A stretch of 64,000 nt of DNA from NCBI RefSeq assembly GCF_030408635.1, contig NZ_CP047198.1, positions 372,001-436,000 of the forward strand, written 5' to 3'. How positions within the stretch are numbered: position 1 is the stretch's first letter; the number at the start of each line of letters is the position of its first letter. The DNA is from Corynebacterium coyleae. Lineage in GTDB: Bacteria; Actinomycetota; Actinomycetes; Mycobacteriales; Mycobacteriaceae. This document shows positions 1 through 64,000 of this stretch, piece by piece. The translations under genes and the position numbers were made by a program. The notes beneath the pieces were generated by a model, which made no database searches, had not been told where the DNA came from, and saw only the letters and a list, made by a program, of their open reading frames with translations.

Positions 1-7
1 AGCGCAA

Positions 8-733
8 TCATGCCGACACCCCCATTCCGAAGCCCTGCACCAAATTGTCCGGCTCTAACACCACTTCGGTCGGGGCGTGCATTAACACCCGACGGTTCAA
101 CAGCACCGTCTCCGGCGCGAGCTGGGGCAAGGCAACCAGGTCGTGCGTCACCACAAAAATAGTGGTGCCTTCTGCCGCGAGGTCACGCAACAGCTCAGTG
201 ATGGTGGCCTCGGAATGTTTGTCCACGCCGGCGAAGGGTTCGTCGAGAAGCATGATGCTCGCACCCTGAGCGATACCGCGGGCGATGAAGGCACGCTTCT
301 TCTGGCCACCCGAAAGTTGGCCGATCTGGCGGTCTGCGAACGACTCAAGGTGGGTGCGCTCAAGCGCGCGATCCACAGCCGCAATGTCCTCCGCACGCGC
401 GTGGCGGGTAAAGCCCATGTGGCCGTAGCGGCCCATCATGACCACATCACGCACTGTGACCGGGAACTGCCAGTCCACGTCCTCGCTCTGCGGGACGTAG
501 CCCAGCACCTGCGTCTTGCGGGCGCGCATGGGGTCGATGCCGTTGATACGAACCGTGCCGCGATCCGGCTTGACCAACCCCATGATCGCCTTGAGTAGCG
601 TGGATTTGCCCGCGCCGTTCATCCCGATCAGCCCACAGATACGGCCTGGTTGGACGCTCAAAGTTGCGCCGTCGAGCGCGACGACGTCGCCGTAGCGCAC
701 CGCAACATCCTCAACTGCGATTGCGGGGATCAC
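8..733 (-). CDS. Metal (manganese-type) ABC transporter ATP-binding protein
   Basis: This 241-residue protein is the ATPase that would power import of a divalent metal across the cytoplasmic membrane. It shows a Walker A loop (GMNGAGKS, about residues 37-44), the Q-loop in YVPQSEDV, an ABC signature LSGGQ, a Walker B segment ending in LLDEP and the switch histidine in VVTHD. Its start overlaps the stop of the upstream solute-binding lipoprotein gene by 4 bases, so the two are translationally coupled. The permease genes of the operon would lie beyond the left edge. The family is the MntB/ZnuC/TroB group. I favour manganese because the partner binding protein has a glutamate at the third metal ligand position. 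Confidence 0.93.
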   Translation of the reverse strand: MIPAIAVEDVAVRYGDVVALDGATLSVQPGRICGLIGMNGAGKSTLLKAIMGLVKPDRGTVRINGIDPMRARKTQVLGYVPQSEDVDWQFPVTVRDVVMMGRYGHMGFTRHARAEDIAAVDRALERTHLESFADRQIGQLSGGQKKRAFIARGIAQGASIMLLDEPFAGVDKHSEATITELLRDLAAEGTTIFVVTHDLVALPQLAPETVLLNRRVLMHAPTEVVLEPDNLVQGFGMGVSA

Positions 734-1653
734 TGCTTGCCCCCGTTCAAACCGTCGATGATCACCTTCGTGTCGTGGCGAATCAGATCCAGGTAGGTCG
801 GCACCGGGCCGTTTTCCTCAGAAAGCGAATCGACGTAGAGGGTGCCGCCGTACTCCGCGCCGGTGGCCTTCACGACCTGCATCATCGGCGCGTTAGAGAC
901 CGTGGATTCACAGAACACAGACGGGACGTTGTTTTCCTTCACAAACTCGATCGCGCCGGCGATCTGCTGCGGGGTGGCTTCCTGCTCAGCGTTGACCGGC
1001 CAGATGTAGCGCTCGGTCAACTTCGCGTCGCGAGCCAGATAGGAGAACGCACCTTCGCAGGTGACCAAGGCGCGCTGCTTGTCGGGGACAGCGGCGAGCT
1101 TGGTTTCCAGCTCGTCTTGCACAGCCTGCAGTTCCTGCTTGTATGTTTCGCCGTTGGCCTTGAAATCATCGGCGTGCTCCGGGTCGAGTTCGCTGAACGC
1201 GTCGACGATGTTGTCCACGTACTTCTGCACGTTCACCGGACTCATCCAGGCGTGCGGGTTGGGCTTGCCGGCGTAGGCGTCCTCGGCGATGTCGATCGGG
1301 TCGACACCTTCGCTGACCACGGCGTGGGGCACGTCCAGGTCGGCGACGAACTGGGCGAACCAGTTCTCCAGGTTCATGCCGTTATCCAAAATCAGGTCCG
1401 CATCGGCGGCGCGGGAAATGTCGCCGGGGGTGGGCTCGTAGCCGTGGATTTCCGCGCCGGGTTTGGTGATGGACTCCACCCGCAGGTGGTCGCCGGCGAC
1501 GTTCGAGGCGATGTCCTGGATCACCGTGAACGTGGTGAGTACCACGGGGGTGTCTTTGCCGCCTGCGGCGTCGGCGCTGTCCTGCGAACAGCCTGCCAGG
1601 CCGGCAGTTAGCGCAGCCGTAGCGACGAGCGCAAGCACCTTAGTTTTCATCAT
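730..1653 (-). CDS. Metal ABC transporter substrate-binding lipoprotein, manganese type
   Basis: The 307-residue product is a cluster A-I (ZnuA/MntA/PsaA) metal-binding lipoprotein. A lipobox LAGC ends the signal peptide near residue 22. Likely metal ligands are the His of EIHGYEP, the His of NPHAW, the Glu of CEGAFSYL and the Asp of LYVDSLS. A His-His-Glu-Asp set is typical of manganese or iron binding proteins, while zinc proteins carry a third His, as does the second such protein in this window (9979-11502). It is the first gene of a minus-strand operon whose upstream region carries a palindrome likely to bind a metal-responsive repressor. The exact metal is inferred, not shown. Confidence 0.92.
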   Translation of the reverse strand: MMKTKVLALVATAALTAGLAGCSQDSADAAGGKDTPVVLTTFTVIQDIASNVAGDHLRVESITKPGAEIHGYEPTPGDISRAADADLILDNGMNLENWFAQFVADLDVPHAVVSEGVDPIDIAEDAYAGKPNPHAWMSPVNVQKYVDNIVDAFSELDPEHADDFKANGETYKQELQAVQDELETKLAAVPDKQRALVTCEGAFSYLARDAKLTERYIWPVNAEQEATPQQIAGAIEFVKENNVPSVFCESTVSNAPMMQVVKATGAEYGGTLYVDSLSEENGPVPTYLDLIRHDTKVIIDGLNGGKQ

Positions 1654-1722
1654 GTGGTTCCTTTGCGTTGGGGAATCGGAAAAAGGAGCACACTACCCGC
1701 GTGTCCATGTTGGCGAATAATA

Positions 1723-1742
1723 AAGTTCGGTCTACCGAACTT
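1723..1742. promoter_or_regulatory. 20-bp palindromic operator between mntA-like gene and menG
   Basis: Two 9-base arms, AAGTTCGGT and ACCGAACTT, are exact inverted repeats around a 2-base centre. The site sits about 70 bases upstream of the metal-binding lipoprotein gene and 60 bases upstream of menG. Its size and symmetry fit a DtxR/MntR-type or other dimeric metal repressor, but the bases do not match the classical DtxR box. Function is inferred. Confidence 0.55.
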
Positions 1743-1801
1743 GCAACTGGGGCATGGCCGCACAGCCTACTTTTGTGGGTGGCGAAGTAGACTTGCCCAC
1801 C

Positions 1802-2494
1802 ATGGCCAAGGCGGATCTGGAGAAAAAGCCCTTCGACGTTGCTGGAATGTTCGACGACGTGGGCAAGAACTACGACAAGACCAACACCGTGTTGTCGTTC
1901 GGGCTGGACAAATACTGGCGACGACGCACCCGCGAACGCCTCGAACTCAAACCGGGGGAGAAGGTGCTCGACCTCGCCGCCGGCACCGCCGTATCCACCG
2001 TCGAGTTAGGTAAATCCGGCGCGTGGGTCGTGGCGTGCGACTTCTCCCAGGGCATGCTGGCCGCCGGTAAGGACCGCGACGTACCCAAGGTGGTTGGCGA
2101 CGCGATGTATCTTCCGTTTGCCGACAACACCTTCGACGCGGTGACCATCTCCTACGGCCTGCGCAACGTGCACGATTTCGAGGCCGGCCTGCGTGAAATG
2201 GCGCGTGTGACCAAGCCTGGCGGGCGCCTGGCAGTCAACGAGTTCTCCACCCCCGTCATCCCCGGTTTCCGCACCCTGTACAAGGAATACCTGCCACGTG
2301 CTGTGCCGGCGCTGGCAAAGGTGTTTTCCTCCAACGCGGAGGCCTACGAATATCTCGCCGAATCCATCCGCGCATGGCCTAACCAGGAAGAACTCGCCGC
2401 GGCGATCAACGCCAACGGTTGGGAAAACGCCGGCTGGCAGGATCTGACCGCCGGCATCGTGGCGCTACACAGCGCTGTGAAGCCGCTCGACTAA
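1802..2494 (+). CDS. menG: Demethylmenaquinone methyltransferase
   Basis: A 230-residue class I SAM-dependent methyltransferase of the UbiE/MenG family. It would catalyse the last methylation of menaquinone, converting demethylmenaquinone to menaquinone. The SAM-binding motif I is [10 protein letters not shown] (about residues 56-65), followed by the acidic VACDFSQGM segment and the family segment [11 protein letters not shown] start at ATG 1802 (MAKADLEK) because this gives the usual corynebacterial length. An upstream in-frame ATG at 1754 would add 16 residues unlike the family. A possible -10 (TAGACT, 1788-1793) lies so close that the mRNA may be leaderless. The neighbouring prenyl synthase and reductase act on the same quinone. 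Confidence 0.93.
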
Positions 2495-2500
2495 GCCACG

Positions 2501-3703
2501 CTAAGCGACGTCCCAAAGCGGGGCGTTCTTTGGCACCACGCGACCTGCCGCGCGCCACAGTCGTGCGACCAGGTCGCGGTCGGCTTCCTGCACCAGGTTG
2601 CCCATCAGGCGCGCCGCTGCAGGCATGAGGTAGCGCCCACCCAAACCGCGCAGCGCCACCGGGCCAGCCAGCGGTAGGAACTGCGGGTAGGTCAGGAGAC
2701 GGGCGAGGGTGCGCGCCAGCGTGAATGCGTCGCCGTAGTGGCTGCGCAGTAGCGCTGGCCACGCAAGCGTGAGGTCGCCGCCTGCGTTGATCAACTCCAC
2801 GGCGAGCACAGCGGTTTCCAACCCGTAATCGATGCCCTCGCCGTTGAGCGGGTTCACGCACGCTGCCGCGTCGCCGATGAGAACCCAGTTCGGGCCGGCC
2901 ACGTTGGACACCGCCCCGCCCATCGGCAGCAGCGCAGAGGTAACGGCCTGCTCCGGGCCGAGGTTCCACGCCTCGCGCTGCTGTGCGGCATAGTCGGCGA
3001 GCAACTTCTTCGTGTTCACCTTCGCCGGGCGCGCATTGGTGGATAAGGCGCCGCAGCCGAGGTTCACGGTGCCGTCGCCAAGCGGGAAGATCCAGCCGTA
3101 ACCAGGCTGAATCACGCCATCCGCGTCGCGCAGCTCCACGTGCGAATGCATCCACGGCTCGTCCGAAAACGGCGAATCGCAATACGAGCGCGCCGCAATG
3201 CCAAACACCTCACCCTTGTGCCAGGTGCGTCCCAACTGCTTGCCAAAAGGGGAGCGCACACCGTCGGCAACCACGACCCACTTCGTGCGCACCGTGCCCT
3301 GGTCCGTTTCCACCGCGCTGATCGCGCCGCCGGAAAACTCCACACCGGTTGCCACGCAGTGTTGGCGGATGGTGGCGCCGGCGGTGCGGGCTTCGTCGAC
3401 AAGCATTGCGTCAAACACCGACCGCGGTGCCGCAGAGCCTTCACCGCGCGGCCAAGGTGCCTCAACGTCGCCGCCGTAACCATGCAACTTCAACCCCTTG
3501 TTGCGGTAGGTGGGCACCTTGAGATTGAGCGCCTCGAGCGTTTCTACCGCACGCGGGGTCAACCCATCGCCGCAGGTTTTGTCGCGGCCGGGACTCTGGG
3601 CGTCGAGAAGCAAAGTCTGCAAACCCGCACGCTGCGCCACAATCGCCGCCGCCGAACCAGCCGGTCCAGCACCCACAACCACAAGGTCGAAATACTCAGT
3701 CAC
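2501..3703 (-). CDS. Geranylgeranyl reductase family FAD-dependent oxidoreductase (MenJ-like)
   Basis: About 400 residues of a p-hydroxybenzoate hydroxylase-fold flavoprotein. The N-terminal dinucleotide loop GAGPAGSAAA, the central DGVRSPFGK segment and the FAD-binding LIGDAAACVNPLNGEG motif are all present. In mycobacteria the gene at this position (menJ) reduces one double bond of the menaquinone side chain, and the position between menG and the polyprenyl synthase here supports the same job. I prefer GTG 3703 (VTEYFDLVVVG). GTG 3730 would add nine residues before the flavin fold. The gene ends 6 bases from the menG stop, on the opposite strand. Confidence 0.88.
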   Translation of the reverse strand: MTEYFDLVVVGAGPAGSAAAIVAQRAGLQTLLLDAQSPGRDKTCGDGLTPRAVETLEALNLKVPTYRNKGLKLHGYGGDVEAPWPRGEGSAAPRSVFDAMLVDEARTAGATIRQHCVATGVEFSGGAISAVETDQGTVRTKWVVVADGVRSPFGKQLGRTWHKGEVFGIAARSYCDSPFSDEPWMHSHVELRDADGVIQPGYGWIFPLGDGTVNLGCGALSTNARPAKVNTKKLLADYAAQQREAWNLGPEQAVTSALLPMGGAVSNVAGPNWVLIGDAAACVNPLNGEGIDYGLETAVLAVELINAGGDLTLAWPALLRSHYGDAFTLARTLARLLTYPQFLPLAGPVALRGLGGRYLMPAAARLMGNLVQEADRDLVARLWRAAGRVVPKNAPLWDVA

Positions 3704-3807
3704 GCAACTGATTGTGCCAGCGCCACCCACTGCTACAGAACCAAGGGCAAGTGGGCTACGGTAGGTGCGTTATCCATGTGCCCCTCCAACCTGCAAGGAC
3801 GTTATCG

Positions 3808-4824
3808 ATGACGTACGGCACCACCCCGTCACCCCGCCACGGATTCAAGATTGACCTTGGCGACGACGCACTCAACACCCGGCTCAACACCGGGCTAGAA
3901 GCGGTGGAGGACCTCCTCATGGCCGAACTTTCACGCGGCGAAAAGTTCCTCACCGACAAAGTCACCCACCTCGCCGCAGCCGGCGGCAAACGCTTCCGCC
4001 CCATGATGGCGCTGCTGTGCGCCGAGTTTGGCCCCAACCCGCGCGCCCAAAACGTAATCAACGGCGCCACCGTCACCGAAATGGTGCACCTGGCCACGCT
4101 GTATCACGACGACGTCATGGACGAAGCTGAACGCCGCCGCGGCGTTGAGTCCGCCAACGCGCGCTGGAGCAACACCGTCGCCATCCTTGCAGGCGACATC
4201 CTGTTTGCCCACGCCTCACGCCTGATGAGCCGAATGGACCTGGCCACCGTCGAGCACTTCGCCGACACCTTCGAGGAACTGGTCACCGGCCAGATGCGCG
4301 AAACCGTCGGCGCACAAGGCACCAACCCGGTTGAGCACTACCTGAAGGTCATCGACGAGAAAACCGGCGTGCTCATCGCGTCCGCCGCCTACCTGGGCGC
4401 GCGGCACTCCGGCGCGTCCGACGAGGTGGTCCAGCGTTGCGCGCGCATCGGCGACGCCGTGGGCATGGTGTTCCAGATCGTCGACGACATCATTGACATT
4501 TTCTCCGACCCCGAACAATCCGGAAAGACCCCAGGCACCGACCTGCGCGAAGGCGTATTCACCCTGCCAGTGCTCTACGCGCTCGAAGAGGACTCCGAGG
4601 CCGGCGAAGCCCTTCGAGGGCTCCTCACGGGCCCGCTTACCGACGACGCCGACGTCACCCGCGCCCTCGACCTCCTGGGTCAGACACGCGGCCGTGAACG
4701 CGCCCTCGAAACCGCTCGCGGATACTTGGACATCGTCGAGCGCGAACTCGACGAGTTGCCCGACATTCCCGCCCGCGAAGCGCTGCGCACTATGACACGT
4801 CTCACCGTCGAACGCGTAGGATAA
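3808..4824 (+). CDS. Polyprenyl diphosphate synthase (menaquinone side chain)
   Basis: A 338-residue trans-isoprenyl diphosphate synthase. Both aspartate-rich motifs that bind magnesium-diphosphate are visible: DDVMD (about residue 100) and DDIID (about residue 230). The conserved GGKRFRP segment lies near residue 60. It would build the long prenyl chain attached to menaquinone, probably octa- or nonaprenyl, the length being impossible to read here. ATG 3808 is chosen for the AAGGAC ribosome-binding site 7 bases upstream and for family length. The annotated relatives are grcC1/hepT/ispB-type. Confidence 0.9.
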   Translation: MTYGTTPSPRHGFKIDLGDDALNTRLNTGLEAVEDLLMAELSRGEKFLTDKVTHLAAAGGKRFRPMMALLCAEFGPNPRAQNVINGATVTEMVHLATLYHDDVMDEAERRRGVESANARWSNTVAILAGDILFAHASRLMSRMDLATVEHFADTFEELVTGQMRETVGAQGTNPVEHYLKVIDEKTGVLIASAAYLGARHSGASDEVVQRCARIGDAVGMVFQIVDDIIDIFSDPEQSGKTPGTDLREGVFTLPVLYALEEDSEAGEALRGLLTGPLTDDADVTRALDLLGQTRGRERALETARGYLDIVERELDELPDIPAREALRTMTRLTVERVG

Positions 4825-4888
4825 CCAGGCGATTTGCCTACATTACGGTGGCGTGATGTAAGGTAATCCCCGCACTTCAAACGTGCAC

Positions 4889-4971
4889 GCCAGGTTGCCC
4901 GAGCGGCCAAAGGGAGCGGACTGTAAATCCGCCGGCATTCGCCTTCAGAAGTTCGAATCTTCTACCTGGCA
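4889..4971 (+). tRNA. tRNA-Tyr (GTA)
   Basis: An 83-nt class II tRNA with a long variable arm. The acceptor arms GCCAGGT and ACCTGGC pair perfectly, the anticodon loop reads CTGTAAA, and the T loop is GTTCGAATC. No CCA is encoded. Confidence 0.95.
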
Positions 4972-4979
4972 CAGGCACA

Positions 4980-5015
4980 CCCCGCCGATCCCCATCACGG
5001 ATCGGCGGGGTTTTT
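4980..5015 (+). terminator. Rho-independent terminator after tRNA-Tyr
   Basis: A perfect 12-bp GC-rich stem (CCCCGCCGATCC with GGATCGGCGGGG) with a 7-base loop is followed by TTTTT. Confidence 0.9.
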
Positions 5016-5094
5016 CGCTGTGCGGTGCTGTGGTTCTGCGGCTGCAGGGCGGTAGGGAGTGATGGCCTATGGCGTAGGTTATGGAGCGGTTTAT

Positions 5095-5107
5095 GTCGTC
5101 GATAAGC
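5095..5107 (+). repeat. Dispersed 13-mer (GTCGTCGNNAAGC orientation), intergenic
   Basis: Exact match to the dispersed word discussed in the findings, in the gap between tRNA-Tyr and tRNA-Thr, which holds no other recognisable feature apart from the terminator. Confidence 0.8.
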
Positions 5108-5217
5108 ATGTGCAAAAACATCGGCTGTACTGGCGATTTGTGTTTATAAACGATATCGGGTTAATCTTCTCAAGGCTTCAACGGAGCGGGTCGCAAGATC
5201 CACAACAAAGAGGCTGT

Positions 5218-5290
5218 GCCCCCTTAGCTCAGTCGGCAGAGCGTTTCCATGGTAAGGAAAAGGTCGACAGTTCGATTCTGTCAGGGGGCT
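5218..5290 (+). tRNA. tRNA-Thr (GGT)
   Basis: A 73-nt cloverleaf: acceptor GCCCCCT pairs with AGGGGGC, D arm AGCTCAGTCGGCAGAGC, anticodon loop ATGGTAA (anticodon GGT), T arm ACAGTTCGATTCTGT. Confidence 0.95.
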
Positions 5291-5340
5291 CTGTTGTTTG
5301 CTGGGGTCCTTGCACTTCGTGCGAGCGTCAGTGAACACAT

Positions 5341-5412
5341 GGCGGTGTAGCTCAGTGGTAGAGCAAGCGACTCATAATCGCTGTGTCGAGAGTTCAATTC
5401 TCTCCATCGCTA
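5341..5412 (+). tRNA. tRNA-Met (CAT)
   Basis: A 72-nt cloverleaf with anticodon loop CTCATAA. The acceptor stem GGCGGTG/CATCGCT holds two G-U pairs. The first base pair forms, which fits an elongator rather than an initiator tRNA. Confidence 0.93.
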
Positions 5413-5475
5413 CTCACCTCAAACGGACGTCACAAGCGCCCGTGGTAGGGTTAGGCGCACCGAATAAGGTGCCCT

Positions 5476-5548
5476 AGGGGCGTGGCGCAATTGGTAGCGC
5501 AACGGTCTCCAAAACCGTAGGTTGCAGGTTCGAGTCCTGTCGCCCCTG
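5476..5548 (+). tRNA. tRNA-Trp (CCA)
   Basis: A 73-nt cloverleaf: acceptor AGGGGCG/CGCCCCT, anticodon loop CTCCAAA, T arm GCAGGTTCGAGTCCTGT. It lies 24 bases before secE, the usual actinobacterial arrangement. Confidence 0.95.
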
Positions 5549-5572
5549 CCAAAACAACCTGGAGGAGTTTTC

Positions 5573-5890
5573 GTGACTAACCCCAACGGTCAGAATGCCG
5601 CACAGCCAACCGGCAAGCGCCAACTGCGAGGGGTCTCGCCCGTGTCCTCCGACGGGTACGAAGCAAAGCGCACCCCCGTCAATGCCGACGAGGCCGAGGA
5701 AAAGACCACCAGCATCGCAACCTTCCCGGGCGAAGTCGTCTCCGAGATGAGCAAAGTCATCTGGCCGACCGGCAAGCAGATGCTGAACTACACGCTGATC
5801 ACATTCGCGTTCCTCATCGTGCTCACCATCCTCGTCTGGGGCACCGACACCCTCGCTTCCATGGGGATTCGCTGGATTCTCATCCGATAA
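5573..5890 (+). CDS. secE: Preprotein translocase subunit SecE
   Basis: A 105-residue single-span SecE. The N-terminal half is polar, followed by the family segment VVSEMSKVIWPTGKQ, then one transmembrane helix ending near the C terminus. SecE clamps SecY in the SecYEG channel (secY is at 59720 here). GTG 5573 is chosen because it follows a strong GGAGGAG site. The longer frame would begin inside tRNA-Trp. Confidence 0.94.
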   Translation: MTNPNGQNAAQPTGKRQLRGVSPVSSDGYEAKRTPVNADEAEEKTTSIATFPGEVVSEMSKVIWPTGKQMLNYTLITFAFLIVLTILVWGTDTLASMGIRWILIR

Positions 5891-5912
5891 GTACAATTTC
5901 ACGCGTAACGTT

Positions 5913-5953
5913 TCCCGCCACCTCGAACACCGAGGGAAGGCGGGATACTTTTT
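5913..5953 (+). terminator. Terminator or attenuator between secE and nusG
   Basis: Stem TCCCGCC/GGCGGGA encloses an inner hairpin CCTCG/CGAGG and is followed by ACTTTTTG. Since secE and nusG are usually co-transcribed, it may only be partly effective. Confidence 0.65.
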
Positions 5954-6001
5954 GCCCCGGTAACCTTGGGGCACACCCGCGAACATACGAGGAGAACAAC
6001 C

Positions 6002-6889
6002 ATGACTGAGGTAAACGAGGACGTCAACGGCGCGATCGAAAACAACGAGCAGGAAATGATCGACGAAGGCGCGCCCGTCGACCCCTCCACCGACCCGGTC
6101 ATCCACGGCGACTCCGACCCGGCCGGCACCAACGAGCAGGATGACAACGCCGAGGCGACCGAGGGCGCGGAAGCGCCGGAGGCAGAGGGCGCTGAGGCCG
6201 CGGAGGGCGTTGAGGCCCAGGACGCTGAGGCTACGTCCGACTTCGACGCTGAATACCGCAAGCGCCTGCGCGAGTACACCCGCGAACTGAAGAAGCAGCC
6301 GGGTGAGTGGTACATCATCCAGTCCTACTCCGGCTACGAAAACAAGGTGAAGACCAACCTGGAGATGCGTAGCCAGACCCTCGAGGTCGAAGACTCCATC
6401 TACGAGGTCGTCGTGCCTGTCGAGCAGGCGCTGGAGAAGAACAAGGACGGCAAGAACAAGCTGGTCAAGCGCAAGCTCCTGCCGGGCTACGTCCTCGTGC
6501 GCATGGACATGAACGACGCCGCATGGTCCGTGGTGCGTGAAACCCCGGGCGTGACCTCGTTTGTCGGTAATGAGGGCAATGCCACCCCGGTGAAGCACCG
6601 CGACGTCGCCAAGTTCCTGCTGCCGAAGTCCGCCGCGGCCGGCGCGAAGCCGCAGGTCGACGCCGAGGGCGACACCGTTGTGCCGTCGGCGGAGGAGGCG
6701 CCGAACAAGGTCACCCACGACTACAAGGTCGGCGAGGCCGTCACCATCCTCTCCGGTGCACTGGCGTCCGTGTCCGCTACCATCAACGCCATCGACCCGG
6801 AGACCGGCAAGATCGAGGCGCTCGTGTCCATCTTCGGCCGCGAGACCCCAGTCGAGCTGACCGCCGATCAGATCGAGCGCATCATGTAA
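6002..6889 (+). CDS. nusG: Transcription termination/antitermination protein NusG
   Basis: A 295-residue NusG. The NGN domain begins around residue 100 (WYIIQSYSGYENKVK) and the C-terminal KOW domain starts near residue 238 (YKVGEAVTILSGALASV). The protein binds RNA polymerase and influences elongation, Rho action and coupling to ribosomes. The first 90 residues are very acidic and low in complexity (Glu, Asp, Ala, Gly), an extension seen in high-GC Gram-positives and absent from the enterobacterial protein. ATG 6002 follows GAGGAGAAC. Confidence 0.96.
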   Translation: MTEVNEDVNGAIENNEQEMIDEGAPVDPSTDPVIHGDSDPAGTNEQDDNAEATEGAEAPEAEGAEAAEGVEAQDAEATSDFDAEYRKRLREYTRELKKQPGEWYIIQSYSGYENKVKTNLEMRSQTLEVEDSIYEVVVPVEQALEKNKDGKNKLVKRKLLPGYVLVRMDMNDAAWSVVRETPGVTSFVGNEGNATPVKHRDVAKFLLPKSAAAGAKPQVDAEGDTVVPSAEEAPNKVTHDYKVGEAVTILSGALASVSATINAIDPETGKIEALVSIFGRETPVELTADQIERIM

Positions 6890-6898
6890 GCGCATTTT

Positions 6899-6911
6899 GC
6901 TTATCGACGAC
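6899..6911 (-). repeat. Dispersed 13-mer (GCTTNNCGACGAC), intergenic after nusG
   Basis: Exact match 10 bases after the nusG stop and 20 bases before the terminator stem. Confidence 0.8.
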
Positions 6912-6930
6912 GCTCTGGCGTAACCTATCT

Positions 6931-6968
6931 CGTCGCGTGTGTTTTGCGCACACGCGACGTTTTCGTTT
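6931..6968 (+). terminator. Terminator between nusG and rplK
   Basis: A perfect 11-bp stem (CGTCGCGTGTG/CACACGCGACG) with a 7-base loop is followed by TTTTCGTTTT. It may act as a partial terminator before the L11-L1 genes. Confidence 0.8.
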
Positions 6969-7059
6969 TCTCATCCCCGGTGGCTGGGAAAAACCCGGCA
7001 TCCGGAAGCCTTACCGCTGTTCATCGCGGTGGCGAGGCTGTAACTAGGAGGTAATTGCG

Positions 7060-7488
7060 ATGGCTAAGAAGAAGGTCACTGGCCTGATCAAGCTTCAGAT
7101 CGAAGCTGGTATGGCAAACCCGGCCCCGCCGGTCGGTCCGGCACTTGGTGCACACGGTGTCAACATCGTTGAGTTCACCAAGGCATACAACGCTGCGACC
7201 GAATCCATGCGCGGCAACATTGTCCCGGTGGAGATCACGGTCTACGAAGACCGCTCCTTCGACTTCATCCTGAAGTCCCCGCCGGCTGCATCCCTGCTGC
7301 TGAAGGCTGCAGGCCTGCAGAAGGGCTCCGGCGTTCCGCACACTGACAAGGTTGGCAAGGTCACCTGGGAGCAGTGCAAGGAAATCGCCGAGACCAAGAA
7401 GAACGACCTCAACGCCCGCGACATCGAGGCTGGCGCCGCGATCATCGCTGGTACCGCACGTTCGATGGGTATTGACGTCGAGAAGTAA
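7060..7488 (+). CDS. rplK: 50S ribosomal protein L11
   Basis: 142 residues, the usual length. L11 binds the GTPase-associated region of 23S rRNA and is the site of action of thiopeptide antibiotics and of RelA sensing. The N-terminal segment [17 protein letters not shown] contains the proline-rich hinge, and the C-terminal rRNA-binding end carries GTARSMGI. An AGGAGG site precedes ATG 7060. It is followed 74 bases later by rplA, as in most bacteria. Confidence 0.97.
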
Positions 7489-7562
7489 AGCGCACCTCGT
7501 CGCTTTACGTGGAAGGGCCTTCAGCCAGGCCCGCCAACCACAACTCCTGAAAGGAATCAAAC

Positions 7563-8273
7563 ATGGCTAAGAAGTCCAAGCGTTACATTGAGCAGCTCGC
7601 CAAGGTGGACCGCGACGCGTTCTACCACCCGCTGGATGCGGTGACCCTGGCAAAGGAGACCGCTTCCGGCAAGTACGACGCAACCATCGACGTTGCGATG
7701 CGTCTGTCCGTCGACCCGCGCAAGGCTGACCAGCTGGTCCGCGGCACCGTCAACCTGCCGCACGGCACCGGTAAGACCGTCCGCGTCGCAGTCTTCGCTG
7801 AGGGCGAGAACGCCACCAAGGCGAAGGAAGCAGGCGCTGACATCGTCGGCACTGACGAGCTCATCGAGCAGATCAACGCTGGCCAGCTCGACTTCGACGT
7901 AGCTATCGCTACGCCGGACCAGATGGCTAAGGTCGGCCGCGTCGCCCGCGTGCTCGGCCCGCGTGGTCTGATGCCGAACCCGAAGACCGGTACGGTCACC
8001 CCGGACGTCGCTAAGGCGATCCAGGACTCCAAGGGCGGCAAGATTGCCTTCCGCGTGGACAAGGCATCGAACCTGCACGCAATCATCGGTAAGGCTTCCT
8101 TCACCCCGGAGCAGCTCGCTGAGAACTACGGCGCGCTTCTCGACGAGGTCGTTCGCCTCAAGCCGTCTTCCGCCAAGGGTGTCTACCTGAAGAAGATCAC
8201 CGTGTCCGCAACCCAGGGCCCGGGCGTTCCGGTTGATACCTCTGTGGAGAAGGACTACGCCAAGAAGGCATAG
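7563..8273 (+). CDS. rplA: 50S ribosomal protein L1
   Basis: 236 residues, complete. L1 forms the mobile stalk near the E site that helps release deacylated tRNA, and in many bacteria represses its own operon by binding the mRNA. The diagnostic segment [17 protein letters not shown] is present near residue 135. The start ATG 7563 is preceded by GAAAGGAATC. A terminator follows at 8292. Confidence 0.97.
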
Positions 8274-8291
8274 TCTTCCCGCAACGATTTC

Positions 8292-8320
8292 GCGCCTCGG
8301 TGGTTCACGGGGCGCTTTTT
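8292..8320 (+). terminator. Terminator after rplA
   Basis: An 8-bp stem (GCGCCTCG/CGGGGCGC, one G-U pair) and an 8-base loop are followed by TTTTT. Confidence 0.8.
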
Positions 8321-8374
8321 CGTGTCTGGGGGTAGTGCTTTGTCGCAACGCTTAATGGAAGTAGTATTCGTTAA

Positions 8375-9982
8375 GTGTTGAAAACGGTTACCAATAGTCT
8401 TGTGGTTGTCTGCCTCGCCGCCTTGCTCACCCTGTTGACGTGTGGCGTGGCACTGGCGGATCCCGCCCGTTTTGATCGGGGCCACATCGATGTCTTCAAC
8501 GTCACCGCCGACGGTGGCAGCCTGACTTTGGACCTGCAGGAGGACGTCACCGGCTCCCACGTGCGCCGCGCACCCGAGGATGTCGATTTGGTTGTCGGCG
8601 AGGCGGCCTACACCGACGAAACCGCCAACGTCTCAGAGATCGGCGAGCCCGGCTACCTGCTGCCACAGACCCAACGCGCCGACCTGCTGTGGCCCGGGTG
8701 GGACACCCAGGGCGTGCGCGAAGGTGGCTTCGGTCGCGTCGACATCGAGTTCCGCGAGGTCTCCGGGCCAGGTTCCGTCTACCTGTTCCAGACAGGAAGC
8801 TTCGGCTCCTTCCAACCCGTGCTTGATAGCGACCAGCCGCAGCTCTCCTCAGGATCCCGCATTGTTCAGGACGACCCGTCCCACGTCCACGCGAACTGGC
8901 TGTTCACCCAGCCAGGCGTGTACACCATGAAGGTTGTGGCAACCGCGGACGGCGCCGAGTCCAACGAGGCGGTGTACACGTGGCACGTCGGCGACGCCAG
9001 CGCCGAGACCGGTACAGACCGCGCCAGCGCCGAAACCAAGGCCGACACGAGCACCGGCACGTCCCACAACGACGCAAACGGCAACGCCGCAGCCAACAGC
9101 GCAGGCTCGGTTTCGAAGTCTGTTGCTTCCAAGCCGGCAGCCCAGAAATCTGCGCCCGCAGCCCCAGCAGCACCTGCGGCCAAGCCGGCGCCCGCCACCA
9201 CCTCAGCAGCGGCGAAGAAATGCACACCCGCGTTGCGCCCGATGATCAAGGACGACCGCAACGTGCCCGCCACCTGGAAGCGTCCGGAAGACCTTGTGTT
9301 CGGGCTTGGCAGTGCGGCGGAGGCGGACCTGCCCCAGGCGGTCGGCCCAGTGCCTGCCGGCAAGGCGTGGATGATTGGTGCGACACAGCAGGACAATGTG
9401 CCGTGGCTGGGTGCGAACACGCAGCACGAGTCGCTCATTGAACACACCACCGGCGAGGTCACCTGGGAAGTAACAAACTTCAACGGCCCCGGCCCAATGA
9501 CCGTGTTCACCCAGGGCGGCCTGGGGCAAGTGGTGGGCGAGGAGTGGTTCACCGCAGAGAATGGTCGCGGCTCCGGCAGCCACACGATCCCGGCGAACTC
9601 GCACGTGCACCCCAATTGGGTGTTCGGGGCACCCGGCACGTACAAGGTGACCATCCGTCAGACCGCCACCACAAAAGGCGGGGAGAAGGTCTCCGGCGAG
9701 GCCACGCTGACGTTCAATGTCGGCGAGGCCGGCAACGCCGATAGCGGCCACTTCGATTTTGGCTCCATGTTTGACCCAGAAGGCAGCTGCAGCGCCGGAG
9801 CGGCAACGGCACAAGGCAGCGACGCCGCACGCTCCGGTGACCTCGCAGAGACCGGCACCACAGTGATGACCGTGCCGTTCGCCATCCTGGGCCTCGGCGT
9901 CGCGGTGTTCGGCGCGGCGATGTGCACGTTGGACACTGCCTTGCGACGCCGCCTGATTGCCCTCGCAGGAGCCTCGAAGTGA
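8375..9982 (+). CDS. Sortase-type surface-anchored protein with two actinobacterial repeat domains
   Basis: 535 residues. A signal peptide (about residues 1-28) is followed by two copies of the actinobacterial surface-anchored repeat domain (TIGR03769 / choice-of-anchor M type), at about residues 30-205 and 285-450, joined by an Ala/Ser/Lys-rich linker. Each copy shows a leading GHxD or related start, LPQ or equivalent, a W-x-G(W/A) block, a G-P-G block and HxHxNWxF-x-PGxY. Near residue 490 the C terminus has LAETG, then a hydrophobic helix and Arg residues, so it resembles a sortase signal of the LAxTG type. It is first in a six-gene coupled operon for metal uptake. GTG 8375 is the start. 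Confidence 0.85.
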   Translation: MLKTVTNSLVVVCLAALLTLLTCGVALADPARFDRGHIDVFNVTADGGSLTLDLQEDVTGSHVRRAPEDVDLVVGEAAYTDETANVSEIGEPGYLLPQTQRADLLWPGWDTQGVREGGFGRVDIEFREVSGPGSVYLFQTGSFGSFQPVLDSDQPQLSSGSRIVQDDPSHVHANWLFTQPGVYTMKVVATADGAESNEAVYTWHVGDASAETGTDRASAETKADTSTGTSHNDANGNAAANSAGSVSKSVASKPAAQKSAPAAPAAPAAKPAPATTSAAAKKCTPALRPMIKDDRNVPATWKRPEDLVFGLGSAAEADLPQAVGPVPAGKAWMIGATQQDNVPWLGANTQHESLIEHTTGEVTWEVTNFNGPGPMTVFTQGGLGQVVGEEWFTAENGRGSGSHTIPANSHVHPNWVFGAPGTYKVTIRQTATTKGGEKVSGEATLTFNVGEAGNADSGHFDFGSMFDPEGSCSAGAATAQGSDAARSGDLAETGTTVMTVPFAILGLGVAVFGAAMCTLDTALRRRLIALAGASK

Positions 9983-11502
9983 AGCGCGCCAAAGCTATAG
10001 CGGCCCTCGGGTTGGTTGCGGGTCTGGTGGGCTGCGCGCAGGCGGACGGTGCGGTGGATGATGGCCGGTTGCGTGTGGTGGCGTCGACAAGCATTCTCGC
10101 GGATGTCGTGCAGAATGTCGCCGGCGATGCCGCTGACGTCAACCCGTTGATGCGTCGCGGCGCCGACCCGCACTCGTATGAGCCGACCCTGCACGCCACG
10201 CGCGACATTGCCTATGCGGACGCCGTGTTCACCAACGGGCTGTTGCTGGAGCCGCAAGCATTGAGCCGCACGATCGAGTCGACGGCGCGACCCGACGCGC
10301 GTGTAGTGGCGCTCGCCGAGCAGACGCAGCGCTACGGTTACGCCCCGATCCCGCTGGTCGAGGACGCGAGCTTGGACACCGTGTGGTTGGGCCTGCGGTT
10401 CGAGGGCGACCTGCCCGCCACCGCGGTCACCGAGCTTTCGCTTGTCGACGCCACCGGCCCCGGCAAAGCTTTCGCCTTCATCCTCGGCACGTTTGGCACA
10501 CCTGAGTTGCTCTTCGACTCCGACGGCGGCTCGACCATGCTGCCGGCGGGTGCGCACACGCACGTGAGTTGGGCCTTTTCAGCGCCGGGTGTGTACGAGT
10601 TGCGGCTGCGCGCGTCGGTGCGCGACGCGGTCGATGCGCCGGAGCGCAGCTCCGCCGAGCAAACCGTGACGGTGGTTGTCGGCCAGGACCCGGCACAGGT
10701 CGCGCCTGGGAAGGTGGCGATCGAGCATGGTCACGTGGACATCGCCACGCTTGTCGACGACACCACCACCCACCTGACCCTTCGCACCGACGACCACAGC
10801 CACCCCGGCCACACCGACATCAACCCCGCCGATGCCGTCGTTGTCGTACCCACAACCACCCTGCAGCCGATCCCGCCACAGCGCGAGTTCCGCTTCCTGG
10901 GCAACCCGGACGATGAGACCTACCTGCTGCCGCAGGCGGTACTCGGCCGTCACGTGCACGGCGAGCTAGACCCGCACATCTGGCACGACCCGGCCGCGAT
11001 GAAAGCGGTGGTTGACGTGGTGCGCGACGAACTGTCCGCCATCGACCCGTCACGCGCCAGCCAGTTCGCGGACAACGCCAAGCGCTACCAGTCGCTTCTC
11101 GACGACACCGACCGCACCGTCCGCGCCATGTACGACTCCATCCCCGAAACCAACCGCAACCTGGTCACCACCCACCACGGCTACGCCTACCTCGGCCGCG
11201 CCTACGGGCTGCGCATCGCAGGCTTTGTCACCCCGAACCCGAGCGTGGAGCCAAGCCCGCGCGACCTGCTGGCACTCTCGCGCACTTTGGACAACCTCGA
11301 CGTGCCGGCCGTGTTCGTCGAGTACGGCAGCGAACAAGAAACGCCTGTGCTCAACCAAACGGCCGCCCAGCACGGGGTGAACGTGTGCCCGATCTGGGGC
11401 GACTCTCTCGACCCGCCCGGTCAGGGGCCAGCGCAAACGTATGTGGACTTTGTGCTGGCCAATGGGTCGTCGATTAGTAACTGCTTGAAAGGACAACAAT
11501 GA
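9979..11502 (+). CDS. Anchored repeat-type ABC transporter, substrate-binding lipoprotein (zinc type)
   Basis: 507 residues. A lipobox ending at Cys19 (GLVGC) is followed by the N-terminal half of a ZnuA-type fold (VASTSILADVVQNVAG, DPHSYEPTL). At about residues 118-322 a surface-repeat domain is inserted, with GPG, HTHVSWAFSAPGVYEL and LPQ blocks, and then the fold resumes with LDPHIWHDP, TTHHGYAYLGRAYGL and WGDSLDPPG. The third ligand is His, as in zinc-binding proteins. The insertion sits where ordinary ZnuA proteins have a His-rich loop. GTG 9979 overlaps the preceding stop (GTGA). This matches the family defined as anchored repeat-type substrate-binding protein (TIGR03772). Confidence 0.88.
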   Translation: MKRAKAIAALGLVAGLVGCAQADGAVDDGRLRVVASTSILADVVQNVAGDAADVNPLMRRGADPHSYEPTLHATRDIAYADAVFTNGLLLEPQALSRTIESTARPDARVVALAEQTQRYGYAPIPLVEDASLDTVWLGLRFEGDLPATAVTELSLVDATGPGKAFAFILGTFGTPELLFDSDGGSTMLPAGAHTHVSWAFSAPGVYELRLRASVRDAVDAPERSSAEQTVTVVVGQDPAQVAPGKVAIEHGHVDIATLVDDTTTHLTLRTDDHSHPGHTDINPADAVVVVPTTTLQPIPPQREFRFLGNPDDETYLLPQAVLGRHVHGELDPHIWHDPAAMKAVVDVVRDELSAIDPSRASQFADNAKRYQSLLDDTDRTVRAMYDSIPETNRNLVTTHHGYAYLGRAYGLRIAGFVTPNPSVEPSPRDLLALSRTLDNLDVPAVFVEYGSEQETPVLNQTAAQHGVNVCPIWGDSLDPPGQGPAQTYVDFVLANGSSISNCLKGQQ

Positions 11503-12338
11503 AAAAGATTCCAGCCCTCATCACCGCCGCCATGATCGCGGCCGCACCCGCAGCAACCGCCCAGGTACAGGACAACAACCCTGCCCTGCAACAAGTCGTT
11601 GACGCCAACGAAACGATCGCGCCGGAAGGGGAGCGCACCGTCATCGACGCAGGCCACGTTGACCTCGGCCCCATGTTCGTGGACGGCAACCTGCAATTCC
11701 TCGCCCGCGACGACACCCACGAACCCGCCATGTGGCGCCACCTCAACGACGTCGTCTTCGCCGTCGGCGACGCCGCCAAGCAAACCCTGCCCGACACCAA
11801 CGACTTCGACTTCACCGGCGCCAAACCAGGCTCCGACGTATGGGTCGTGCCCCAAACCGAAGTCGCAGGCGTGCCATGGCTGGGCTGGAACTCCCAAGCC
11901 CCCTCGCTGCTCGAGCGCTCCACGTCCGGCATGAGCCTCGAATTCGCCGGCCACGACGGCCCTGGCGACTTCTCCCTCTTCGTCCAACCCGGCGGCTTCC
12001 ACGAACCGCAGCAACTGTGGAACTCCCGCACCGAAGGCGACCAGTCCATGTGGGTCGAACCCAACACCCACACCCACGCCAACTGGGTGTTCACCGAGCC
12101 GGGCGTGCACCTGATCAAGGTGCGCGCGAAGGTGGAGGACACTGACGGCCAGGTGCACACCGACGAGCAGGTGCTGCGCCTTGCGGTCGGCGTTGACCCG
12201 CAGGAGGCGTTCGACGCGGAGTTTGCGGGCGCCGGGGAGGGGGCGTCGTCGTCAAGCAATGTGCTCCTGTTCGCAGGCTTGGGTGTGCTCGTCCTGGCGT
12301 TGGTGGCGTTCGCGGTGGTGTGGGGGCGTCGTAAGTGA
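11499..12338 (+). CDS. Small surface-anchored repeat protein of the metal transporter operon
   Basis: 279 residues: signal peptide (1-22), one surface-anchored repeat domain (GHVDLGPMFVDGN, then LPD, VPWLGWNSQ, GHDGPGDFSLF and HTHANWVFTEPGVHLIKV), and a C-terminal transmembrane helix ending in GRRK. No LPxTG or LAxTG motif is visible, so it is probably held by the membrane helix alone. ATG 11499 overlaps the preceding stop by 4 bases. Its role is unproven. Placement suggests that it hands metal ions, or a metal-carrying ligand, to the split lipoprotein. Confidence 0.82.
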   Translation: MKKIPALITAAMIAAAPAATAQVQDNNPALQQVVDANETIAPEGERTVIDAGHVDLGPMFVDGNLQFLARDDTHEPAMWRHLNDVVFAVGDAAKQTLPDTNDFDFTGAKPGSDVWVVPQTEVAGVPWLGWNSQAPSLLERSTSGMSLEFAGHDGPGDFSLFVQPGGFHEPQQLWNSRTEGDQSMWVEPNTHTHANWVFTEPGVHLIKVRAKVEDTDGQVHTDEQVLRLAVGVDPQEAFDAEFAGAGEGASSSSNVLLFAGLGVLVLALVAFAVVWGRRK

Positions 12339-13084
12339 TCACAATCCGCGACCTTGCCGTGTCCTACCCGGGACGTGAAGTGTTTCAGGGCGTGGACGTC
12401 ACGCTCAACGGCGGCGAATTCACCGGCCTGCTCGGGCCGAACGGCGCAGGCAAAACGACGCTGATGCGTGCGATGCTCGGGCTCGTACCCGCCGACGCAG
12501 GCACCGTCGAGACGACCGACTCGCGTCCGATCCGCGACGTCGTCGGCTATGTGCCTCAACGCCACAACGTCGCGTGGGATTTCCCAATCGACGTCTACAC
12601 CGCCACCCTCAACGCCACGCTTGGGAAGCGCCCCTGGTACCGCCGCGCTGGCGAACGCGACCGCATGTGGGCGCAGCGTGCGCTTGAGATGGTGAACCTT
12701 GCAGACCTCGCCGACCGCCCCATCAGCGACCTGTCCGGCGGCCAGCGCCAACGCGTGCTCATCGCGCGTGCTTTGGTGCGCCGTCCGCGCATGCTGCTTC
12801 TCGACGAACCCTTCACCGGCCTCGACATCCCCACCACGGAACATTTGCTCGGGCTGTTTCGTGAGCTCGTCGATAAGGGCCTGGGCGTTGTGATGTCCAC
12901 CCACAACATCGTCGAGGCCGTCGAATCCTGCGACCGTCTCATCCTGTTCAAAGGCGGCATCGTGGCGGATAGCCCGACGCGCCTGCTTAACGACGACACC
13001 CCCTGGATGCACACCTTCTCCGTCGGCCCCGACTCACCGTGGCTACGAGGCGTGCGCGCACACCTGGAGGCCGCCCATGCCTGA
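12335..13084 (+). CDS. Anchored repeat-type ABC transporter, ATP-binding subunit
   Basis: 249 residues, with Walker A GPNGAGKTT (about 36-44), YVPQRHNVAWDFP (Q loop), LSGGQRQR signature, Walker B LLLDEP and switch His in MSTHN. It is related to the manganese/zinc importer ATPase at 8-733 but clearly diverged. GTG 12335 overlaps the previous stop (GTGA), and the stop overlaps the permease start by 8 bases. It would drive transport by the permease that follows. Confidence 0.9.
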   Translation: MITIRDLAVSYPGREVFQGVDVTLNGGEFTGLLGPNGAGKTTLMRAMLGLVPADAGTVETTDSRPIRDVVGYVPQRHNVAWDFPIDVYTATLNATLGKRPWYRRAGERDRMWAQRALEMVNLADLADRPISDLSGGQRQRVLIARALVRRPRMLLLDEPFTGLDIPTTEHLLGLFRELVDKGLGVVMSTHNIVEAVESCDRLILFKGGIVADSPTRLLNDDTPWMHTFSVGPDSPWLRGVRAHLEAAHA

Positions 13085-13937
13085 GATTTCCTTCCTGCAA
13101 TTCCTCGCCGACATGGCGAACCCACAACTGGCCTTTCTGCCACGTGCGCTGGGCGCTGCCGTGATCGCCGCGGTGCTCTGCGCGGTGGTCGGGTGCTTCG
13201 TGGTGCTGCGCGGCATGGCGTTCATCGGCGACGCCGTTGCGCACGCGGTGTTTCCCGGCATCGCCGTCGCCTTCGCCTTGCAGACCTCGGTGCTGCTCGG
13301 CGGCGCGGTGGCGGGGGCGTTGGTGGCGGTGCTGATCGCGGTGATGTCGCAACGCCGCACCATTAAAGAAGACTCCGTGATCGGCATCGTGTTTACCGCC
13401 GCGTTTGCCATCGGCCTGGTGATCATCTCGCGGGTCGAGGGCTACACCGCCTCCGTGAGCTCGTTCCTGTTCGGCTCGCTCACCGGCGTTGGCGTGCGCG
13501 AACTGGTGGTCAACGCGGTCGCTGGCGCCATCATCGTCGCCATTGTGGTCGTCCTGCGCCCGTGGCTGACCGCCGTCGCTTTGGACCGCGAAACCGCCCG
13601 CGCCATGAACCTGCCCGTCGCCGCGTTGGACCTCGCGCTGTATCTCAGCGTGACGTTCGCCGTTGTGCTCGCCGTACAGACCGTGGGCAACATCCTGGTC
13701 GTCGCACTGCTGATCACCCCGGCTGCCGCCGCGCGCCTGTTCACCGACCGGCTCGACACGATGATGCTCATCGCCGCCGCATTCGGCGTGGTTGGCAGCG
13801 TCCTGGGCGTGTGGCTGGCGTGGGCCTACGATTCCCCAACCGGGGCGACGATCGTCCTTTCCGTCACCGCCCTGTTCGCACTGAGCTGGCTGTTCGCGCC
13901 GCGCCGCGGAGTGTTCGCGAAGGTGGTGCGGGCATGA
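13077..13937 (+). CDS. Anchored repeat-type ABC transporter, permease subunit
   Basis: 286 residues of an ABC-3 family (ZnuB/MntC-like) membrane protein with about eight hydrophobic segments. Family marks are the early FIGDAVAHAVFPGIAVA segment near residue 60 and the GNILVVALLITPAAAARL stretch near residue 210, both typical of metal permeases. It would form the homodimeric channel energised by the preceding ATPase. ATG 13077 lies inside the end of the ATPase gene, and its own stop overlaps the next ATG (ATGA). Confidence 0.9.
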   Translation: MPEISFLQFLADMANPQLAFLPRALGAAVIAAVLCAVVGCFVVLRGMAFIGDAVAHAVFPGIAVAFALQTSVLLGGAVAGALVAVLIAVMSQRRTIKEDSVIGIVFTAAFAIGLVIISRVEGYTASVSSFLFGSLTGVGVRELVVNAVAGAIIVAIVVVLRPWLTAVALDRETARAMNLPVAALDLALYLSVTFAVVLAVQTVGNILVVALLITPAAAARLFTDRLDTMMLIAAAFGVVGSVLGVWLAWAYDSPTGATIVLSVTALFALSWLFAPRRGVFAKVVRA

Positions 13938-16171
13938 AGTTGAACCGACTTGTGACGCTGGTCGTCGCTACGCTTGCGTTTGCTGTGGCACCACTGGCGC
14001 AGGCGAGCAGCGAGCACAAACCCGGCGACCCCGGCCACAGCGTGACCCTCGACGCGGACGTCGACCACCCGTGCGCCGGCCGCAAACTGCTCTACCACTC
14101 CCACAACGACGCCCTTTACGGCACCCGCTCCGGCGGCAAGCTGGCAGTCATGGCGGTGGACGGCCAACAGGTCACCTCCCAGGACTCCGTGTGCTTCCGC
14201 CTCGCCCCAGACGCGGACGCCGACGGCAACGACCTGTCCAAACTCACCATCCCCGACGACGGCACCCTCGACTTCCTCGGCCCCCGCGGCAGCGAAGTCT
14301 GGGCAGCGCCGCAAAGCGTGGACTGGACCGACAACTGGCGCCCCATCTGGTCGGGCCTCGGCGCATTCGACCCCGCCCACGAACTCGACCCCACGTCGAT
14401 CCCCACCAACTTCAAAGACGACGTCATGCACTTCGACCTCGTCGACATGGATGCGCCCGGCGACATCAACGTCATGTTCACCAGCCGCGTCTACGAACCG
14501 GAGCGACTGTTCGACTCCTCCAACCCAGACATGCGCACCATCACCTACGAAGTCGGCGGCCACGGCCACTTCACCTGGACGTTTTCCAAACCAGGCATCT
14601 ACGCGCTGACGTGGCAAGGCCGAGCCGAGCGTACCGACGGCACCACCGAACGCTCCGAACCCATCACCCAATACTGGCTTGTCGGCGACGACGCCACCGT
14701 CGGCCTGCCCGAAGGCACCACCACGGGCCTGCGCACCCCAAAGTCGGCATCCACACCCACTGACGCGCAACCGACCACGTCGGCGACTACCACGGTGGCC
14801 ACCACGGCACCGACCTCACCAAAGGCCTCCACGTCGGCGCAGCCAACTACCACCGCGACCACCACGTCGGCGCAGCCCAAGCCGGCACCAGGCACCTCCA
14901 CACCCAACGCCGCAGCGAAGGAGCGCGCGCTGATCAAGGCGGGTCATATGGATATGGCCTTGGTGGGGGAGGGGTCGTCGTTAAGCACAGTGCTCATCGA
15001 TGATTCCGACCCCCTCCACCCGGCGCACCGACCCTCCGGCAGCTTCATCTTCGCCGTGCCCGACAGTGCGCGCACCGACCTGCCCGATAGCGTGCGCGAC
15101 AGCTTCCCTGGCAGCCCAGCGCAGATGTGGATACTGCCGCAAGCACAGGACAAGAACCTGCCATGGCTGGGCTTTTCCACCACGGGAGTGCCCGCGAGCG
15201 CGATTGAGGAAGGCAGCCGGATCACGGTAAGCATGCGCGACGTCACCGGCCCGGGCCGCCTGATGACATGGCACGAGGATCTGCGAGGCCTGCGCATCGA
15301 ACTGGATTCGGGCGACCCGTCCAAAACGCTCCAATACCCGGTTAACGCCCACGACCACCAGGGCTTTGGGTTCACCGAGCCGGGCATCTACACGGCGACG
15401 TTCGTGTATTCCGGCACCACGCGTGACGGTGAGGCGTTTGAGAAGGAACTCGTCGCAACGTTTGCAGTTGGCGACGACGCCATCACCAACGCCCCAACCA
15501 ATCCCGACGACACCGATAACGCAGGCAGCACGGGCAACGCGGGCAAAAGCCTGAACGTCCCACAGGCGTTGGCGGCGGGTCTGCGGCAGGTGGAGAAGGA
15601 GATCAAGAAGTTTGGCGACGCCATCGCGCCAGCCGCAAAACCGTCCACGAAGCCGTCTGCGCAGGCGACCACACAGCGGGCGACACGGCCGACGACACGG
15701 CCGAGCAACCAGGCAACTTCTCGCCCCTCGCGCACCGCTGCACCTGCGGCCCCGGCAACCGCTGCCCAGTCGGCCCAGTCGGCCCAGTCGGCTCGATCGG
15801 TGAGTACTGCGCGTGCTGCACAGGCTGCACCTCGCAGTCAGGCGGCGGCTCAATCCACGGCGAAGCAGTCTCCGACGAGGCGTGCGCAGGCAAGCCGTGC
15901 AGCGTCATCGCAACTATCGACGAGCACTAGCGCCCCCGCCACAACCTCCGCCCCTTCGCCGGAGCCCTCACCTGAGTCTGCGTCCGATGCTTCGGGCAGC
16001 GGGATTCATGCAGCGCAGCCCGTCGAAGGCACGAGCAACTCCGCGACGGCCGGCGGCTTCTGGGCTGGCCTCGCGATTGGTGTTGGCATCATGGCGCTCA
16101 TCGGCGGCGCAGTACTGTTTGTTGCCGCGCTGAAATTGCTCCGTCGCGCTGAGCGGCACGACGAGCACTAG
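13934..16171 (+). CDS. ABC transporter-associated repeat protein, two surface-repeat domains
   Basis: 745 residues. A signal peptide (1-24) is followed by repeat domain one (about 30-255, with a C-A-G start and HGHFTWTFSKPGIYAL), a Thr/Ala linker, repeat domain two (about 330-515, GHMDMALVGEGSS, WILPQAQDKNLPWLG, GPGRLMTW and HDHQGFGFTEPGIYTA), then about 190 residues rich in Ala, Ser, Thr and Pro that could span the mycolate cell wall. It ends with a transmembrane helix and Arg/His tail. The family is TIGR03773-like. ATG 13934 is chosen, since upstream in-frame residues only duplicate the permease region. It ends convergently with the HNH gene, with 3 overlapping bases. Confidence 0.85.
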   Translation: MKLNRLVTLVVATLAFAVAPLAQASSEHKPGDPGHSVTLDADVDHPCAGRKLLYHSHNDALYGTRSGGKLAVMAVDGQQVTSQDSVCFRLAPDADADGNDLSKLTIPDDGTLDFLGPRGSEVWAAPQSVDWTDNWRPIWSGLGAFDPAHELDPTSIPTNFKDDVMHFDLVDMDAPGDINVMFTSRVYEPERLFDSSNPDMRTITYEVGGHGHFTWTFSKPGIYALTWQGRAERTDGTTERSEPITQYWLVGDDATVGLPEGTTTGLRTPKSASTPTDAQPTTSATTTVATTAPTSPKASTSAQPTTTATTTSAQPKPAPGTSTPNAAAKERALIKAGHMDMALVGEGSSLSTVLIDDSDPLHPAHRPSGSFIFAVPDSARTDLPDSVRDSFPGSPAQMWILPQAQDKNLPWLGFSTTGVPASAIEEGSRITVSMRDVTGPGRLMTWHEDLRGLRIELDSGDPSKTLQYPVNAHDHQGFGFTEPGIYTATFVYSGTTRDGEAFEKELVATFAVGDDAITNAPTNPDDTDNAGSTGNAGKSLNVPQALAAGLRQVEKEIKKFGDAIAPAAKPSTKPSAQATTQRATRPTTRPSNQATSRPSRTAAPAAPATAAQSAQSAQSARSVSTARAAQAAPRSQAAAQSTAKQSPTRRAQASRAASSQLSTSTSAPATTSAPSPEPSPESASDASGSGIHAAQPVEGTSNSATAGGFWAGLAIGVGIMALIGGAVLFVAALKLLRRAERHDEH
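15764..15790 (+). repeat. Three tandem 9-base units in the linker of the repeat protein
   Basis: The unit GCCCAGTCG occurs three times in a row and encodes Ala-Gln-Ser repeats in the Ala/Ser-rich stalk. It is likely a slippage-prone length-variable site. Confidence 0.85.
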
Positions 16172-17223
16172 CCGAAGAGTTGGTCCATTGCCCCGCGGTT
16201 GGTGTTTTTCACCGGGTAGCCGCGGGGTGAGATCCATACTGGCGCACCCCGCACCATGACGATCCGGCCGCGTTTCTTACGCCACGGGTCATCATCATTG
16301 ACCCGGTTGTGATACCTGCATAGCGGCGCCAGATTCGCGATGTTGGTCTCCCCACCATGCCGCCAGGCCTCCACATGGTGTAACTCGCAGTTGTCTGCTC
16401 CGTGACGACAGCCAGGAAACGCACACACCGGCGAGACCAACTTGGCCAGATCGCGCTGCTTCTGATTCGCCAAACGCTGCGTGCGATACAAGTTCACCGC
16501 ACCGGCCTGCGGATGAAACGCCGCCACCTCCAACGCATCACCAAACTGGGCGGCCAAAAACTCCGCACCCGTCATGGTGGTGCCATCAGTCATAGCAAGG
16601 ATGACGTCGTCGCCCGAGCCGTCCAGGATGCGCAGGTAGTCCGGCAGCGGCACCAACACCGTCGGGCGCGGCACAGCAGTCGCAACCTTGCCGTCGCCGA
16701 AGAAGATCCCAATCAAATTCTCGGCAATCTGGGGTGCAGCCGGACGATCCTGATCAATCCCTAACCGCCCGGCATGCTCCATATCGGAGATCTCACGCTC
16801 GTCGTAGGTCAAGTGCAAGGTGCGTTTGCCGTTTCGCGACGGGCCGAACTTCGCCGCATCCACCGCCGGTTTCTCATCCGCCGGCACCAACGTGCGGGCT
16901 GCAGCCTCAATCGCCCGGTAGCCACCTTCGACCTCAAGTAAGGCAAGGCGCAGCGCCCACCGCTGGGAGGCATCCTTGACCGGTGCGATGCGTCGCTCGA
17001 TCAACACCAGCTCGTCGAGGGAGAAACCTCGCGCTAAAGAACTGGCTGTCTTTTGTTTGCGCGTGAACTTGGTGCGCCCGAAGTACACATCGCGCAGCCG
17101 CGACCAGGCACGCGCACGATCCGGAGCGAAGCCCGAGGCGAGCGCAACATCAAGGTCGAAGTCGGCCAGCGTCTCTAACGCTGCGGCCGACATCGCCTGC
17201 ACTAACACCTCGAACGAATTCAT
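16168..17223 (-). CDS. DUF222 / HNH endonuclease signature protein
   Basis: 351 residues. The N-terminal two thirds are helical and match the DUF222 architecture. The C terminus carries an HNH-type motif: CAFPGCRHGADNCELHHVEA supplies Cys and His ligands and the HH pair, followed by GGETNIANLAPLCRYHN. Many copies of such proteins occur in actinobacteria, and their substrate is not known. Some are thought to be mobile or phage-associated. The start ATG 17223 has no overlapping neighbour. The gene is isolated between the transporter operon and rplJL and has no partner gene. Confidence 0.85.
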   Translation of the reverse strand: MNSFEVLVQAMSAAALETLADFDLDVALASGFAPDRARAWSRLRDVYFGRTKFTRKQKTASSLARGFSLDELVLIERRIAPVKDASQRWALRLALLEVEGGYRAIEAAARTLVPADEKPAVDAAKFGPSRNGKRTLHLTYDEREISDMEHAGRLGIDQDRPAAPQIAENLIGIFFGDGKVATAVPRPTVLVPLPDYLRILDGSGDDVILAMTDGTTMTGAEFLAAQFGDALEVAAFHPQAGAVNLYRTQRLANQKQRDLAKLVSPVCAFPGCRHGADNCELHHVEAWRHGGETNIANLAPLCRYHNRVNDDDPWRKKRGRIVMVRGAPVWISPRGYPVKNTNRGAMDQLFG

Positions 17224-17330
17224 GCCTAAGACGCTAAACCGTCAACAGAGAAAGTGCACCTGGCCTGTGGATAACTGGGCGTGGAATCGTCGAAAAGCAG
17301 TCGAAAAGCAATGGCTTATCCACAGGCAAT

Positions 17331-17358
17331 TTGACCTCGCGGCGAAACCCGCTAAGAT
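17331..17358 (+). promoter_or_regulatory. Sigma-A promoter of rplJL
   Basis: TTGACC (17331-17336) and TAAGAT (17353-17358) are separated by 16 bases. Transcription would begin near 17365, just before the structured leader. This lies in the 357-base gap between the HNH gene and rplJ. The first 60 bases of that gap also hold a one-mismatch copy of the dispersed word at 17286. Confidence 0.7.
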
Positions 17359-17365
17359 ACCCACC

Positions 17366-17525
17366 GAAGTTTGAGCGATCCGTAAGGGTCGCGCTCAAGT
17401 TTCACCGAAGACCGTCGGTCACTTCCGTAAGGGAGTCGAAGGTATCCCATTCCAGGGATCGACCCACGCAGGAGAAACGAGGCTGGACTTGCGTCTGCCC
17501 CGTGCCTTCTGCACGGGGCATTTTT
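17366..17525 (+). promoter_or_regulatory. Ribosomal protein L10 leader with terminator
   Basis: The leader has a first hairpin (TTGAGCG... GTAA ...CGCTCAA), a central region with the CAGGAGAAACGAGG segment, and a strong terminator hairpin TGCCCCGTGC/GCACGGGGCA with loop CTTCT followed by TTTTT (17496-17525). This agrees with the known L10 leader, in which L10-(L7/L12) binds its own mRNA and favours the terminator. The identification is by layout and recalled similarity, not by alignment. Confidence 0.75.
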
Positions 17526-17580
17526 CATTGGTGCTCCGGGCGGATTGAAGGACATGAAGTATCGGAAGGAGGCGTGTGTC

Positions 17581-18102
17581 ATGGCAAACCCGAAGAATGT
17601 TGCGGAACTTGCAGCTCTGAAGGAGAAGTTCGCTGAGGCGGACTCCATCGTGCTGACTGAGTACCGTGGCCTGACCGTCGGCCAGCTCCAGCAGCTGCGC
17701 GGCGATATGGGCTTTGATGTCGAGTACCACGTCGCCAAGAACACTCTCATCAAGATCGCTGCTAATGAGCAGGGCATTGAGGGTCTCGACGATCTTCTCA
17801 CCGGCCCGACCGCTGTTGCGTTCATCAAGGGCGACGCGGCTGTTGATGCTGCGAAGGTGATGAAGAAGTTCAACAAGGACCACGACGCGTTCGTGATCAA
17901 GGGCGGCTTCATGGACGGTAACGTCCTGGACGCTTCCCAGATCGACGCTCTGGCTGAGATGGACAACCGCGAGACCACCCTTGCGAAGCTCGCTGGTGCG
18001 TTCGAGGGTTCTCTGGCAAAGGCTGCCGGCCTGTTCCAGGCTCCGGCCTCCAAGACGGCTCGTCTTGTCGCTGCGCTGCAGGACAAGCAGGAAGCCGCGT
18101 AA
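17581..18102 (+). CDS. rplJ: 50S ribosomal protein L10
   Basis: 173 residues. L10 forms the base of the L7/L12 stalk, binding 23S rRNA by its N-terminal domain and L12 dimers by the C-terminal helix. The segment LTEYRGLTVGQLQQLR is characteristic. ATG 17581 follows AAGGAGG, and in-frame ATG codons at 17554 and 17545 lie ahead of that site. Expression is probably controlled by the leader at 17366-17525. Confidence 0.96.
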   Translation: MANPKNVAELAALKEKFAEADSIVLTEYRGLTVGQLQQLRGDMGFDVEYHVAKNTLIKIAANEQGIEGLDDLLTGPTAVAFIKGDAAVDAAKVMKKFNKDHDAFVIKGGFMDGNVLDASQIDALAEMDNRETTLAKLAGAFEGSLAKAAGLFQAPASKTARLVAALQDKQEAA

Positions 18103-18154
18103 GCAAACTTTTACATCTGGGCTGCAGACGCCCACCTAAAGAAAGGAAGCCATC

Positions 18155-18541
<387 letters not shown>

Positions 18542-18550
18542 GAGCCTTTC

Positions 18551-18563
18551 GCTTTTCGACGAC
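18551..18563 (-). repeat. Dispersed 13-mer (GCTTNNCGACGAC), intergenic after rplL
   Basis: Exact match 10 bases after the rplL stop and directly abutting the terminator stem. Confidence 0.8.
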
Positions 18564-18603
18564 ACCCCCGCCCACCGGTACGTTTACCGGCTGGCGGGGG
18601 TTT
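18564..18603 (+). terminator. Terminator after rplL
   Basis: Stem ACCCCCGCC-ACCGGTA/TACCGG-CTGGCGGGGGT is strongly GC rich. The T tract after it is short (TTTC). Confidence 0.8.
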
Positions 18604-18631
18604 CGCTTGTCCTGCGCTAAGATTTCGGACC

Positions 18632-19546
18632 ATGCTGCGTTTTTCCCGTTCCTTGGCCGCGTTGGTTGCTGGTGTGGGTATTGCGCTGGTGGTTGCTGGG
18701 ATGTTGGCGCCGCGGGTGTTGTTGTCAGGGGAGCGGTTGCCGTTGGCGTTGGGGGATGCGACGTGGACGATTACGGATCCGGATGGCATGCGTGCGGGGG
18801 AGTCGGCGCCGGTGACGCGTCAGTTGCATTTGGAGGTGATGGAGCCTTCGGGGGATGAGCGGGCGGCTATTCGTGTGGGGGATTCGGTGCGAGCGGGTGA
18901 GGCTCCGGGGGATTTTGAGAATTTGGTGTCTGCGACGACGTGGTCGTATGAGTTGGATCGGGTGTCGGGTGAGGCGTTGTCGCCGGCGCAGGCGCAGGTA
19001 ATTTTTGCGATGCCTGCTGCTCAGGTGGCGGTGAATGGTGTGTGGCTGAAATTCCCGTCGCCCGCGCCTGCGTCGGACGTGGACGTGTTTGATCCGGTGT
19101 TGCGTGGTTCGGCGGTGGCGCGGTTCGTCGATACGCAAGAGATCGGCGGACGCACCGTCAACCGCTACCAGCAGACGGTCGCTCCGACGAATGTGGCGCA
19201 GCGCTACGCCGATCCGCGTAACACGCTCACGATCGACGGTGAACGTACGTTCTTTACTCATGCGGCGGAGCGCGAGTTGCTTGTCGACGAGCAAACGGGC
19301 GTTGTTGTGGGCATCAACGAGCGTGTCGACGACTACTATGCCGACGCCGAGGGTAACGGCGTGCAGAATGTGCTGACGTATGACGGTCGGATGGATGAGG
19401 CGCAGGTCACGGAACTTGTGCAGCGGGTTGGTCAGGCGCAGCCGAAGGCGGCCAATCCGTTGTTGTGGTGGATTGTCACCGGTGTCGGTGCGGTGTTGGC
19501 CCTGGTGGGGCTGATTGGTTCGGTTGTTTCGGCGCGTCGTAATTGA
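18632..19546 (+). CDS. DUF3068 family membrane protein
   Basis: 304 residues with one transmembrane helix at each end (about 7-27 and 275-298) and a large extracytoplasmic domain between. The fold matches DUF3068, a family confined mostly to actinobacteria and of unknown function. Some members are annotated as porin-like PorA family. Conserved blocks here include ATTWSYELDRVSG, FVDTQEIGGRTVNRYQQTV and LTYDGRM. It lies alone between rplL and rpoB, as in other corynebacteria. The codons at its start are unusually GTG/TTG rich but the reading frame is intact. Confidence 0.8.
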   Translation: MLRFSRSLAALVAGVGIALVVAGMLAPRVLLSGERLPLALGDATWTITDPDGMRAGESAPVTRQLHLEVMEPSGDERAAIRVGDSVRAGEAPGDFENLVSATTWSYELDRVSGEALSPAQAQVIFAMPAAQVAVNGVWLKFPSPAPASDVDVFDPVLRGSAVARFVDTQEIGGRTVNRYQQTVAPTNVAQRYADPRNTLTIDGERTFFTHAAERELLVDEQTGVVVGINERVDDYYADAEGNGVQNVLTYDGRMDEAQVTELVQRVGQAQPKAANPLLWWIVTGVGAVLALVGLIGSVVSARRN

Positions 19547-19880
19547 CGAGTCGCGCGGGTGGGGTGGTAGGCTGCCCTCCAGCAACTTGGACAACGGCAC
19601 CAGACGGCACGGGTGCGTGAGGGTTGTAACGCGGGGGGTTGAGTGCCCGATAGGGCCCTTTACAATTTGTTAGCTTTTGTATAAGCTTGCTCGTTGCGCT
19701 GGAAGCCGTCTCCAGTACGTCATTGAAGCCTTGTGCATACGGATGAGAATTTCCTATTTGACAAGGTGATTTTGTTGTCTCTGGGGGCGGGTCTTCCGAA
19801 GCAGACCAAATGCTAACTTATCCTGCGGAAATGCCGCTGGACCGCGAAGCCAGACGCGGGCCGGTGAGCATCCGCCAGAG
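19547..19880 (+). promoter_or_regulatory. 334-base upstream region of rpoB
   Basis: No gene is seen. A possible promoter is TTTACA (19660-19665) with TATAAG (19681-19686), 15 bases apart. A second TTGACA occurs at 19759-19764 without a clear -10. The end carries GGAAGGAC near the rpoB start. The region would carry the main rpoBC promoter and leader, but exact start sites cannot be fixed from sequence. Confidence 0.4.
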
Positions 19881-22800
19881 GTGCTGGAAGGACCCAACTT
19901 GGCAGTCTCAGACCAGACCATGAATATGGCTGAAATCCCGGGGGCTCCGGAACGTTATTCGTTCGCGAAGATTAACGAGCCCATTACCGTCCCGGGCTTG
20001 CTCGATGTGCAGCTCGAATCGTTCGCGTGGCTCGTCGGTACGTCGGAGTGGCGTGAGAATGAGCAGGCGAGCCGTGGCGACGATGCACGCGTCACCTCGG
20101 GCCTTGAGGACATTCTTGAGGAGATCTCCCCGATCGAGGACTACTCGGGCAACATGAGCCTGACGTTGTCCGAGCCGCGCTTCGAAGACGTGAAGTACAC
20201 GATCGACGAGTGCAAGGACAAGGACATCAACTACTCCGCGCCGCTGTATGTGACCGCGGAGTTCATTAACAACGACACGCAGGAGATTAAGTCCCAGACC
20301 GTGTTCATTGGCGATTTCCCGCTGATGACCGACAAGGGCACCTTCATTGTCAACGGCACCGAGCGTGTCGTTGTCTCCCAGCTGGTGCGCTCCCCGGGCG
20401 TGTACTTCGACGAGTCGATTGATAAGTCCACGGAGCGCCCGCTGCACTCCGTGAAGGTTATCCCGTCTCGCGGTGCTTGGCTCGAGTTCGACGTGGACAA
20501 GCGTGACACCGTTGGTGTGCGTATTGACCGTAAGCGTCGCCAGCCGGTTACCGTCCTGCTGAAGGCTCTGGGTTGGACCACGGAACAGATCACGGAGCGC
20601 TTCGGCTTCTCCGAGATCATGATGTCCACCCTGGAAAACGACGGTGTGAACAACACCGACGAGGCTCTGCTGGAGATTTACCGCAAGCAGCGTCCGGGCG
20701 AGCAGCCGACGCGTGACCTTGCGCAGTCCCTGCTGGAGAACTCGTTCTTCAAGGCGAAGCGTTACGACCTGGCTCGCGTGGGCCGTTACAAGGTCAACCG
20801 CAAGCTTGGTCTCGGCGGCGATCACGACGGTTTGATGACGCTGACCGAAGAGGACATTGCTACCACCCTCGAGTACTTGGTGCGTCTGCACGCAGGTGAG
20901 TCGGAGATGACCTCCCCGTCCGGTGAGATCATCCCGATCAACACCGACGACATCGACCACTTCGGTAATCGTCGTCTGCGCACCGTGGGTGAGCTGATCC
21001 AGAACCAGGTCCGCGTTGGCCTGTCCCGTATGGAGCGCGTCGTGCGCGAACGCATGACCACCCAGGATGCGGAGTCGATTACCCCGACGTCGCTGATTAA
21101 CGTGCGTCCGGTCTCCGCTGCGATCCGCGAGTTCTTCGGTACCTCGCAGCTGTCGCAGTTCATGGACCAGAACAACTCTCTGTCTGGCCTGACCCACAAG
21201 CGTCGTCTGTCTGCGCTTGGTCCGGGTGGTCTGTCGCGTGAGCGCGCCGGCATCGAGGTGCGAGACGTGCACCCGTCGCACTACGGCCGTATGTGCCCGA
21301 TTGAGACCCCGGAAGGCCCGAACATTGGTCTGATTGGTGCGCTGTCCTCGTACGCGCGCGTCAACCCGTTCGGTTTCATTGAGACGCCGTACCAGAAGGT
21401 CGAAGACGGCAAGCTGACCGATCAGATTGATTACCTCACCGCCGACGAGGAGGACCGCTACGCCATTGCGCAGGCGGCCACCCCGATGGATAAGGACGGC
21501 AACCTTACCGGTGAGCGTATCGAGGTTCGCCTCAAGGACGGCGACATCGGCGTCGTCGGCCCGAAGGGCGTTGACTACCTGGATATTTCCCCGCGTCAGA
21601 TGGTGTCCGTGGCTACGGCGATGATTCCGTTCCTCGAGCACGACGATGCGAACCGTGCCCTCATGGGTGCGAACATGCAGAAGCAGGCTGTGCCGCTGCT
21701 GCGCGCCGAGTCCGCATACGTGGCTACCGGTATGGAGCAGCGTGCTGCATACGACGCTGGCGATACCGTCATTTCCAAGAAGGCCGGCGTGATTGAGAAC
21801 GTCACGGGCGACTACATCACCGTCATGGATGATGAGGGTGGCCGCGACACCTACATGCTGCGCACCTTCGAGCGTACGAACCAGGGCACCTGCTACAACC
21901 AGACCCCGATCGTGAGCGCGGGCGACCGCGTTGAGGCCGGTCAGGTTATCGCTGACGGCCCGGGCACCAAGGACGGCGAGATGGCTCTCGGCCGTAACCT
22001 GCTGGTTGCGTTCATGCCGTGGGAAGGCCACAACTACGAGGACGCCATCATCCTCAACCAGCGCGTGGTGGAGGAGGACATCCTCACCTCCGTGCACATC
22101 GAGGAGCACGAGATTGATGCCCGCGACACCAAGCTCGGTGCCGAGGAGATCACTCGTGAGATCCCGAACGTGTCCGAGGATGTGCTGAAGGATCTGGACG
22201 AGCGCGGCATCATCCGTATCGGTGCTGACGTGCGTGACGGCGACATCCTCGTCGGTAAGGTCACCCCGAAGGGTGAGACTGAGCTGACCCCGGAGGAGCG
22301 CCTGCTGCGTGCCATCTTCGGTGAGAAGGCTCGCGAGGTCCGCGACACCTCTCTGAAGGTGCCGCACGGCGAGCAGGGCAAGGTCATTGCTGTGCGTCGC
22401 TTCTCCCGCGAGGACGACGACGATCTGTCCCCGGGTGTCAACGAGATGATCCGCGTGTACGTGGCTCAGAAGCGCAAGATCCAGGACGGCGACAAGATGG
22501 CTGGCCGCCACGGCAACAAGGGTGTCGTGGGCAAGATCCTGCCGCAGGAGGACATGCCGTTCATGGCTGACGGCACCCCGGTGGACATCATTCTGAACAC
22601 CCACGGTGTGCCGCGTCGTATGAACATCGGCCAGGTGCTCGAGGTTCACTTGGGCTGGCTAGCGAAGGCCGGCTGGACGGTGAACCCGGACGATCCGGCG
22701 AACGCCAAGTTGCTGGAGACCCTGCCGGAGCACCTGTATGACGTCCCGCCGGAGTCGCTGACCGCAACCCCGGTGTTCGACGGTGCGACCAACGACGAGA

Positions 22801-23378
22801 TCGCTGGCCTGCTTGCTAACTCCAAGCCGAACCGCGACGGTGACGTCATGGTGGACGGCGACGGCAAGACTGTCCTGTTCGACGGCCGTTCCGGTGAGCC
22901 GTACAAGTACCCGATTTCGGTCGGTTACATGTACATGCTGAAGCTGCACCACCTGGTGGACGAGAAGATTCACGCTCGTTCCACTGGTCCGTACTCGATG
23001 ATTACGCAGCAGCCGCTGGGCGGTAAGGCTCAGTTCGGTGGCCAGCGTTTCGGCGAGATGGAGGTGTGGGCAATGCAGGCTTACGGCGCTGCCTACACGC
23101 TGCAGGAGCTGCTGACCATTAAGTCGGATGACGTGGTCGGCCGTGTGAAGGTTTACGAGGCGATTGTCAAGGGCGACAACATTCCGGATCCGGGTATTCC
23201 GGAGTCCTTCAAGGTGTTGCTCAAGGAGTTGCAGTCCCTGTGCTTGAACGTGGAGGTTCTCTCTACTGATGGCACGCCGATGGAGCTCGACGGCGATGAC
23301 GACGAGTTTGATCAGGCTGGCTCCTCGCTCGGCATTAACCTGTCCCGCGATGAGGGTGCAGCGGCGGATACCGCTTAG
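19881..23378 (+). CDS. rpoB: DNA-directed RNA polymerase subunit beta
   Basis: 1165 residues, full length. It forms one half of the RNA polymerase active-site cleft and the rifampicin pocket. The rifampicin-determining region reads [14 protein letters not shown] then [14 protein letters not shown], so the Asp, His and Ser positions that mutate to resistance are all wild type. I start at GTG 19881 ([10 protein letters not shown]) because corynebacterial RpoB begins this way. TTG 19899 has a better-placed GGAAGGAC and is a real alternative. rpoC follows after 86 bases. Confidence 0.98.
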
Positions 23379-23387
23379 GCGCCAGGT

Positions 23388-23419
23388 GGTCGTCGTAAAG
23401 CAATTGCTTGTCGACGACC
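23388..23419. repeat. 32-base palindrome of two dispersed 13-mers between rpoB and rpoC
   Basis: GTCGTCGTAAAGC (23389-23401), AATT, then GCTTGTCGACGAC (23406-23418) form an inverted repeat whose only unpaired bases are the two wobble positions of each word. It lies 9 bases after the rpoB stop and would fold in the rpoBC mRNA. No T tract follows, so it is not a normal terminator. Confidence 0.8.
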
Positions 23420-23464
23420 AAACGAACGCAATAGCCAACCACTTAAAAGAAAAGGAATTTTTAC

Positions 23465-27463
<3,999 letters not shown>

Positions 27464-27503
27464 AGGCAGCCCCAGCATTCTGGCTTAGCTAGGTCTGCTT
27501 CAT

Positions 27504-27540
27504 AGCCCGGCCTCCCCGCATATGGGGAGGCCGGGCTTTT
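27504..27540 (+). terminator. Terminator after rpoC
   Basis: A perfect 14-bp stem (AGCCCGGCCTCCCC/GGGGAGGCCGGGCT) with a 6-base loop is followed by TTT and CTG. Confidence 0.92.
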
Positions 27541-27560
27541 CTGAAGCGGCGCGAAGTTCG

Positions 27561-28172
27561 CTAAATACGTGCGGCGCGTGCGGCGCGGACAATACCTACG
27601 CCGCCCATGAGCGCCAGACCGCGGACGCGGACGACGGGGGCGTCGACGGGAATCTCTGCGAGGGAATACCTGCACGAAGAATGAGTCTCCACTCCGAAGC
27701 CACCCATGATTCCAATTCCTGCATCGACGACTCGGACATCGTCGGGCACGACAATTTCGATGCCGCCCATGATGGCGAATGCATTGATCTCGGTCTCGTA
27801 GGAACTCAATCGGGCTTCGCGTAAATCGAGGGAGCTTCCTCCCATCACGGTGAGGGAAGTGTGTGTTGGAGCCACCAACCAGTCTCCGCCGCGTTCGCTG
27901 CCGCCCATGACGGCGAGGCTGAACTGGGCGCCGCCAGATTCGCCGGTAACGTAATTTCTTACTCCTGAGGCGTGCTGGGCGGTGACGGGGGAGAGGTCGT
28001 CGATAAGCGTTGGCAGCTCATCGACAAAGGTTGCCTCGTAGAGCATGCGGGAGCGTTCGTCGAACTCGGTGACCGTGAGCTGCCCATCGACGAACGCATC
28101 GTGGAGAAAGGCTGCGGCGCGTTCACGGTCGGCGCTGCTCAGCCGCTTACGAGGGAGGTTTTGCTCGCTCAT
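27561..28172 (-). CDS. DUF1707 protein with LiaF-like C-terminal domain
   Basis: 203 residues, no transmembrane segment. The N terminus (LSSADRERAAAFLHDAFVDGQL, residues about 10-32) is the DUF1707 domain found in many actinobacterial regulators. The rest has repeated hydrophobic strands each ending in MGG, as in the LiaF/cell-wall-active antibiotic response fold (DUF2154). LiaF proteins sense or modulate cell-envelope stress in firmicutes, and a similar role is plausible but unproven here. ATG 28172 is chosen since the DUF1707 start follows at once. A longer frame to 28349 would be unlike the family. It stands alone, divergent from rpsL. Confidence 0.8.
   Translation of the reverse strand: MSEQNLPRKRLSSADRERAAAFLHDAFVDGQLTVTEFDERSRMLYEATFVDELPTLIDDLSPVTAQHASGVRNYVTGESGGAQFSLAVMGGSERGGDWLVAPTHTSLTVMGGSSLDLREARLSSYETEINAFAIMGGIEIVVPDDVRVVDAGIGIMGGFGVETHSSCRYSLAEIPVDAPVVRVRGLALMGGVGIVRAARAARI
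27996..28008 (+). repeat. Dispersed 13-mer inside the DUF1707 gene
   Basis: Exact match GTCGTCGATAAGC. Read on the coding strand it encodes Leu-Ile-Asp-Asp. Confidence 0.75.
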
Positions 28173-28383
28173 GCCACGAAAGCTAGCACGGATTTGCTGT
28201 CGTGCCCTGGCGTGTTGTAAATTATCTGAGGTTTCGCCCGTGTGAATCGGTGCGAAGTTAAACGAACTCCATGCGACTCGTTCACTAGGTAGTTCATGCA
28301 AACGGCAGGGCCCCGGAAGAAGAGCCCCCATTTTTGCATGTATGGCCATGTGTGAGCGGGACGCGCGAACAGAAAGGGCTTGA

Positions 28384-28755
28384 ATGCCTACTATTCAGCA
28401 GCTGGTCCGCAAGGGCCGCCACACCAAGAGCGCGAAGGTGGCTACTGCTGCGCTGAAGGGCTCCCCGCAGCGCCGCGGCGTGTGCACCCGCGTGTACACC
28501 ACCACCCCGAAGAAGCCGAACTCTGCACTGCGTAAGGTCGCCCGTGTGCGCCTGACCTCCGGTATTGAGGTTTCCGCTTACATTCCGGGCGAGGGCCACA
28601 ACCTGCAGGAGCACTCCATGGTGCTCGTGCGCGGCGGCCGTGTGAAGGACCTCCCGGGTGTGCGCTACAAGATCGTTCGTGGCGCCCTCGATACCCAGGC
28701 AGTGAAGGACCGTAAGCAGGCACGTTCCCGCTACGGCGCGAAGAAGGGACAGTAA
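28384..28755 (+). CDS. rpsL: 30S ribosomal protein S12
   Basis: 123 residues. S12 sits at the decoding centre and controls accuracy. The streptomycin-sensitive lysines are present: KKPNSALRK near residue 43 and [11 protein letters not shown] near residue 88. The 211-base gap upstream separates it from the divergent DUF1707 gene and must hold its promoter. It begins the str operon (rpsL, rpsG, fusA, tuf). Confidence 0.97.
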
Positions 28756-28758
28756 TCA

Positions 28759-29226
28759 ATGCGTAAGCAGCAAGCACCGAAGCGTCCCATCGTTAAGGAT
28801 CCGGTATACGAGTCCGAGCTGGTCACCCAGCTTGTGAACAAGATCCTGCAGGACGGCAAGAAGTCCACCGCCGAGCGCATCGTCTACGGCGCTCTCGAGA
28901 TCTGCCGCGAGAAGACCGGCACCGATCCGGTGGGCACCCTGGAAAAGGCTATCGGCAACGTTCGCCCGGACCTCGAGGTTCGTTCCCGCCGCGTTGGTGG
29001 CGCAACCTACCAGGTCCCGGTCGACGTCAAGCCGGAGCGCTCCACCACTCTCGCCCTGCGTTGGCTGGTCACCTTCACCCGCCAGCGTCGTGAGAACTCG
29101 ATGATCGAGCGTCTCGCCAACGAGATCCTGGATGCTTCCAACGGTCTCGGCGCATCCGTGAAGCGTCGCGAGGATGTCCACAAGATGGCAGAGGCCAACC
29201 GCGCCTTCGCCCACTACCGCTGGTAG
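28759..29226 (+). CDS. rpsG: 30S ribosomal protein S7
   Basis: 155 residues. S7 nucleates assembly of the 30S head and lines the E site. Family segments are the start [16 protein letters not shown], the [16 protein letters not shown] helix and the C-terminal [22 protein letters not shown]. It starts 3 bases after rpsL ends, so translation is probably coupled. Confidence 0.97.
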
Positions 29227-29252
29227 GGACTGGAAGCGAGATGATCGTCGGC

Positions 29253-29307
29253 AAACCCCGAAACTGCATATGTGTCCCTATGTGGGGCCGGCGTTTTCGG
29301 GGTTTTC
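29253..29307 (+). terminator. Terminator-like structure between rpsG and fusA
   Basis: AACCCCGAAA pairs with TTTCGGGGTT around a 31-base internal part that can itself fold, followed by TTTTCG. A one-mismatch copy of the dispersed word (29305-29317) overlaps its T tract. Since fusA usually belongs to the same operon it may be partial. Confidence 0.6.
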
Positions 29308-29424
29308 GTCGATAAGCACAAGCTCGCGCTGCCATTTGAGCAACAAAATGGCAGAATTGACTAACGACAACTAACCGACATAGACGCTTCACAGCGTCGA
29401 CGACATTAAGTTGGGGTAACAAAC

Positions 29425-31545
29425 GTGGCACAAGAAGTGCTTAAGGACCTGAACAAGGTCCGCAACATCGGCATCATGGCCCACATTGACGCCGGTAAGA
29501 CCACCACCACCGAGCGCATCCTGTTCTACACGGGCCTGAACCGCAAGGTCGGCGAGACCCACGACGGTGGCGCAACCACCGACTGGATGGACCAGGAGAA
29601 AGAGCGCGGCATCACCATTACGTCCGCTGCCGTGACCTGCTTCTGGAACAACAACCAGATCAACATCATCGACACCCCGGGTCACGTGGACTTCACCGTT
29701 GAGGTCGAGCGTTCCCTCCGTGTTCTCGATGGCGCTGTCGCAGTGTTCGACGGCAAGGAAGGCGTCGAGCCGCAGTCTGAGCAGGTTTGGCGCCAGGCTG
29801 CCAAGTACGACGTCCCGCGTATCTGCTTCGTCAACAAGATGGACAAGCTGGGCGCAGACTTCTTCTACACCGTCGGCACCATTGTCGACCGTCTCGGCGC
29901 TAAGCCGTTGGTAATGCAGATCCCGATCGGCGCCGAGGACAACTTCGACGGCGTTGTTGACCTGCTCGAGATGAAGGCCCTGCAGTGGCCGGGCAAGGTC
30001 GAGACCGGCACGCCGGCTCAGATCACCGAAATCCCGGAGGACCTCAAGGAACTCGCTGAAGAGTACCGCGAGAAGCTTCTCGAGACCGTTGCTGAGTCCG
30101 ACGAAGAGCTCATGGAGAAGTACTTCGGTGGCGAAGAACTCACCATCGAGGAAATCAAGGGCGCCATCCGCAAGCTCACCGTGAACTCCGAGATCTACCC
30201 GGTGTTCTGCGGTACCGCATACCGCAACAAGGGCATCGAGCCGATCCTCGACGCTGTTGTTGACTACCTGCCGAGCCCGCTGGACATCGGCGAGGTGCGT
30301 GGCACCTCCGTCGACGGCTCCGAGGAACTGTTCCGCAAGCCGTCCGTCGAAGAGCCGTTCTCCGCACTGGCCTTCAAGATCGCCGTGCACCCGTTCTTCG
30401 GCAAGCTCACCTACGTGCGCGTCTACTCCGGCCAGGCTATTCCGGGCGAGCAGATGCTCAACTCCACGAAGTCCAAGAAGGAGCGCGTGGGCAAGCTCTT
30501 CCAGATGCACGCGAACAAGGAGAACCCGGTCGATCACGCTGACGCCGGCAACATCTACGCGTTCATTGGCCTGAAGGAAACCACCACGGGCGACACGCTG
30601 TGCAACCCGGATCACCCGATCATCCTCGAGTCCATGGACTTCCCGGACCCGGTTATCCAGGTGGCCATCGAGCCGAAGACCAAGGCCGACCAGGAGAAGC
30701 TCGGTACCGCTATTCAGAAGCTTGCTGAAGAGGACCCGACCTTCACCGTCGAGCTCGACGAAGAGACCGGCCAGACCGTCATCGGCGGCATGGGCGAGCT
30801 CCACCTCGACGTTCTGGTTGACCGCATGAAGCGCGAATTCAAGGTCGAGGCAAACATCGGTTCCCCGCAGGTTGCCTACCGCGAGACCATTCGCAAGAAG
30901 GTCGAGTCCCTCGACTTCACCCACAAGAAGCAGACCGGTGGTTCGGGCCAGTTCGCAAAGGTCATCGTCACCATCGAGCCGTACAACCCGGATCCGGAGA
31001 CACTGGAAGAGGGCGAGTCCGCAACCTACAAGTTCGAGAACGCCGTCACCGGTGGTCGTGTGCCGAAGGAATACATCCCGTCCGTCGACGCTGGTATCCA
31101 GGACGCAATGCAGTACGGCTACCTCGCTGGCTACCCGCTGGTGAACATCAAGGCCACCCTCGAGGACGGCGCTTACCACGACGTCGACTCTTCGGAAATG
31201 GCGTTTAAGATCGCTGGCTCCCAGGTCCTCAAGGAAGCTGTTGCTAAGGCGAAGCCGGTTCTGCTTGAGCCGGTCATGGCTGTTGAGGTCGTAACCCCGG
31301 AGGAGTACATGGGCACCGTTAACGGTGACATCAGCTCCCGCCGTGGCCAGGTCTACGCCATGGAAGATCGCTCCGGCGCAAAGGTCGTCCGTGCGAAGGT
31401 GCCGCTGTCCGAGATGTTCGGCTACATCGGCGACCTGCGTTCCTCGACCGCTGGCCGTGCAAACTTCACCATGGTGTTCGACTCCTACGCTGAGGTTCCG
31501 CAGAGCGTCGCGCAGGAGATCATCGAGAAGCGCAACGGCAACTAA
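29425..31545 (+). CDS. fusA: Elongation factor G
   Basis: 706 residues. EF-G uses GTP to move tRNAs and mRNA through the ribosome and helps recycle ribosomes. The GTP-binding loops are [15 protein letters not shown] (residues about 17-31), DTPGHVDF and NKMDK. Domain IV carries [13 protein letters not shown] and DIQDAM-like helices at the tip. GTG 29425 is the start. The product is a normal length for an actinobacterial EF-G. Confidence 0.98.
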
Positions 31546-31850
31546 GCCGCCCTCTCCCGCCAGCTGCGTGCCAGCAGCTGGCGTATAAGGGAGAACCCTT
31601 AGCGGGGTAGCGGTCGCGCTGAGGCAACGCAACAACGGGCGTTGTCTGAGCCGGCCGTTACCCTCTAGGTTGGTCCGGGGAATCGGATCGGCCAGTTTGA
31701 AAAACGGCCTTTTTGAACCTAGGATCTTGTAACTGGCACATTGTGAAATGGCTCCCGTCGCTATATCCGTTTTGGGCTGTAGCGGTTGGGCGTAAGCAAA
31801 CCACGTGGCTGCGAAGGTCGTAGCCACCATGAAGTCCAGGAGGACAATCA
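31546..31850 (+). promoter_or_regulatory. 305-base fusA-tuf intergenic region with tuf promoter and leader
   Basis: This region resembles the tuf promoter of C. glutamicum as I recall it (TAGGATC..GTAACTGGCACATT..). The -10 is probably in the TTGTGAAAT stretch near 31741-31749. A 12-bp class hairpin follows fusA (31551-31592), and a 9-bp hairpin GTGGCTGCG/CGTAGCCAC (31805-31827) lies just before the AGGAGGACA ribosome-binding site. No gene is present. Confidence 0.6.
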
Positions 31851-33041
31851 GTGGCAAAGGAAAAGTTCGAGCGCACTAAGCCGCACGTGAACATCGGCAC
31901 CATTGGTCACGTCGACCACGGCAAGACCACCACCACCGCTGCGATCACCAAGGTACTGGCAGACCAGTACCCGGAGGAGAACAAGGCCTTCGACTACGCG
32001 ATGATCGATAAGGCTCCGGAGGAGCGCGAGCGCGGCATTACCATCAACATCTCCCACGTGGAGTACAACACCCCGAAGCGTCACTACGCACACGTCGACG
32101 CCCCGGGCCACGCCGACTACATCAAGAACATGATTACCGGCGCTGCTCAGATGGACGGCGCAATCCTCGTGGTTGCTGCTACCGACGGCCCGATGCCGCA
32201 GACCCGTGAGCACGTTCTGCTCGCTCGCCAGGTTGGCGTTCCGTACATCCTCGTTGCACTGAACAAGTGCGACATGGTCGACGACGAAGAGATCATCGAG
32301 CTCGTCGAGATGGAGGTCCGCGAGCTGCTGGCTGAGCAGGACTACGACGAGGAAGCACCGATCGTCCACATCTCCGCTCTCAAGGCTCTCGAGGGCGATG
32401 AGAAGTGGGTTCAGTCCATCGTCGACCTCATGCAGGCTTGCGATGACTCCATCCCGGATCCGGAGCGCGAGACCGACAAGCCGTTCCTGATGCCGATCGA
32501 GGACATCTTCACCATTTCCGGCCGCGGCACCGTGGTTACCGGTCGTGTGGAGCGTGGCGTCCTCAACCTCAACGACGAGGTCGAGATCATCGGTATCCGC
32601 GAGAAGTCCCAGAAGACCACCGTCACCTCCATCGAGATGTTCAACAAGCTTCTCGACACCGCTGAGGCTGGCGACAACGCTGCACTGCTGCTGCGTGGTC
32701 TGAAGCGCGAGGACGTCGAGCGCGGCCAGGTCATCATCAAGCCGGGCGCTTACACCCCGCACACCAAGTTCGAGGGCTCCGTCTACGTGCTGTCCAAGGA
32801 CGAGGGCGGCCGTCACACCCCGTTCTTCGACAACTACCGTCCGCAGTTCTACTTCCGCACCACCGACGTGACCGGTGTTGTGAAGCTGCCGGAGGGCACC
32901 GAGATGGTTATGCCGGGCGACAACGTCGACATGACCGTCGAGCTCATCCAGCCGGTCGCTATGGACGAGGGTCTGCGCTTCGCTATCCGCGAGGGCTCCC
33001 GCACCGTCGGCGCTGGCCGCGTTACCAAGATCCTCGACTAA
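31851..33041 (+). CDS. tuf: Elongation factor Tu
   Basis: 396 residues. EF-Tu delivers aminoacyl-tRNA to the ribosome. GTP-binding motifs are [10 protein letters not shown] (residues about 18-27), DAPGHADY and NKCD; domains II and III follow ([12 protein letters not shown]). GTG 31851 is preceded by CCAGGAGGACA, a perfect ribosome-binding site. It is followed by a strong terminator, so tuf ends the str operon. Confidence 0.98.
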
Positions 33042-33078
33042 TTCGAGTCGATCTGACGTAACCGTCGGATAAACGCCA

Positions 33079-33113
33079 AGGCCGCCTCTCCCGTTTGGGA
33101 GGGGCGGCCTTTT
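33079..33113 (+). terminator. Terminator after tuf
   Basis: A 14-bp stem (AGGCCGCCTCTCCC/GGGAGGGGCGGCCT, one G-U pair), loop GTTT, then TTT. Confidence 0.92.
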
Positions 33114-33145
33114 GCATGCCCTGAGGGTGGTTTATGGTCTGAGGC

Positions 33146-33841
33146 GTGCAGGACCCAACACGTATCCCGAAGATTCTGGCCGCACTTCAAGAGGTTTGGG
33201 AGGGGCAACCAGATTTGAGCCTCGGCCAATTATTTGGGGTATTGGGCAATCGTGGGCTGGGGTGGGACTCAACTGACGCAGAGGCGCTCGCAGTTCTTCA
33301 GCAGCTCTCTCAGGAGCATCCTTCGCTTGTCGACGACACCTCCGCCCCCATTACCTTCACCACCGTCGAACCGCACCTTCAGGTTACCTTGGTGGACGGA
33401 AATGTGGTGGTGCGAAGCGCGGCGCACCCAGGGCGAATGCCGTCGGTGTGGCGGTATGCGTCGATGCGACGTACCGGTCCGGGGTTACCGCTCGTGGTAA
33501 CTGATGTGGAGGGGGTGGAACATCGGCTGGGGATTGTCCGTCATTTGAAGCTTTTTGCACCGGGAGAGAGTCGTTCGCTGGCGGGATTGCTGCAAGATAG
33601 CGTCGGAGGGAACCGATGGTTGGTCGCGCTGGAAGATGGAGCAAGGGCTGTGGTCGGCAGCCGGATCCGTCGTTGGGTACAGGCGCGTCGTGATGTTGAC
33701 GTGGATACCTTCGCCTGGGCACGCATTCTTCAATGCGAGGCGGGGGCGGACATGACAATCGCCCCAGCCTCCGGCGGGGAGCCGGTGGTGCTGGGGCGAG
33801 TTACCGCGGTGTTGCCGCTGGAAGTTCAGGAGGAAGCCTAG
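33146..33841 (+). CDS. Hypothetical protein, 231 residues
   Basis: I do not recognise this protein. It has no signal peptide or membrane helix. The first 65 residues look like a helical, possibly winged-helix, domain (KILAALQEVWEGQPDLSLGQL, then LGWDSTDAEALAVL). The rest is beta-rich with RYASMRRTGPGLPLVV and HLKLFAPGESRSLAGLL. GTG 33146 is the likely start, with only a weak ribosome-binding site. The gene is isolated between tuf and the convergent envelope cluster, with the dispersed word at 33325 inside. Confidence 0.65.
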   Translation: MQDPTRIPKILAALQEVWEGQPDLSLGQLFGVLGNRGLGWDSTDAEALAVLQQLSQEHPSLVDDTSAPITFTTVEPHLQVTLVDGNVVVRSAAHPGRMPSVWRYASMRRTGPGLPLVVTDVEGVEHRLGIVRHLKLFAPGESRSLAGLLQDSVGGNRWLVALEDGARAVVGSRIRRWVQARRDVDVDTFAWARILQCEAGADMTIAPASGGEPVVLGRVTAVLPLEVQEEA

Positions 33842-33859
33842 ACAGCCGCGAAGCCGCGT

Positions 33860-34420
33860 TTAGGCGGAGATCCTATCGAATTGCAGCTTCCATACGGTAT
33901 CGATGTCCATGGTGTGGCTTGCGAGCCGGAAATCGTCGTCTGCGGCCTCGATAGCGCGGATGGCGCTTTCCAACGGGTAGTTCGGGTTCGCGGTGACGGT
34001 GAACGTGACGGTCGGGCGTTGGCCGACCATAGCGACGCGGCTGTCGGCGCGTTGGACTTCGTCGAGACGCTGGATGGTGTTGCAGGCTGCCTCGGCGACG
34101 CGCTGAACGTTGATTACCGTGTCACCGTGCGCGGCATCGGCTGGCACGATGTTGCCGTTGGAGAACGCGCGGGAGCGTAGATTTGCAAGCAAGATCCACA
34201 ATCCCAACACGGCCAGGACAATAGCGGCGGCGATAAGCGCCTTGGTATACCAGTCCTCGTAGGCGAGGTACGTCACGCGGCTGCGGTCGATGTCGCGGAG
34301 GAAATCGCTCAAGTACGGGATTTCCCAGTACTCCGCAATGGGGAATAGGGCCACAACGACCATCAACAGGCCGAGCAGGAACGTGACCAGACGGTTGAAG
34401 AAGCTCAATGTTTTGGTCAT
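33860..34420 (-). CDS. Alkaline shock response membrane anchor AmaP-like protein
   Basis: 186 residues with two transmembrane helices (about 11-28 and 60-83) and a cytoplasmic C-terminal domain. The layout and gene context fit AmaP, the membrane anchor that in firmicutes recruits Asp23 to the cell envelope. It is the last gene of a six-gene minus-strand operon, and its ATG (34420) overlaps the stop of the preceding gene by 4 bases. Identification rests on context plus topology rather than on strong motif matches. Confidence 0.72.
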   Translation of the reverse strand: MTKTLSFFNRLVTFLLGLLMVVVALFPIAEYWEIPYLSDFLRDIDRSRVTYLAYEDWYTKALIAAAIVLAVLGLWILLANLRSRAFSNGNIVPADAAHGDTVINVQRVAEAACNTIQRLDEVQRADSRVAMVGQRPTVTFTVTANPNYPLESAIRAIEAADDDFRLASHTMDIDTVWKLQFDRISA

Positions 34421-35058
34421 CGGTGCACCTCCGGGGGACGGACGTCGGATACCTCGGGTGCCGACTGCGCCGTGGTGGTGACTTGTGCCTGAGGCGTTTC
34501 CTTAGGCAACACCTTCACGGACACCGCAGGAGGCGCGGCGAGGCTCTTGAGCTCGCTGTTGAGCGATCGCGTGATGCGTTCTTGCATTGCGGGGCCGGAG
34601 CCGTCGTCGACAACCTGTACCTTGACCGACTTGCGGGTCGCCTTGGAGCGTACTTGCTCGCCACCGAGGTCGCTGTGAACCGTGTTGGTGGACTTTCGTG
34701 CCACATCGACGGGACGGGTCCAGATAGACACTGGGGAGTTCACTCGGACAAACCGGTGCGGGCGGGGTTTGAGCGCAACCACGATGAGCACAAGGCCGAC
34801 CAAGGCCAGCAGGCACGCAATGATGACGGCGGGGATCTCTGTGGTGAACGAGCCGAGGAACTCAAACGCGCGACCAAACCAGGACTGCTCGGGTGATTCC
34901 GACTCGTAGGTGTAGTACCAGAGGTCACGCGCGCCGACACCCGCTAAAGCGATGAGGAGCAGGCTGATGAGGACTGCGATCCAGCGCGATGCAGGGGTGC
35001 CTAGCGGTTCGTCGCCGGGGTGTGGCCCGACTGGGCGGGCGCTAGTTGGTTCGGTCAT
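34417..35058 (-). CDS. DUF6286-type membrane protein of the Asp23 cluster
   Basis: 213 residues. Two transmembrane helices (about 27-48 and 75-97) are separated by a short loop, and the C-terminal half is a soluble alpha/beta domain. Such proteins usually sit beside Asp23 genes in actinobacteria. Its start overlaps the end of the Pro-rich Asp23 gene by 17 bases and its stop overlaps the AmaP-like gene by 4, so all three are coupled. Function unknown beyond the context. Confidence 0.72.
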   Translation of the reverse strand: MTEPTSARPVGPHPGDEPLGTPASRWIAVLISLLLIALAGVGARDLWYYTYESESPEQSWFGRAFEFLGSFTTEIPAVIIACLLALVGLVLIVVALKPRPHRFVRVNSPVSIWTRPVDVARKSTNTVHSDLGGEQVRSKATRKSVKVQVVDDGSGPAMQERITRSLNSELKSLAAPPAVSVKVLPKETPQAQVTTTAQSAPEVSDVRPPEVHR

Positions 35059-35929
35059 AGTACTTCACCACCGGTTCTATCGTGATCTGCTGAAGTGGCT
35101 TCGGCTGTGGGGCCTGTGGGATGACCACGGGCTTCGGAGCCGGGCCGCGCGGGCTTGTTGGGCGCGCACTGGGCTGAATTGTCACCGGCTTGAGCGGCTG
35201 CCTATCTACGGTGATATCGCGCAACGGTCGCTGCCACGGCACCTCAACCGGCCGCATGTGCCCGAACGCCTTGACAGCGATCGGGGTGAGGGGCTGCAAC
35301 GCTGGCAGCGACGGGGCGCGCAGAGCCACGGGCATGGGCGTCTCTGGGGCGAACGGCTCGAGTGGCTCGGGCACGTCAACGCCAGAAACGATGACCGGTT
35401 TGGGCGGTTTCGGGGTTCGCACGCTTGGGGGAGTTGGTGTGGTGACGGCACGCATGTCGTCGACAAGCGATCGCGCTTCGATCGGCGCCAGTTCCTCGCG
35501 CTCGTTGGTCACGGGGTGCGTGATCTCGGTAGGAGAAACCTGGATGGGCTCTGGGATGATGAAAGCATCGTGGGTCGCAACATCGTCCCAGGTCACACGG
35601 GAACCATCGTCGATCGATTCGACGTTAGCAACGGTGACGTTGACGCGGGAGACATCCATCCCTGCGAGGGTGCGGATGTGGGCGATGATGGTGGCGCGCA
35701 CAGCGTCCGTAATCGCCGCGACGGGCGCGGGGTAGGACGTGGCAATCTCGGCATCGATGGCGACAAGGCCCGTCGTGCGGTCGATGTGTGCCTCGATGCG
35801 CGGAAGGCTGCGGCCCGCCAGGCCCGCCAATTTCGCGTCGATGTTGCGAGATCCCGGCACTGTTGAGGCCGCCACTTCCGCCACGCGCTCGATGGTGCGT
35901 TCGCTGACGTGGTAGAAGGAAGTGTCCAT
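35042..35929 (-). CDS. Asp23/Gls24 family protein with Pro-rich C terminus
   Basis: 295 residues. Residues 5-125 form an Asp23/Gls24 domain (VSERTIERVAEVAASTVPG, then AAITDAVRATIIAHIRTLAG and VSRVNVTVANV). The remaining 170 residues are rich in Pro, Val and Lys and probably extended, unlike typical short Asp23 proteins. No signal peptide is present. The start (ATG 35929) shares one base with the stop of the upstream small membrane protein. It would act at the inner face of the envelope. The role is inferred from firmicute relatives. Confidence 0.78.
   Translation of the reverse strand: MDTSFYHVSERTIERVAEVAASTVPGSRNIDAKLAGLAGRSLPRIEAHIDRTTGLVAIDAEIATSYPAPVAAITDAVRATIIAHIRTLAGMDVSRVNVTVANVESIDDGSRVTWDDVATHDAFIIPEPIQVSPTEITHPVTNEREELAPIEARSLVDDMRAVTTPTPPSVRTPKPPKPVIVSGVDVPEPLEPFAPETPMPVALRAPSLPALQPLTPIAVKAFGHMRPVEVPWQRPLRDITVDRQPLKPVTIQPSARPTSPRGPAPKPVVIPQAPQPKPLQQITIEPVVKYYDRTN
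35456..35468 (+). repeat. Dispersed 13-mer inside the Pro-rich Asp23 gene
   Basis: Exact match GTCGTCGACAAGC, encoding Leu-Val-Asp-Asp on the minus strand. Confidence 0.75.
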
Positions 35930-36129
35930 TAGCTATTGCTCCGGCCGGTTCCGTTGCCGATGATGCTGGCTAGGTCGAGGCGGCCGTCGAGTTGGGCGCC
36001 TACTACGCCGCCGAGGATGGTAAACAGCAGCAGCCAGAGTAGGCCGGCCCAGCCACCGAATGTGACGAAGAAGGCAACGATGACGCCGATGATGACGCCG
36101 GTCAGTGCCTTGTTGGCAAAGAGATTCAT
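35929..36129 (-). CDS. Small membrane protein, DUF2273-like
   Basis: 66 residues with two closely spaced hydrophobic segments (residues about 9-25 and 28-46) and a short polar tail. This matches the DUF2273 proteins found next to Asp23 genes. The start ATG 36129 is preceded by a usable purine stretch, and the stop meets the next gene. Probably a membrane partner of the Asp23 proteins. Confidence 0.75.
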   Translation of the reverse strand: MNLFANKALTGVIIGVIVAFFVTFGGWAGLLWLLLFTILGGVVGAQLDGRLDLASIIGNGTGRSNS

Positions 36130-36186
36130 TGTTAAACCACGTTTCGGGTTGTTGTGTGAGGTGCGGGGGCGTAGCCCGTGTTGCTG

Positions 36187-36489
36187 CTATTGCGCATCGC
36201 CGGCGATGACGTCCACGAACTCGGCGTCCGAAGCGCTCAGTGCTGCGGCGCGTACGTCTTCGGCGACCTCGTGGACGTTGCGTCCTGAGGCGACGTCGAA
36301 GGTGAAGTGGACTTCGAGGCCTGCTTTGCCGTTGCGTGAGGCAGATCGGATGCCTTCGATGCGTTGGTGCGGCAAGTAGGTTGCGATTTCGCCGAGTCGG
36401 CCGCCGTAGAGTTTTGCTACTCCGTTGACGGCGAGTGTGGCGTCGCGGACGCCCTCCGCAACCTCTTGGGTAACGGGGGTGTTGGCCAT
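36187..36489 (-). CDS. Small Asp23-like protein, 100 residues
   Basis: 100 residues with the alpha/beta pattern of an Asp23 core (RDATLAVNGVAKLYGG, then GLEVHFTFDVASGRNVHEVAEDVRAA). It lacks the N- and C-terminal extensions of the two longer paralogues, so I call it Asp23-like. It lies 2 bases downstream of the first Asp23 gene and 57 bases before the DUF2273 gene. Confidence 0.7.
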   Translation of the reverse strand: MANTPVTQEVAEGVRDATLAVNGVAKLYGGRLGEIATYLPHQRIEGIRSASRNGKAGLEVHFTFDVASGRNVHEVAEDVRAAALSASDAEFVDVIAGDAQ

Positions 36490-36491
36490 GA

Positions 36492-37028
36492 TTACTGGAT
36501 CTGCTGGTTTACAGACTGGTTGACTGCCTGGTAGTTGCCGTCGTCGTAGTTCTCACCTGCGGTCTCCTGCTCCGGCAGGTTGACGTCGTGGACGGTGACA
36601 TCGACGCGGTCGACGATCAGGCCGGTCATGCGGGTGATGGCGACGGTGATGTTTTCGCGAATGGCGTTTGCCAGCTCGTGGATGGCGACACCGTACTCGG
36701 CGATGATGGCAACTGCGACGGATGCGTGGCCGTCCTCGACTGCCACGTTGACGCCCTGCTGGACGTTGGTGGAGGAGGTCAGGGACTCGCGGACTGCGCC
36801 CCACATGCGGGCTGCGCCGCCGCCGAGGTTGTGGACGCCGGAGACTTCGCGTGCTGCGATGCCGGCGATCTTGCCAACAACGTTGTCGTCGATAACAGTG
36901 CTGCCGTGCTCGGTTTCGAGGTTTTCGTTGCGCGGGCGCTGCTTCTCGGTCTCGGTTGCGGTCGAGGTGGTTGCTGGGGTGTTCTTTGCAGTGTTGTTTG
37001 CAGCGTTGTTTGCGTTCTGGTCGGCCAT
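36492..37028 (-). CDS. Asp23/Gls24 family envelope stress response protein
   Basis: 178 residues. After a 50-residue low-complexity head rich in Asn, Thr and Ala, an Asp23 domain begins (STVIDDNVVGKIAGIAAREV, about residue 52) and ends with VDVTVHDVNLPEQ. The C-terminal tail is Asn/Gln rich. In firmicutes Asp23 is abundant at the membrane and responds to alkaline or envelope stress. ATG 37028 follows AAAGGACC. The longer frame to 37145 would be unlike the family. It is the first gene of the cluster. Confidence 0.82.
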   Translation of the reverse strand: MADQNANNAANNTAKNTPATTSTATETEKQRPRNENLETEHGSTVIDDNVVGKIAGIAAREVSGVHNLGGGAARMWGAVRESLTSSTNVQQGVNVAVEDGHASVAVAIIAEYGVAIHELANAIRENITVAITRMTGLIVDRVDVTVHDVNLPEQETAGENYDDGNYQAVNQSVNQQIQ

Positions 37029-37113
37029 GACGGTCCTTTCAACTGTGATGTTCATGTTCCGAGTGCGCCTATATAGATGACGCGCACGGTATGGGAACAA
37101 GGGTACACAGGTT

Positions 37114-37126
37114 GTCGTCGTCAAGC
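37114..37126 (+). repeat. Dispersed 13-mer (GTCGTCGNNAAGC), intergenic
   Basis: Exact match GTCGTCGTCAAGC, 86 bases upstream of the first Asp23 gene. Confidence 0.8.
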
Positions 37127-37485
37127 GGGCTTGCGTTGGTGGCAACCTTGTGTTTTAATACGCAGGTTGCCTTGACATGGGTTGACGGAAGTCGGCCGGT
37201 GGCTCGGCAAACATGACACCTTCCAGTCGGAAGACCGGTGAAGGGGCCATGGCAAATAAACAGCGGCAGTACGCGAGGGTCACGCACCCTTCCGTGTCTG
37301 ATACCCGGGCATATTGCTTGTCGACGATGACGTGTCGGCCAACAACGTGCCTTGGCGGAAGCACTGAGCGTCGGCGCGTTTATTGCGCAGGTCTCAACTT
37401 CCGGATGTGTCATGACAGTCAGAAAAGACACTGGCGTTGAGCCAAGGGCCCAGCCCGGACAACGTTATAGAGAAACTAGAAGCTA

Positions 37486-37556
37486 CAAACCCCACCGCTT
37501 CTCTCTCGTTTCACTTCGTTCAACTTCGAGCGAAGCGAGAGTTGAACGTGGGGATG
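37486..37556 (+). promoter_or_regulatory. Structured leader upstream of rpsJ (S10 operon)
   Basis: CCCCAC (37490-37495) pairs with GTGGGG (37548-37553), and CTCTCG (37503-37508) with CGAGAG (37536-37541). Alternatively GTTCAAC (37518-37524) pairs with GTTGAAC (37541-37547), which excludes the second stem. In other bacteria L4 represses the S10 operon through its leader, and this may be an equivalent. The function is inferred. Confidence 0.55.
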
Positions 37557-37572
37557 CGAGGAAGAGGTAAGC

Positions 37573-37878
37573 GTGGCGGGACAGAAGATCCGCATCAGGC
37601 TGAAGGCCTACGATCACGAGGCGATCGACGCATCCGCGAAGAAGATCGTCGAGACGGTCACCCGTACGGGTGCCCGCGTCGTCGGCCCGGTGCCGTTGCC
37701 AACCCAGAAGAACGTGTACGCCGTGATTCGTTCTCCCCACAAGTACAAGGATTCTCGCGAGCACTTCGAGATGCGCACTCACAAGCGCCTCATCGACATT
37801 CTCGACCCGACGCCGAAGACGGTAGACGCGCTTATGCGCATTGATCTGCCGGCCAGCGTCGACGTGAACATCCAGTAG
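37573..37878 (+). CDS. rpsJ: 30S ribosomal protein S10
   Basis: 101 residues. S10 helps form the 30S head and also acts as NusE, part of the antitermination complex. Family segments are [14 protein letters not shown] and the loop [24 protein letters not shown] 37573 follows GAGGAAGAGG. It starts the S10 operon. The loop residues altered in tigecycline resistance are unchanged as far as I can judge. Confidence 0.97.
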
Positions 37879-37913
37879 AGCAATCCCCAACGTAAGTAGT
37901 GGAGAACTAACAC

Positions 37914-38570
37914 ATGTCTGACAACCAGATCAAGGGCATTCTGGGCAAGAAGCTCGGCATGACCCAGATCTTCGACGAGGAGAACCGCGTTATCCCGGTT
38001 ACCGTCGTCGAGGCTGGGCCGTGCGTTGTCACCCAGATCCGTACCCCTGAGACCGATGGCTACTCCGCCATCCAGATCGCTTACGGCGACATCGATCCCC
38101 GTAAGGCTAAGAAGCCGCAGGCTGGCCACTTCAAGAAGGCTGGCGTCAACCCGCGTCGCTACGTTGCTGAGATCCGCATGGACGACACCTCGGGCTACGA
38201 GCTCGGCCAGGAGTTCAATGCAACGATCTTCGAAGGCGACACCTTCGTCGACGTCGCAGGCACCACCAAGGGCCACGGCTACGCCGGTGCCATGAAGCGC
38301 CACGGCTTTGCCGGCCAGGGTGCTTCCCACGGTAACCAGGCTGCCCACCGTCGTGTGGGTTCCATCGGCGCCTGCGCGACCCCGGGTCGCGTGTTCAAGG
38401 GCACCCGTATGGCTGGCCGCATGGGCGGTAACCGCGTTACCACCCAGAACCTGAAGATTCAACGCATCGACGGCGACAACAACCTCATCCTGATCAAGGG
38501 CGCCATCCCTGGCGCAAAGGGTTCCGTTGTTACCGTCAAGACCGCAGTGAAGGGCGGTGCTCACGCATGA
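37914..38570 (+). CDS. rplC: 50S ribosomal protein L3
   Basis: 218 residues. L3 binds near the peptidyl transferase centre and is an early assembly protein. The loop reaching the centre has [16 protein letters not shown] and [15 protein letters not shown]. The stop overlaps the next ATG by 4 bases (ATGA). ATG 37914 has a GGAGAAC site. Confidence 0.97.
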
Positions 38571-39229
38571 CGAAGCTGACGCTTGACGTCCACACCGCAG
38601 ACGGAGCTACCAAGGGTTCCGTCGACCTGCCGGCCGAGTACTTCGACCGCGAGGTATCCGTGGCACTCATGCACCAGGTTGTGAATGCACAGCTTGCTGC
38701 TAAGCGCCAGGGTACCCACGCAACGAAGACCCGCGGCATGGTTTCCGGCGGCGGCAAGAAGCCGTTCCGCCAGAAGGGCACCGGTCGCGCCCGTCAGGGT
38801 TCGATCCGTGCTCCGCACTACACCGGTGGTGGCATTGTGCATGGTCCGCAGCCGCGTTCCTACGCACAGCGCACCCCGAAGAAGATGATCAAGGCTGCCC
38901 TCGCTGGCGCTTTGACCAACCGTGCGCAGAACGAGCGCATCCACATCGTGGAGGATCTCGTCCCGGGCCAGACCCCGTCGACGAAGTCCGCTCGTGCATT
39001 CATCGAGCGCCTCACCGACCGCAAGTCGGTCCTGCTGGTGATCGGCCGTGATGATCAGAATTCCCGTCTCTCCGCAAGGAACCTGCCGGGCGTCCAGATC
39101 ATTGAGCCGGCTCAGCTGAACACCTACGACGTCCTCAACGCTGATGACGTTGTGTTCTCGGTCGAGGCACTCCACACCTTCATCAACCGCGGCGCAGCTG
39201 TTGCCGCCGCTGCGGAGGAGGAGAAGTAA
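38567..39229 (+). CDS. rplD: 50S ribosomal protein L4
   Basis: 220 residues. L4 lines the exit tunnel and is the usual repressor of the S10 operon. The tunnel loop contains [19 protein letters not shown] with the Lys/Arg-rich tip. It overlaps rplC by 4 bases, and rplW begins at the next base after its stop. Confidence 0.97.
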
Positions 39230-39535
39230 ATGGCAAAGATCGCTAACCCGCGCGACATCATCATCGCCCCGGTGCTCTCTGAGAAGAGCTACGGCCTGAT
39301 GGAGCAGAACACGTACACCTTCTACGTGTCCCCGTCCGCGAACAAGACCCAGATCAAGATTGCCGTGGAAGAGATTTTCGGCGTCGACGTCGCTTCGGTG
39401 AACACCGTCAACCGTGAGGGCAAGCGCAAGCGCTCCCGCACCGGTTTCGGTAAGCGTAAGGACACCAAGCGCGCCTACGTCACTCTCCGCGAGGGCAGCG
39501 ACTCCATCGACATCTTCGGCGGTGCGACCGCGTAA
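39230..39535 (+). CDS. rplW: 50S ribosomal protein L23
   Basis: 101 residues. L23 sits at the tunnel exit, where signal recognition particle and trigger factor dock. The segment [20 protein letters not shown] and the [15 protein letters not shown] basic loop are typical. It begins immediately after rplD. Confidence 0.96.
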
Positions 39536-39574
39536 CCCGCGGCTCGCTGAAGAGACGATAGAAAAGGAACCACT

Positions 39575-40408
39575 ATGGCTATTCGTAAGTACAAGCCGAC
39601 AACTCCGGGTCGCCGTGCCAGCTCCGTGTCCGCGTTCGACGAGATCACTCGTTCGACCCCGGAAAAGACGCTGCTGCGCCCGCTCCCGAAGAAGGGTGGC
39701 CGTAACACCCACGGCCACATCACCACTCGTCACCGCGGCGGCGGCCACAAGCGTCGCTACCGTGTGATCGACTTCCGCCGCTCCGACAAGGACGGCGTGC
39801 TGGCAAAGGTTGCTCACATCGAGTACGACCCGAACCGCACCGCGAACATCGCACTGCTGCACTACTACGACGGTGAGAAGCGCTACATCATCGCCCCGAA
39901 GGGCCTGAAGCAGGGCACCATCGTCGAGGCTGGTCCGAACGCGGACATCAAGGTTGGCAACAACCTGCCGCTGCGCAACATCCCGACCGGTACGACCATC
40001 CACGCTGTGGAGCTCAAGCCGGGCGCAGGCGCAAAGCTGGCTCGTTCCGCAGGTGCGTCCATCCAGCTGCTGGGTAAGGAAGGCAACTACGCAGTTTTGC
40101 GTATGCCGTCTTCCGAAATCCGCCGCGTGGACATCCGCTGCCGTGCAACTGTTGGTGAGGTCGGCAACGCTGACCAGATCAACATCCGTTGGGGCAAGGC
40201 TGGTCGTATGCGCTGGAAGGGCTGGCGCCCGACCGTGCGTGGTGTGGTTATGAACCCGGTCGACCACCCGCACGGTGGTGGCGAGGGCAAGACCTCCGGT
40301 GGTCGTCACCCGGTCTCGCCGTGGGGCCAGAAGGAAGGCCGCACCCGCAACCCGAACCGCTATTCCAACAACATGATCGTGCGACGTCGTCGCTCGAAGA
40401 AGCGCTAA
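39575..40408 (+). CDS. rplB: 50S ribosomal protein L2
   Basis: 277 residues. L2 is required for subunit association and peptidyl transfer. The C-terminal [17 protein letters not shown] holds the conserved histidine. Earlier segments [20 protein letters not shown] and [17 protein letters not shown] also match. AGAAAAGGAACC precedes ATG 39575. Confidence 0.97.
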
Positions 40409-40424
40409 GAGGAGGTAAACAGAC

Positions 40425-40700
40425 ATGCCACGTAGCCTTAAGAAGGGCCCGTTCGTCGACGAGCACCTCCTCAACAAGGTGGATGCTCAGAACGAGGCAG
40501 GCACCAAGCAGGTCATCAAGACCTGGTCGCGCCGTTCGACCATTCTCCCCGATTTCATCGGTCACACTTTCGCCGTCCACGACGGTCGTAAGCACGTGCC
40601 GGTGTTCGTGGACGAGTCCATGGTTGGCCACAAGCTCGGCGAGTTTGCACCGACCAAGACCTTTAAGGGTCACGTCAAGGAACAGAAGGGACGTCGATAA
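40425..40700 (+). CDS. rpsS: 30S ribosomal protein S19
   Basis: 91 residues. S19 with S13 contacts 23S rRNA across the A site. The start [15 protein letters not shown] is diagnostic. A one-mismatch copy of the dispersed word lies across its last codons and stop (40690-40702). rplV starts 3 bases later. Confidence 0.96.
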
Positions 40701-40703
40701 GCA

Positions 40704-41063
40704 ATGGCTGACACCATCACCACTGCATCCGCGACTGCCAAGTTCGTTCGCGTCTCTCCGATGAAGGCACGCCGCGTGCTTGCTCTCATCCGCAACAAGT
40801 CGGTTGCTGAGGCACTCGCCATCCTGAAGTACGCCCCGCAGGGTGCGTCCAAGGATGTTGCAAAGGTTGTTGCTTCCGCAGCAGCCAACGCGGAGAACAA
40901 CTTCGGCCTGGATCCGCGCACGCTCGTCATTGCCGAGTGCTACGCAAACGAGGGCCCGACCATGCGTCGTTTCCAGCCGCGTGCACAGGGTCGCGCATTC
41001 CAGATCCGGAAGCGCACCTCTCACATCACCGTTGTTGTCGAGTCCAAGGAAGGGGCCAAGTAA
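40704..41063 (+). CDS. rplV: 50S ribosomal protein L22
   Basis: 119 residues. L22 reaches into the exit tunnel with its long hairpin, where macrolide resistance mutations occur. The segment [21 protein letters not shown] starts the fold, and the hairpin contains [19 protein letters not shown]. Its stop overlaps the rpsC start (TAATG). Confidence 0.96.
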
Positions 41064-41806
41064 TGGGCCAGAAGATTCACCCACACGGCCTGCGCCTGGG
41101 TATCACTTCCGACTGGAAGTCCCACTGGTACGCCGACAAGAACTACGCCGAGTACGTCGCTGAGGACATCAAGGTCCGCGAGTGGCTCGAGAAGAACCTC
41201 GAGCGCGCTGGCATCTCCGATGTTGTCATCGAGCGCACCCGCGACCGCGTCCGTGTGGACATCCACACCGCACGTCCGGGCATTGTCATCGGCCGTCGCG
41301 GCGCTGAGGCTGACCGTATTCGCCGTGAGCTGGAGAAGCTGACCGGCAAGATGGTTGCACTGAACATCCTCGAGGTGAAGAACGTCGATGCAGACGCCAC
41401 CCTGGTTGCTCAGTCCATCGCCGAGCAGCTGGTCAACCGTGTCGCGTTCCGTCGCGCCATGCGTAAGGCCATCCAGTCCGCTATGCGTAACCCGCAGGTC
41501 AAGGGCATCAAGGTTATGACGTCCGGCCGTCTCGGCGGCGCGGAAATGTCCCGTGTCGAGCGCTACCACGAGGGTCGCGTTCCGCTGCACACGCTGCGCG
41601 CGGAGATCGACTACGGCACTGCAGAAGCACACACCACCTTCGGCGTCATTGGCGTCAAGGTGTGGATCTACAAGGGCGACGTCGTCGGTGGCGTCCGCGA
41701 GTCTGAGCTCAATGCACCGAGCAACGATCGTCGTGGACGTGGCGACCGTCGCCCGCGCCGCGGCGGCCAGCGTCGCCGGGCGGCAGAGCAGAAGAAGGAG
41801 GGCTAA
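41063..41806 (+). CDS. rpsC: 30S ribosomal protein S3
   Basis: 247 residues. S3 helps unwind mRNA at the entry channel. The KH domain is near [17 protein letters not shown]. The C-terminal tail is rich in Arg, Gly and Asp ([17 protein letters not shown]). ATG 41063 overlaps rplV by one base. An in-frame start at 40937 would lie inside rplV. Confidence 0.97.
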
Positions 41807-41809
41807 TTC

Positions 41810-42226
41810 ATGCTCATCCCTAAGCGCGTGAAATACCGCCGCCAGCACCGCCCGACCCGTTCTGGCGTGTCCAAGGGTGGCAACCAGATCAACTTCGGCG
41901 ACTACGGCCTGCAGGCCCTCGAGCCGGCGTACATCACGAACCGCCAGATCGAGTCTGCCCGTATTGCTATCAACCGCCACGTCAAGCGTGGTGGCAAGGT
42001 CTGGATCAACATCTTCCCGGATCGTCCGCTGACCCAGAAGCCGCTCGGCGTGCGTATGGGTTCCGGTAAGGGCCCGGTGGAGAAGTGGGTGGCCAACGTC
42101 AAGCCTGGCCGCATCCTGTTCGAAATGTCCTACCCCAACGAGGAAACTGCCATTGAGGCGCTGCGCCGTGCAGGCGCGAAGCTGCCGTGCAAGGTCCGCG
42201 TCATCAAGAAGGAGGACCAGTTCTAA
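41810..42226 (+). CDS. rplP: 50S ribosomal protein L16
   Basis: 138 residues. L16 contacts the A-site tRNA and is the site of avilamycin-type resistance. Family segments include [16 protein letters not shown] and [15 protein letters not shown]. Its stop overlaps the rpmC start (TAATG). Confidence 0.96.
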
Positions 42227-42465
42227 TGGCTAACGGTACCCCCGCATCTGAGTTCCGCGAGCTCAACGACGACGAGCTGAAGGGCCGCCTCAACGAGGCG
42301 AAGGAAGAGCTGTTCAACCTGCGCTTCCAGCTTGCAACCGGCCAGCTGACCAACAACCGCCGCATCTCCACCGTGAAGCGCGACATCGCTCGCATCTACA
42401 CGGTGCTGCGCGAGCGTGAGCTTGGTCTGTCCGTCGTCCCGGAGTCCACGGGAGCTGAGGCATAA
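42226..42465 (+). CDS. rpmC: 50S ribosomal protein L29
   Basis: 79 residues, two-helix protein beside the tunnel exit. The segment [20 protein letters not shown] and the [19 protein letters not shown] helix are typical. ATG 42226 overlaps rplP. Confidence 0.94.
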
Positions 42466-42467
42466 CC

Positions 42468-42752
42468 ATGAGTGAGGCAAACGTGACTGAGAACACCAAG
42501 GACAAGGCCGTGCAGAAGCGCCGCCGTGGCTACGTCGTGTCCGACAAGATGGACAAGACGATCGTCGTCGAGGTTGAGGACCGCAAGTCCCACGCCCTCT
42601 ACGGCAAGATCGTGCGTACCACGAAGCGCGTCAAGGCTCACGACGAGAACAACACCGCTGGTGTTGGCGATCTCGTCCACATCGAGGAGACGCGTCCGCT
42701 GTCGAAGGACAAGCACTTCCGTCTCGTCGACATCATCGAGAAGGCTCGCTAA
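42468..42752 (+). CDS. rpsQ: 30S ribosomal protein S17
   Basis: 94 residues. S17 is an early-binding OB-fold protein of the 30S body. Family core: [19 protein letters not shown], then [13 protein letters not shown]. The N-terminal 15 residues are an extension typical of actinobacteria. It is the last gene of the S10 block here. The next operon gene (rplN) is 9 kb away. Confidence 0.95.
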
Positions 42753-42761
42753 AAGCTAGTC

Positions 42762-42774
42762 GCTTCTCGACGAC
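42762..42774 (-). repeat. Dispersed 13-mer (GCTTNNCGACGAC), intergenic after rpsQ
   Basis: Exact match GCTTCTCGACGAC, 10 bases after the stop and 4 bases before the terminator stem. Confidence 0.8.
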
Positions 42775-42777
42775 TCC

Positions 42778-42814
42778 ACCGCCCCGGGTTGGCTACCAAC
42801 CCGGGGCGGTTTTT
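42778..42814 (+). terminator. Terminator after rpsQ
   Basis: A 15-bp perfect stem (ACCGCCCCGGGTTGG/CCAACCCGGGGCGGT), loop CTA, then TTTT. Confidence 0.93.
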
Positions 42815-42862
42815 GCGTTTTCAACTTTTTCTGCGCCCTTACACAAGGGTACGATTTCCCGC

Positions 42863-44728
42863 ATGTGTGGAATCGTTGGATATGTAGGCGCAAACGCGAC
42901 AACGCGTGACGCGAAAGACGTAATCATCGATGGTCTTCGCCGCCTCGAATACCGCGGGTACGACTCCGCAGGTGTTGCGGTGGTGAACGACCAGTCGATC
43001 GAATGCCGGAAGAAGGCCGGCAAGGTAGCGGATCTCGAAGCGGAGATTGCTAACAACCCCATCGCAGCATCGAACCTGGGCATCGGGCATACCCGGTGGG
43101 CGACCCACGGCGGTCCGACGGATGCGAATGCTCACCCGCATGTGGTGGGAGATGGCCGTATGGCAGTGGTGCACAACGGCATCATCGAAAACTTTTCGCA
43201 TTTGAAGGCTGAGCTCGCAGAGAAGGGCTACACCTTCAAGTCTGAAACCGATACTGAGGTTGCTGGCACGCTGCTGCTGGATATCTACAACACGGAAGCG
43301 GACGGGGATCTGACCCGTGCGATGCAGTTGGCAGCGAACCGTCTGGAGGGCGCGTTCACCCTGCTCGCCATCCACCCGGACCATCCAGACCGCATTGTTG
43401 CGGCGCGTTGGAACTCCCCGCTGGTGATCGGTGTAGGCGAGGGCGAGAACTTCCTGAGCTCCGACGTCGCTGGCTTCATTGAGTTCACCCGTGACGCGGT
43501 GGAGATGGACAACGGCCAGATTGTGACGTTGACGGCTGATGGCTACGACGTGATTGACTTCGACGGCACCCCCGCCGAGGCGAAGCCGTTCAAGGTTGAG
43601 TGGGATGTCACCGCTGCGGAGAAGGGTGGCTACAACTCCTTCATGGAAAAGGAGATCCATGATCAGCCGGGTGCCGTCCGCGACACGCTTTACGGTCGCT
43701 TCGACGAAGATGGCAAGTTGATGTTGGACGAGTTGCGTATCGACGAATCCGTGCTGCGCTCCATCAACAAAATCATCATCGTCGCTTGCGGTACTGCGTC
43801 GTACGCGGGCCAGGTGGCGCGTTACGCCATCGAACACTGGTGCCGTATCCCGACGGAAGTGGAGCTCGCCCACGAGTTCCGCTACCGCGACCCGATTGTC
43901 AACGAGCAGACTCTCGTCGTTGCCGTTTCCCAGTCCGGAGAGACCATGGACACGCTGATGGCTGTCCGTCACGCACGTGAGCAGGGCGCGAAGGTCATCG
44001 CTATCTGCAACACCGTGGGCTCCTCGATCCCGCGTGAGGCGGATGCGTCGCTGTACACCTACGCAGGCCCGGAGATCGCTGTGGCGTCGACGAAGGCGTT
44101 CATCTCCCAGATTGTCGCGGCGTACCTGCTGGCGCTGTACCTGGCGCAGGTGCGTGGCAACAAGTACGCCGATGAGATCCGTCAGATCATCGGCGAGCTG
44201 GAGCTGATGCCGGAGAAGATCCAGCGCGTGCTGGACAACGAAAACCAGGTCAAGCAGTTGGGCCAGGATATGGCGGATGCAAAGTCCGTGCTCTTCCTTG
44301 GCCGCCACGTCGGCTTCCCGGTCGCCCTCGAGGGCGCGCTGAAGCTCAAGGAGGTTGCTTATTTGCACTCCGAGGGCTTCGCTGCAGGCGAGTTGAAGCA
44401 CGGCCCGATCGCGCTGGTTGAGGAAGGCCAGCCGGTGTTTGTCATCGTGCCGTCGAAGAAGTCGCGCCACAACCTGCACGCCAAGGTGGTCTCCAACATC
44501 CAAGAGGTGCGCGCCCGTGGTGCCGTGACCATCGTGATCGCGGAAGAGGGCGACACGGATGTGGAGCAGTTTGCCAACCACATCATCCGCATCCCGGAGT
44601 CCCCGGGCCTGCTGCAGCCACTCTTGGCGACGATCCCGTTGCAGATCTTCGCCTGCGCCGTCGCAGAAGCACGCGGCCTGAACGTGGACCAGCCGCGTAA
44701 CCTGGCTAAGTCCGTCACGGTGGAGTAG
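42863..44728 (+). CDS. glmS: Glutamine-fructose-6-phosphate aminotransferase (isomerizing)
   Basis: 621 residues. It makes glucosamine-6-phosphate, the first step of UDP-GlcNAc and hence peptidoglycan synthesis. The N-terminal Ntn amidotransferase starts MCGIVGYVG with Cys2 as nucleophile after Met removal, and LEYRGYDSAG follows. Two SIS domains come after residue 290 (ACGTASYAGQ and the CGGSS-equivalent). The C terminus PRNLAKSVTVE is typical. ATG 42863 is fixed by Cys2. No glmS ribozyme is visible in the 110-base gap upstream. Confidence 0.96.
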   Translation: MCGIVGYVGANATTRDAKDVIIDGLRRLEYRGYDSAGVAVVNDQSIECRKKAGKVADLEAEIANNPIAASNLGIGHTRWATHGGPTDANAHPHVVGDGRMAVVHNGIIENFSHLKAELAEKGYTFKSETDTEVAGTLLLDIYNTEADGDLTRAMQLAANRLEGAFTLLAIHPDHPDRIVAARWNSPLVIGVGEGENFLSSDVAGFIEFTRDAVEMDNGQIVTLTADGYDVIDFDGTPAEAKPFKVEWDVTAAEKGGYNSFMEKEIHDQPGAVRDTLYGRFDEDGKLMLDELRIDESVLRSINKIIIVACGTASYAGQVARYAIEHWCRIPTEVELAHEFRYRDPIVNEQTLVVAVSQSGETMDTLMAVRHAREQGAKVIAICNTVGSSIPREADASLYTYAGPEIAVASTKAFISQIVAAYLLALYLAQVRGNKYADEIRQIIGELELMPEKIQRVLDNENQVKQLGQDMADAKSVLFLGRHVGFPVALEGALKLKEVAYLHSEGFAAGELKHGPIALVEEGQPVFVIVPSKKSRHNLHAKVVSNIQEVRARGAVTIVIAEEGDTDVEQFANHIIRIPESPGLLQPLLATIPLQIFACAVAEARGLNVDQPRNLAKSVTVE

Positions 44729-44731
44729 AAG

Positions 44732-45420
44732 CTACCGACCGCGCCAGGGCGCCCCGGGATTGGCGCTGCGGTATTTCATCATCTGGTGGAAGATCTCCGC
44801 AGCACCAGCCCGCTGCCCCTGTGTCGCGCTGAGCGTACCCGTGTTGTCAGGCAATGCGTCAAGCGCGAATACTCCCGGGGTGAGAACCTCTGCTAGAAAT
44901 GAGGGGCAGCCGTCGCTGCGCCGACGTAGCGGGCGGCGTGGGCTTCTGCGGCGTCGATGCGTGTCCAGTCGACTGCCCAACCGGAGGTGCGCAGCATCTG
45001 ATCGAAGAAAAAGCGTTGGGTCCGCGAATTACCGTCCCGGAACGGATGCACGATTGTCAATTCGCTCCAGTGATCCGCGATGGTGTTTACTGCAGCAGAC
45101 TTGTCATCGGAGGAGACCGGCAGTTTCGCGATCCGGCCCATCACTCGGTCGAGTTCAGCCTCAACGTATCGCGCTCGACACATCGCCATGCCCATCGCAC
45201 CAACTTCCTCGGTGCGGATCTGGCCCGCCCAGGGGTAAATGTCCTACATGAGGTAATGGTGTGTGGACTGCAGAGATTCACGTGTGAATTCGGTCAGCAG
45301 TGGACCGTTTTCGAGCTCGCCGAGTCGTTGAGGCGCGAGGTTGCCAGCGATGCGGTCCAGCACAACCGGGTCTGTTAGCCCGAATAGGTTTTCCGGGGCC
45401 TCGTTGCTTCGTCGTGCCAT
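44732..45420 (-). pseudogene. Fic/DOC family protein, broken by a stop codon and a frameshift
   Basis: The frame opens at ATG 45420 and continues to HHYLM, then meets TAG at 45246-45244 (probably CAG before), then resumes in the same frame with DIYPWAGQIRTEE. The catalytic Fic motif HPFRDGNSRTQR is intact near 45037. At about 44900-44925 the frame shifts, and the C terminus (FLAEVLTPGVFALDALPDN and onward) continues in another frame to 44732. Fic proteins transfer AMP or other nucleotides to target proteins, here probably as a toxin. With two lesions no full product can be made. Confidence 0.82.
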
Positions 45421-45425
45421 GGTGT

Positions 45426-45647
45426 TTAGGCAGCTCCGGTGATACGTTGCCGCAGTTCACGTGCGCGAGGCGTGTTTCCCAGGCCTTCCCTTTCGAGCAC
45501 CTGTAGCACGACCTCGTCGGCTGAGATATCTCCTCGCAGCTGGCGTCGCAGAAGCGCCTCGTCCTCGGCGGACATGGGTTGGCCCGCCATGATCATGGAG
45601 GCGTTCACGGCGGCGACCTTCTGATCTTCGTTGCGCGGGTCAGTCAT
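45426..45647 (-). CDS. VbhA-like antitoxin
   Basis: 73 residues, matching the small antitoxins (VbhA family) that block Fic toxins. The characteristic tail is RRQLRGDISADEVVLQVLEREG. The N-terminal helix reads AAVNASMIMAGQPMS. The inhibitory motif is normally S/T-x-x-x-E-G, but here the Glu is Ala (SMIMAG). Its ATG 45647 overlaps the thiD stop, and the broken Fic gene begins 5 bases after its stop, so the trio forms one operon. The toxin is dead and the antitoxin may be drifting. Confidence 0.8.
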   Translation of the reverse strand: MTDPRNEDQKVAAVNASMIMAGQPMSAEDEALLRRQLRGDISADEVVLQVLEREGLGNTPRARELRQRITGAA

Positions 45648-46477
45648 GCAGGTGATTCTAGCGGTTCGGCGAGGCGGTAGAGCTGGTGGAAGTGGTGCAC
45701 CGGCCCGTGACCCTGGCCCACCTCGAGGTCGTCGGCGTGGGCGATGGCTTCGTGGAGCCAGGCGGAAGCCCACTCGACGGCGGCGGGGGCGTCGTCGAGA
45801 ACAAGCCGGGTTGCAAGGGCTGCGGAGAGAGAACAGCCGGTGCCGTGGGTGTTCTTCGTGGCTACGCGGGGCACATCCGCGATGTGGATCTCGCCGTCGG
45901 GGGTGACCAGCGCGTTGGAGGCGTGATCCCCGGTGAGGTGGCCGCCCTTGACCAGAACGGACACGCTCGCATCTGCTGCGTATCGACGACCCTGGGAAAC
46001 CGCATCCTCGAATGTGGTGGCGGGGGTGTCGTCGCAAAGCACTGCGAGCTCGGGGATGTTCGGGGTGACCACGGTGGCGTGCTCACGAACGAGGGTGCGC
46101 AGGGCGTCTTCGGCATCCTCGGTGAGGAGGCGATCGCCGGAGGTGGCGACCATGACGGGATCGACAACAACGACGGGGACGGAGTGCTGGGCGAGGAATT
46201 CGGAGACCGTGCGGGTGGTGTCCGCATCGCCCAGCATCCCGATCTTGACGGCGTCGACTGTGACGTCGTCGAACACGGAATCCAACTGCGCGCGCAGGAA
46301 TGACTGGGGTGGGGTGTGGATCTCGCGCACACCTTGTGTGTTCTGGGCGACCAGCGCGGTGACCACGCACATGCCGTAGCCACCTGCGGCGGCGATGGAC
46401 TTCAGATCAGCTTGAATGCCGGCACCGCCTGTGGGGTCGGTGCCGGCAATGGAGAGAACTCTTGGGATGCGTGCCAT
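45644..46477 (-). CDS. thiD: Hydroxymethylpyrimidine/phosphomethylpyrimidine kinase
   Basis: 277 residues of a ribokinase-like enzyme. It phosphorylates hydroxymethylpyrimidine twice for thiamine synthesis. The start RIPRVLSIAGTDPTGGAGIQ (residues about 3-22) and the anionic hole HGTGCSLSAAL near residue 208 identify it. ATG 46477 is favoured over GTG 46483 two codons upstream. No TPP riboswitch is seen in the 21-base gap to the GTPase gene. The gene shares an operon with the antitoxin. Confidence 0.93.
   Translation of the reverse strand: MARIPRVLSIAGTDPTGGAGIQADLKSIAAAGGYGMCVVTALVAQNTQGVREIHTPPQSFLRAQLDSVFDDVTVDAVKIGMLGDADTTRTVSEFLAQHSVPVVVVDPVMVATSGDRLLTEDAEDALRTLVREHATVVTPNIPELAVLCDDTPATTFEDAVSQGRRYAADASVSVLVKGGHLTGDHASNALVTPDGEIHIADVPRVATKNTHGTGCSLSAALATRLVLDDAPAAVEWASAWLHEAIAHADDLEVGQGHGPVHHFHQLYRLAEPLESPA
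46028..46040 (+). repeat. Dispersed 13-mer inside thiD
   Basis: Exact match GTCGTCGCAAAGC, encoding Leu-Cys-Asp-Asp on the minus strand, a different peptide from the usual Leu-Val/Ile-Asp-Asp. Confidence 0.75.
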
Positions 46478-46498
46478 AGGCACTGACGCTACCCGGAA

Positions 46499-48097
46499 CT
46501 ACCCAGCGGCGAGGGCGATGCGCTCGGCAAAACGGGAATAGTCCTCGCGGATGGCCAACAGCGGCTGGGACACAGCAGTTTCGGAGGCTGCGGCCACCTC
46601 TTTTTGGATGGCGTTGCGGGTGCGTCGCTTCACCCCAGAGCCCAGCACGCCGCCGAAGGCCGCGGATATCAATCCGATGATTACACCGGTGAGTAAGCCA
46701 GCCATGATCAGCAGGGTAGGAATCGGCCAGCCTTCCACATCCGGCACCAGGTCGGTGCCCAGCAGCGGTGTGAGCACGCCCGGGACGAAGGCGACCAGCA
46801 GGTACCACAGCACACCAACCAGGGCGGCGAGCAGCGCAAACCACTGGAAGATGGTCAGCACTGCCCAGCCCTTGGACGGCTCCGCGGGCAGTTTCGCACG
46901 GGCCACAGCGCGGTCCAGTTCGGCGGGAAGGCCGGTGGAGATCTCCTCGGACCGGTCCGCCACGGCCGCAGCCCACTCGTGTGGCAGCCCTTCGCCAACG
47001 GCGGTGGCGTAATCGCGAAGACCCGAGTTGGCTACGGCTTTGGAGGCGGCGTCGAGTTCCGGCATGGAGGTGCGGTGCACACCCAGTTCGTCGGCATCCT
47101 CGCGCAGCCCTAAGCGACGAAGCGGGTCGGGTTTGAAGCGGGTGATCCAGGAGGTCAGCAGCCAGCCGGTGCGTTGGCGCAGGCGTTTGCGGTAGGCGGC
47201 AGCGGTGATGCCCGCGATGCGTTCTGCACCCGCGGCCTTGGTCAGTGCGGTGTCGAGGTCGCGTTTGGCGTGCTTGTCCACACCACCGGCACCCTTCGTT
47301 CCGGCGTATGGGGCGGCAACGGAAGCAATGTCGGCCTCGATGCGGGCAGTCTGCGCATTGTGGGCCTTTGCCACGCGCGCGATCGCGCCGCGCAGGTCTT
47401 CGATACCAGCACCGGTCAGGGTGGAGGTGGGGATGACGTGGACGTTGGTCAGGCCGTCGTCGAGAAGCAGGCCCGCATAAGAGCCAGCTACGGTGTCCAC
47501 GTCGCGCTCCGCCAAAAGGTCGGCTTTGTTCAGCACTGCCAGTGTGACCGCGGAGTGGTTCGCGTGCGGGCGGATGAACTGGTCATGGATGACACTGTCG
47601 GCGTACTTCTCGGGGTCGGACACCCACACGAGCACGTCGACCTGGCCGGCGAGGCGTTCGGCGATGACGCGGTTGGAGGCCTCTACCGAGTCGAAGTCGG
47701 GAAGATCCAGCAGGATCAGCGGGCCAGCATTTTTGGCAAACTCGCCTTGGCGCTCGCGGCGGTCTTCCACGCCGAGCCAGTCCAGGAGTTCCTCAGAGCC
47801 TTCCGGCTGCCAGATCGCGGCCAGGGGAGAGGACGTGGTTGGGCGGCGCGCCGCTGCTTTGCCCAGGTCCTCGCCGACAACGGCGTTGAACAGCGAGGTT
47901 TTACCGGAACCGGTCGCGCCGAAAAAGCCCACGACGGTGTGCTCGGCGGACAGGGCGCGACGCTCGGCGCCAGCCTTGGCCACGCGTTCTAGGCGTTCGC
48001 GTTGCTCGCCGGACAGGTACGGTGCACCAATTTCGGCAGCGTCCTCGAGCGCGCTCAGCCGTTTGCTCAGCCCAATCTTTTTGCTAAACAGCGCCAT
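46499..48097 (-). CDS. Dynamin-like membrane GTPase (second of pair)
   Basis: 532 residues. The GTPase motifs are GATGSGKTSLFNAV (G1, about residue 57), LLDLPDFDSVEASNR (G3) and LNKADLL (G4). Two transmembrane helices follow near residues 415-445 and 465-490. The overall build resembles bacterial dynamin-like or YfjP-type proteins. It overlaps the end of the partner GTPase by 14 bases, so the two are coupled and may act together on the inner membrane. The N terminus MALFSKKIG is preceded by GAAAGGGG. Confidence 0.85.
   Translation of the reverse strand: MALFSKKIGLSKRLSALEDAAEIGAPYLSGEQRERLERVAKAGAERRALSAEHTVVGFFGATGSGKTSLFNAVVGEDLGKAAARRPTTSSPLAAIWQPEGSEELLDWLGVEDRRERQGEFAKNAGPLILLDLPDFDSVEASNRVIAERLAGQVDVLVWVSDPEKYADSVIHDQFIRPHANHSAVTLAVLNKADLLAERDVDTVAGSYAGLLLDDGLTNVHVIPTSTLTGAGIEDLRGAIARVAKAHNAQTARIEADIASVAAPYAGTKGAGGVDKHAKRDLDTALTKAAGAERIAGITAAAYRKRLRQRTGWLLTSWITRFKPDPLRRLGLREDADELGVHRTSMPELDAASKAVANSGLRDYATAVGEGLPHEWAAAVADRSEEISTGLPAELDRAVARAKLPAEPSKGWAVLTIFQWFALLAALVGVLWYLLVAFVPGVLTPLLGTDLVPDVEGWPIPTLLIMAGLLTGVIIGLISAAFGGVLGSGVKRRTRNAIQKEVAAASETAVSQPLLAIREDYSRFAERIALAAG
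47456..47468 (+). repeat. Dispersed 13-mer inside the second GTPase gene
   Basis: Exact match GTCGTCGAGAAGC. Confidence 0.75.
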
Positions 48098-49931
48098 TGT
48101 CGGACCCCTTTCGGAAGTTGCCGCGAAGCTGGTCAAACAGGCCACGCAGGGCGCTGTTGTTCAGGTCGTCGTTGGGGGTGTCGTCGATACGCGCAGGCAC
48201 TTGCTTGTCGACGACCCCCAGCAGCTTCGCATCCACCGCCCGGCGAGCCTGCTGGGAGGCATCGCGGATCTGCTCGGCCGTTGCGCCTTCGAGCAACGGG
48301 TCGGTGAACACGTGGTAGCGGTCGCGCTCGGCAGCAAAGAGTCCACCAAGGCGCTCGTTGAGGTCGTTGCGGGCCTGAGTGACCATGCGGCGCACCGTGT
48401 CTTCGCCGAAGATGGTCTCCAAAAGTTTCTGGCCAAGTACCGCAGAACCGCCCGCGATGGCCACCTCGCCGCCAGTCAAACCAGCGGTGGAGGCGAACAC
48501 TGTAAGCATGAGTGCCACGGTGACCACGTTGAGCCCAAAGGACATGAGACGGGCGCGCTGACGCTTATCGCCAGCAGTGTCCTGGATATGTCCGACGAGT
48601 TCTTGCTGCCAGTCTCGCACCAGTTTCGCCGCCTGTTCGGAAATGTCGGCGCTGGCGCGTGCGAGAGCCGGATCGGCGTCGGTGCGCAGCTCAGGAGCGA
48701 CCGCGCCGGTATGCGCCCAGGCGCGCGATGCTGCGGATTCGGCAGCATCGACGATGACTGCGTGCAGACCGGACTCGATCTCGGTCTCCACCTCACGCAG
48801 GGGAGCGGGCTGACCGGTGAAGAAACTGCCCACCTTATCTATTGCGCTGCTGAACCAGCGCTCGAATCCACGGAACACGTCAGAGGTACCGATGACGTCC
48901 TGCCAGCGGTCCATGACCTCGGAGCGCAGCAACTGTCCGTCGGAAGTCGCGTCGATGACCTGACGGTTGGCGGTGGTGTAAAACTCGTGGATCGATGCGT
49001 CGAGCTGGTTGGCAAACGCCTCCTGACGCTCACGGCGGCCGACCAAGGTATCCACTCGATCAAGCGCAGTCTGAACCGCGCCGGCCACAGTCTTGCCAGC
49101 CACGTCGCGCCGGGCGACGGTGTCCTCGGCGAGTGTGGTCAGGTAATCGCGCAGTGAAGCGACAAGGTCTTCGGCGAGAAACTCCCCGGACTCTCCAGAC
49201 TTCTCCGCGCCAAGGTCCGCGACGAACGGCACAGTAAAGACTGTTGCGTCGTGCAAGCCAGCCTCATTCATCATGCGGCGCAGATCGTCCGGCACGGTTT
49301 CGGCAGCCTTTTCGTCCAGGCGGTTGAGGACCACCACAACCTCAATGCCGCGGCCAGCGGCGTCGTGGAGGAAGTTCCACACAAGTTGATCGGCGTAGCG
49401 CGCCGGGGTGGTGACGAACACCCACAGATCCGCAGCCGCAAGGAGCTGACTTGCCAGGGCGCGGTTTTTGTCGTCGATGGAGTCGAAATCGGGGGCGTCG
49501 AGAAGCGCAAGGCCCTCGGGCACGCTTTGCGTATCCACGACTCGCAGCGTCGTCGATTGCTCGTTGCCCGCGCCGTGCGAGCGCGTCAGGCCTGGCAGTA
49601 CCTGTGGGGAGTTAAACCAATCAGCATCTGCTGGGTTTGCCACTAGCACTGGCTGCCGGGTGGTGGGGCGGATGACGCCTGGGTTGGAGACCCGCTCGCG
49701 CAGCAATGCATTGACAAGCGTGGACTTACCAGAGCCGGTGGAGCCGCCGATCACGGCGAGCAGCGGCGCGTCCAGGTTGGCGAGGCGGGGCAGGACATAG
49801 TCGTCGAGCTGGTTGACAATTGCGCGGGCCTCTGGGGCTGCATCAATAGGTAGGGCAGTGTCCGCGAGGGCTTCGCGAACACTGCGAACAGCTTCGAGGA
49901 CGTCAGGTGTCTGGGTACTCACCCGTCTCAT
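48084..49931 (-). CDS. Dynamin-like membrane GTPase (first of pair)
   Basis: 615 residues. G1 is GGSTGSGKSTLVNALL (about residue 60), G3 contains LLDAPDFDSIDDKN, and G4 is LNRLDEK. A hydrophobic pair of helices lies near residues 465-500 (LMLTVFASTAGLTGGEVAI). It is homologous to the next gene, and the two probably form a heteromeric membrane-remodelling pair, as seen for some tandem bacterial dynamins. ATG 49931 is used. GTG 49922 is possible. Confidence 0.85.
   Translation of the reverse strand: MRRVSTQTPDVLEAVRSVREALADTALPIDAAPEARAIVNQLDDYVLPRLANLDAPLLAVIGGSTGSGKSTLVNALLRERVSNPGVIRPTTRQPVLVANPADADWFNSPQVLPGLTRSHGAGNEQSTTLRVVDTQSVPEGLALLDAPDFDSIDDKNRALASQLLAAADLWVFVTTPARYADQLVWNFLHDAAGRGIEVVVVLNRLDEKAAETVPDDLRRMMNEAGLHDATVFTVPFVADLGAEKSGESGEFLAEDLVASLRDYLTTLAEDTVARRDVAGKTVAGAVQTALDRVDTLVGRRERQEAFANQLDASIHEFYTTANRQVIDATSDGQLLRSEVMDRWQDVIGTSDVFRGFERWFSSAIDKVGSFFTGQPAPLREVETEIESGLHAVIVDAAESAASRAWAHTGAVAPELRTDADPALARASADISEQAAKLVRDWQQELVGHIQDTAGDKRQRARLMSFGLNVVTVALMLTVFASTAGLTGGEVAIAGGSAVLGQKLLETIFGEDTVRRMVTQARNDLNERLGGLFAAERDRYHVFTDPLLEGATAEQIRDASQQARRAVDAKLLGVVDKQVPARIDDTPNDDLNNSALRGLFDQLRGNFRKGSDNGAV
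48203..48215 (-). repeat. Dispersed 13-mer inside the first GTPase gene
   Basis: Exact match GCTTGTCGACGAC, encoding Val-Val-Asp-Lys-Gln in the gene, so the word is read in the opposite direction from most genic copies. A second related word GTGTCGTCGATACGC lies 24 bases upstream, giving an inverted pair. Confidence 0.75.
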
Positions 49932-49960
49932 TTTGGCAGAGGCACCCAAGGTGAGGGGAG

Positions 49961-49984
49961 TTAGTCCTTGTTGGTTAGTCCTTG
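49961..49984. repeat. Tandem duplication at the end of the formate/nitrite channel gene
   Basis: TTAGTCCTTG occurs twice with a period of 14 bases. The second copy holds the stop and last codons of the channel gene, so the 3' end was duplicated by slippage. Confidence 0.8.
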
Positions 49985-50766
49985 TAACCGGTCTTGGTCA
50001 GGTTCAGCCATCCGTAGAGGCCGCCCATGATGAACCCGCCGCCGACGAAGTTGCCCAGCCAGACGACCACCCAGTTGCGGATGACGTTCCAGTTGGTGAA
50101 GCCTTCGATGGTTTCAGGGCCGAGCGTAAACCCGCCCAGGCTGGTGAGGATGAAGTTCGCGATGGAGTGCTCGTAGCTCATGGTGGCAAACGACGGGATG
50201 ATCAGGATGACCCCCCACAGCTTCGCGCTGAAGTCCTTGCCGGCCTGGGTGGCCAGCATGAAGGCGATGTTGACCACGACGTTTGCCAGGATCGCTTCAA
50301 CGAACAGGGTGGAACTGGATTTTTGCAGCTTGGCGACGAGCAAATCGTGGAGGAATCCGTCCACCTCGACCATCTGGCCCATGGTGGTCCGGGAAATCAG
50401 CCATGAAATCGCCACTGCACCAATGAGGTTGAACACGGTGACAAAGAAGACGAGGAGGAACCCGCGGGTGATGGTGTTGAGCCTATGGATGGCGCCATAG
50501 GTCATGAACATCATGTCACCTGTGGCGAGTTCGCCTTGCAAGACGATGATGATGTACAGCGTTGACGCGAAGATGGCACCGAAGGCGTATTTGCCCCAGC
50601 CGGGGGCGTAGCCGTCGAGTAGTTGTGCCGTGGATGCGGCGAATGCCGTCATGATGCCCAGGTACACGCCCGCGAGTACGGAACGCGTGGCAAATCGGGC
50701 AGGTTCTGTCGAGAACAGATCGACCTTATTCTTGATTGCCTCGGGGGCGGCTTCGTAGAAACTCAC
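49975..50766 (-). CDS. Formate/nitrite transporter family channel
   Basis: 263 residues of a FocA/NirC-type pentameric channel with about six transmembrane helices. Family segments include GKYAFGAIFASTLYIIIVLQ, ELATGDMMFMTYG and NWVVVWLGNFVGGG. It would move formate, nitrite or a similar small anion. The start is uncertain: GTG 50766 (VSFYEAAPEAI) or TTG 50775, three codons upstream. The window also has an OFA-type transporter and an FdhD-like protein, so a formate or oxalate theme is possible. Confidence 0.88.
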   Translation of the reverse strand: MSFYEAAPEAIKNKVDLFSTEPARFATRSVLAGVYLGIMTAFAASTAQLLDGYAPGWGKYAFGAIFASTLYIIIVLQGELATGDMMFMTYGAIHRLNTITRGFLLVFFVTVFNLIGAVAISWLISRTTMGQMVEVDGFLHDLLVAKLQKSSSTLFVEAILANVVVNIAFMLATQAGKDFSAKLWGVILIIPSFATMSYEHSIANFILTSLGGFTLGPETIEGFTNWNVIRNWVVVWLGNFVGGGFIMGGLYGWLNLTKTGYKD

Positions 50767-50963
50767 GCCCTCCAATGTACAAGAGGTACTACCTTAAACG
50801 GAAATGTGGTAATACCTATTCGGCGATTGGAAAGCTTTGGAAAATCGTGAAAGAAAATGAGAATTCTGCCAAAAACTGTAAAACGTCACGGTAATGTTCG
50901 GTGGGCAAGGTCGTTCAAGCTGCGGCCGATGCCTACCGTTCATTAAGAAAATTGGAGACTCAC

Positions 50964-51191
50964 ATGAAGCTTCGTCGTCTTGTTGCCGCGGCGGCCGTCG
51001 CGACCACCGTTGTTGTTGCTGCACCGGCTGCTAATGCTCAGCCTGCTCCGGAACCGCTGAACCGTGTTCTGTACGAGATTTACAAGGTCGGTGGCTGGGA
51101 AGCCCAGAACATCATTCTGCTGCCGGCAGCGCTTTCTTCGCTGAACGTTGTCATCTCGATCATTCAGTCCATCGTCACTGCTGCTAAGTAA
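50964..51191 (+). CDS. Small secreted protein, family member 1
   Basis: 75 residues: a signal peptide (about residues 1-27, ending ANA) and a 48-residue mature peptide. Shared with the next gene: PEPLN.V..E....GG...N..LLPAALSS followed by a hydrophobic stretch. I do not recognise the family. Size and secretion resemble corynebacterial outer-membrane pore peptides, but nothing proves it. ATG 50964 follows GGAGACTC. Confidence 0.75.
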   Translation: MKLRRLVAAAAVATTVVVAAPAANAQPAPEPLNRVLYEIYKVGGWEAQNIILLPAALSSLNVVISIIQSIVTAAK

Positions 51192-51230
51192 GCCGCGACA
51201 CGTACACACCTCTCCTGAAAGGAAACGAAC

Positions 51231-51485
51231 ATGAAGTTCCGTCGTCTCGCCGCTGTTGCTCTTGCGGCATCTGTTGCAATCGGTGCTGGTGCTCCTGTCG
51301 CTGAGGCTGCTACCTACCCGGAGCCGCTCAACCAGGTCATCAATGAGATGCGCGCTCTCGGTGGCCCGCTGGCCCCGAACCTGCTGCTGGTTCCAGCTGC
51401 CCTGTCCTCCGTGGGCTGGATCATCACCATCCTGTCGCTCACTGGTGTGCTCGGCCTCGGCGCTGTTGCTGCCAGCGTCGCTTAA
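51231..51485 (+). CDS. Small secreted protein, family member 2
   Basis: 84 residues with signal peptide (about 1-26, ending EAA or AEA) and a short mature chain. It is a paralogue of the gene 40 bases upstream: YPEPLNQVINEMRALGG then NLLLVPAALSSVGWII. The C-terminal half is hydrophobic (LTGVLGLGAVAASVA). GAAAGGAAACG precedes ATG 51231. A terminator follows. Confidence 0.75.
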   Translation: MKFRRLAAVALAASVAIGAGAPVAEAATYPEPLNQVINEMRALGGPLAPNLLLVPAALSSVGWIITILSLTGVLGLGAVAASVA

Positions 51486-51512
51486 CATTGCGCTAACGCT
51501 GCGGCACACTCA

Positions 51513-51549
51513 TCGTCTCACCCCTAAGTTTCGGGGTGGGGCGATTTTT
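51513..51549 (+). terminator. Terminator after the small secreted protein pair
   Basis: A 12-bp stem with G-U pairs (TCGTCTCACCCC/GGGGTGGGGCGA), loop of 8 and TTTTT. Confidence 0.85.
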
Positions 51550-51811
51550 GTATCTTCAGGCGACACGATTTAGCGGCAATTTGGGCGATCGGCGCTGCTC
51601 ATGGTTAAATACTCCAGTTGTCTACTGCTGGTCGGGCGTGACACGCGTTTCCGAGTGAAGCGTCCGAGACCCTTCGACCAGACTGCGCTCTCCTCGTGTG
51701 CGAGGGACGAGCGCGCGAGGTTCGTCGATAAGCAATAGGCCGCAAGAACATTGACCACGTGCGTTCAGGACGGAAATCTGGCGCACATTGACCCAGGTCA
51801 GGAGACCAACT

Positions 51812-52180
51812 GTGATTCAGAAGGAATCGCGTCTGAAGGTCGCCGACAACACGGGTGCACGCGAACTGCTGTGCATCCGCGTTCTCGGCGGTTCCGTTCG
51901 ACGCTTCGCCGGCATCGGCGACACGATCGTCGCCACCGTGAAGGAAGCTGCCCCGGGCGGCAACGTCAAGGAAGGCGAGGTCGTTAAGGCTGTCATCGTC
52001 CGCGCGAAAAAGGAGACCCGTCGTCCGGACGGCTCCTACATCTCGTTCGACGAGAACGCTGCTGTCGTCATCAAGAACGACACCGAGCCGCGCGGTACCC
52101 GCATCTTCGGCCCGGTTGCTCGTGAGCTCCGCGACAAGCGCTTCATGAAGATTGTGTCTCTCGCACCGGAGGTGATCTAA
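51812..52180 (+). CDS. rplN: 50S ribosomal protein L14
   Basis: 122 residues. L14 lies at the subunit interface. Diagnostic segments are [22 protein letters not shown] and the C-terminal [27 protein letters not shown] 51812 follows GTCAGGAGACC, whereas the longer frame would start at TTG 51788. It opens the second half of the ribosomal block. A one-mismatch copy of the dispersed word lies at 51721-51733 in its 262-base upstream gap, which holds no gene. Confidence 0.96.
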
Positions 52181-52182
52181 GT

Positions 52183-52497
52183 ATGAAGATCAAGAAGGGC
52201 GATATGGTGCAGGTCATCGCCGGCAAGGATAAGGGTGCTCAGGGTCGCGTCATTGAGGCGTACCCGCAGCGCGACAAGGTCCTCGTCGAGGGTGTTAACC
52301 GCATCAAGAAGCACGTCGCAAACTCCTACAACGAGCGCGGCGCCGAGTCCGGCGGCATCGTCAGCCAGGAAGCTCCGATCCACGTGTCCAACGTGATGAT
52401 CCTGGACTCCGACGGCAAGCCGACCCGCGTGGGCTACCGCTTCGACGAGAACGGCAAGAAGGTCCGCGTGGCTAAGTCGAACGGGAAGGACATCTAA
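52183..52497 (+). CDS. rplX: 50S ribosomal protein L24
   Basis: 104 residues with a KOW motif ([20 protein letters not shown]). L24 helps start 50S assembly. It begins 2 bases after rplN, and its stop overlaps the rplE start (TAATG). Confidence 0.96.
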
Positions 52498-53084
52498 TGG
52501 CTGAGAACATTCAGAACTACACCCCGCGCCTGAAGTCCCGCTACCAGGACGAGATCCGCACCAAGCTGAACGAGCAGTTCAACTACGACAACGTCATGCA
52601 GATCCCGGGCCTGACCAAGATTGTTGTGAACATGGGTGTGGGCGACGCTGCCCGCGACTCCAAGGTGATCAACGGCGCACTCGAGGACCTCACCGCGATC
52701 ACCGGCCAGAAGCCGCAGCTGCGTCGCGCGAAGAAGTCCATCGCTAACTTCAAGCTCCGTGAGGGCATGCCGATCGGCGCAAAGGTCACCCTGCGCGGCG
52801 ACCGTATGTGGGAGTTCCTCGACCGTATGCTGACGGTTGCTCTCCCGCGTATTCGCGACTTCCGTGGCCTGAACGACAAGCAGTTCGACGGCAACGGTAA
52901 CTACACCTTCGGCCTGTCCGAGCAGACCATGTTCTACGAAATCGACATCGACAAGATCGATCGCGTTCGCGGCATGGACATCACGCTCGTGACCACCGCT
53001 GGTAGCGACGACGAGGGTCGCGCACTGCTGACGCACCTCGGCTTCCCGTTCGCTGACAAGGACGGCAAGATGAAGCGCGCATAA
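52497..53084 (+). CDS. rplE: 50S ribosomal protein L5
   Basis: 195 residues. L5 binds 5S rRNA and the P-site tRNA. Family segments: [41 protein letters not shown] and the C-terminal LLTHLGFPF. It is coupled to rplX. A terminator follows, so rpsH is in a separate transcript. Confidence 0.96.
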
Positions 53085-53103
53085 GCGTTCACTTGACGAC
53101 GAC

Positions 53104-53144
53104 ACCCCTGCACCCGGTTTTTATACCGCGGTCGCAGGGGTTTT
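53104..53144 (+). terminator. Terminator after rplE
   Basis: ACCCCTGC pairs with GCAGGGGT around an inner stem, then TTTTG. A one-mismatch copy of the dispersed word (53091-53103) abuts the stem. Confidence 0.8.
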
Positions 53145-53252
53145 GTCGTATTGGAAAAGCATGAAAGAAAGCTTGCGTGAAGCTGGCTATGGGTGGTTAT
53201 GATGTCCGCTGTATTAAATACATTGTTTGGCATCCATAATAGGGGAACCCCC

Positions 53253-54776
53253 ATGAGTTACTTCTCCCGAAGCGCAATTATCGCGCCTAAGGAATTCAAT
53301 CGCTGGCTAATTGTCCCTGCGGCACTCGCCATCCACCTCTCTATCGGCCAGGTCTACGGGTTCTCCGTGTTCAAGAAGCCAATGATGGAGCACTTCGGTG
53401 TCGGCGAAGTTGCTGTGGGCTGGATCTTCTCGTTGGCAATCGGCATGCTCGGCATCTCGTCCGCGCTGTTCGGTTCCTGGGTCGAGCGAGTCGGCCCACG
53501 CGCGTCCATGGCAGTTTCCGGCGTGCTATGGGTGACAGGCTTCCTCGTTGCCACCCTGGGTGTCACCACCGGAAACTTGTGGCTGGTGTACTTCGGCTAC
53601 GGCTTTATCGGCGGCATCGGTTTGGGCATCGGATACATCTCGCCGGTGTCCACGCTGATGAAGTGGTTCCCGGATCGCCCCGGTCTGGCTACGGGCCTTG
53701 CGATCATGGGCTTCGGCGGCGGCGCACTGATTGCCTCGCCGGCGTCGAACCGCCTCATGGAGTTCTACGGCGGTGGTGCGGACATCGCCAACCGCGCCGC
53801 GGGCATCCAACCCACCTTTGTCACCCTTGGCGTCGTGTACCTCGTCGTCATCGCTATGGGCGCGTACTGCATCCGCATGCCGCACCCGGATTGGACCCCG
53901 TCGGGCGAAGCGAAGCAGGGGCGCAAACCTTCCAAGGTTGCCATCGTCGGTGCAAATGTTAGCGCCAACAACGCCATTCGAACCCCGCAGTTCTGGTGCC
54001 TGTGGGTGATCCTGTTCTGCAACATCACCGCGGGTATCGGCGTGCTGGAGAATGCGGCACCGATGATTCAGGACTACTTCCCGGCACTGACCGCGGCGGC
54101 CGCCGCAGGCTTTGTTGGCTTGCTGTCGCTGGCGAACATGGCTGGCCGTTTCGTCTGGTCGTCGGTTTCTGACGTCATTGGCCGCAAGAACATCTACATG
54201 GTGTACCTGGGTATCGGGTTGGCTTTCTACTTCATCTTCGCCAGGTTCGGCCACGCCAACATTGCGCTGTTTGTGATCTGCGCGCTGGTGTTGCTGTCCT
54301 TCTACGGGGGTGGCTTTGCCAGTATCCCGGCCTACCTGCGCGACCTATTCGGTGTCTACCAGGTCGGCGCTATCCACGGCCGCCTGCTTACCGCATGGTC
54401 GGCAGCAGGTGTAGCTGGCCCGCTGATCATCAACATGGTCGTGGAGCGCCAGGCCGCCAACGGCGGCGAAGGCCCGGACCTTTACCGCCTGTCGCTATAC
54501 GTCATGTGCTGCCTGCTTGCAGTTGGCCTGATCGCCAACATCCTTGTACGCCCGGTGGCGTCGAAGTGGTTCGAAGACCAAGACACCGTTCAGGCGAAGA
54601 TCGAGGCAGATCGCGCCTCCGCGCTTGAGGGCGCTGGTGCCGGTCAGGCACGTGGGGCTTCCGCGGGCCAGATCCACAAGATTGTCGCAATCATTCTGGC
54701 GGCAATCATCGCTGGACTGCTTATCTACGGTCTGTGGGCCACTGCCGTGAAGGCTGCTGGCATGTTCATTGGCTAA
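53253..54776 (+). CDS. OFA family MFS transporter (oxalate/formate antiporter-like)
   Basis: 507 residues with about 12 transmembrane helices. Family segments include AIHLSIGQVYGFSVFKKPM, GFIGGIGLGIGYISPVSTL and LFGVYQVGAIHGRLLTAWS. The OFA group includes oxalate:formate antiporters and other monocarboxylate carriers. The substrate is not evident. ATG 53253 follows AGGGGAACCCCC. It converges on the FdhD-like gene with 4 overlapping bases. Confidence 0.87.
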   Translation: MSYFSRSAIIAPKEFNRWLIVPAALAIHLSIGQVYGFSVFKKPMMEHFGVGEVAVGWIFSLAIGMLGISSALFGSWVERVGPRASMAVSGVLWVTGFLVATLGVTTGNLWLVYFGYGFIGGIGLGIGYISPVSTLMKWFPDRPGLATGLAIMGFGGGALIASPASNRLMEFYGGGADIANRAAGIQPTFVTLGVVYLVVIAMGAYCIRMPHPDWTPSGEAKQGRKPSKVAIVGANVSANNAIRTPQFWCLWVILFCNITAGIGVLENAAPMIQDYFPALTAAAAAGFVGLLSLANMAGRFVWSSVSDVIGRKNIYMVYLGIGLAFYFIFARFGHANIALFVICALVLLSFYGGGFASIPAYLRDLFGVYQVGAIHGRLLTAWSAAGVAGPLIINMVVERQAANGGEGPDLYRLSLYVMCCLLAVGLIANILVRPVASKWFEDQDTVQAKIEADRASALEGAGAGQARGASAGQIHKIVAIILAAIIAGLLIYGLWATAVKAAGMFIG

Positions 54777-55531
54777 GCGCCCGAGTACACGCTGAAGCGC
54801 TCGTCGGTAATTGCGCCGACGAGCGCTGTATTTGTTTCGCGGGCCAATTCCACCGCCATCGACGTGACGTCGCGTGTGGTGGCGACAATGCCGAAGCCGG
54901 CCGCTGCTGCAGCACGCATCATTTCAAACGTCACGCGCGTATCCACTGCGAGGGTGAGGTTGTGGGCGGGCAGGGTGTCGTCGAGAAGCAAACGCCCAGC
55001 GATCTTCTGTACCGCGTTGACAGCGTCGATGTCTTGACGCGCGGTCTCGCCAGCGAGCGCGGTGGGTAGGTCGCGACGACGCGCCTGGTTGAGACGTTCT
55101 GGGAAGGCGAAGATCGCATCCTGATCAATAGGGGCGAACTCGCTGCGCACGTTCAGGCGGACCGCCAACTCCCGTACGCGCTGCTCGGCAGAAATACCAC
55201 AGGACTGGGATGGGATTGGGTCGATGAACTGCGGTGCAGCAGGGTAGGAAAGCTCGATATCGAGCAGGTTGTAGGTGTTTTCGCCGCCGATGGCACCTTC
55301 GCAATAGCGAGCGGTAATGACGTCTTTAGGGGTGGTAATGAGGCCCTGCGTCAGGAGCACACCGTGGGCGAGTTCGATGTCGTGGCCCGGGGTGCGAAAC
55401 AACTGAGCGACCTCTCGGCCACCGGCGCGCACCTCGAGTGGTTCTTCCACTTCCACTTGGCCCGCGCGCGTGTCGCGGGTGCCGCTAGCGGAAATCTTTG
55501 TGACGGCGAAACTGCGCTTGGTCCTGCTCAT
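54773..55531 (-). CDS. FdhD-like sulfurtransferase with lost conserved motifs
   Basis: 252 residues. FdhD transfers sulfur to the molybdenum cofactor of formate dehydrogenase. N-terminal family segments are intact (EEPLEVRAGG, RTPGHDIELAHGVLLTQGLI, and NLLDIELSY). The functional CxxC motif is reduced to CGIS: the second cysteine is Ser. The usual GG.HAA stretch is missing and the EDVGRHN region is altered to RQDIDAVN. Activity is doubtful. ATG 55531 is the start. No formate dehydrogenase gene is in the window. Confidence 0.8.
   Translation of the reverse strand: MSRTKRSFAVTKISASGTRDTRAGQVEVEEPLEVRAGGREVAQLFRTPGHDIELAHGVLLTQGLITTPKDVITARYCEGAIGGENTYNLLDIELSYPAAPQFIDPIPSQSCGISAEQRVRELAVRLNVRSEFAPIDQDAIFAFPERLNQARRRDLPTALAGETARQDIDAVNAVQKIAGRLLLDDTLPAHNLTLAVDTRVTFEMMRAAAAAGFGIVATTRDVTSMAVELARETNTALVGAITDERFSVYSGA
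54978..54990 (+). repeat. Dispersed 13-mer inside the FdhD-like gene
   Basis: Exact match GTCGTCGAGAAGC, encoding Leu-Leu-Asp-Asp. Confidence 0.75.
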
Positions 55532-55723
55532 TGCAACGATGCTAGCGCTTAGGGTGCAAGCGGGACGGAGGGGTGTCGTCGCAGCGCTACAACCTGCGCA
55601 AAGAGAAGTTATCCACAGGGCGGAAATTGCAAATTCCACAAGCTGAAACGGACATGTCGTGCGAGTTCGTTATAACTACAGGCACACATCCAAACAGCAA
55701 TGGGGAAGGGGTGGGTGCGTCAG

Positions 55724-56440
55724 ATGCGTACCGAGGAAAAGATCAAACAACGAGTACAAAAACTACTCAATCAAGCCAACGACAGGGAAGGGACACCGGA
55801 GGGTGACGCGTTCTATGCCCGAGCATTCGAGCTGATGGCACAGTACGGCTACGACGAGCGCGATCTTGCAAGTCCCGATGCTGGCGACAACGTAGGCCAC
55901 CGCGCCTACACGTTCCGCGGCGCCTACACCGATATGCAGGCAACGCTGCTGCACTCCATCGCGAGGTCGTTGCACTGCACGGGCTTTACGCAGCGGGTGT
56001 ATAACTCCACGCGCGTCATGGACGCAGACATTTTTGGCCTTCAGCGACACCTCGACCGGGTGGACATGCTCTACGCGCTGTTGTTGCCGGTGATGCTTGC
56101 AGAATCACAAAAGATCCGCGCCACCAACTTCGGGGAATCGGTCGTGGTGATGCGTCGGTCGTTTATGCAGGGGTTCGCGACAAGCATCGGCAAACGTCTG
56201 ATGAAAGCTGAAGAGGGCGCAGCAAAGGGGGATAGCGAATATGCGCTTGTGCTTGTCGACGACGCCGCAAAGGCCGAGCAAGCCCGCTCCAAATTCGCCG
56301 AAGAGCAGGGCTTTGTGCTCTCCGCGCACCAAACCAACCGCTCGTTCGACCCAGGTGCGTACCTCAGCGGACACGCCGCGGGAGAGAATTCAGACCTCGG
56401 CCAAACACGGGTGAAGTCCAGGGCGGCGCTGCCGTTCTGA
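55724..56440 (+). CDS. DUF2786 domain protein
   Basis: About 238 residues. The N-terminal DUF2786 domain (IKQRVQKLLNQAND then AFYARAFELMAQYGYDERDL) occupies residues 1-50. The rest resembles a zinc-free or degenerate metallopeptidase-like helical domain often fused to DUF2786 in phages and actinobacteria. Function unknown. The start is uncertain: ATG 55724 is used, and GTG 55715 or ATG 55700 are possible. The dispersed word is inside at 56251. Confidence 0.7.
   Translation: MRTEEKIKQRVQKLLNQANDREGTPEGDAFYARAFELMAQYGYDERDLASPDAGDNVGHRAYTFRGAYTDMQATLLHSIARSLHCTGFTQRVYNSTRVMDADIFGLQRHLDRVDMLYALLLPVMLAESQKIRATNFGESVVVMRRSFMQGFATSIGKRLMKAEEGAAKGDSEYALVLVDDAAKAEQARSKFAEEQGFVLSAHQTNRSFDPGAYLSGHAAGENSDLGQTRVKSRAALPF
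56251..56263 (-). repeat. Dispersed 13-mer inside the DUF2786 gene
   Basis: Exact match GCTTGTCGACGAC, encoding Leu-Val-Asp-Asp. Confidence 0.75.
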
Positions 56441-56764
56441 TCAATTCGGTGTCGGGAGATGCTGACGGGGGCTAGGTGTCGTCGTTAAGCAATTTGGTTC
56501 TGAGCGAACAAGCAGGTAACTTGGTCGATCGGACTTGTGCGCCGAGATTTCGGCGTGCCAAGCCGAGAGAAACATTTGAACATCCAACTTTGTTGCAGGC
56601 CCCTCGCCAAGATGCGGACCGCGTGCAAGGGAGGCGGCGAGCGGCCCACGCTACTGAGTGTGGGCAGCGTTGAGTAGCCCCCGATAGACCATGCGGAAAA
56701 CGCGACCTTGAAAAGGGTCAGGTGGGTTTAGGGAACCGCAACGAGAAAGGAAACGGTCACCACA
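56441..56764 (+). promoter_or_regulatory. 324-base upstream region of rpsH
   Basis: No gene is seen. It holds an exact dispersed word (56478-56490) and presumably the promoter of the rpsH operon, though no clear -35/-10 pair stands out. GAGAAAGGAAAC precedes rpsH. Confidence 0.4.
56478..56490 (+). repeat. Dispersed 13-mer (GTCGTCGNNAAGC), intergenic
   Basis: Exact match GTCGTCGTTAAGC upstream of rpsH. Confidence 0.8.
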
Positions 56765-57163
56765 ATGACCATGACAGATCCGATTGCGGACATGCTGTCG
56801 CGCGTGCGCAACGCAACAACTGCGCAGCACGACACCGTGTCTATGCCGTCCTCCAAGCTCAAGGCAGCTATTGCTGAGATCTTGAAGCAGGAAGGCTACA
56901 TCGAAGATTACAAAGTTGAGGACGAGAAGGTTGGCAAATCGCTGACGCTCAACCTCAAGTACGGCCCGACCCGCGAGGCTTCCATCGCTGGTCTGCGCCG
57001 CGTGTCCAAGCCGGGCCTGCGCGTGTACGCCAAGTCCAACGACCTGCCTCAGGTGCTCGGTGGCCTGGGCGTGGCAATCATCTCCACGTCCCACGGCCTG
57101 CTGACCGACCGCCAGGCTCAAGAGAAGGGTGTAGGCGGGGAAGTCCTCGCTTACGTCTGGTAA
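56765..57163 (+). CDS. rpsH: 30S ribosomal protein S8
   Basis: 132 residues. S8 binds helix 21 of 16S rRNA and controls the spc operon in other bacteria. Family segments: [19 protein letters not shown] and [23 protein letters not shown] 56765 is used. A second ATG two codons later is possible. Confidence 0.96.
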
Positions 57164-57181
57164 GGGGAGGTTGAAAAGACT

Positions 57182-57718
57182 ATGTCGCGTGTAGGTAATG
57201 CACCCATCGCAATCCCGAACAACGTCGAGGTGAAGATCGACGGCCAGCGTGTTGAGGTCAAGGGCCCGAAGGCCACCATGGACCTCGAGATGCCGGAGCC
57301 GATCACCGCTTCCGTCGAAGACAACGAAGTCGTGGTGTCCCGTCCGGACGATCACCGTGACAGCCGTTCGCTGCACGGCCTGACCCGCTCGCTGATCAAC
57401 AACCTGATCATCGGCGTGACTGAGGGCTACAAGATCAACATGGAGATCTTCGGCGTCGGTTACCGCGTGCAGCAGAAGGGCAAGGACCTTGAGTTCTCCC
57501 TCGGCTACTCGCACCCGATCCTGATTGAGGCGCCGGAAGGCGTCACGTTCTCCGTCGATGGCAACACCAAGTTCGCCATCGAAGGCACTGACAAGCAGCA
57601 GGTTGGCCAGATTGCGGCAAACATCCGCCGTCTGCGTAAGGATGACCCGTACAAGGGTAAGGGCATCCGCTACGCCGGCGAGCAGGTCCGCCGCAAGGTC
57701 GGAAAGACGGGTAAGTAA
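57182..57718 (+). CDS. rplF: 50S ribosomal protein L6
   Basis: 178 residues, two similar domains. L6 lies near the sarcin-ricin loop. The start [20 protein letters not shown] and C-terminal [19 protein letters not shown] are typical. The gene lies 18 bases after rpsH. Confidence 0.96.
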
Positions 57719-57720
57719 TC

Positions 57721-58125
57721 ATGAGCAATACTGCAGAGAACACCAAGCGCACCCCGGTGGGCAAGGACATCTCGTCCCGCCGCCGCGAGGCCCGCGCACG
57801 TCGCCACTACCGCATCCGCAAGACCCTGCGTGGCACCCCGGAGACCCCGCGTCTCGTTGTGCACCGCTCGTCTCGCCACATCCACGTCCAGGTCATCGAC
57901 GACCTCGCAGGCCACACCCTGGTTTCTGCGTCGTCCATCGAGGCAGACGTGCGCAACCTGGAGGGCGACAAGAAGGAGAAGGCCGCAAAGGTTGGCCAGC
58001 TCGTCGCTGAGCGTGCCAAAGCAGCAGGCATCGAGCAGATCGTCTTCGACCGTGGTGGCTACAAGTACCACGGCCGCGTTGCGGCCCTGGCTGAAGCTGC
58101 TCGTGAAGGTGGTCTGAAGTTCTAA
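57721..58125 (+). CDS. rplR: 50S ribosomal protein L18
   Basis: 134 residues. L18 binds 5S rRNA. Family segments: [20 protein letters not shown] and the tail [20 protein letters not shown]. It begins 2 bases after rplF. Confidence 0.96.
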
Positions 58126-58165
58126 TGATCACGGCAAACATCACCATCAACGGAAGGATCGCGTA

Positions 58166-58798
58166 ATGGCCGAACGTGAACGGCGTGACGGCGGGCGCTC
58201 CGCCGACAACCAGAACAACAACGACCGCGGTAACCGCGGCGGCCGTGGCCGTCGCGACGACCGTCGCAACCAGAACGACGAGCGCGATAAGTACATCGAG
58301 CGCGTCATCACCATCAACCGTGTTGCCAAGACCGTTAAGGGTGGCCGCAACATGTCCTTCACCGCTCTCGTCGTCGTCGGCGACGGTGAAGGCATGGTCG
58401 GCGTTGGCTACGGCAAGGCGAAGGAAGTTCCTGCCGCAATTCAGAAGGGTGCAGAAGAGGCTCGCAAGAACTTCTTCCGCGTCCCGATGATCGGTGGCAC
58501 CATTCCTCACCCGGTTCAGGCTGAAGAAGCCGCCGGTATCGTCATGCTCCGCCCGGCTGCTCCGGGTACCGGTGTGATCGCCGGTGGCGCAGTCCGCCCG
58601 GTGCTCGAGGCCGCTGGTGTCCAGGACATCCTGGCCAAGTCCCTCGGCTCTGACAACGCCCTCAACGTGGTTCAGGCCACCGTTGCCGGCCTGAAGCAGC
58701 TCGTGCGTCCGGAAGAGGTCGCAGCGAAGCGCGGTAAGGCTGTCGAGGACGTTGCCCCGGCACGTATGCTGCGCGCTCGCGCAGGACAGGAGGCCTAA
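58166..58798 (+). CDS. rpsE: 30S ribosomal protein S5
   Basis: 210 residues. S5 affects decoding accuracy. The N-terminal 40 residues are a charged Arg/Asn/Gly tail of the actinobacterial type. The core [21 protein letters not shown] and the C-terminal half with [14 protein letters not shown] are typical. The spectinomycin-binding loop is unremarkable. Confidence 0.96.
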
Positions 58799-58803
58799 GA
58801 ACA

Positions 58804-58989
58804 ATGGCACTGAAGATTACGTTGCACCACGGCAAGATCGGTGAGAAGCCGGTGACCCGCAAGAACCTCGAGGCTCTCGGTCTGCGCAAGATCGGTCAGT
58901 CCGTGGTGAAGAAGGACAACGCTGCTACCCGCGGCCAGATCCTCAAGGTGCGTCACCTCGTCACCGTCGAAGAAGTTGCAGGGGAGTAG
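58804..58989 (+). CDS. rpmD: 50S ribosomal protein L30
   Basis: 61 residues. The core [20 protein letters not shown] is typical. It starts 5 bases after rpsE and rplO begins 7 bases after its stop. Confidence 0.95.
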
Positions 58990-58996
58990 ATAAAAC

Positions 58997-59473
58997 ATGG
59001 CTGACATCATCAAGCTCCATGATCTGCGCCCGGCAGAGGGCGCAAACAAGGCCAAGACCCGCGTTGGGCGCGGTGAGGCCTCCAAGGGCAAGACCGCTGG
59101 CCGCGGTACCAAGGGCACCAAGGCTCGTAAGCAGGTTTCCGCTGCTTTCGAGGGTGGCCAGATGCCGCTGCACATGCGTCTGCCGAAGCTCAAGGGCTTC
59201 AAGAACCCGAACCGCGTCGAGTACCAGGTGGTCAACGTCGCGGACCTCGCGGAAGCATTCCCGCAGGGTGGCGACATTGCAGTTGCCGACATCGTCGCTA
59301 AGGGCCTCGTTCGCCCGAAGCAGCCGGTGAAGGTGCTGGCAGAGGGCGACATCAACGTCGCACTCAACGTCACCGCAAACAAGTTCTCCAAGTCCGCTGA
59401 GGAGAAGCTCAAGGCTGCTGGCGGCTCCGCCACCGTCGTCGAGTTCTCCAAGCGCGCTCCGAAGGACGCGTAA
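58997..59473 (+). CDS. rplO: 50S ribosomal protein L15
   Basis: 158 residues, slightly long for the family. L15 is a late assembly protein. The glycine-rich start [20 protein letters not shown] and [18 protein letters not shown] are typical. The terminator at 59511 follows. Confidence 0.96.
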
Positions 59474-59510
59474 AGAGCCGAAAGCGTAACGCTTTCCGCG
59501 CTTGAGATAG

Positions 59511-59549
59511 CCCCCATACTGGACAATCACTGTCCGGTGTGGGGGTTTT
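59511..59549 (+). terminator. Terminator between rplO and secY
   Basis: A 15-bp stem with G-U pairs (CCCCCATACTGGACA/TGTCCGGTGTGGGGG), loop ATCAC, then TTTT. A smaller hairpin GAAAGCG/CGCTTTC precedes it. Confidence 0.85.
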
Positions 59550-59719
59550 CGCTGTGCTGTAGCGGTAAAGTCGACCGTGAGTATCAACTTTTTAAGCACA
59601 GCTGCTAGGGTAGTGGGGTCAAACACGGCGACGGCCCGTTTTGTGTGCCTTCATGCACGAGTCGGCGCTGCACTATCCACTACCTTCCGCCGCGGTTCAG
59701 GTGGAAGCCAGGAGGCTAT

Positions 59720-61048
59720 GTGTCCGCAATTGCTCAGGCGTTTAAGGATCCTGACCTTCGCAAGAAGATCTTGATCACCCTTGCGCTGATGATTCTGTAC
59801 CGCGTAGGTGCCCAGATCCCGTCCCCGGGCGTTGATTACGCGTTGATCAACCAGCGACTCGAAGAGGTTGCCCAGGGTGACCGTGCCACGATGTTCTCCA
59901 TCATTGGCCTGTTCTCCGGTGGTGCACTGCTGCAGTTGTCGATCTTCGCGATCGGCATCATGCCGTACATTACGGCGTCGATTATCGTGCAGCTGCTCAC
60001 TGTCGTGATCCCGAAGTTCGAGGAGCTGAAGAAGGAAGGCCAGTCCGGCCAGGCGAAGATGACGCAGTACACGCGCTACCTCACGGTCGCGCTGGCGTTG
60101 CTGCAGTCCGCAGGTATCGTCGCGCTGGCAGACCGCGAGCAGCTGCTCGGCCAGGGAATGCCGGTGCTGGTGGAAGACCGCAATGTCTGGACCTTGATCA
60201 TGATGATCCTTGTGATGACCTCCGGTGCGGTGCTCATCATGTGGCTCGGCGAGATCATCACTGAAAAGGGCGTGGGCAACGGTATGTCCCTGCTCATCTT
60301 CGCGGGTATCGCAACCCAGATCCCGTCCGAGGGTGCGTTCATCCTCCAGAACTCCGGTGCCTTGACGCTGATCCTCGTCATCCTTGCGCTTATTGCGCTG
60401 GTCGTCGGCATTGTCTTCATTGAGCAGGGCCAGCGTCGTATCCCGGTGCAGTACGCCAAGCGCATGGTGGGCCGTCGCCAGTACGGTGGTTCTTCCACCT
60501 ACTTGCCGCTGAAGGTCAACCAGGCTGGCGTTATCCCGGTCATCTTCGCCTCGTCGCTGATGTACGTGCCGGTTCTGATCACACAGATCGTGACCATGAA
60601 TAACCCGACTCCGCCGGACAACTGGTGGATGAACCACGTGATGGCATGGCTGCAGAACCCGGGTTCGTGGCAGTACATCCTCACCTACGTCGTGATGATC
60701 ATCTTCTTCTCCTACTTCTATGTGTCGATCCAGTATGACCCGGTCGATCAGGCAGAGAACATGAAGAAGTACGGTGGCTTTATCCCGGGTATCCGTCCGG
60801 GCCGTCCGACTGCTGAATACCTCGCGTTCGTCATGAACCGCCTGCTGTTCGTCGGCGCGATTTACCTCGCGCTGATCGCAGTGCTGCCGAACCTGGCAAT
60901 GGACGCCGGTATCACCGGCTCCGGCCGGATGGGTATGAGCGCGTTTGGCGGTACAGCCATCCTGATTATGGTTTCCGTGGCCCTGACCACGGTTAAGCAA
61001 ATTGAATCCCAGCTTCTGCAATCCAACTACGAAGGACTTCTGCGATAA
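59720..61048 (+). CDS. secY: Preprotein translocase subunit SecY
   Basis: 442 residues with ten transmembrane helices. Forms the protein-conducting channel. Family segments: [31 protein letters not shown] and the cytoplasmic loop [23 protein letters not shown] 59720 follows CAGGAGGC. It is followed by adk with a TAATG overlap. Confidence 0.97.
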
Positions 61049-61593
61049 TGCGTCTCGTTCTCCTTGGCCCTCCCGGTGCCGGCAAGGGCACCCAAGCCGC
61101 TATCCTTTCCGAAAAGCTCGGTGTTCCGCACATCTCCACCGGTGATCTGTTCCGCGCCAACATTGGCGAGGGCACCCCGCTCGGTGTTGAGGCAAAGAGC
61201 TACATCGACGCCGGCAAGCTTGTGCCGACCGATGTCACCGCACGCATGGTTGAGGATCGCCTGAACCAGGACGACGCGAAGGACGGCTTCCTGCTGGACG
61301 GCTTCCCGCGCACGGTGGAGCAGGCTGAGATCCTGACCGACCTACTGGCGAAGAAGGGCGAGAAGCTCGACGGCGTGCTCAACTTCGTTGTTGATGAGGA
61401 CGTTGTCGTGGAGCGCATGCTCGCCCGTGGTCGTGCAGACGACAACGAGGAGACCATCCGCACCCGTCTCGCCGTGTACCGCGATGAGACCGCACCGCTG
61501 ATCGATCACTACGGTGAGGAGATCATTTCTATCGACGCTGTGGGCGACGTCGACGAGATCAACCAGCGCGCCATGGCGCAGCTGGGCAAGTAG
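61048..61593 (+). CDS. adk: Adenylate kinase
   Basis: 181 residues. It balances ATP, ADP and AMP. P-loop [10 protein letters not shown] at residues 7-16, STGDLFR and DGFPRT. The lid is the short form without zinc cysteines, as usual in actinobacteria. It overlaps the secY stop by one base. A terminator-like hairpin follows before map. Confidence 0.96.
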
Positions 61594-61606
61594 CCCGAAT
61601 ACGTTC

Positions 61607-61638
61607 AAGGCCGGTGTTCGCACCGGCCTTTCGCTTTT
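61607..61638 (+). terminator. Terminator-like hairpin between adk and map
   Basis: A 10-bp stem AAGGCCGGTG/CACCGGCCTT with loop TTCG is followed by TCGCTTTT. Confidence 0.75.
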
Positions 61639-61651
61639 GCTTATCGACGAC
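61639..61651 (-). repeat. Dispersed 13-mer (GCTTNNCGACGAC), intergenic
   Basis: Exact match GCTTATCGACGAC immediately after the terminator-like hairpin and 22 bases before map. Confidence 0.8.
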
Positions 61652-61673
61652 CACCACAAAGGAGCAACCCGCT

Positions 61674-62465
61674 ATGGCATTCCGCAAACGCAAGATTGCC
61701 GCCAAAACCCCCGACGAACTCGATGCGATGGAGGCAGCCGGCCGCATTGTCGGTGTCGCGCTGCAGGAGGTCCGTGCTGCGGCAAAGCCGGGTGTCAGCA
61801 CGCTTGACCTTGACAAGGTGGCGGAAACCGTCATTCGCGACCATGGCGCTGTGCCGACCTTCCTCAGATACCACGGTTTTACTGGCTCAATTTGTGCGTC
61901 GGTCAACGATGTGGTGGTCCATGGCATTCCATCCGCCGACGTGGTGCTCAATGAAGGGGACCTGGTTTCCATCGACTGCGGCGCGACGTTCAACGGTTGG
62001 GTAGGGGACAGTGCCTGGTCGTTCGGTATCGGTGAACTTGCGCCGGATGTGGACGCGCTCAACCGCGCAACCGAGTGGGTGCTCGCAGAAGGTCTGAAAG
62101 CCATGGTTCCGGGCAACAAGCTCACTGACGTGTCTCACGCGTTGGAGTTGGCAACCTACGCCGCCGAGGAGCGTTTCGGCGTTGAGCTCGGCATTGTGGA
62201 TGGCTACGGCGGGCACGGCATTGGCCGCACGATGCACGAAGACCCGTACCTGGCTAATGAGGGCAAGCCGAATCGGGGTCCTGTGATTCAGGAAGGTTCG
62301 GTGTTGGCGATCGAGCCGATGTTGATCCTGGGTGGTGGCTACGACACACGCGTACTTGACGACGAATGGACGGTTACCACCCTCGATGGTTCACCGGCAG
62401 CACACTGGGAACACACCGTGGCAGCGACCGCTCAGGGACCACGAATTCTTACTCCGCGCGTATAA
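61674..62465 (+). CDS. map: Methionine aminopeptidase, type I
   Basis: 263 residues. It removes the initiator methionine. Metal ligands are in [13 protein letters not shown] (two Asp), [12 protein letters not shown] (His), VLAIEP (Glu) and WEHTV (Glu). ATG 61674 follows AAAGGAGC. The gene is in the usual secY-adk-map order. Confidence 0.96.
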
Positions 62466-62504
62466 ACGGCTGGCGCGTCGATGCGTGATTCATAGCTATA
62501 CGGT

Positions 62505-62517
62505 TATACTTCCGGCA
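62505..62517 (+). promoter_or_regulatory. -10 element of the L,D-transpeptidase gene, probably leaderless
   Basis: TATACT (62505-62510) lies 6 bases before the ATG, so the start of transcription would be at or next to the first base of the start codon. No Shine-Dalgarno is present. Confidence 0.6.
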
Positions 62518-63314
62518 TGTCTTACCGTCCTCGCCATGCAAAGCAGTCGCCGTTGAAGCGACGTGCAATTACGTTTGCCGCCGGTTTTGGTGTCGTCGCT
62601 ACGCTTGCTGCACCTGTGACTGCGCAGGCAGCGCCTGCTCCGGCCCCGAATCCGGTTGCAACCTCCAGCCTTGATGCGCTGTCCTCGTCGGCAAACACCG
62701 CGTTTGCAAACCTGGATAAGTCTGCACGGGATGCAGCTTGGGATCTTCGCAACAACCTGCGCTTGCAGGCAGACGGGTTGGCGAATATCAGCCCGGATCT
62801 GCCGGCGAAGGCGAAGCAGCGTATCGACGAGATCGTGGAGGTTTTCTTCCCCGGACTCATCGCCGAGAAGACTCCGAAGCCGAAGCCTGCACCGAAGCCG
62901 GCTCCCGCTCCGGCACCAGCTCCTGCTCCGGCGCCGGCTCCGAACCCGCGTGCTGGCTTTGACTACGGTCCGTGCCCGGCCGATGCCAAGGCCTGCATTG
63001 ACATTGATGGTCGCCGTTCCTGGCTGCAGAACAACGGTGTCATGTACTACCAGTCGGGCCTGATTGGTCCGGGCCGACCGGGCTACGAGACGCCGCGCGG
63101 CACCTTCTACGTCAACCGTAAGGTCAAGGACGAGATCTCCTGGGAGTTCGGCAACGCACCGATGCCGTACGCCACGTACTTCACCTACAACGGTATTGCG
63201 TTCCATGAGGGGGACCCGAGCATTCTGTCTCACGGCTGCATCCGCATGTACCGCGGTGATGCACAGCGCTACTTCAGTGATCTGCAGATCGGTGACAAGG
63301 TCTACGTCTACTAG
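62517..63314 (+). CDS. L,D-transpeptidase (YkuD domain), secreted
   Basis: 265 residues. A signal peptide (about 1-39, ending AQA) is followed by a 70-residue helical part, a Pro-Ala-Lys linker (residues about 117-143) and a YkuD catalytic domain. The catalytic motif SHGCIRMYRGD holds the nucleophilic Cys, with the conserved His in FHEGD. It would form 3-3 cross-links in peptidoglycan outside the membrane. The Pro-rich stalk probably places the enzyme in the thick wall. Confidence 0.9.
   Translation: MSYRPRHAKQSPLKRRAITFAAGFGVVATLAAPVTAQAAPAPAPNPVATSSLDALSSSANTAFANLDKSARDAAWDLRNNLRLQADGLANISPDLPAKAKQRIDEIVEVFFPGLIAEKTPKPKPAPKPAPAPAPAPAPAPAPNPRAGFDYGPCPADAKACIDIDGRRSWLQNNGVMYYQSGLIGPGRPGYETPRGTFYVNRKVKDEISWEFGNAPMPYATYFTYNGIAFHEGDPSILSHGCIRMYRGDAQRYFSDLQIGDKVYVY
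62871..62948 (+). repeat. Pro-Ala-Lys coding repeat in the transpeptidase linker
   Basis: Short degenerate units of GCTCC(T/G)GC and AAGCC(T/G) encode Pro-Lys then Ala-Pro dipeptides. Length is likely variable between strains. Confidence 0.75.
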
Positions 63315-63332
63315 GCATCTTTGTTGCATATT

Positions 63333-63359
63333 GGCCCCGGCGAAATGCTGGGGCCTTTT
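63333..63359 (+). terminator. Terminator after the L,D-transpeptidase gene
   Basis: A 9-bp stem GGCCCCGGC/GCTGGGGCC with loop GAAAT is followed by TTTT. Confidence 0.85.
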
Positions 63360-63486
63360 GCGTTTTCGCAGGTGAGCGGATAAAGTAGTCCAGCGGTGCT
63401 GCCACGAAGTGTTGGCAGGTACCGACTGTCACGGTAAGAAAACGTTTCTGCCTGCACATTTGCGGGCAGTGTAGGAAGTGGAGTGT

Positions 63487-63705
63487 ATGGCAAAAGAAGG
63501 CGCAATCGAGGTTGAGGGCCGCATCGTCGAGCCCCTGAAGAACGCCATGTTCCGTGTCGAACTCGACAATGGGCACGAGGTTCTCGCCCACATCAGTGGC
63601 AAGATGCGCCAGCACTACATCCGCATCCTCCCTGAGGACCGTGTCGTGGTGGAGCTCTCTCCCTACGACCTGGAACGCGGGCGTATCACTTACCGCTACA
63701 AGTAA
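63487..63705 (+). CDS. infA: Translation initiation factor IF-1
   Basis: 72 residues, an OB-fold protein. The start [21 protein letters not shown] and the end [15 protein letters not shown] are diagnostic. ATG 63487 is used, three codons after the first GTG-type option. The 173 bases to rpsM hold no rpmJ. Confidence 0.96.
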
Positions 63706-63878
63706 GCATTTCAGCCTCCTCACCCAGACCTGCTCATAGTGGGTCGTTTACCTCCGGCCACGGTGGCTGGAGCCGCGTGTAATCCCAACCCATCCTCCGG
63801 CGCGGTCCGGATAAAGCGTTGGTTGACGTGGACGGGTGGGGAGAAAACCACCGTAACAACCCGAAAGGTACGTACCTC

Positions 63879-64000
63879 ATGGCACGTCTAGCTGGTGTTG
63901 ATCTCCCGCGCAATAAGCGCATGGAGATCGCTCTCACCTACATCTATGGCATCGGTGCAACCCGATCCAAGGAACTGCTCGAGAAGACGGGCATTTCTCC
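63879..64000 (+). CDS. rpsM: 30S ribosomal protein S13, partial
   Basis: The first 40 codons are visible ([20 protein letters not shown], then [18 protein letters not shown]) and run off the right edge. ATG 63879 follows AAAGGTACG. S13 lies in the head of the 30S subunit and contacts S19 and 23S rRNA. It begins the alpha operon (rpsM, rpsK, rpsD, rpoA) in other actinobacteria. Confidence 0.95.

Follow-up and report, generated by a model that had tools for sequence, protein, structure and literature searches.

A genome-wide word with one-base dialects in Corynebacterium, probably a DNA uptake sequence

Why should one 13-mer, GCTTNNCGACGAC, recur so often in a short stretch of the Corynebacterium coyleae chromosome? 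The stretch analysed here, referred to as the window, is 64,000 nucleotides long and contains 23 exact copies, 12 on the plus strand and 11 on the minus strand, against a chance expectation of 0.08. In 100 dinucleotide shuffles of the window, no shuffle held more than one copy. The initial annotation had listed 21 copies in balanced orientation, where far less than one was due by chance; the excess and the balance are borne out, while the count was short by two overlooked copies (4635 and 12985) and the copy placed at 54978 starts at 54977. The 13-mer is the longer form of a core word, GCTTNNCGACG, which has 39 copies in the window and whose common extension in C. coyleae is T-GCTT-[AG]-T-CGACGAC-nCC. 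Eight of the nine places once listed as one-mismatch copies of the 13-mer are sites of this core, but the ninth, at 53091, is not. The sites in window coordinates are:

241..251, minus, core GCTTNNCGACG, exact match
3073..3083, minus, core, exact match
3394..3404, minus, core, exact match
3601..3611, minus, core, exact match
4635..4647, plus, 13-mer, genic, overlooked earlier, exact match
5095..5107, minus, 13-mer, intergenic, close to tRNA genes, exact match
6899..6911, plus, 13-mer, intergenic, exact match
8135..8145, plus, core, exact match
10082..10092, minus, core, exact match
10440..10450, plus, core, exact match
10749..10761, plus, 13-mer, genic, exact match
11094..11106, plus, 13-mer, genic, exact match
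12245..12257, minus, 13-mer, genic, exact match
12796..12806, plus, core, exact match
12985..12997, plus, 13-mer, genic, overlooked earlier, exact match
14974..14986, minus, 13-mer, genic, exact match
17288..17298, minus, core, exact match
18551..18563, plus, 13-mer, intergenic, exact match
19279..19289, plus, core, exact match
23389..23401, minus, 13-mer, left arm of an inverted pair that lies between two long ORFs (gap 23379-23464), exact match
23406..23418, plus, 13-mer, right arm of the pair in the same gap, exact match
27996..28008, minus, 13-mer, genic, exact match
29307..29317, minus, core, exact match
33325..33337, plus, 13-mer, genic or intergenic (ambiguous), exact match
35456..35468, minus, 13-mer, genic, exact match
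37114..37126, minus, 13-mer, intergenic, exact match
37316..37326, plus, core, exact match
40692..40702, minus, core, exact match
42762..42774, plus, 13-mer, intergenic, exact match
46028..46040, minus, 13-mer, genic, exact match
47456..47468, minus, 13-mer, genic, exact match
48203..48215, plus, 13-mer, genic, exact match
49496..49506, minus, core, exact match
50328..50338, plus, core, exact match
51723..51733, minus, core, exact match
54977..54989, minus, 13-mer, genic, exact match
56251..56263, plus, 13-mer, genic, exact match
56478..56490, minus, 13-mer, intergenic, exact match
61639..61651, plus, 13-mer, intergenic, exact match

The excess extends over the whole C. coyleae genome, which has 549 copies of the 13-mer (262 and 287 on the two strands), compared with 12 for the reversed pattern, and 1193 copies of the core (581 plus and 612 minus), or about one per 2.1 kb. 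No polarity is seen by chromosome half, with 13-mer counts of 34 plus and 31 minus in one half and 25 plus and 23 minus in the other, the origin being assumed near base 1. In a 464 kb sample, the 88 genic 13-mers compare with a mean of 4.0 and a maximum of 11 in 200 codon-preserving shuffles, and the 24 intergenic ones with 0.03 in shuffles. The enrichment in gaps between genes, which had been claimed from the window, holds there: nine or ten of the 23 copies, depending on the ambiguous one at 33325, lie in a noncoding share of 11.7% (binomial p 7e-4 or 1e-4). It does not hold in 560 kb elsewhere in the genome (4 kb of which were counted twice), where core sites number 11 in the 29.7 kb made up of gaps no longer than 400 bases (0.37/kb) and 243 in 458.6 kb of genes (0.53/kb).

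The word is distributed across the genus as a lineage-wide feature with dialects. Most of the 201 Corynebacterium genomes sampled carry it: the core is present in 138, at a median of 1095 copies against 65.5 for the control, and a dialect that differs by one base, GCTTNNCGATG, is present in 13, at 211 to 1337 copies. One genome has both forms and 51 have neither. Outside the genus, none of 149 genomes from the same order has a 13-mer count above 51. A pattern-free, codon-controlled search for words returned GCTT..CGACG or GCTT..CGATG as the top word in three genomes (G000, G111 and G004), with top z values of 18.7 to 26.8. In 60 to 180 kb samples of six motif-less genomes (G014, G152, G133, G010, G128 and G163), the same search found no comparable word, with top z values of 7.5 to 9.8. 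In another genome, G148, it returned a CRISPR repeat.

The relation between the dialects is seen most directly in G004 and G006, two close relatives that use different dialects and have 82% DNA identity. Among 53 aligned core sites, 35 are GATG in place and one is unchanged. The difference between CGACG and CGATG is found at 37 of 55 positions in motif context and at 72 of 428 outside it (Fisher 3e-14), and it includes four Val-to-Ile changes. The other eight fixed bases are fully kept at 36 of the 53 sites; for shuffled words the figure is 128 of 535 copies. Similarly, between the window and G016, 13 of 15 alignable core sites are fully kept, against 36 of 93. Change at the word proceeds through point mutations at existing sites, and the word as such is conserved. 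Taken together, the dialects and the one-base difference in place point to a sequence-specific reader that acts genome-wide.

One prophage stretch has a single core site in 20 kb, compared with 14 in the adjoining 20 kb; the 10 kb beside another integrase have none, and the 40 kb around a third have 11. The codon-atypical fifth of genes shows no depletion of the core (0.473/kb). The lowest density, 0.277/kb against 0.47 to 0.83, is that of the most codon-biased fifth, so the word is scarce in strongly constrained genes.

GCTTNNCGACG is likely to serve Corynebacterium as a DNA uptake sequence in natural transformation, spread by molecular drive, with the Tad/Flp pilus and ComEC probably forming the route of uptake. 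We infer that a protein reads the word, that the reading is done by the uptake machine, that natural transformation occurs in these species and that drive is at work; almost the same pattern would be expected from some other reader acting on the whole genome. In the proposed mechanism, free double-stranded DNA would be bound at the word by a receptor belonging to the uptake machine, the likeliest candidates being ComEA or a component of the conserved Tad/Flp pilus, and DNA from the same or a like-speaking species would be preferentially imported via ComEC and then recombined. Since word-bearing alleles would be taken up more often, the word would accumulate by molecular drive until halted by coding constraint. 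A shift of the receptor preference by one base (GACG versus GATG) would let the same drive rewrite hundreds of sites in place, and dialects would result. The initial annotation, which assigned no function, had likened the word to DNA uptake sequences or to binding sites. This likeness fits the excess over the codon null, the spread over the genus, the lack of polarity, the dialects and the difference in place. Corynebacterium has an outer mycolic-acid membrane. The balance tips slightly towards a wider proposal, in which about 150 of the 201 sampled species carry out sequence-specific transformation across this mycomembrane using a Tad/Flp pilus and a reader that is not related to ComP. In this proposal, dialect switches of a single base, which drive carries through hundreds of sites in place, would open or shut gene flow between closely related species and even alter their proteins.

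Other readers and processes have to be weighed against an uptake sequence. It is unlikely that this GC-rich, asymmetric word, spread along the chromosome, is read by a nucleoid or chromosome-organising protein (a condensin loader, or an occlusion or packaging factor). Such a role would agree with the presence of the word in genes and gaps, on both strands and in both chromosome halves, with the conservation of the fixed positions and with the near absence from the prophage. However, a load of one to two thousand copies in each genome, together with a doubled peptide motif, is more than is known for sites of this kind. Its absence from 51 of 201 congeners and the one-base difference at 35 of 53 sites in close relatives are also hard to reconcile with a housekeeping function.

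A Chi-like recombination hotspot, read by a nuclease of the RecBCD or AdnAB type, is rather improbable: the word is short, asymmetric, abundant, present in genes and lineage-specific, as such a hotspot would be, but sites of the Chi type are usually oriented along the direction of replication, whereas the two chromosome halves and the core counts overall are balanced. A shade less probable still is an iterated word like HIP1, which a methyltransferase and mismatch bias would keep creating and whose dialects would follow a change of specificity. HIP1 of cyanobacteria is palindromic, iterated and linked to methyltransferases (PMC4390886), and the Corynebacterium word resembles it in being short and highly iterated across a lineage; the dialects of the Corynebacterium word are marked by a C/T difference. 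In contrast to HIP1, GCTTNNCGACG differs from its own reverse complement and is therefore asymmetric rather than palindromic. Its 2-base gap is not known to fit any common bipartite methyltransferase, and the prophage in the same cell is nearly devoid of the word, though this prophage may be recent.

An RNA-level signal for pausing, processing or termination is very improbable. Core sites in genes do favour the coding strand (193 versus 72), which may be explained by codon fit, and the window has one intergenic hairpin pair, but 13-mers on the opposite strand of genes still number 33 against 2 expected. Close pairs are not enriched either: a 504 kb sample with 264 core sites has eight pairs separated by at most 60 bases, where density alone would give an estimated eight or so. 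Six of these are inverted (four minus/plus and two plus/minus), which is no enrichment of inverted pairs, two are direct, and the pair at 23391/23406 is the only intergenic one. Finally, the idea that base composition, codon choice or amino-acid usage produces the word as a side effect can practically be dismissed. The one frame that reads L-x-D-D does contain 53 of the 88 genic 13-mers, but the shuffles reproduce neither the genic nor the intergenic count. LxDD peptides number 105 against 49 expected, and 84 of these 105 use CTT for their Leu, compared with 1304 of 11539 Leu codons overall.

As an uptake sequence, the word would behave like the 'self' tags by which a few other bacteria choose free DNA. 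In the Neisseriaceae, the reader of the DNA uptake sequence (DUS) is the minor pilin ComP. The DUS is a word of 10 to 12 bases with thousands of genic and intergenic copies; its dialects are one or a few bases apart and follow lineages, and five genomes of the family have no DUS (PMC3630211). The Corynebacterium word is similar in its many genic and intergenic copies, its dialects and its absence from some genomes, but it is unrelated in sequence, belongs to another phylum, has a presumed Tad/Flp pilus and, in C. coyleae, shows none of the enrichment of close inverted pairs found in Neisseria. The uptake signal sequence (USS) of the Pasteurellaceae occurs about once per 1 kb and originates by point mutation, and known uptake sequences are scarce in newly acquired and strongly constrained DNA (PMC7811141). 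This word too is unrelated to the Corynebacterium one and from a different phylum; uptake has been measured for the USS, whereas the word described here is known from sequence. Most competent species tested show no uptake preference, and a strong preference for short words is described from two proteobacterial families (PMC7811141). Among the Actinobacteria, Micrococcus luteus has Flp pilus-dependent transformation that involves tad/flp, comEA and comEC (PMC6370729), and Corynebacterium genomes likewise combine tad/flp genes with comEA and comEC. The passages of PMC6370729 considered mention no uptake sequence for M. luteus, and the term is absent from the main text of PMC4322843.

If the proposal is true, uptake words would have arisen independently for a third time, in a genus of Actinobacteria, which would show that the strategy evolves repeatedly. 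It would also predict natural transformation in Corynebacterium, of which the literature matches listed contain no report, a result that neither helps nor excludes the proposal; among those matches (titles and the starts of abstracts), none concerns GCTTNNCGACG or any uptake sequence in the genus. It would further help to explain how genes move between commensals of skin and airways. Because their dialects differ in place at 82% DNA identity, G004 and G006 make the co-change of uptake specificity and genome words directly testable.

The C. coyleae genome has its own comEA-comEC locus and tad locus, and the machinery is widespread in the genus. ComEC is present in 200 of 201 genomes and the Tad ATPase (TadA) scores above the family cut-off in 192, which rules out the presence of either as the discriminating gene. 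The presence of tad and com genes does not predict the word, as the 51 motif-less genomes are not set apart by absence; in the six named above, comEA and comEC are of normal length. The lower PF00437 ATPase scores of many motif-less genomes reflect a divergent TadA in some lineages, not presence or absence. The absence of TadE and TadG was likewise rejected as the discriminating feature: the two are missing by tblastn only, and the motif-less loci that were read directly have small pilin-like ORFs in the slot. In G089, which uses dialect A, ComEA was not found within the 12 kb taken around ComEC. In the genome G200, ComEA and ComEC are missing and the motif count is reduced, but the adjacent holA, an essential gene, was not found either, so the absence is read as an assembly gap and was rejected as evidence. 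G138 was rejected as well; its comEA, comEC and holA matches are shortened, and single Ns lie close to the joins.

A comparison of G004 with G006 singles out none of the Tad proteins as the reader. In the ComEA alignment, no column separates the dialects (22 A rows versus 14 B rows, two of the latter, G138 and G200, not being intact ComEA). A Ser in the helix-hairpin-helix of ComEA, absent from the dialect-B proteins of G053 and G143 and present in the A proteins of G027, G029, G036 and G100, is found in eight dialect-B proteins from two clades.

The window contains the dispersed 13-mer GCTTNNCGACGAC 23 times without mismatch (12+/11-), against 0.08 in dinucleotide shuffles. The whole genome, a single contig of 2,508,772 bases in which the window spans 372001-436000, holds 549 copies (262/287 by strand) against 12 of the reversed pattern, so that the excess reported in the initial annotation stands. 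In a 464 kb sample, made up of the window and 20 stretches spread over the genome, 113 copies define a longer profile: T (58%) ahead of GCTT, then mainly A/G, T (60%), followed by CGACGAC and a C-rich stretch in which offset 15 is C in 87%. The top word of a pattern-free, codon-controlled search is the shorter GCTT..CGACG (61 against 3.8), hereafter the core, which is present 39 times in the window and 1193 times in the genome (581/612; control, 88). The AC extension noted in the first reading is a local accent, carried by a share of 0.46 of core sites in this genome, 0.49 in genome G016 and 0.38 in G089; the median for genomes with the GACG form (dialect A) is 0.09.

Coding content does not account for the excess. 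Genes were called with a purpose-written, simple codon-usage caller, which makes genic and intergenic borders approximate. Synonymous codon shuffling within genes leaves 4.0 genic 13-mers (maximum 11 in 200 shuffles) against 88 seen, 55 on the coding strand and 33 on the opposite one; between genes there are 24 against 0.03 expected. The favoured reading frame is CTT-NNC-GAC-GAC (53 of 88). The proteins contain 105 LxDD peptides, about double the 49.2 (sd 7.6) of shuffled proteins, and in 84 of them the Leu is encoded by CTT, a minor Leu codon (1304/11539 overall); the word therefore seems to shape protein sequences and not to be a by-product of them.

The absence of polarity also holds over the chromosome halves (13-mers 34+/31- and 25+/23- in the 464 kb sample, with the origin assumed near base 1), while genic core sites lean toward the coding strand (193 against 72). 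The proposed enrichment between genes is true of the window, where 14 of 39 core sites are intergenic with a noncoding share of 11.7%, but it is not general, since in 560 kb elsewhere in the genome the density is 0.37/kb in gaps of up to 400 bases, 0.125 in other noncoding DNA and 0.53 in genes. Among samples of four other genomes, G016 has the higher density in gaps (1.12 against 0.85; part of its sample is the stretch that matches the window), and G004, G006 and G111 show no such lean. Pairs of core sites within 60 bases, six inverted and two direct, are no more frequent than density predicts (8 among 264 sites in 504 kb, about eight expected by our estimate), and one of the 8 is intergenic. 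At 23379-23464 of the window, two long ORFs of 1165 and 1332 aa, which may be rpoB and rpoC judging from size and order, are separated by a gap in which an inverted 13-mer pair could fold into a hairpin with a loop of 4 bases.

The pattern persists in related genomes. Both the core and its one-base variant ending in GATG (dialect B) were counted in 201 Corynebacterium genomes. Class A (core count no lower than 3 times its control plus 60) contains 138 genomes, with a median of 1095, a range of 280 to 1964 and a control median of 65.5; class B (GATG count at least 200) contains 13, with counts of 211 to 1337. G143 belongs to both, with 1337 GCTTNNCGATG and 352 GCTTNNCGACG, perhaps a switch in progress or a double specificity. 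Neither class includes the other 51 genomes, some of which keep a residue (G092, 77% complete, 285 against 78; G062, 134 against 61). In 149 other genomes of the Mycobacteriales, the 13-mer, counted here instead of the core, never exceeds 51 copies and is mostly at or below its reversed control; a few genomes of one family are slightly above it (e.g. G317, 17 against 3). Among 35 named genomes reached through their Tad loci and counted with GCTTNNCGAYG, more than 250 copies occur in 22 of the 25 that belong to Corynebacterium. In the ten from other Actinobacteria (Rhodococcus, Nocardia, Mycolicibacterium, Actinophytocola, Kitasatospora), counts run from 169 to 498 and controls from 225 to 504, R. 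erythropolis being highest relative to its control (498 against 281).

Counts of GCTTNNCGAYG in named Corynebacterium genomes
C. pilosum: 1969
C. haemomassiliense: 1456 (control 115)
C. bouchesdurhonense: 1261
C. urinipleomorphum: 1189
C. pseudodiphtheriticum: 1004
C. lemuris: 919
C. phoceense: 694
C. alimapuense: 440
C. meridianum: 157 (control 70)
C. pygosceleis: 144 (control 53)
C. phocae: 75 (control 41)

In a tree of TadA plus helicase (45 rows; dialects assigned from counts, with a check of the named loci against 15 to 21 kb of their own sequence; B genome G073 left out), all dialect-B rows fall inside one clade of 17. Since this clade also has A and motif-less members, parsimony on the tree requires at least two A/B changes. 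The A genome G004 (921 GACG, 125 GATG) groups at support 100 with the B genomes G006, G105 and G153 (964 to 1021 GATG, 68 to 97 GACG).

G004 and G006 align over 107 kb at 82.2% identity. The G004 stretch has 82 core sites, 29 of them unaligned or gapped; of the 53 that align, 35 read GATG at the same place in G006 and 1 GACG, while 5 differ by one base from one or other word and 12 by more. In reverse, 61 of 78 G006 GATG sites are aligned (17 unaligned or gapped), and in G004 35 read GACG, 6 GATG, 7 are one base off and 13 further off. CGACG in G004 is CGATG in G006 at 37/55 places in motif context against 72/428 elsewhere (Fisher 3e-14), and is unchanged at 2/55 against 107/428; overall, 350/1076 aligned Asp GAC codons become GAT. 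The 35 in-place differences comprise 27 silent Asp, 2 silent Ala, 2 intergenic and 4 Val-to-Ile changes (Val-to-Ile overall, 64/879 GTC codons). The eight other fixed bases are all kept at 36/53 sites, against 128/535 copies of 400 shuffled words. The window and G016 align over 25.4 kb at 87.4% identity; 15 of 39 window core sites are alignable without gaps, and at 13 of these the nine fixed bases are all unchanged (36/93 for copies of 300 shuffled words), with variation at the two N positions (identity 0.60 and 0.73). In the reverse direction, 13 of 18 alignable G016 sites are kept. In-place one-base change with conserved fixed bases is what a putative trans-acting reader of one-base specificity would predict. 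An origin in insertion elements, codon bias or terminators does not predict this combination.

The genome has an actinobacterial Tad/Flp locus (CpaE-like, TadA, TadB, TadC, Flp, TadE-like and TadG-like) adjoining a helicase and topA, named from sequence and gene order, with TadA also assigned by TIGR03819; its Tad ATPase shares 86% identity with the C. haemomassiliense protein. A comEA-comEC-holA cluster is also present (ComEC by PF03772, ComEA and HolA by sequence reading). Because TadA and ComEC occur in nearly all sampled genomes of the genus, motif-bearing or motif-less, having these genes does not point to the reader. Between G004 and G006 none of the Tad proteins stands out, and no column of the ComEA alignment divides A from B. 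In G138 (C. phoceense; stretches L247 and L253), the comEA, comEC and holA matches are each shortened, and single Ns lie close to the joins, which probably reflects an assembly artefact. We consider it probable that the word is a DNA uptake sequence; neither gene presence nor these comparisons single out a candidate reader.

Transformation of Micrococcus luteus depends on Flp pili, and the species has comEA and comEC (PMC6370729). The sections of PMC3630211 on the DNA uptake sequences (DUS) of Neisseriaceae give per-genome counts such as 2245 to 4549, eight dialects tracking phylogeny and five genomes of the family without obvious DUS. According to passages of PMC7811141, strong uptake preferences are known from Pasteurellaceae and Neisseriaceae only, and uptake sequences arise by point mutation through drive and are rare in DNA that is newly acquired or under strong constraint. 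In Corynebacterium, the word shares the traits set out in these parts of both papers, except for inverted pairs and, in part, scarcity in acquired DNA, which is mixed here: the most codon-atypical fifth of genes shows no depletion (0.473/kb). Core sites are fewest in genes of the strongest codon score (0.277/kb).

Core sites near integrases
703001-723000, prophage-like stretch (integrase at its start, 703127; RhuM family, terminase large subunit, portal, scaffold, major head and head-tail adaptor genes): 1 in 20 kb, against 14 in the 20 kb before it
1075077, integrase (stretch unannotated): 0 in the adjoining 10 kb
1984138, integrase (stretch unannotated): 11 in the surrounding 40 kb

One or fewer sites in 20 kb has a Poisson probability of 7e-4 at the sample mean of 0.484/kb.

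Among the papers listed in our literature search, which covered neither subscription papers nor bioRxiv preprints, none concerned the word or a Corynebacterium uptake sequence; a spaced-word survey gives, in the portion concerned, CRISPR words for its Corynebacterium genomes (PMC5217627). A 180 kb sample of genome G148 (L036-L040, L071-L074) yielded no uptake-like word; it contains a CRISPR-like repeat with CTCATCCCC, a word counted 58 times over both strands. The word GTTNAACNATC is common to the distant stretches L002 (5774-6036) and L003 (14553-14815) with identical spacings of 241 and 21, which suggests a dispersed repeat or insertion element.
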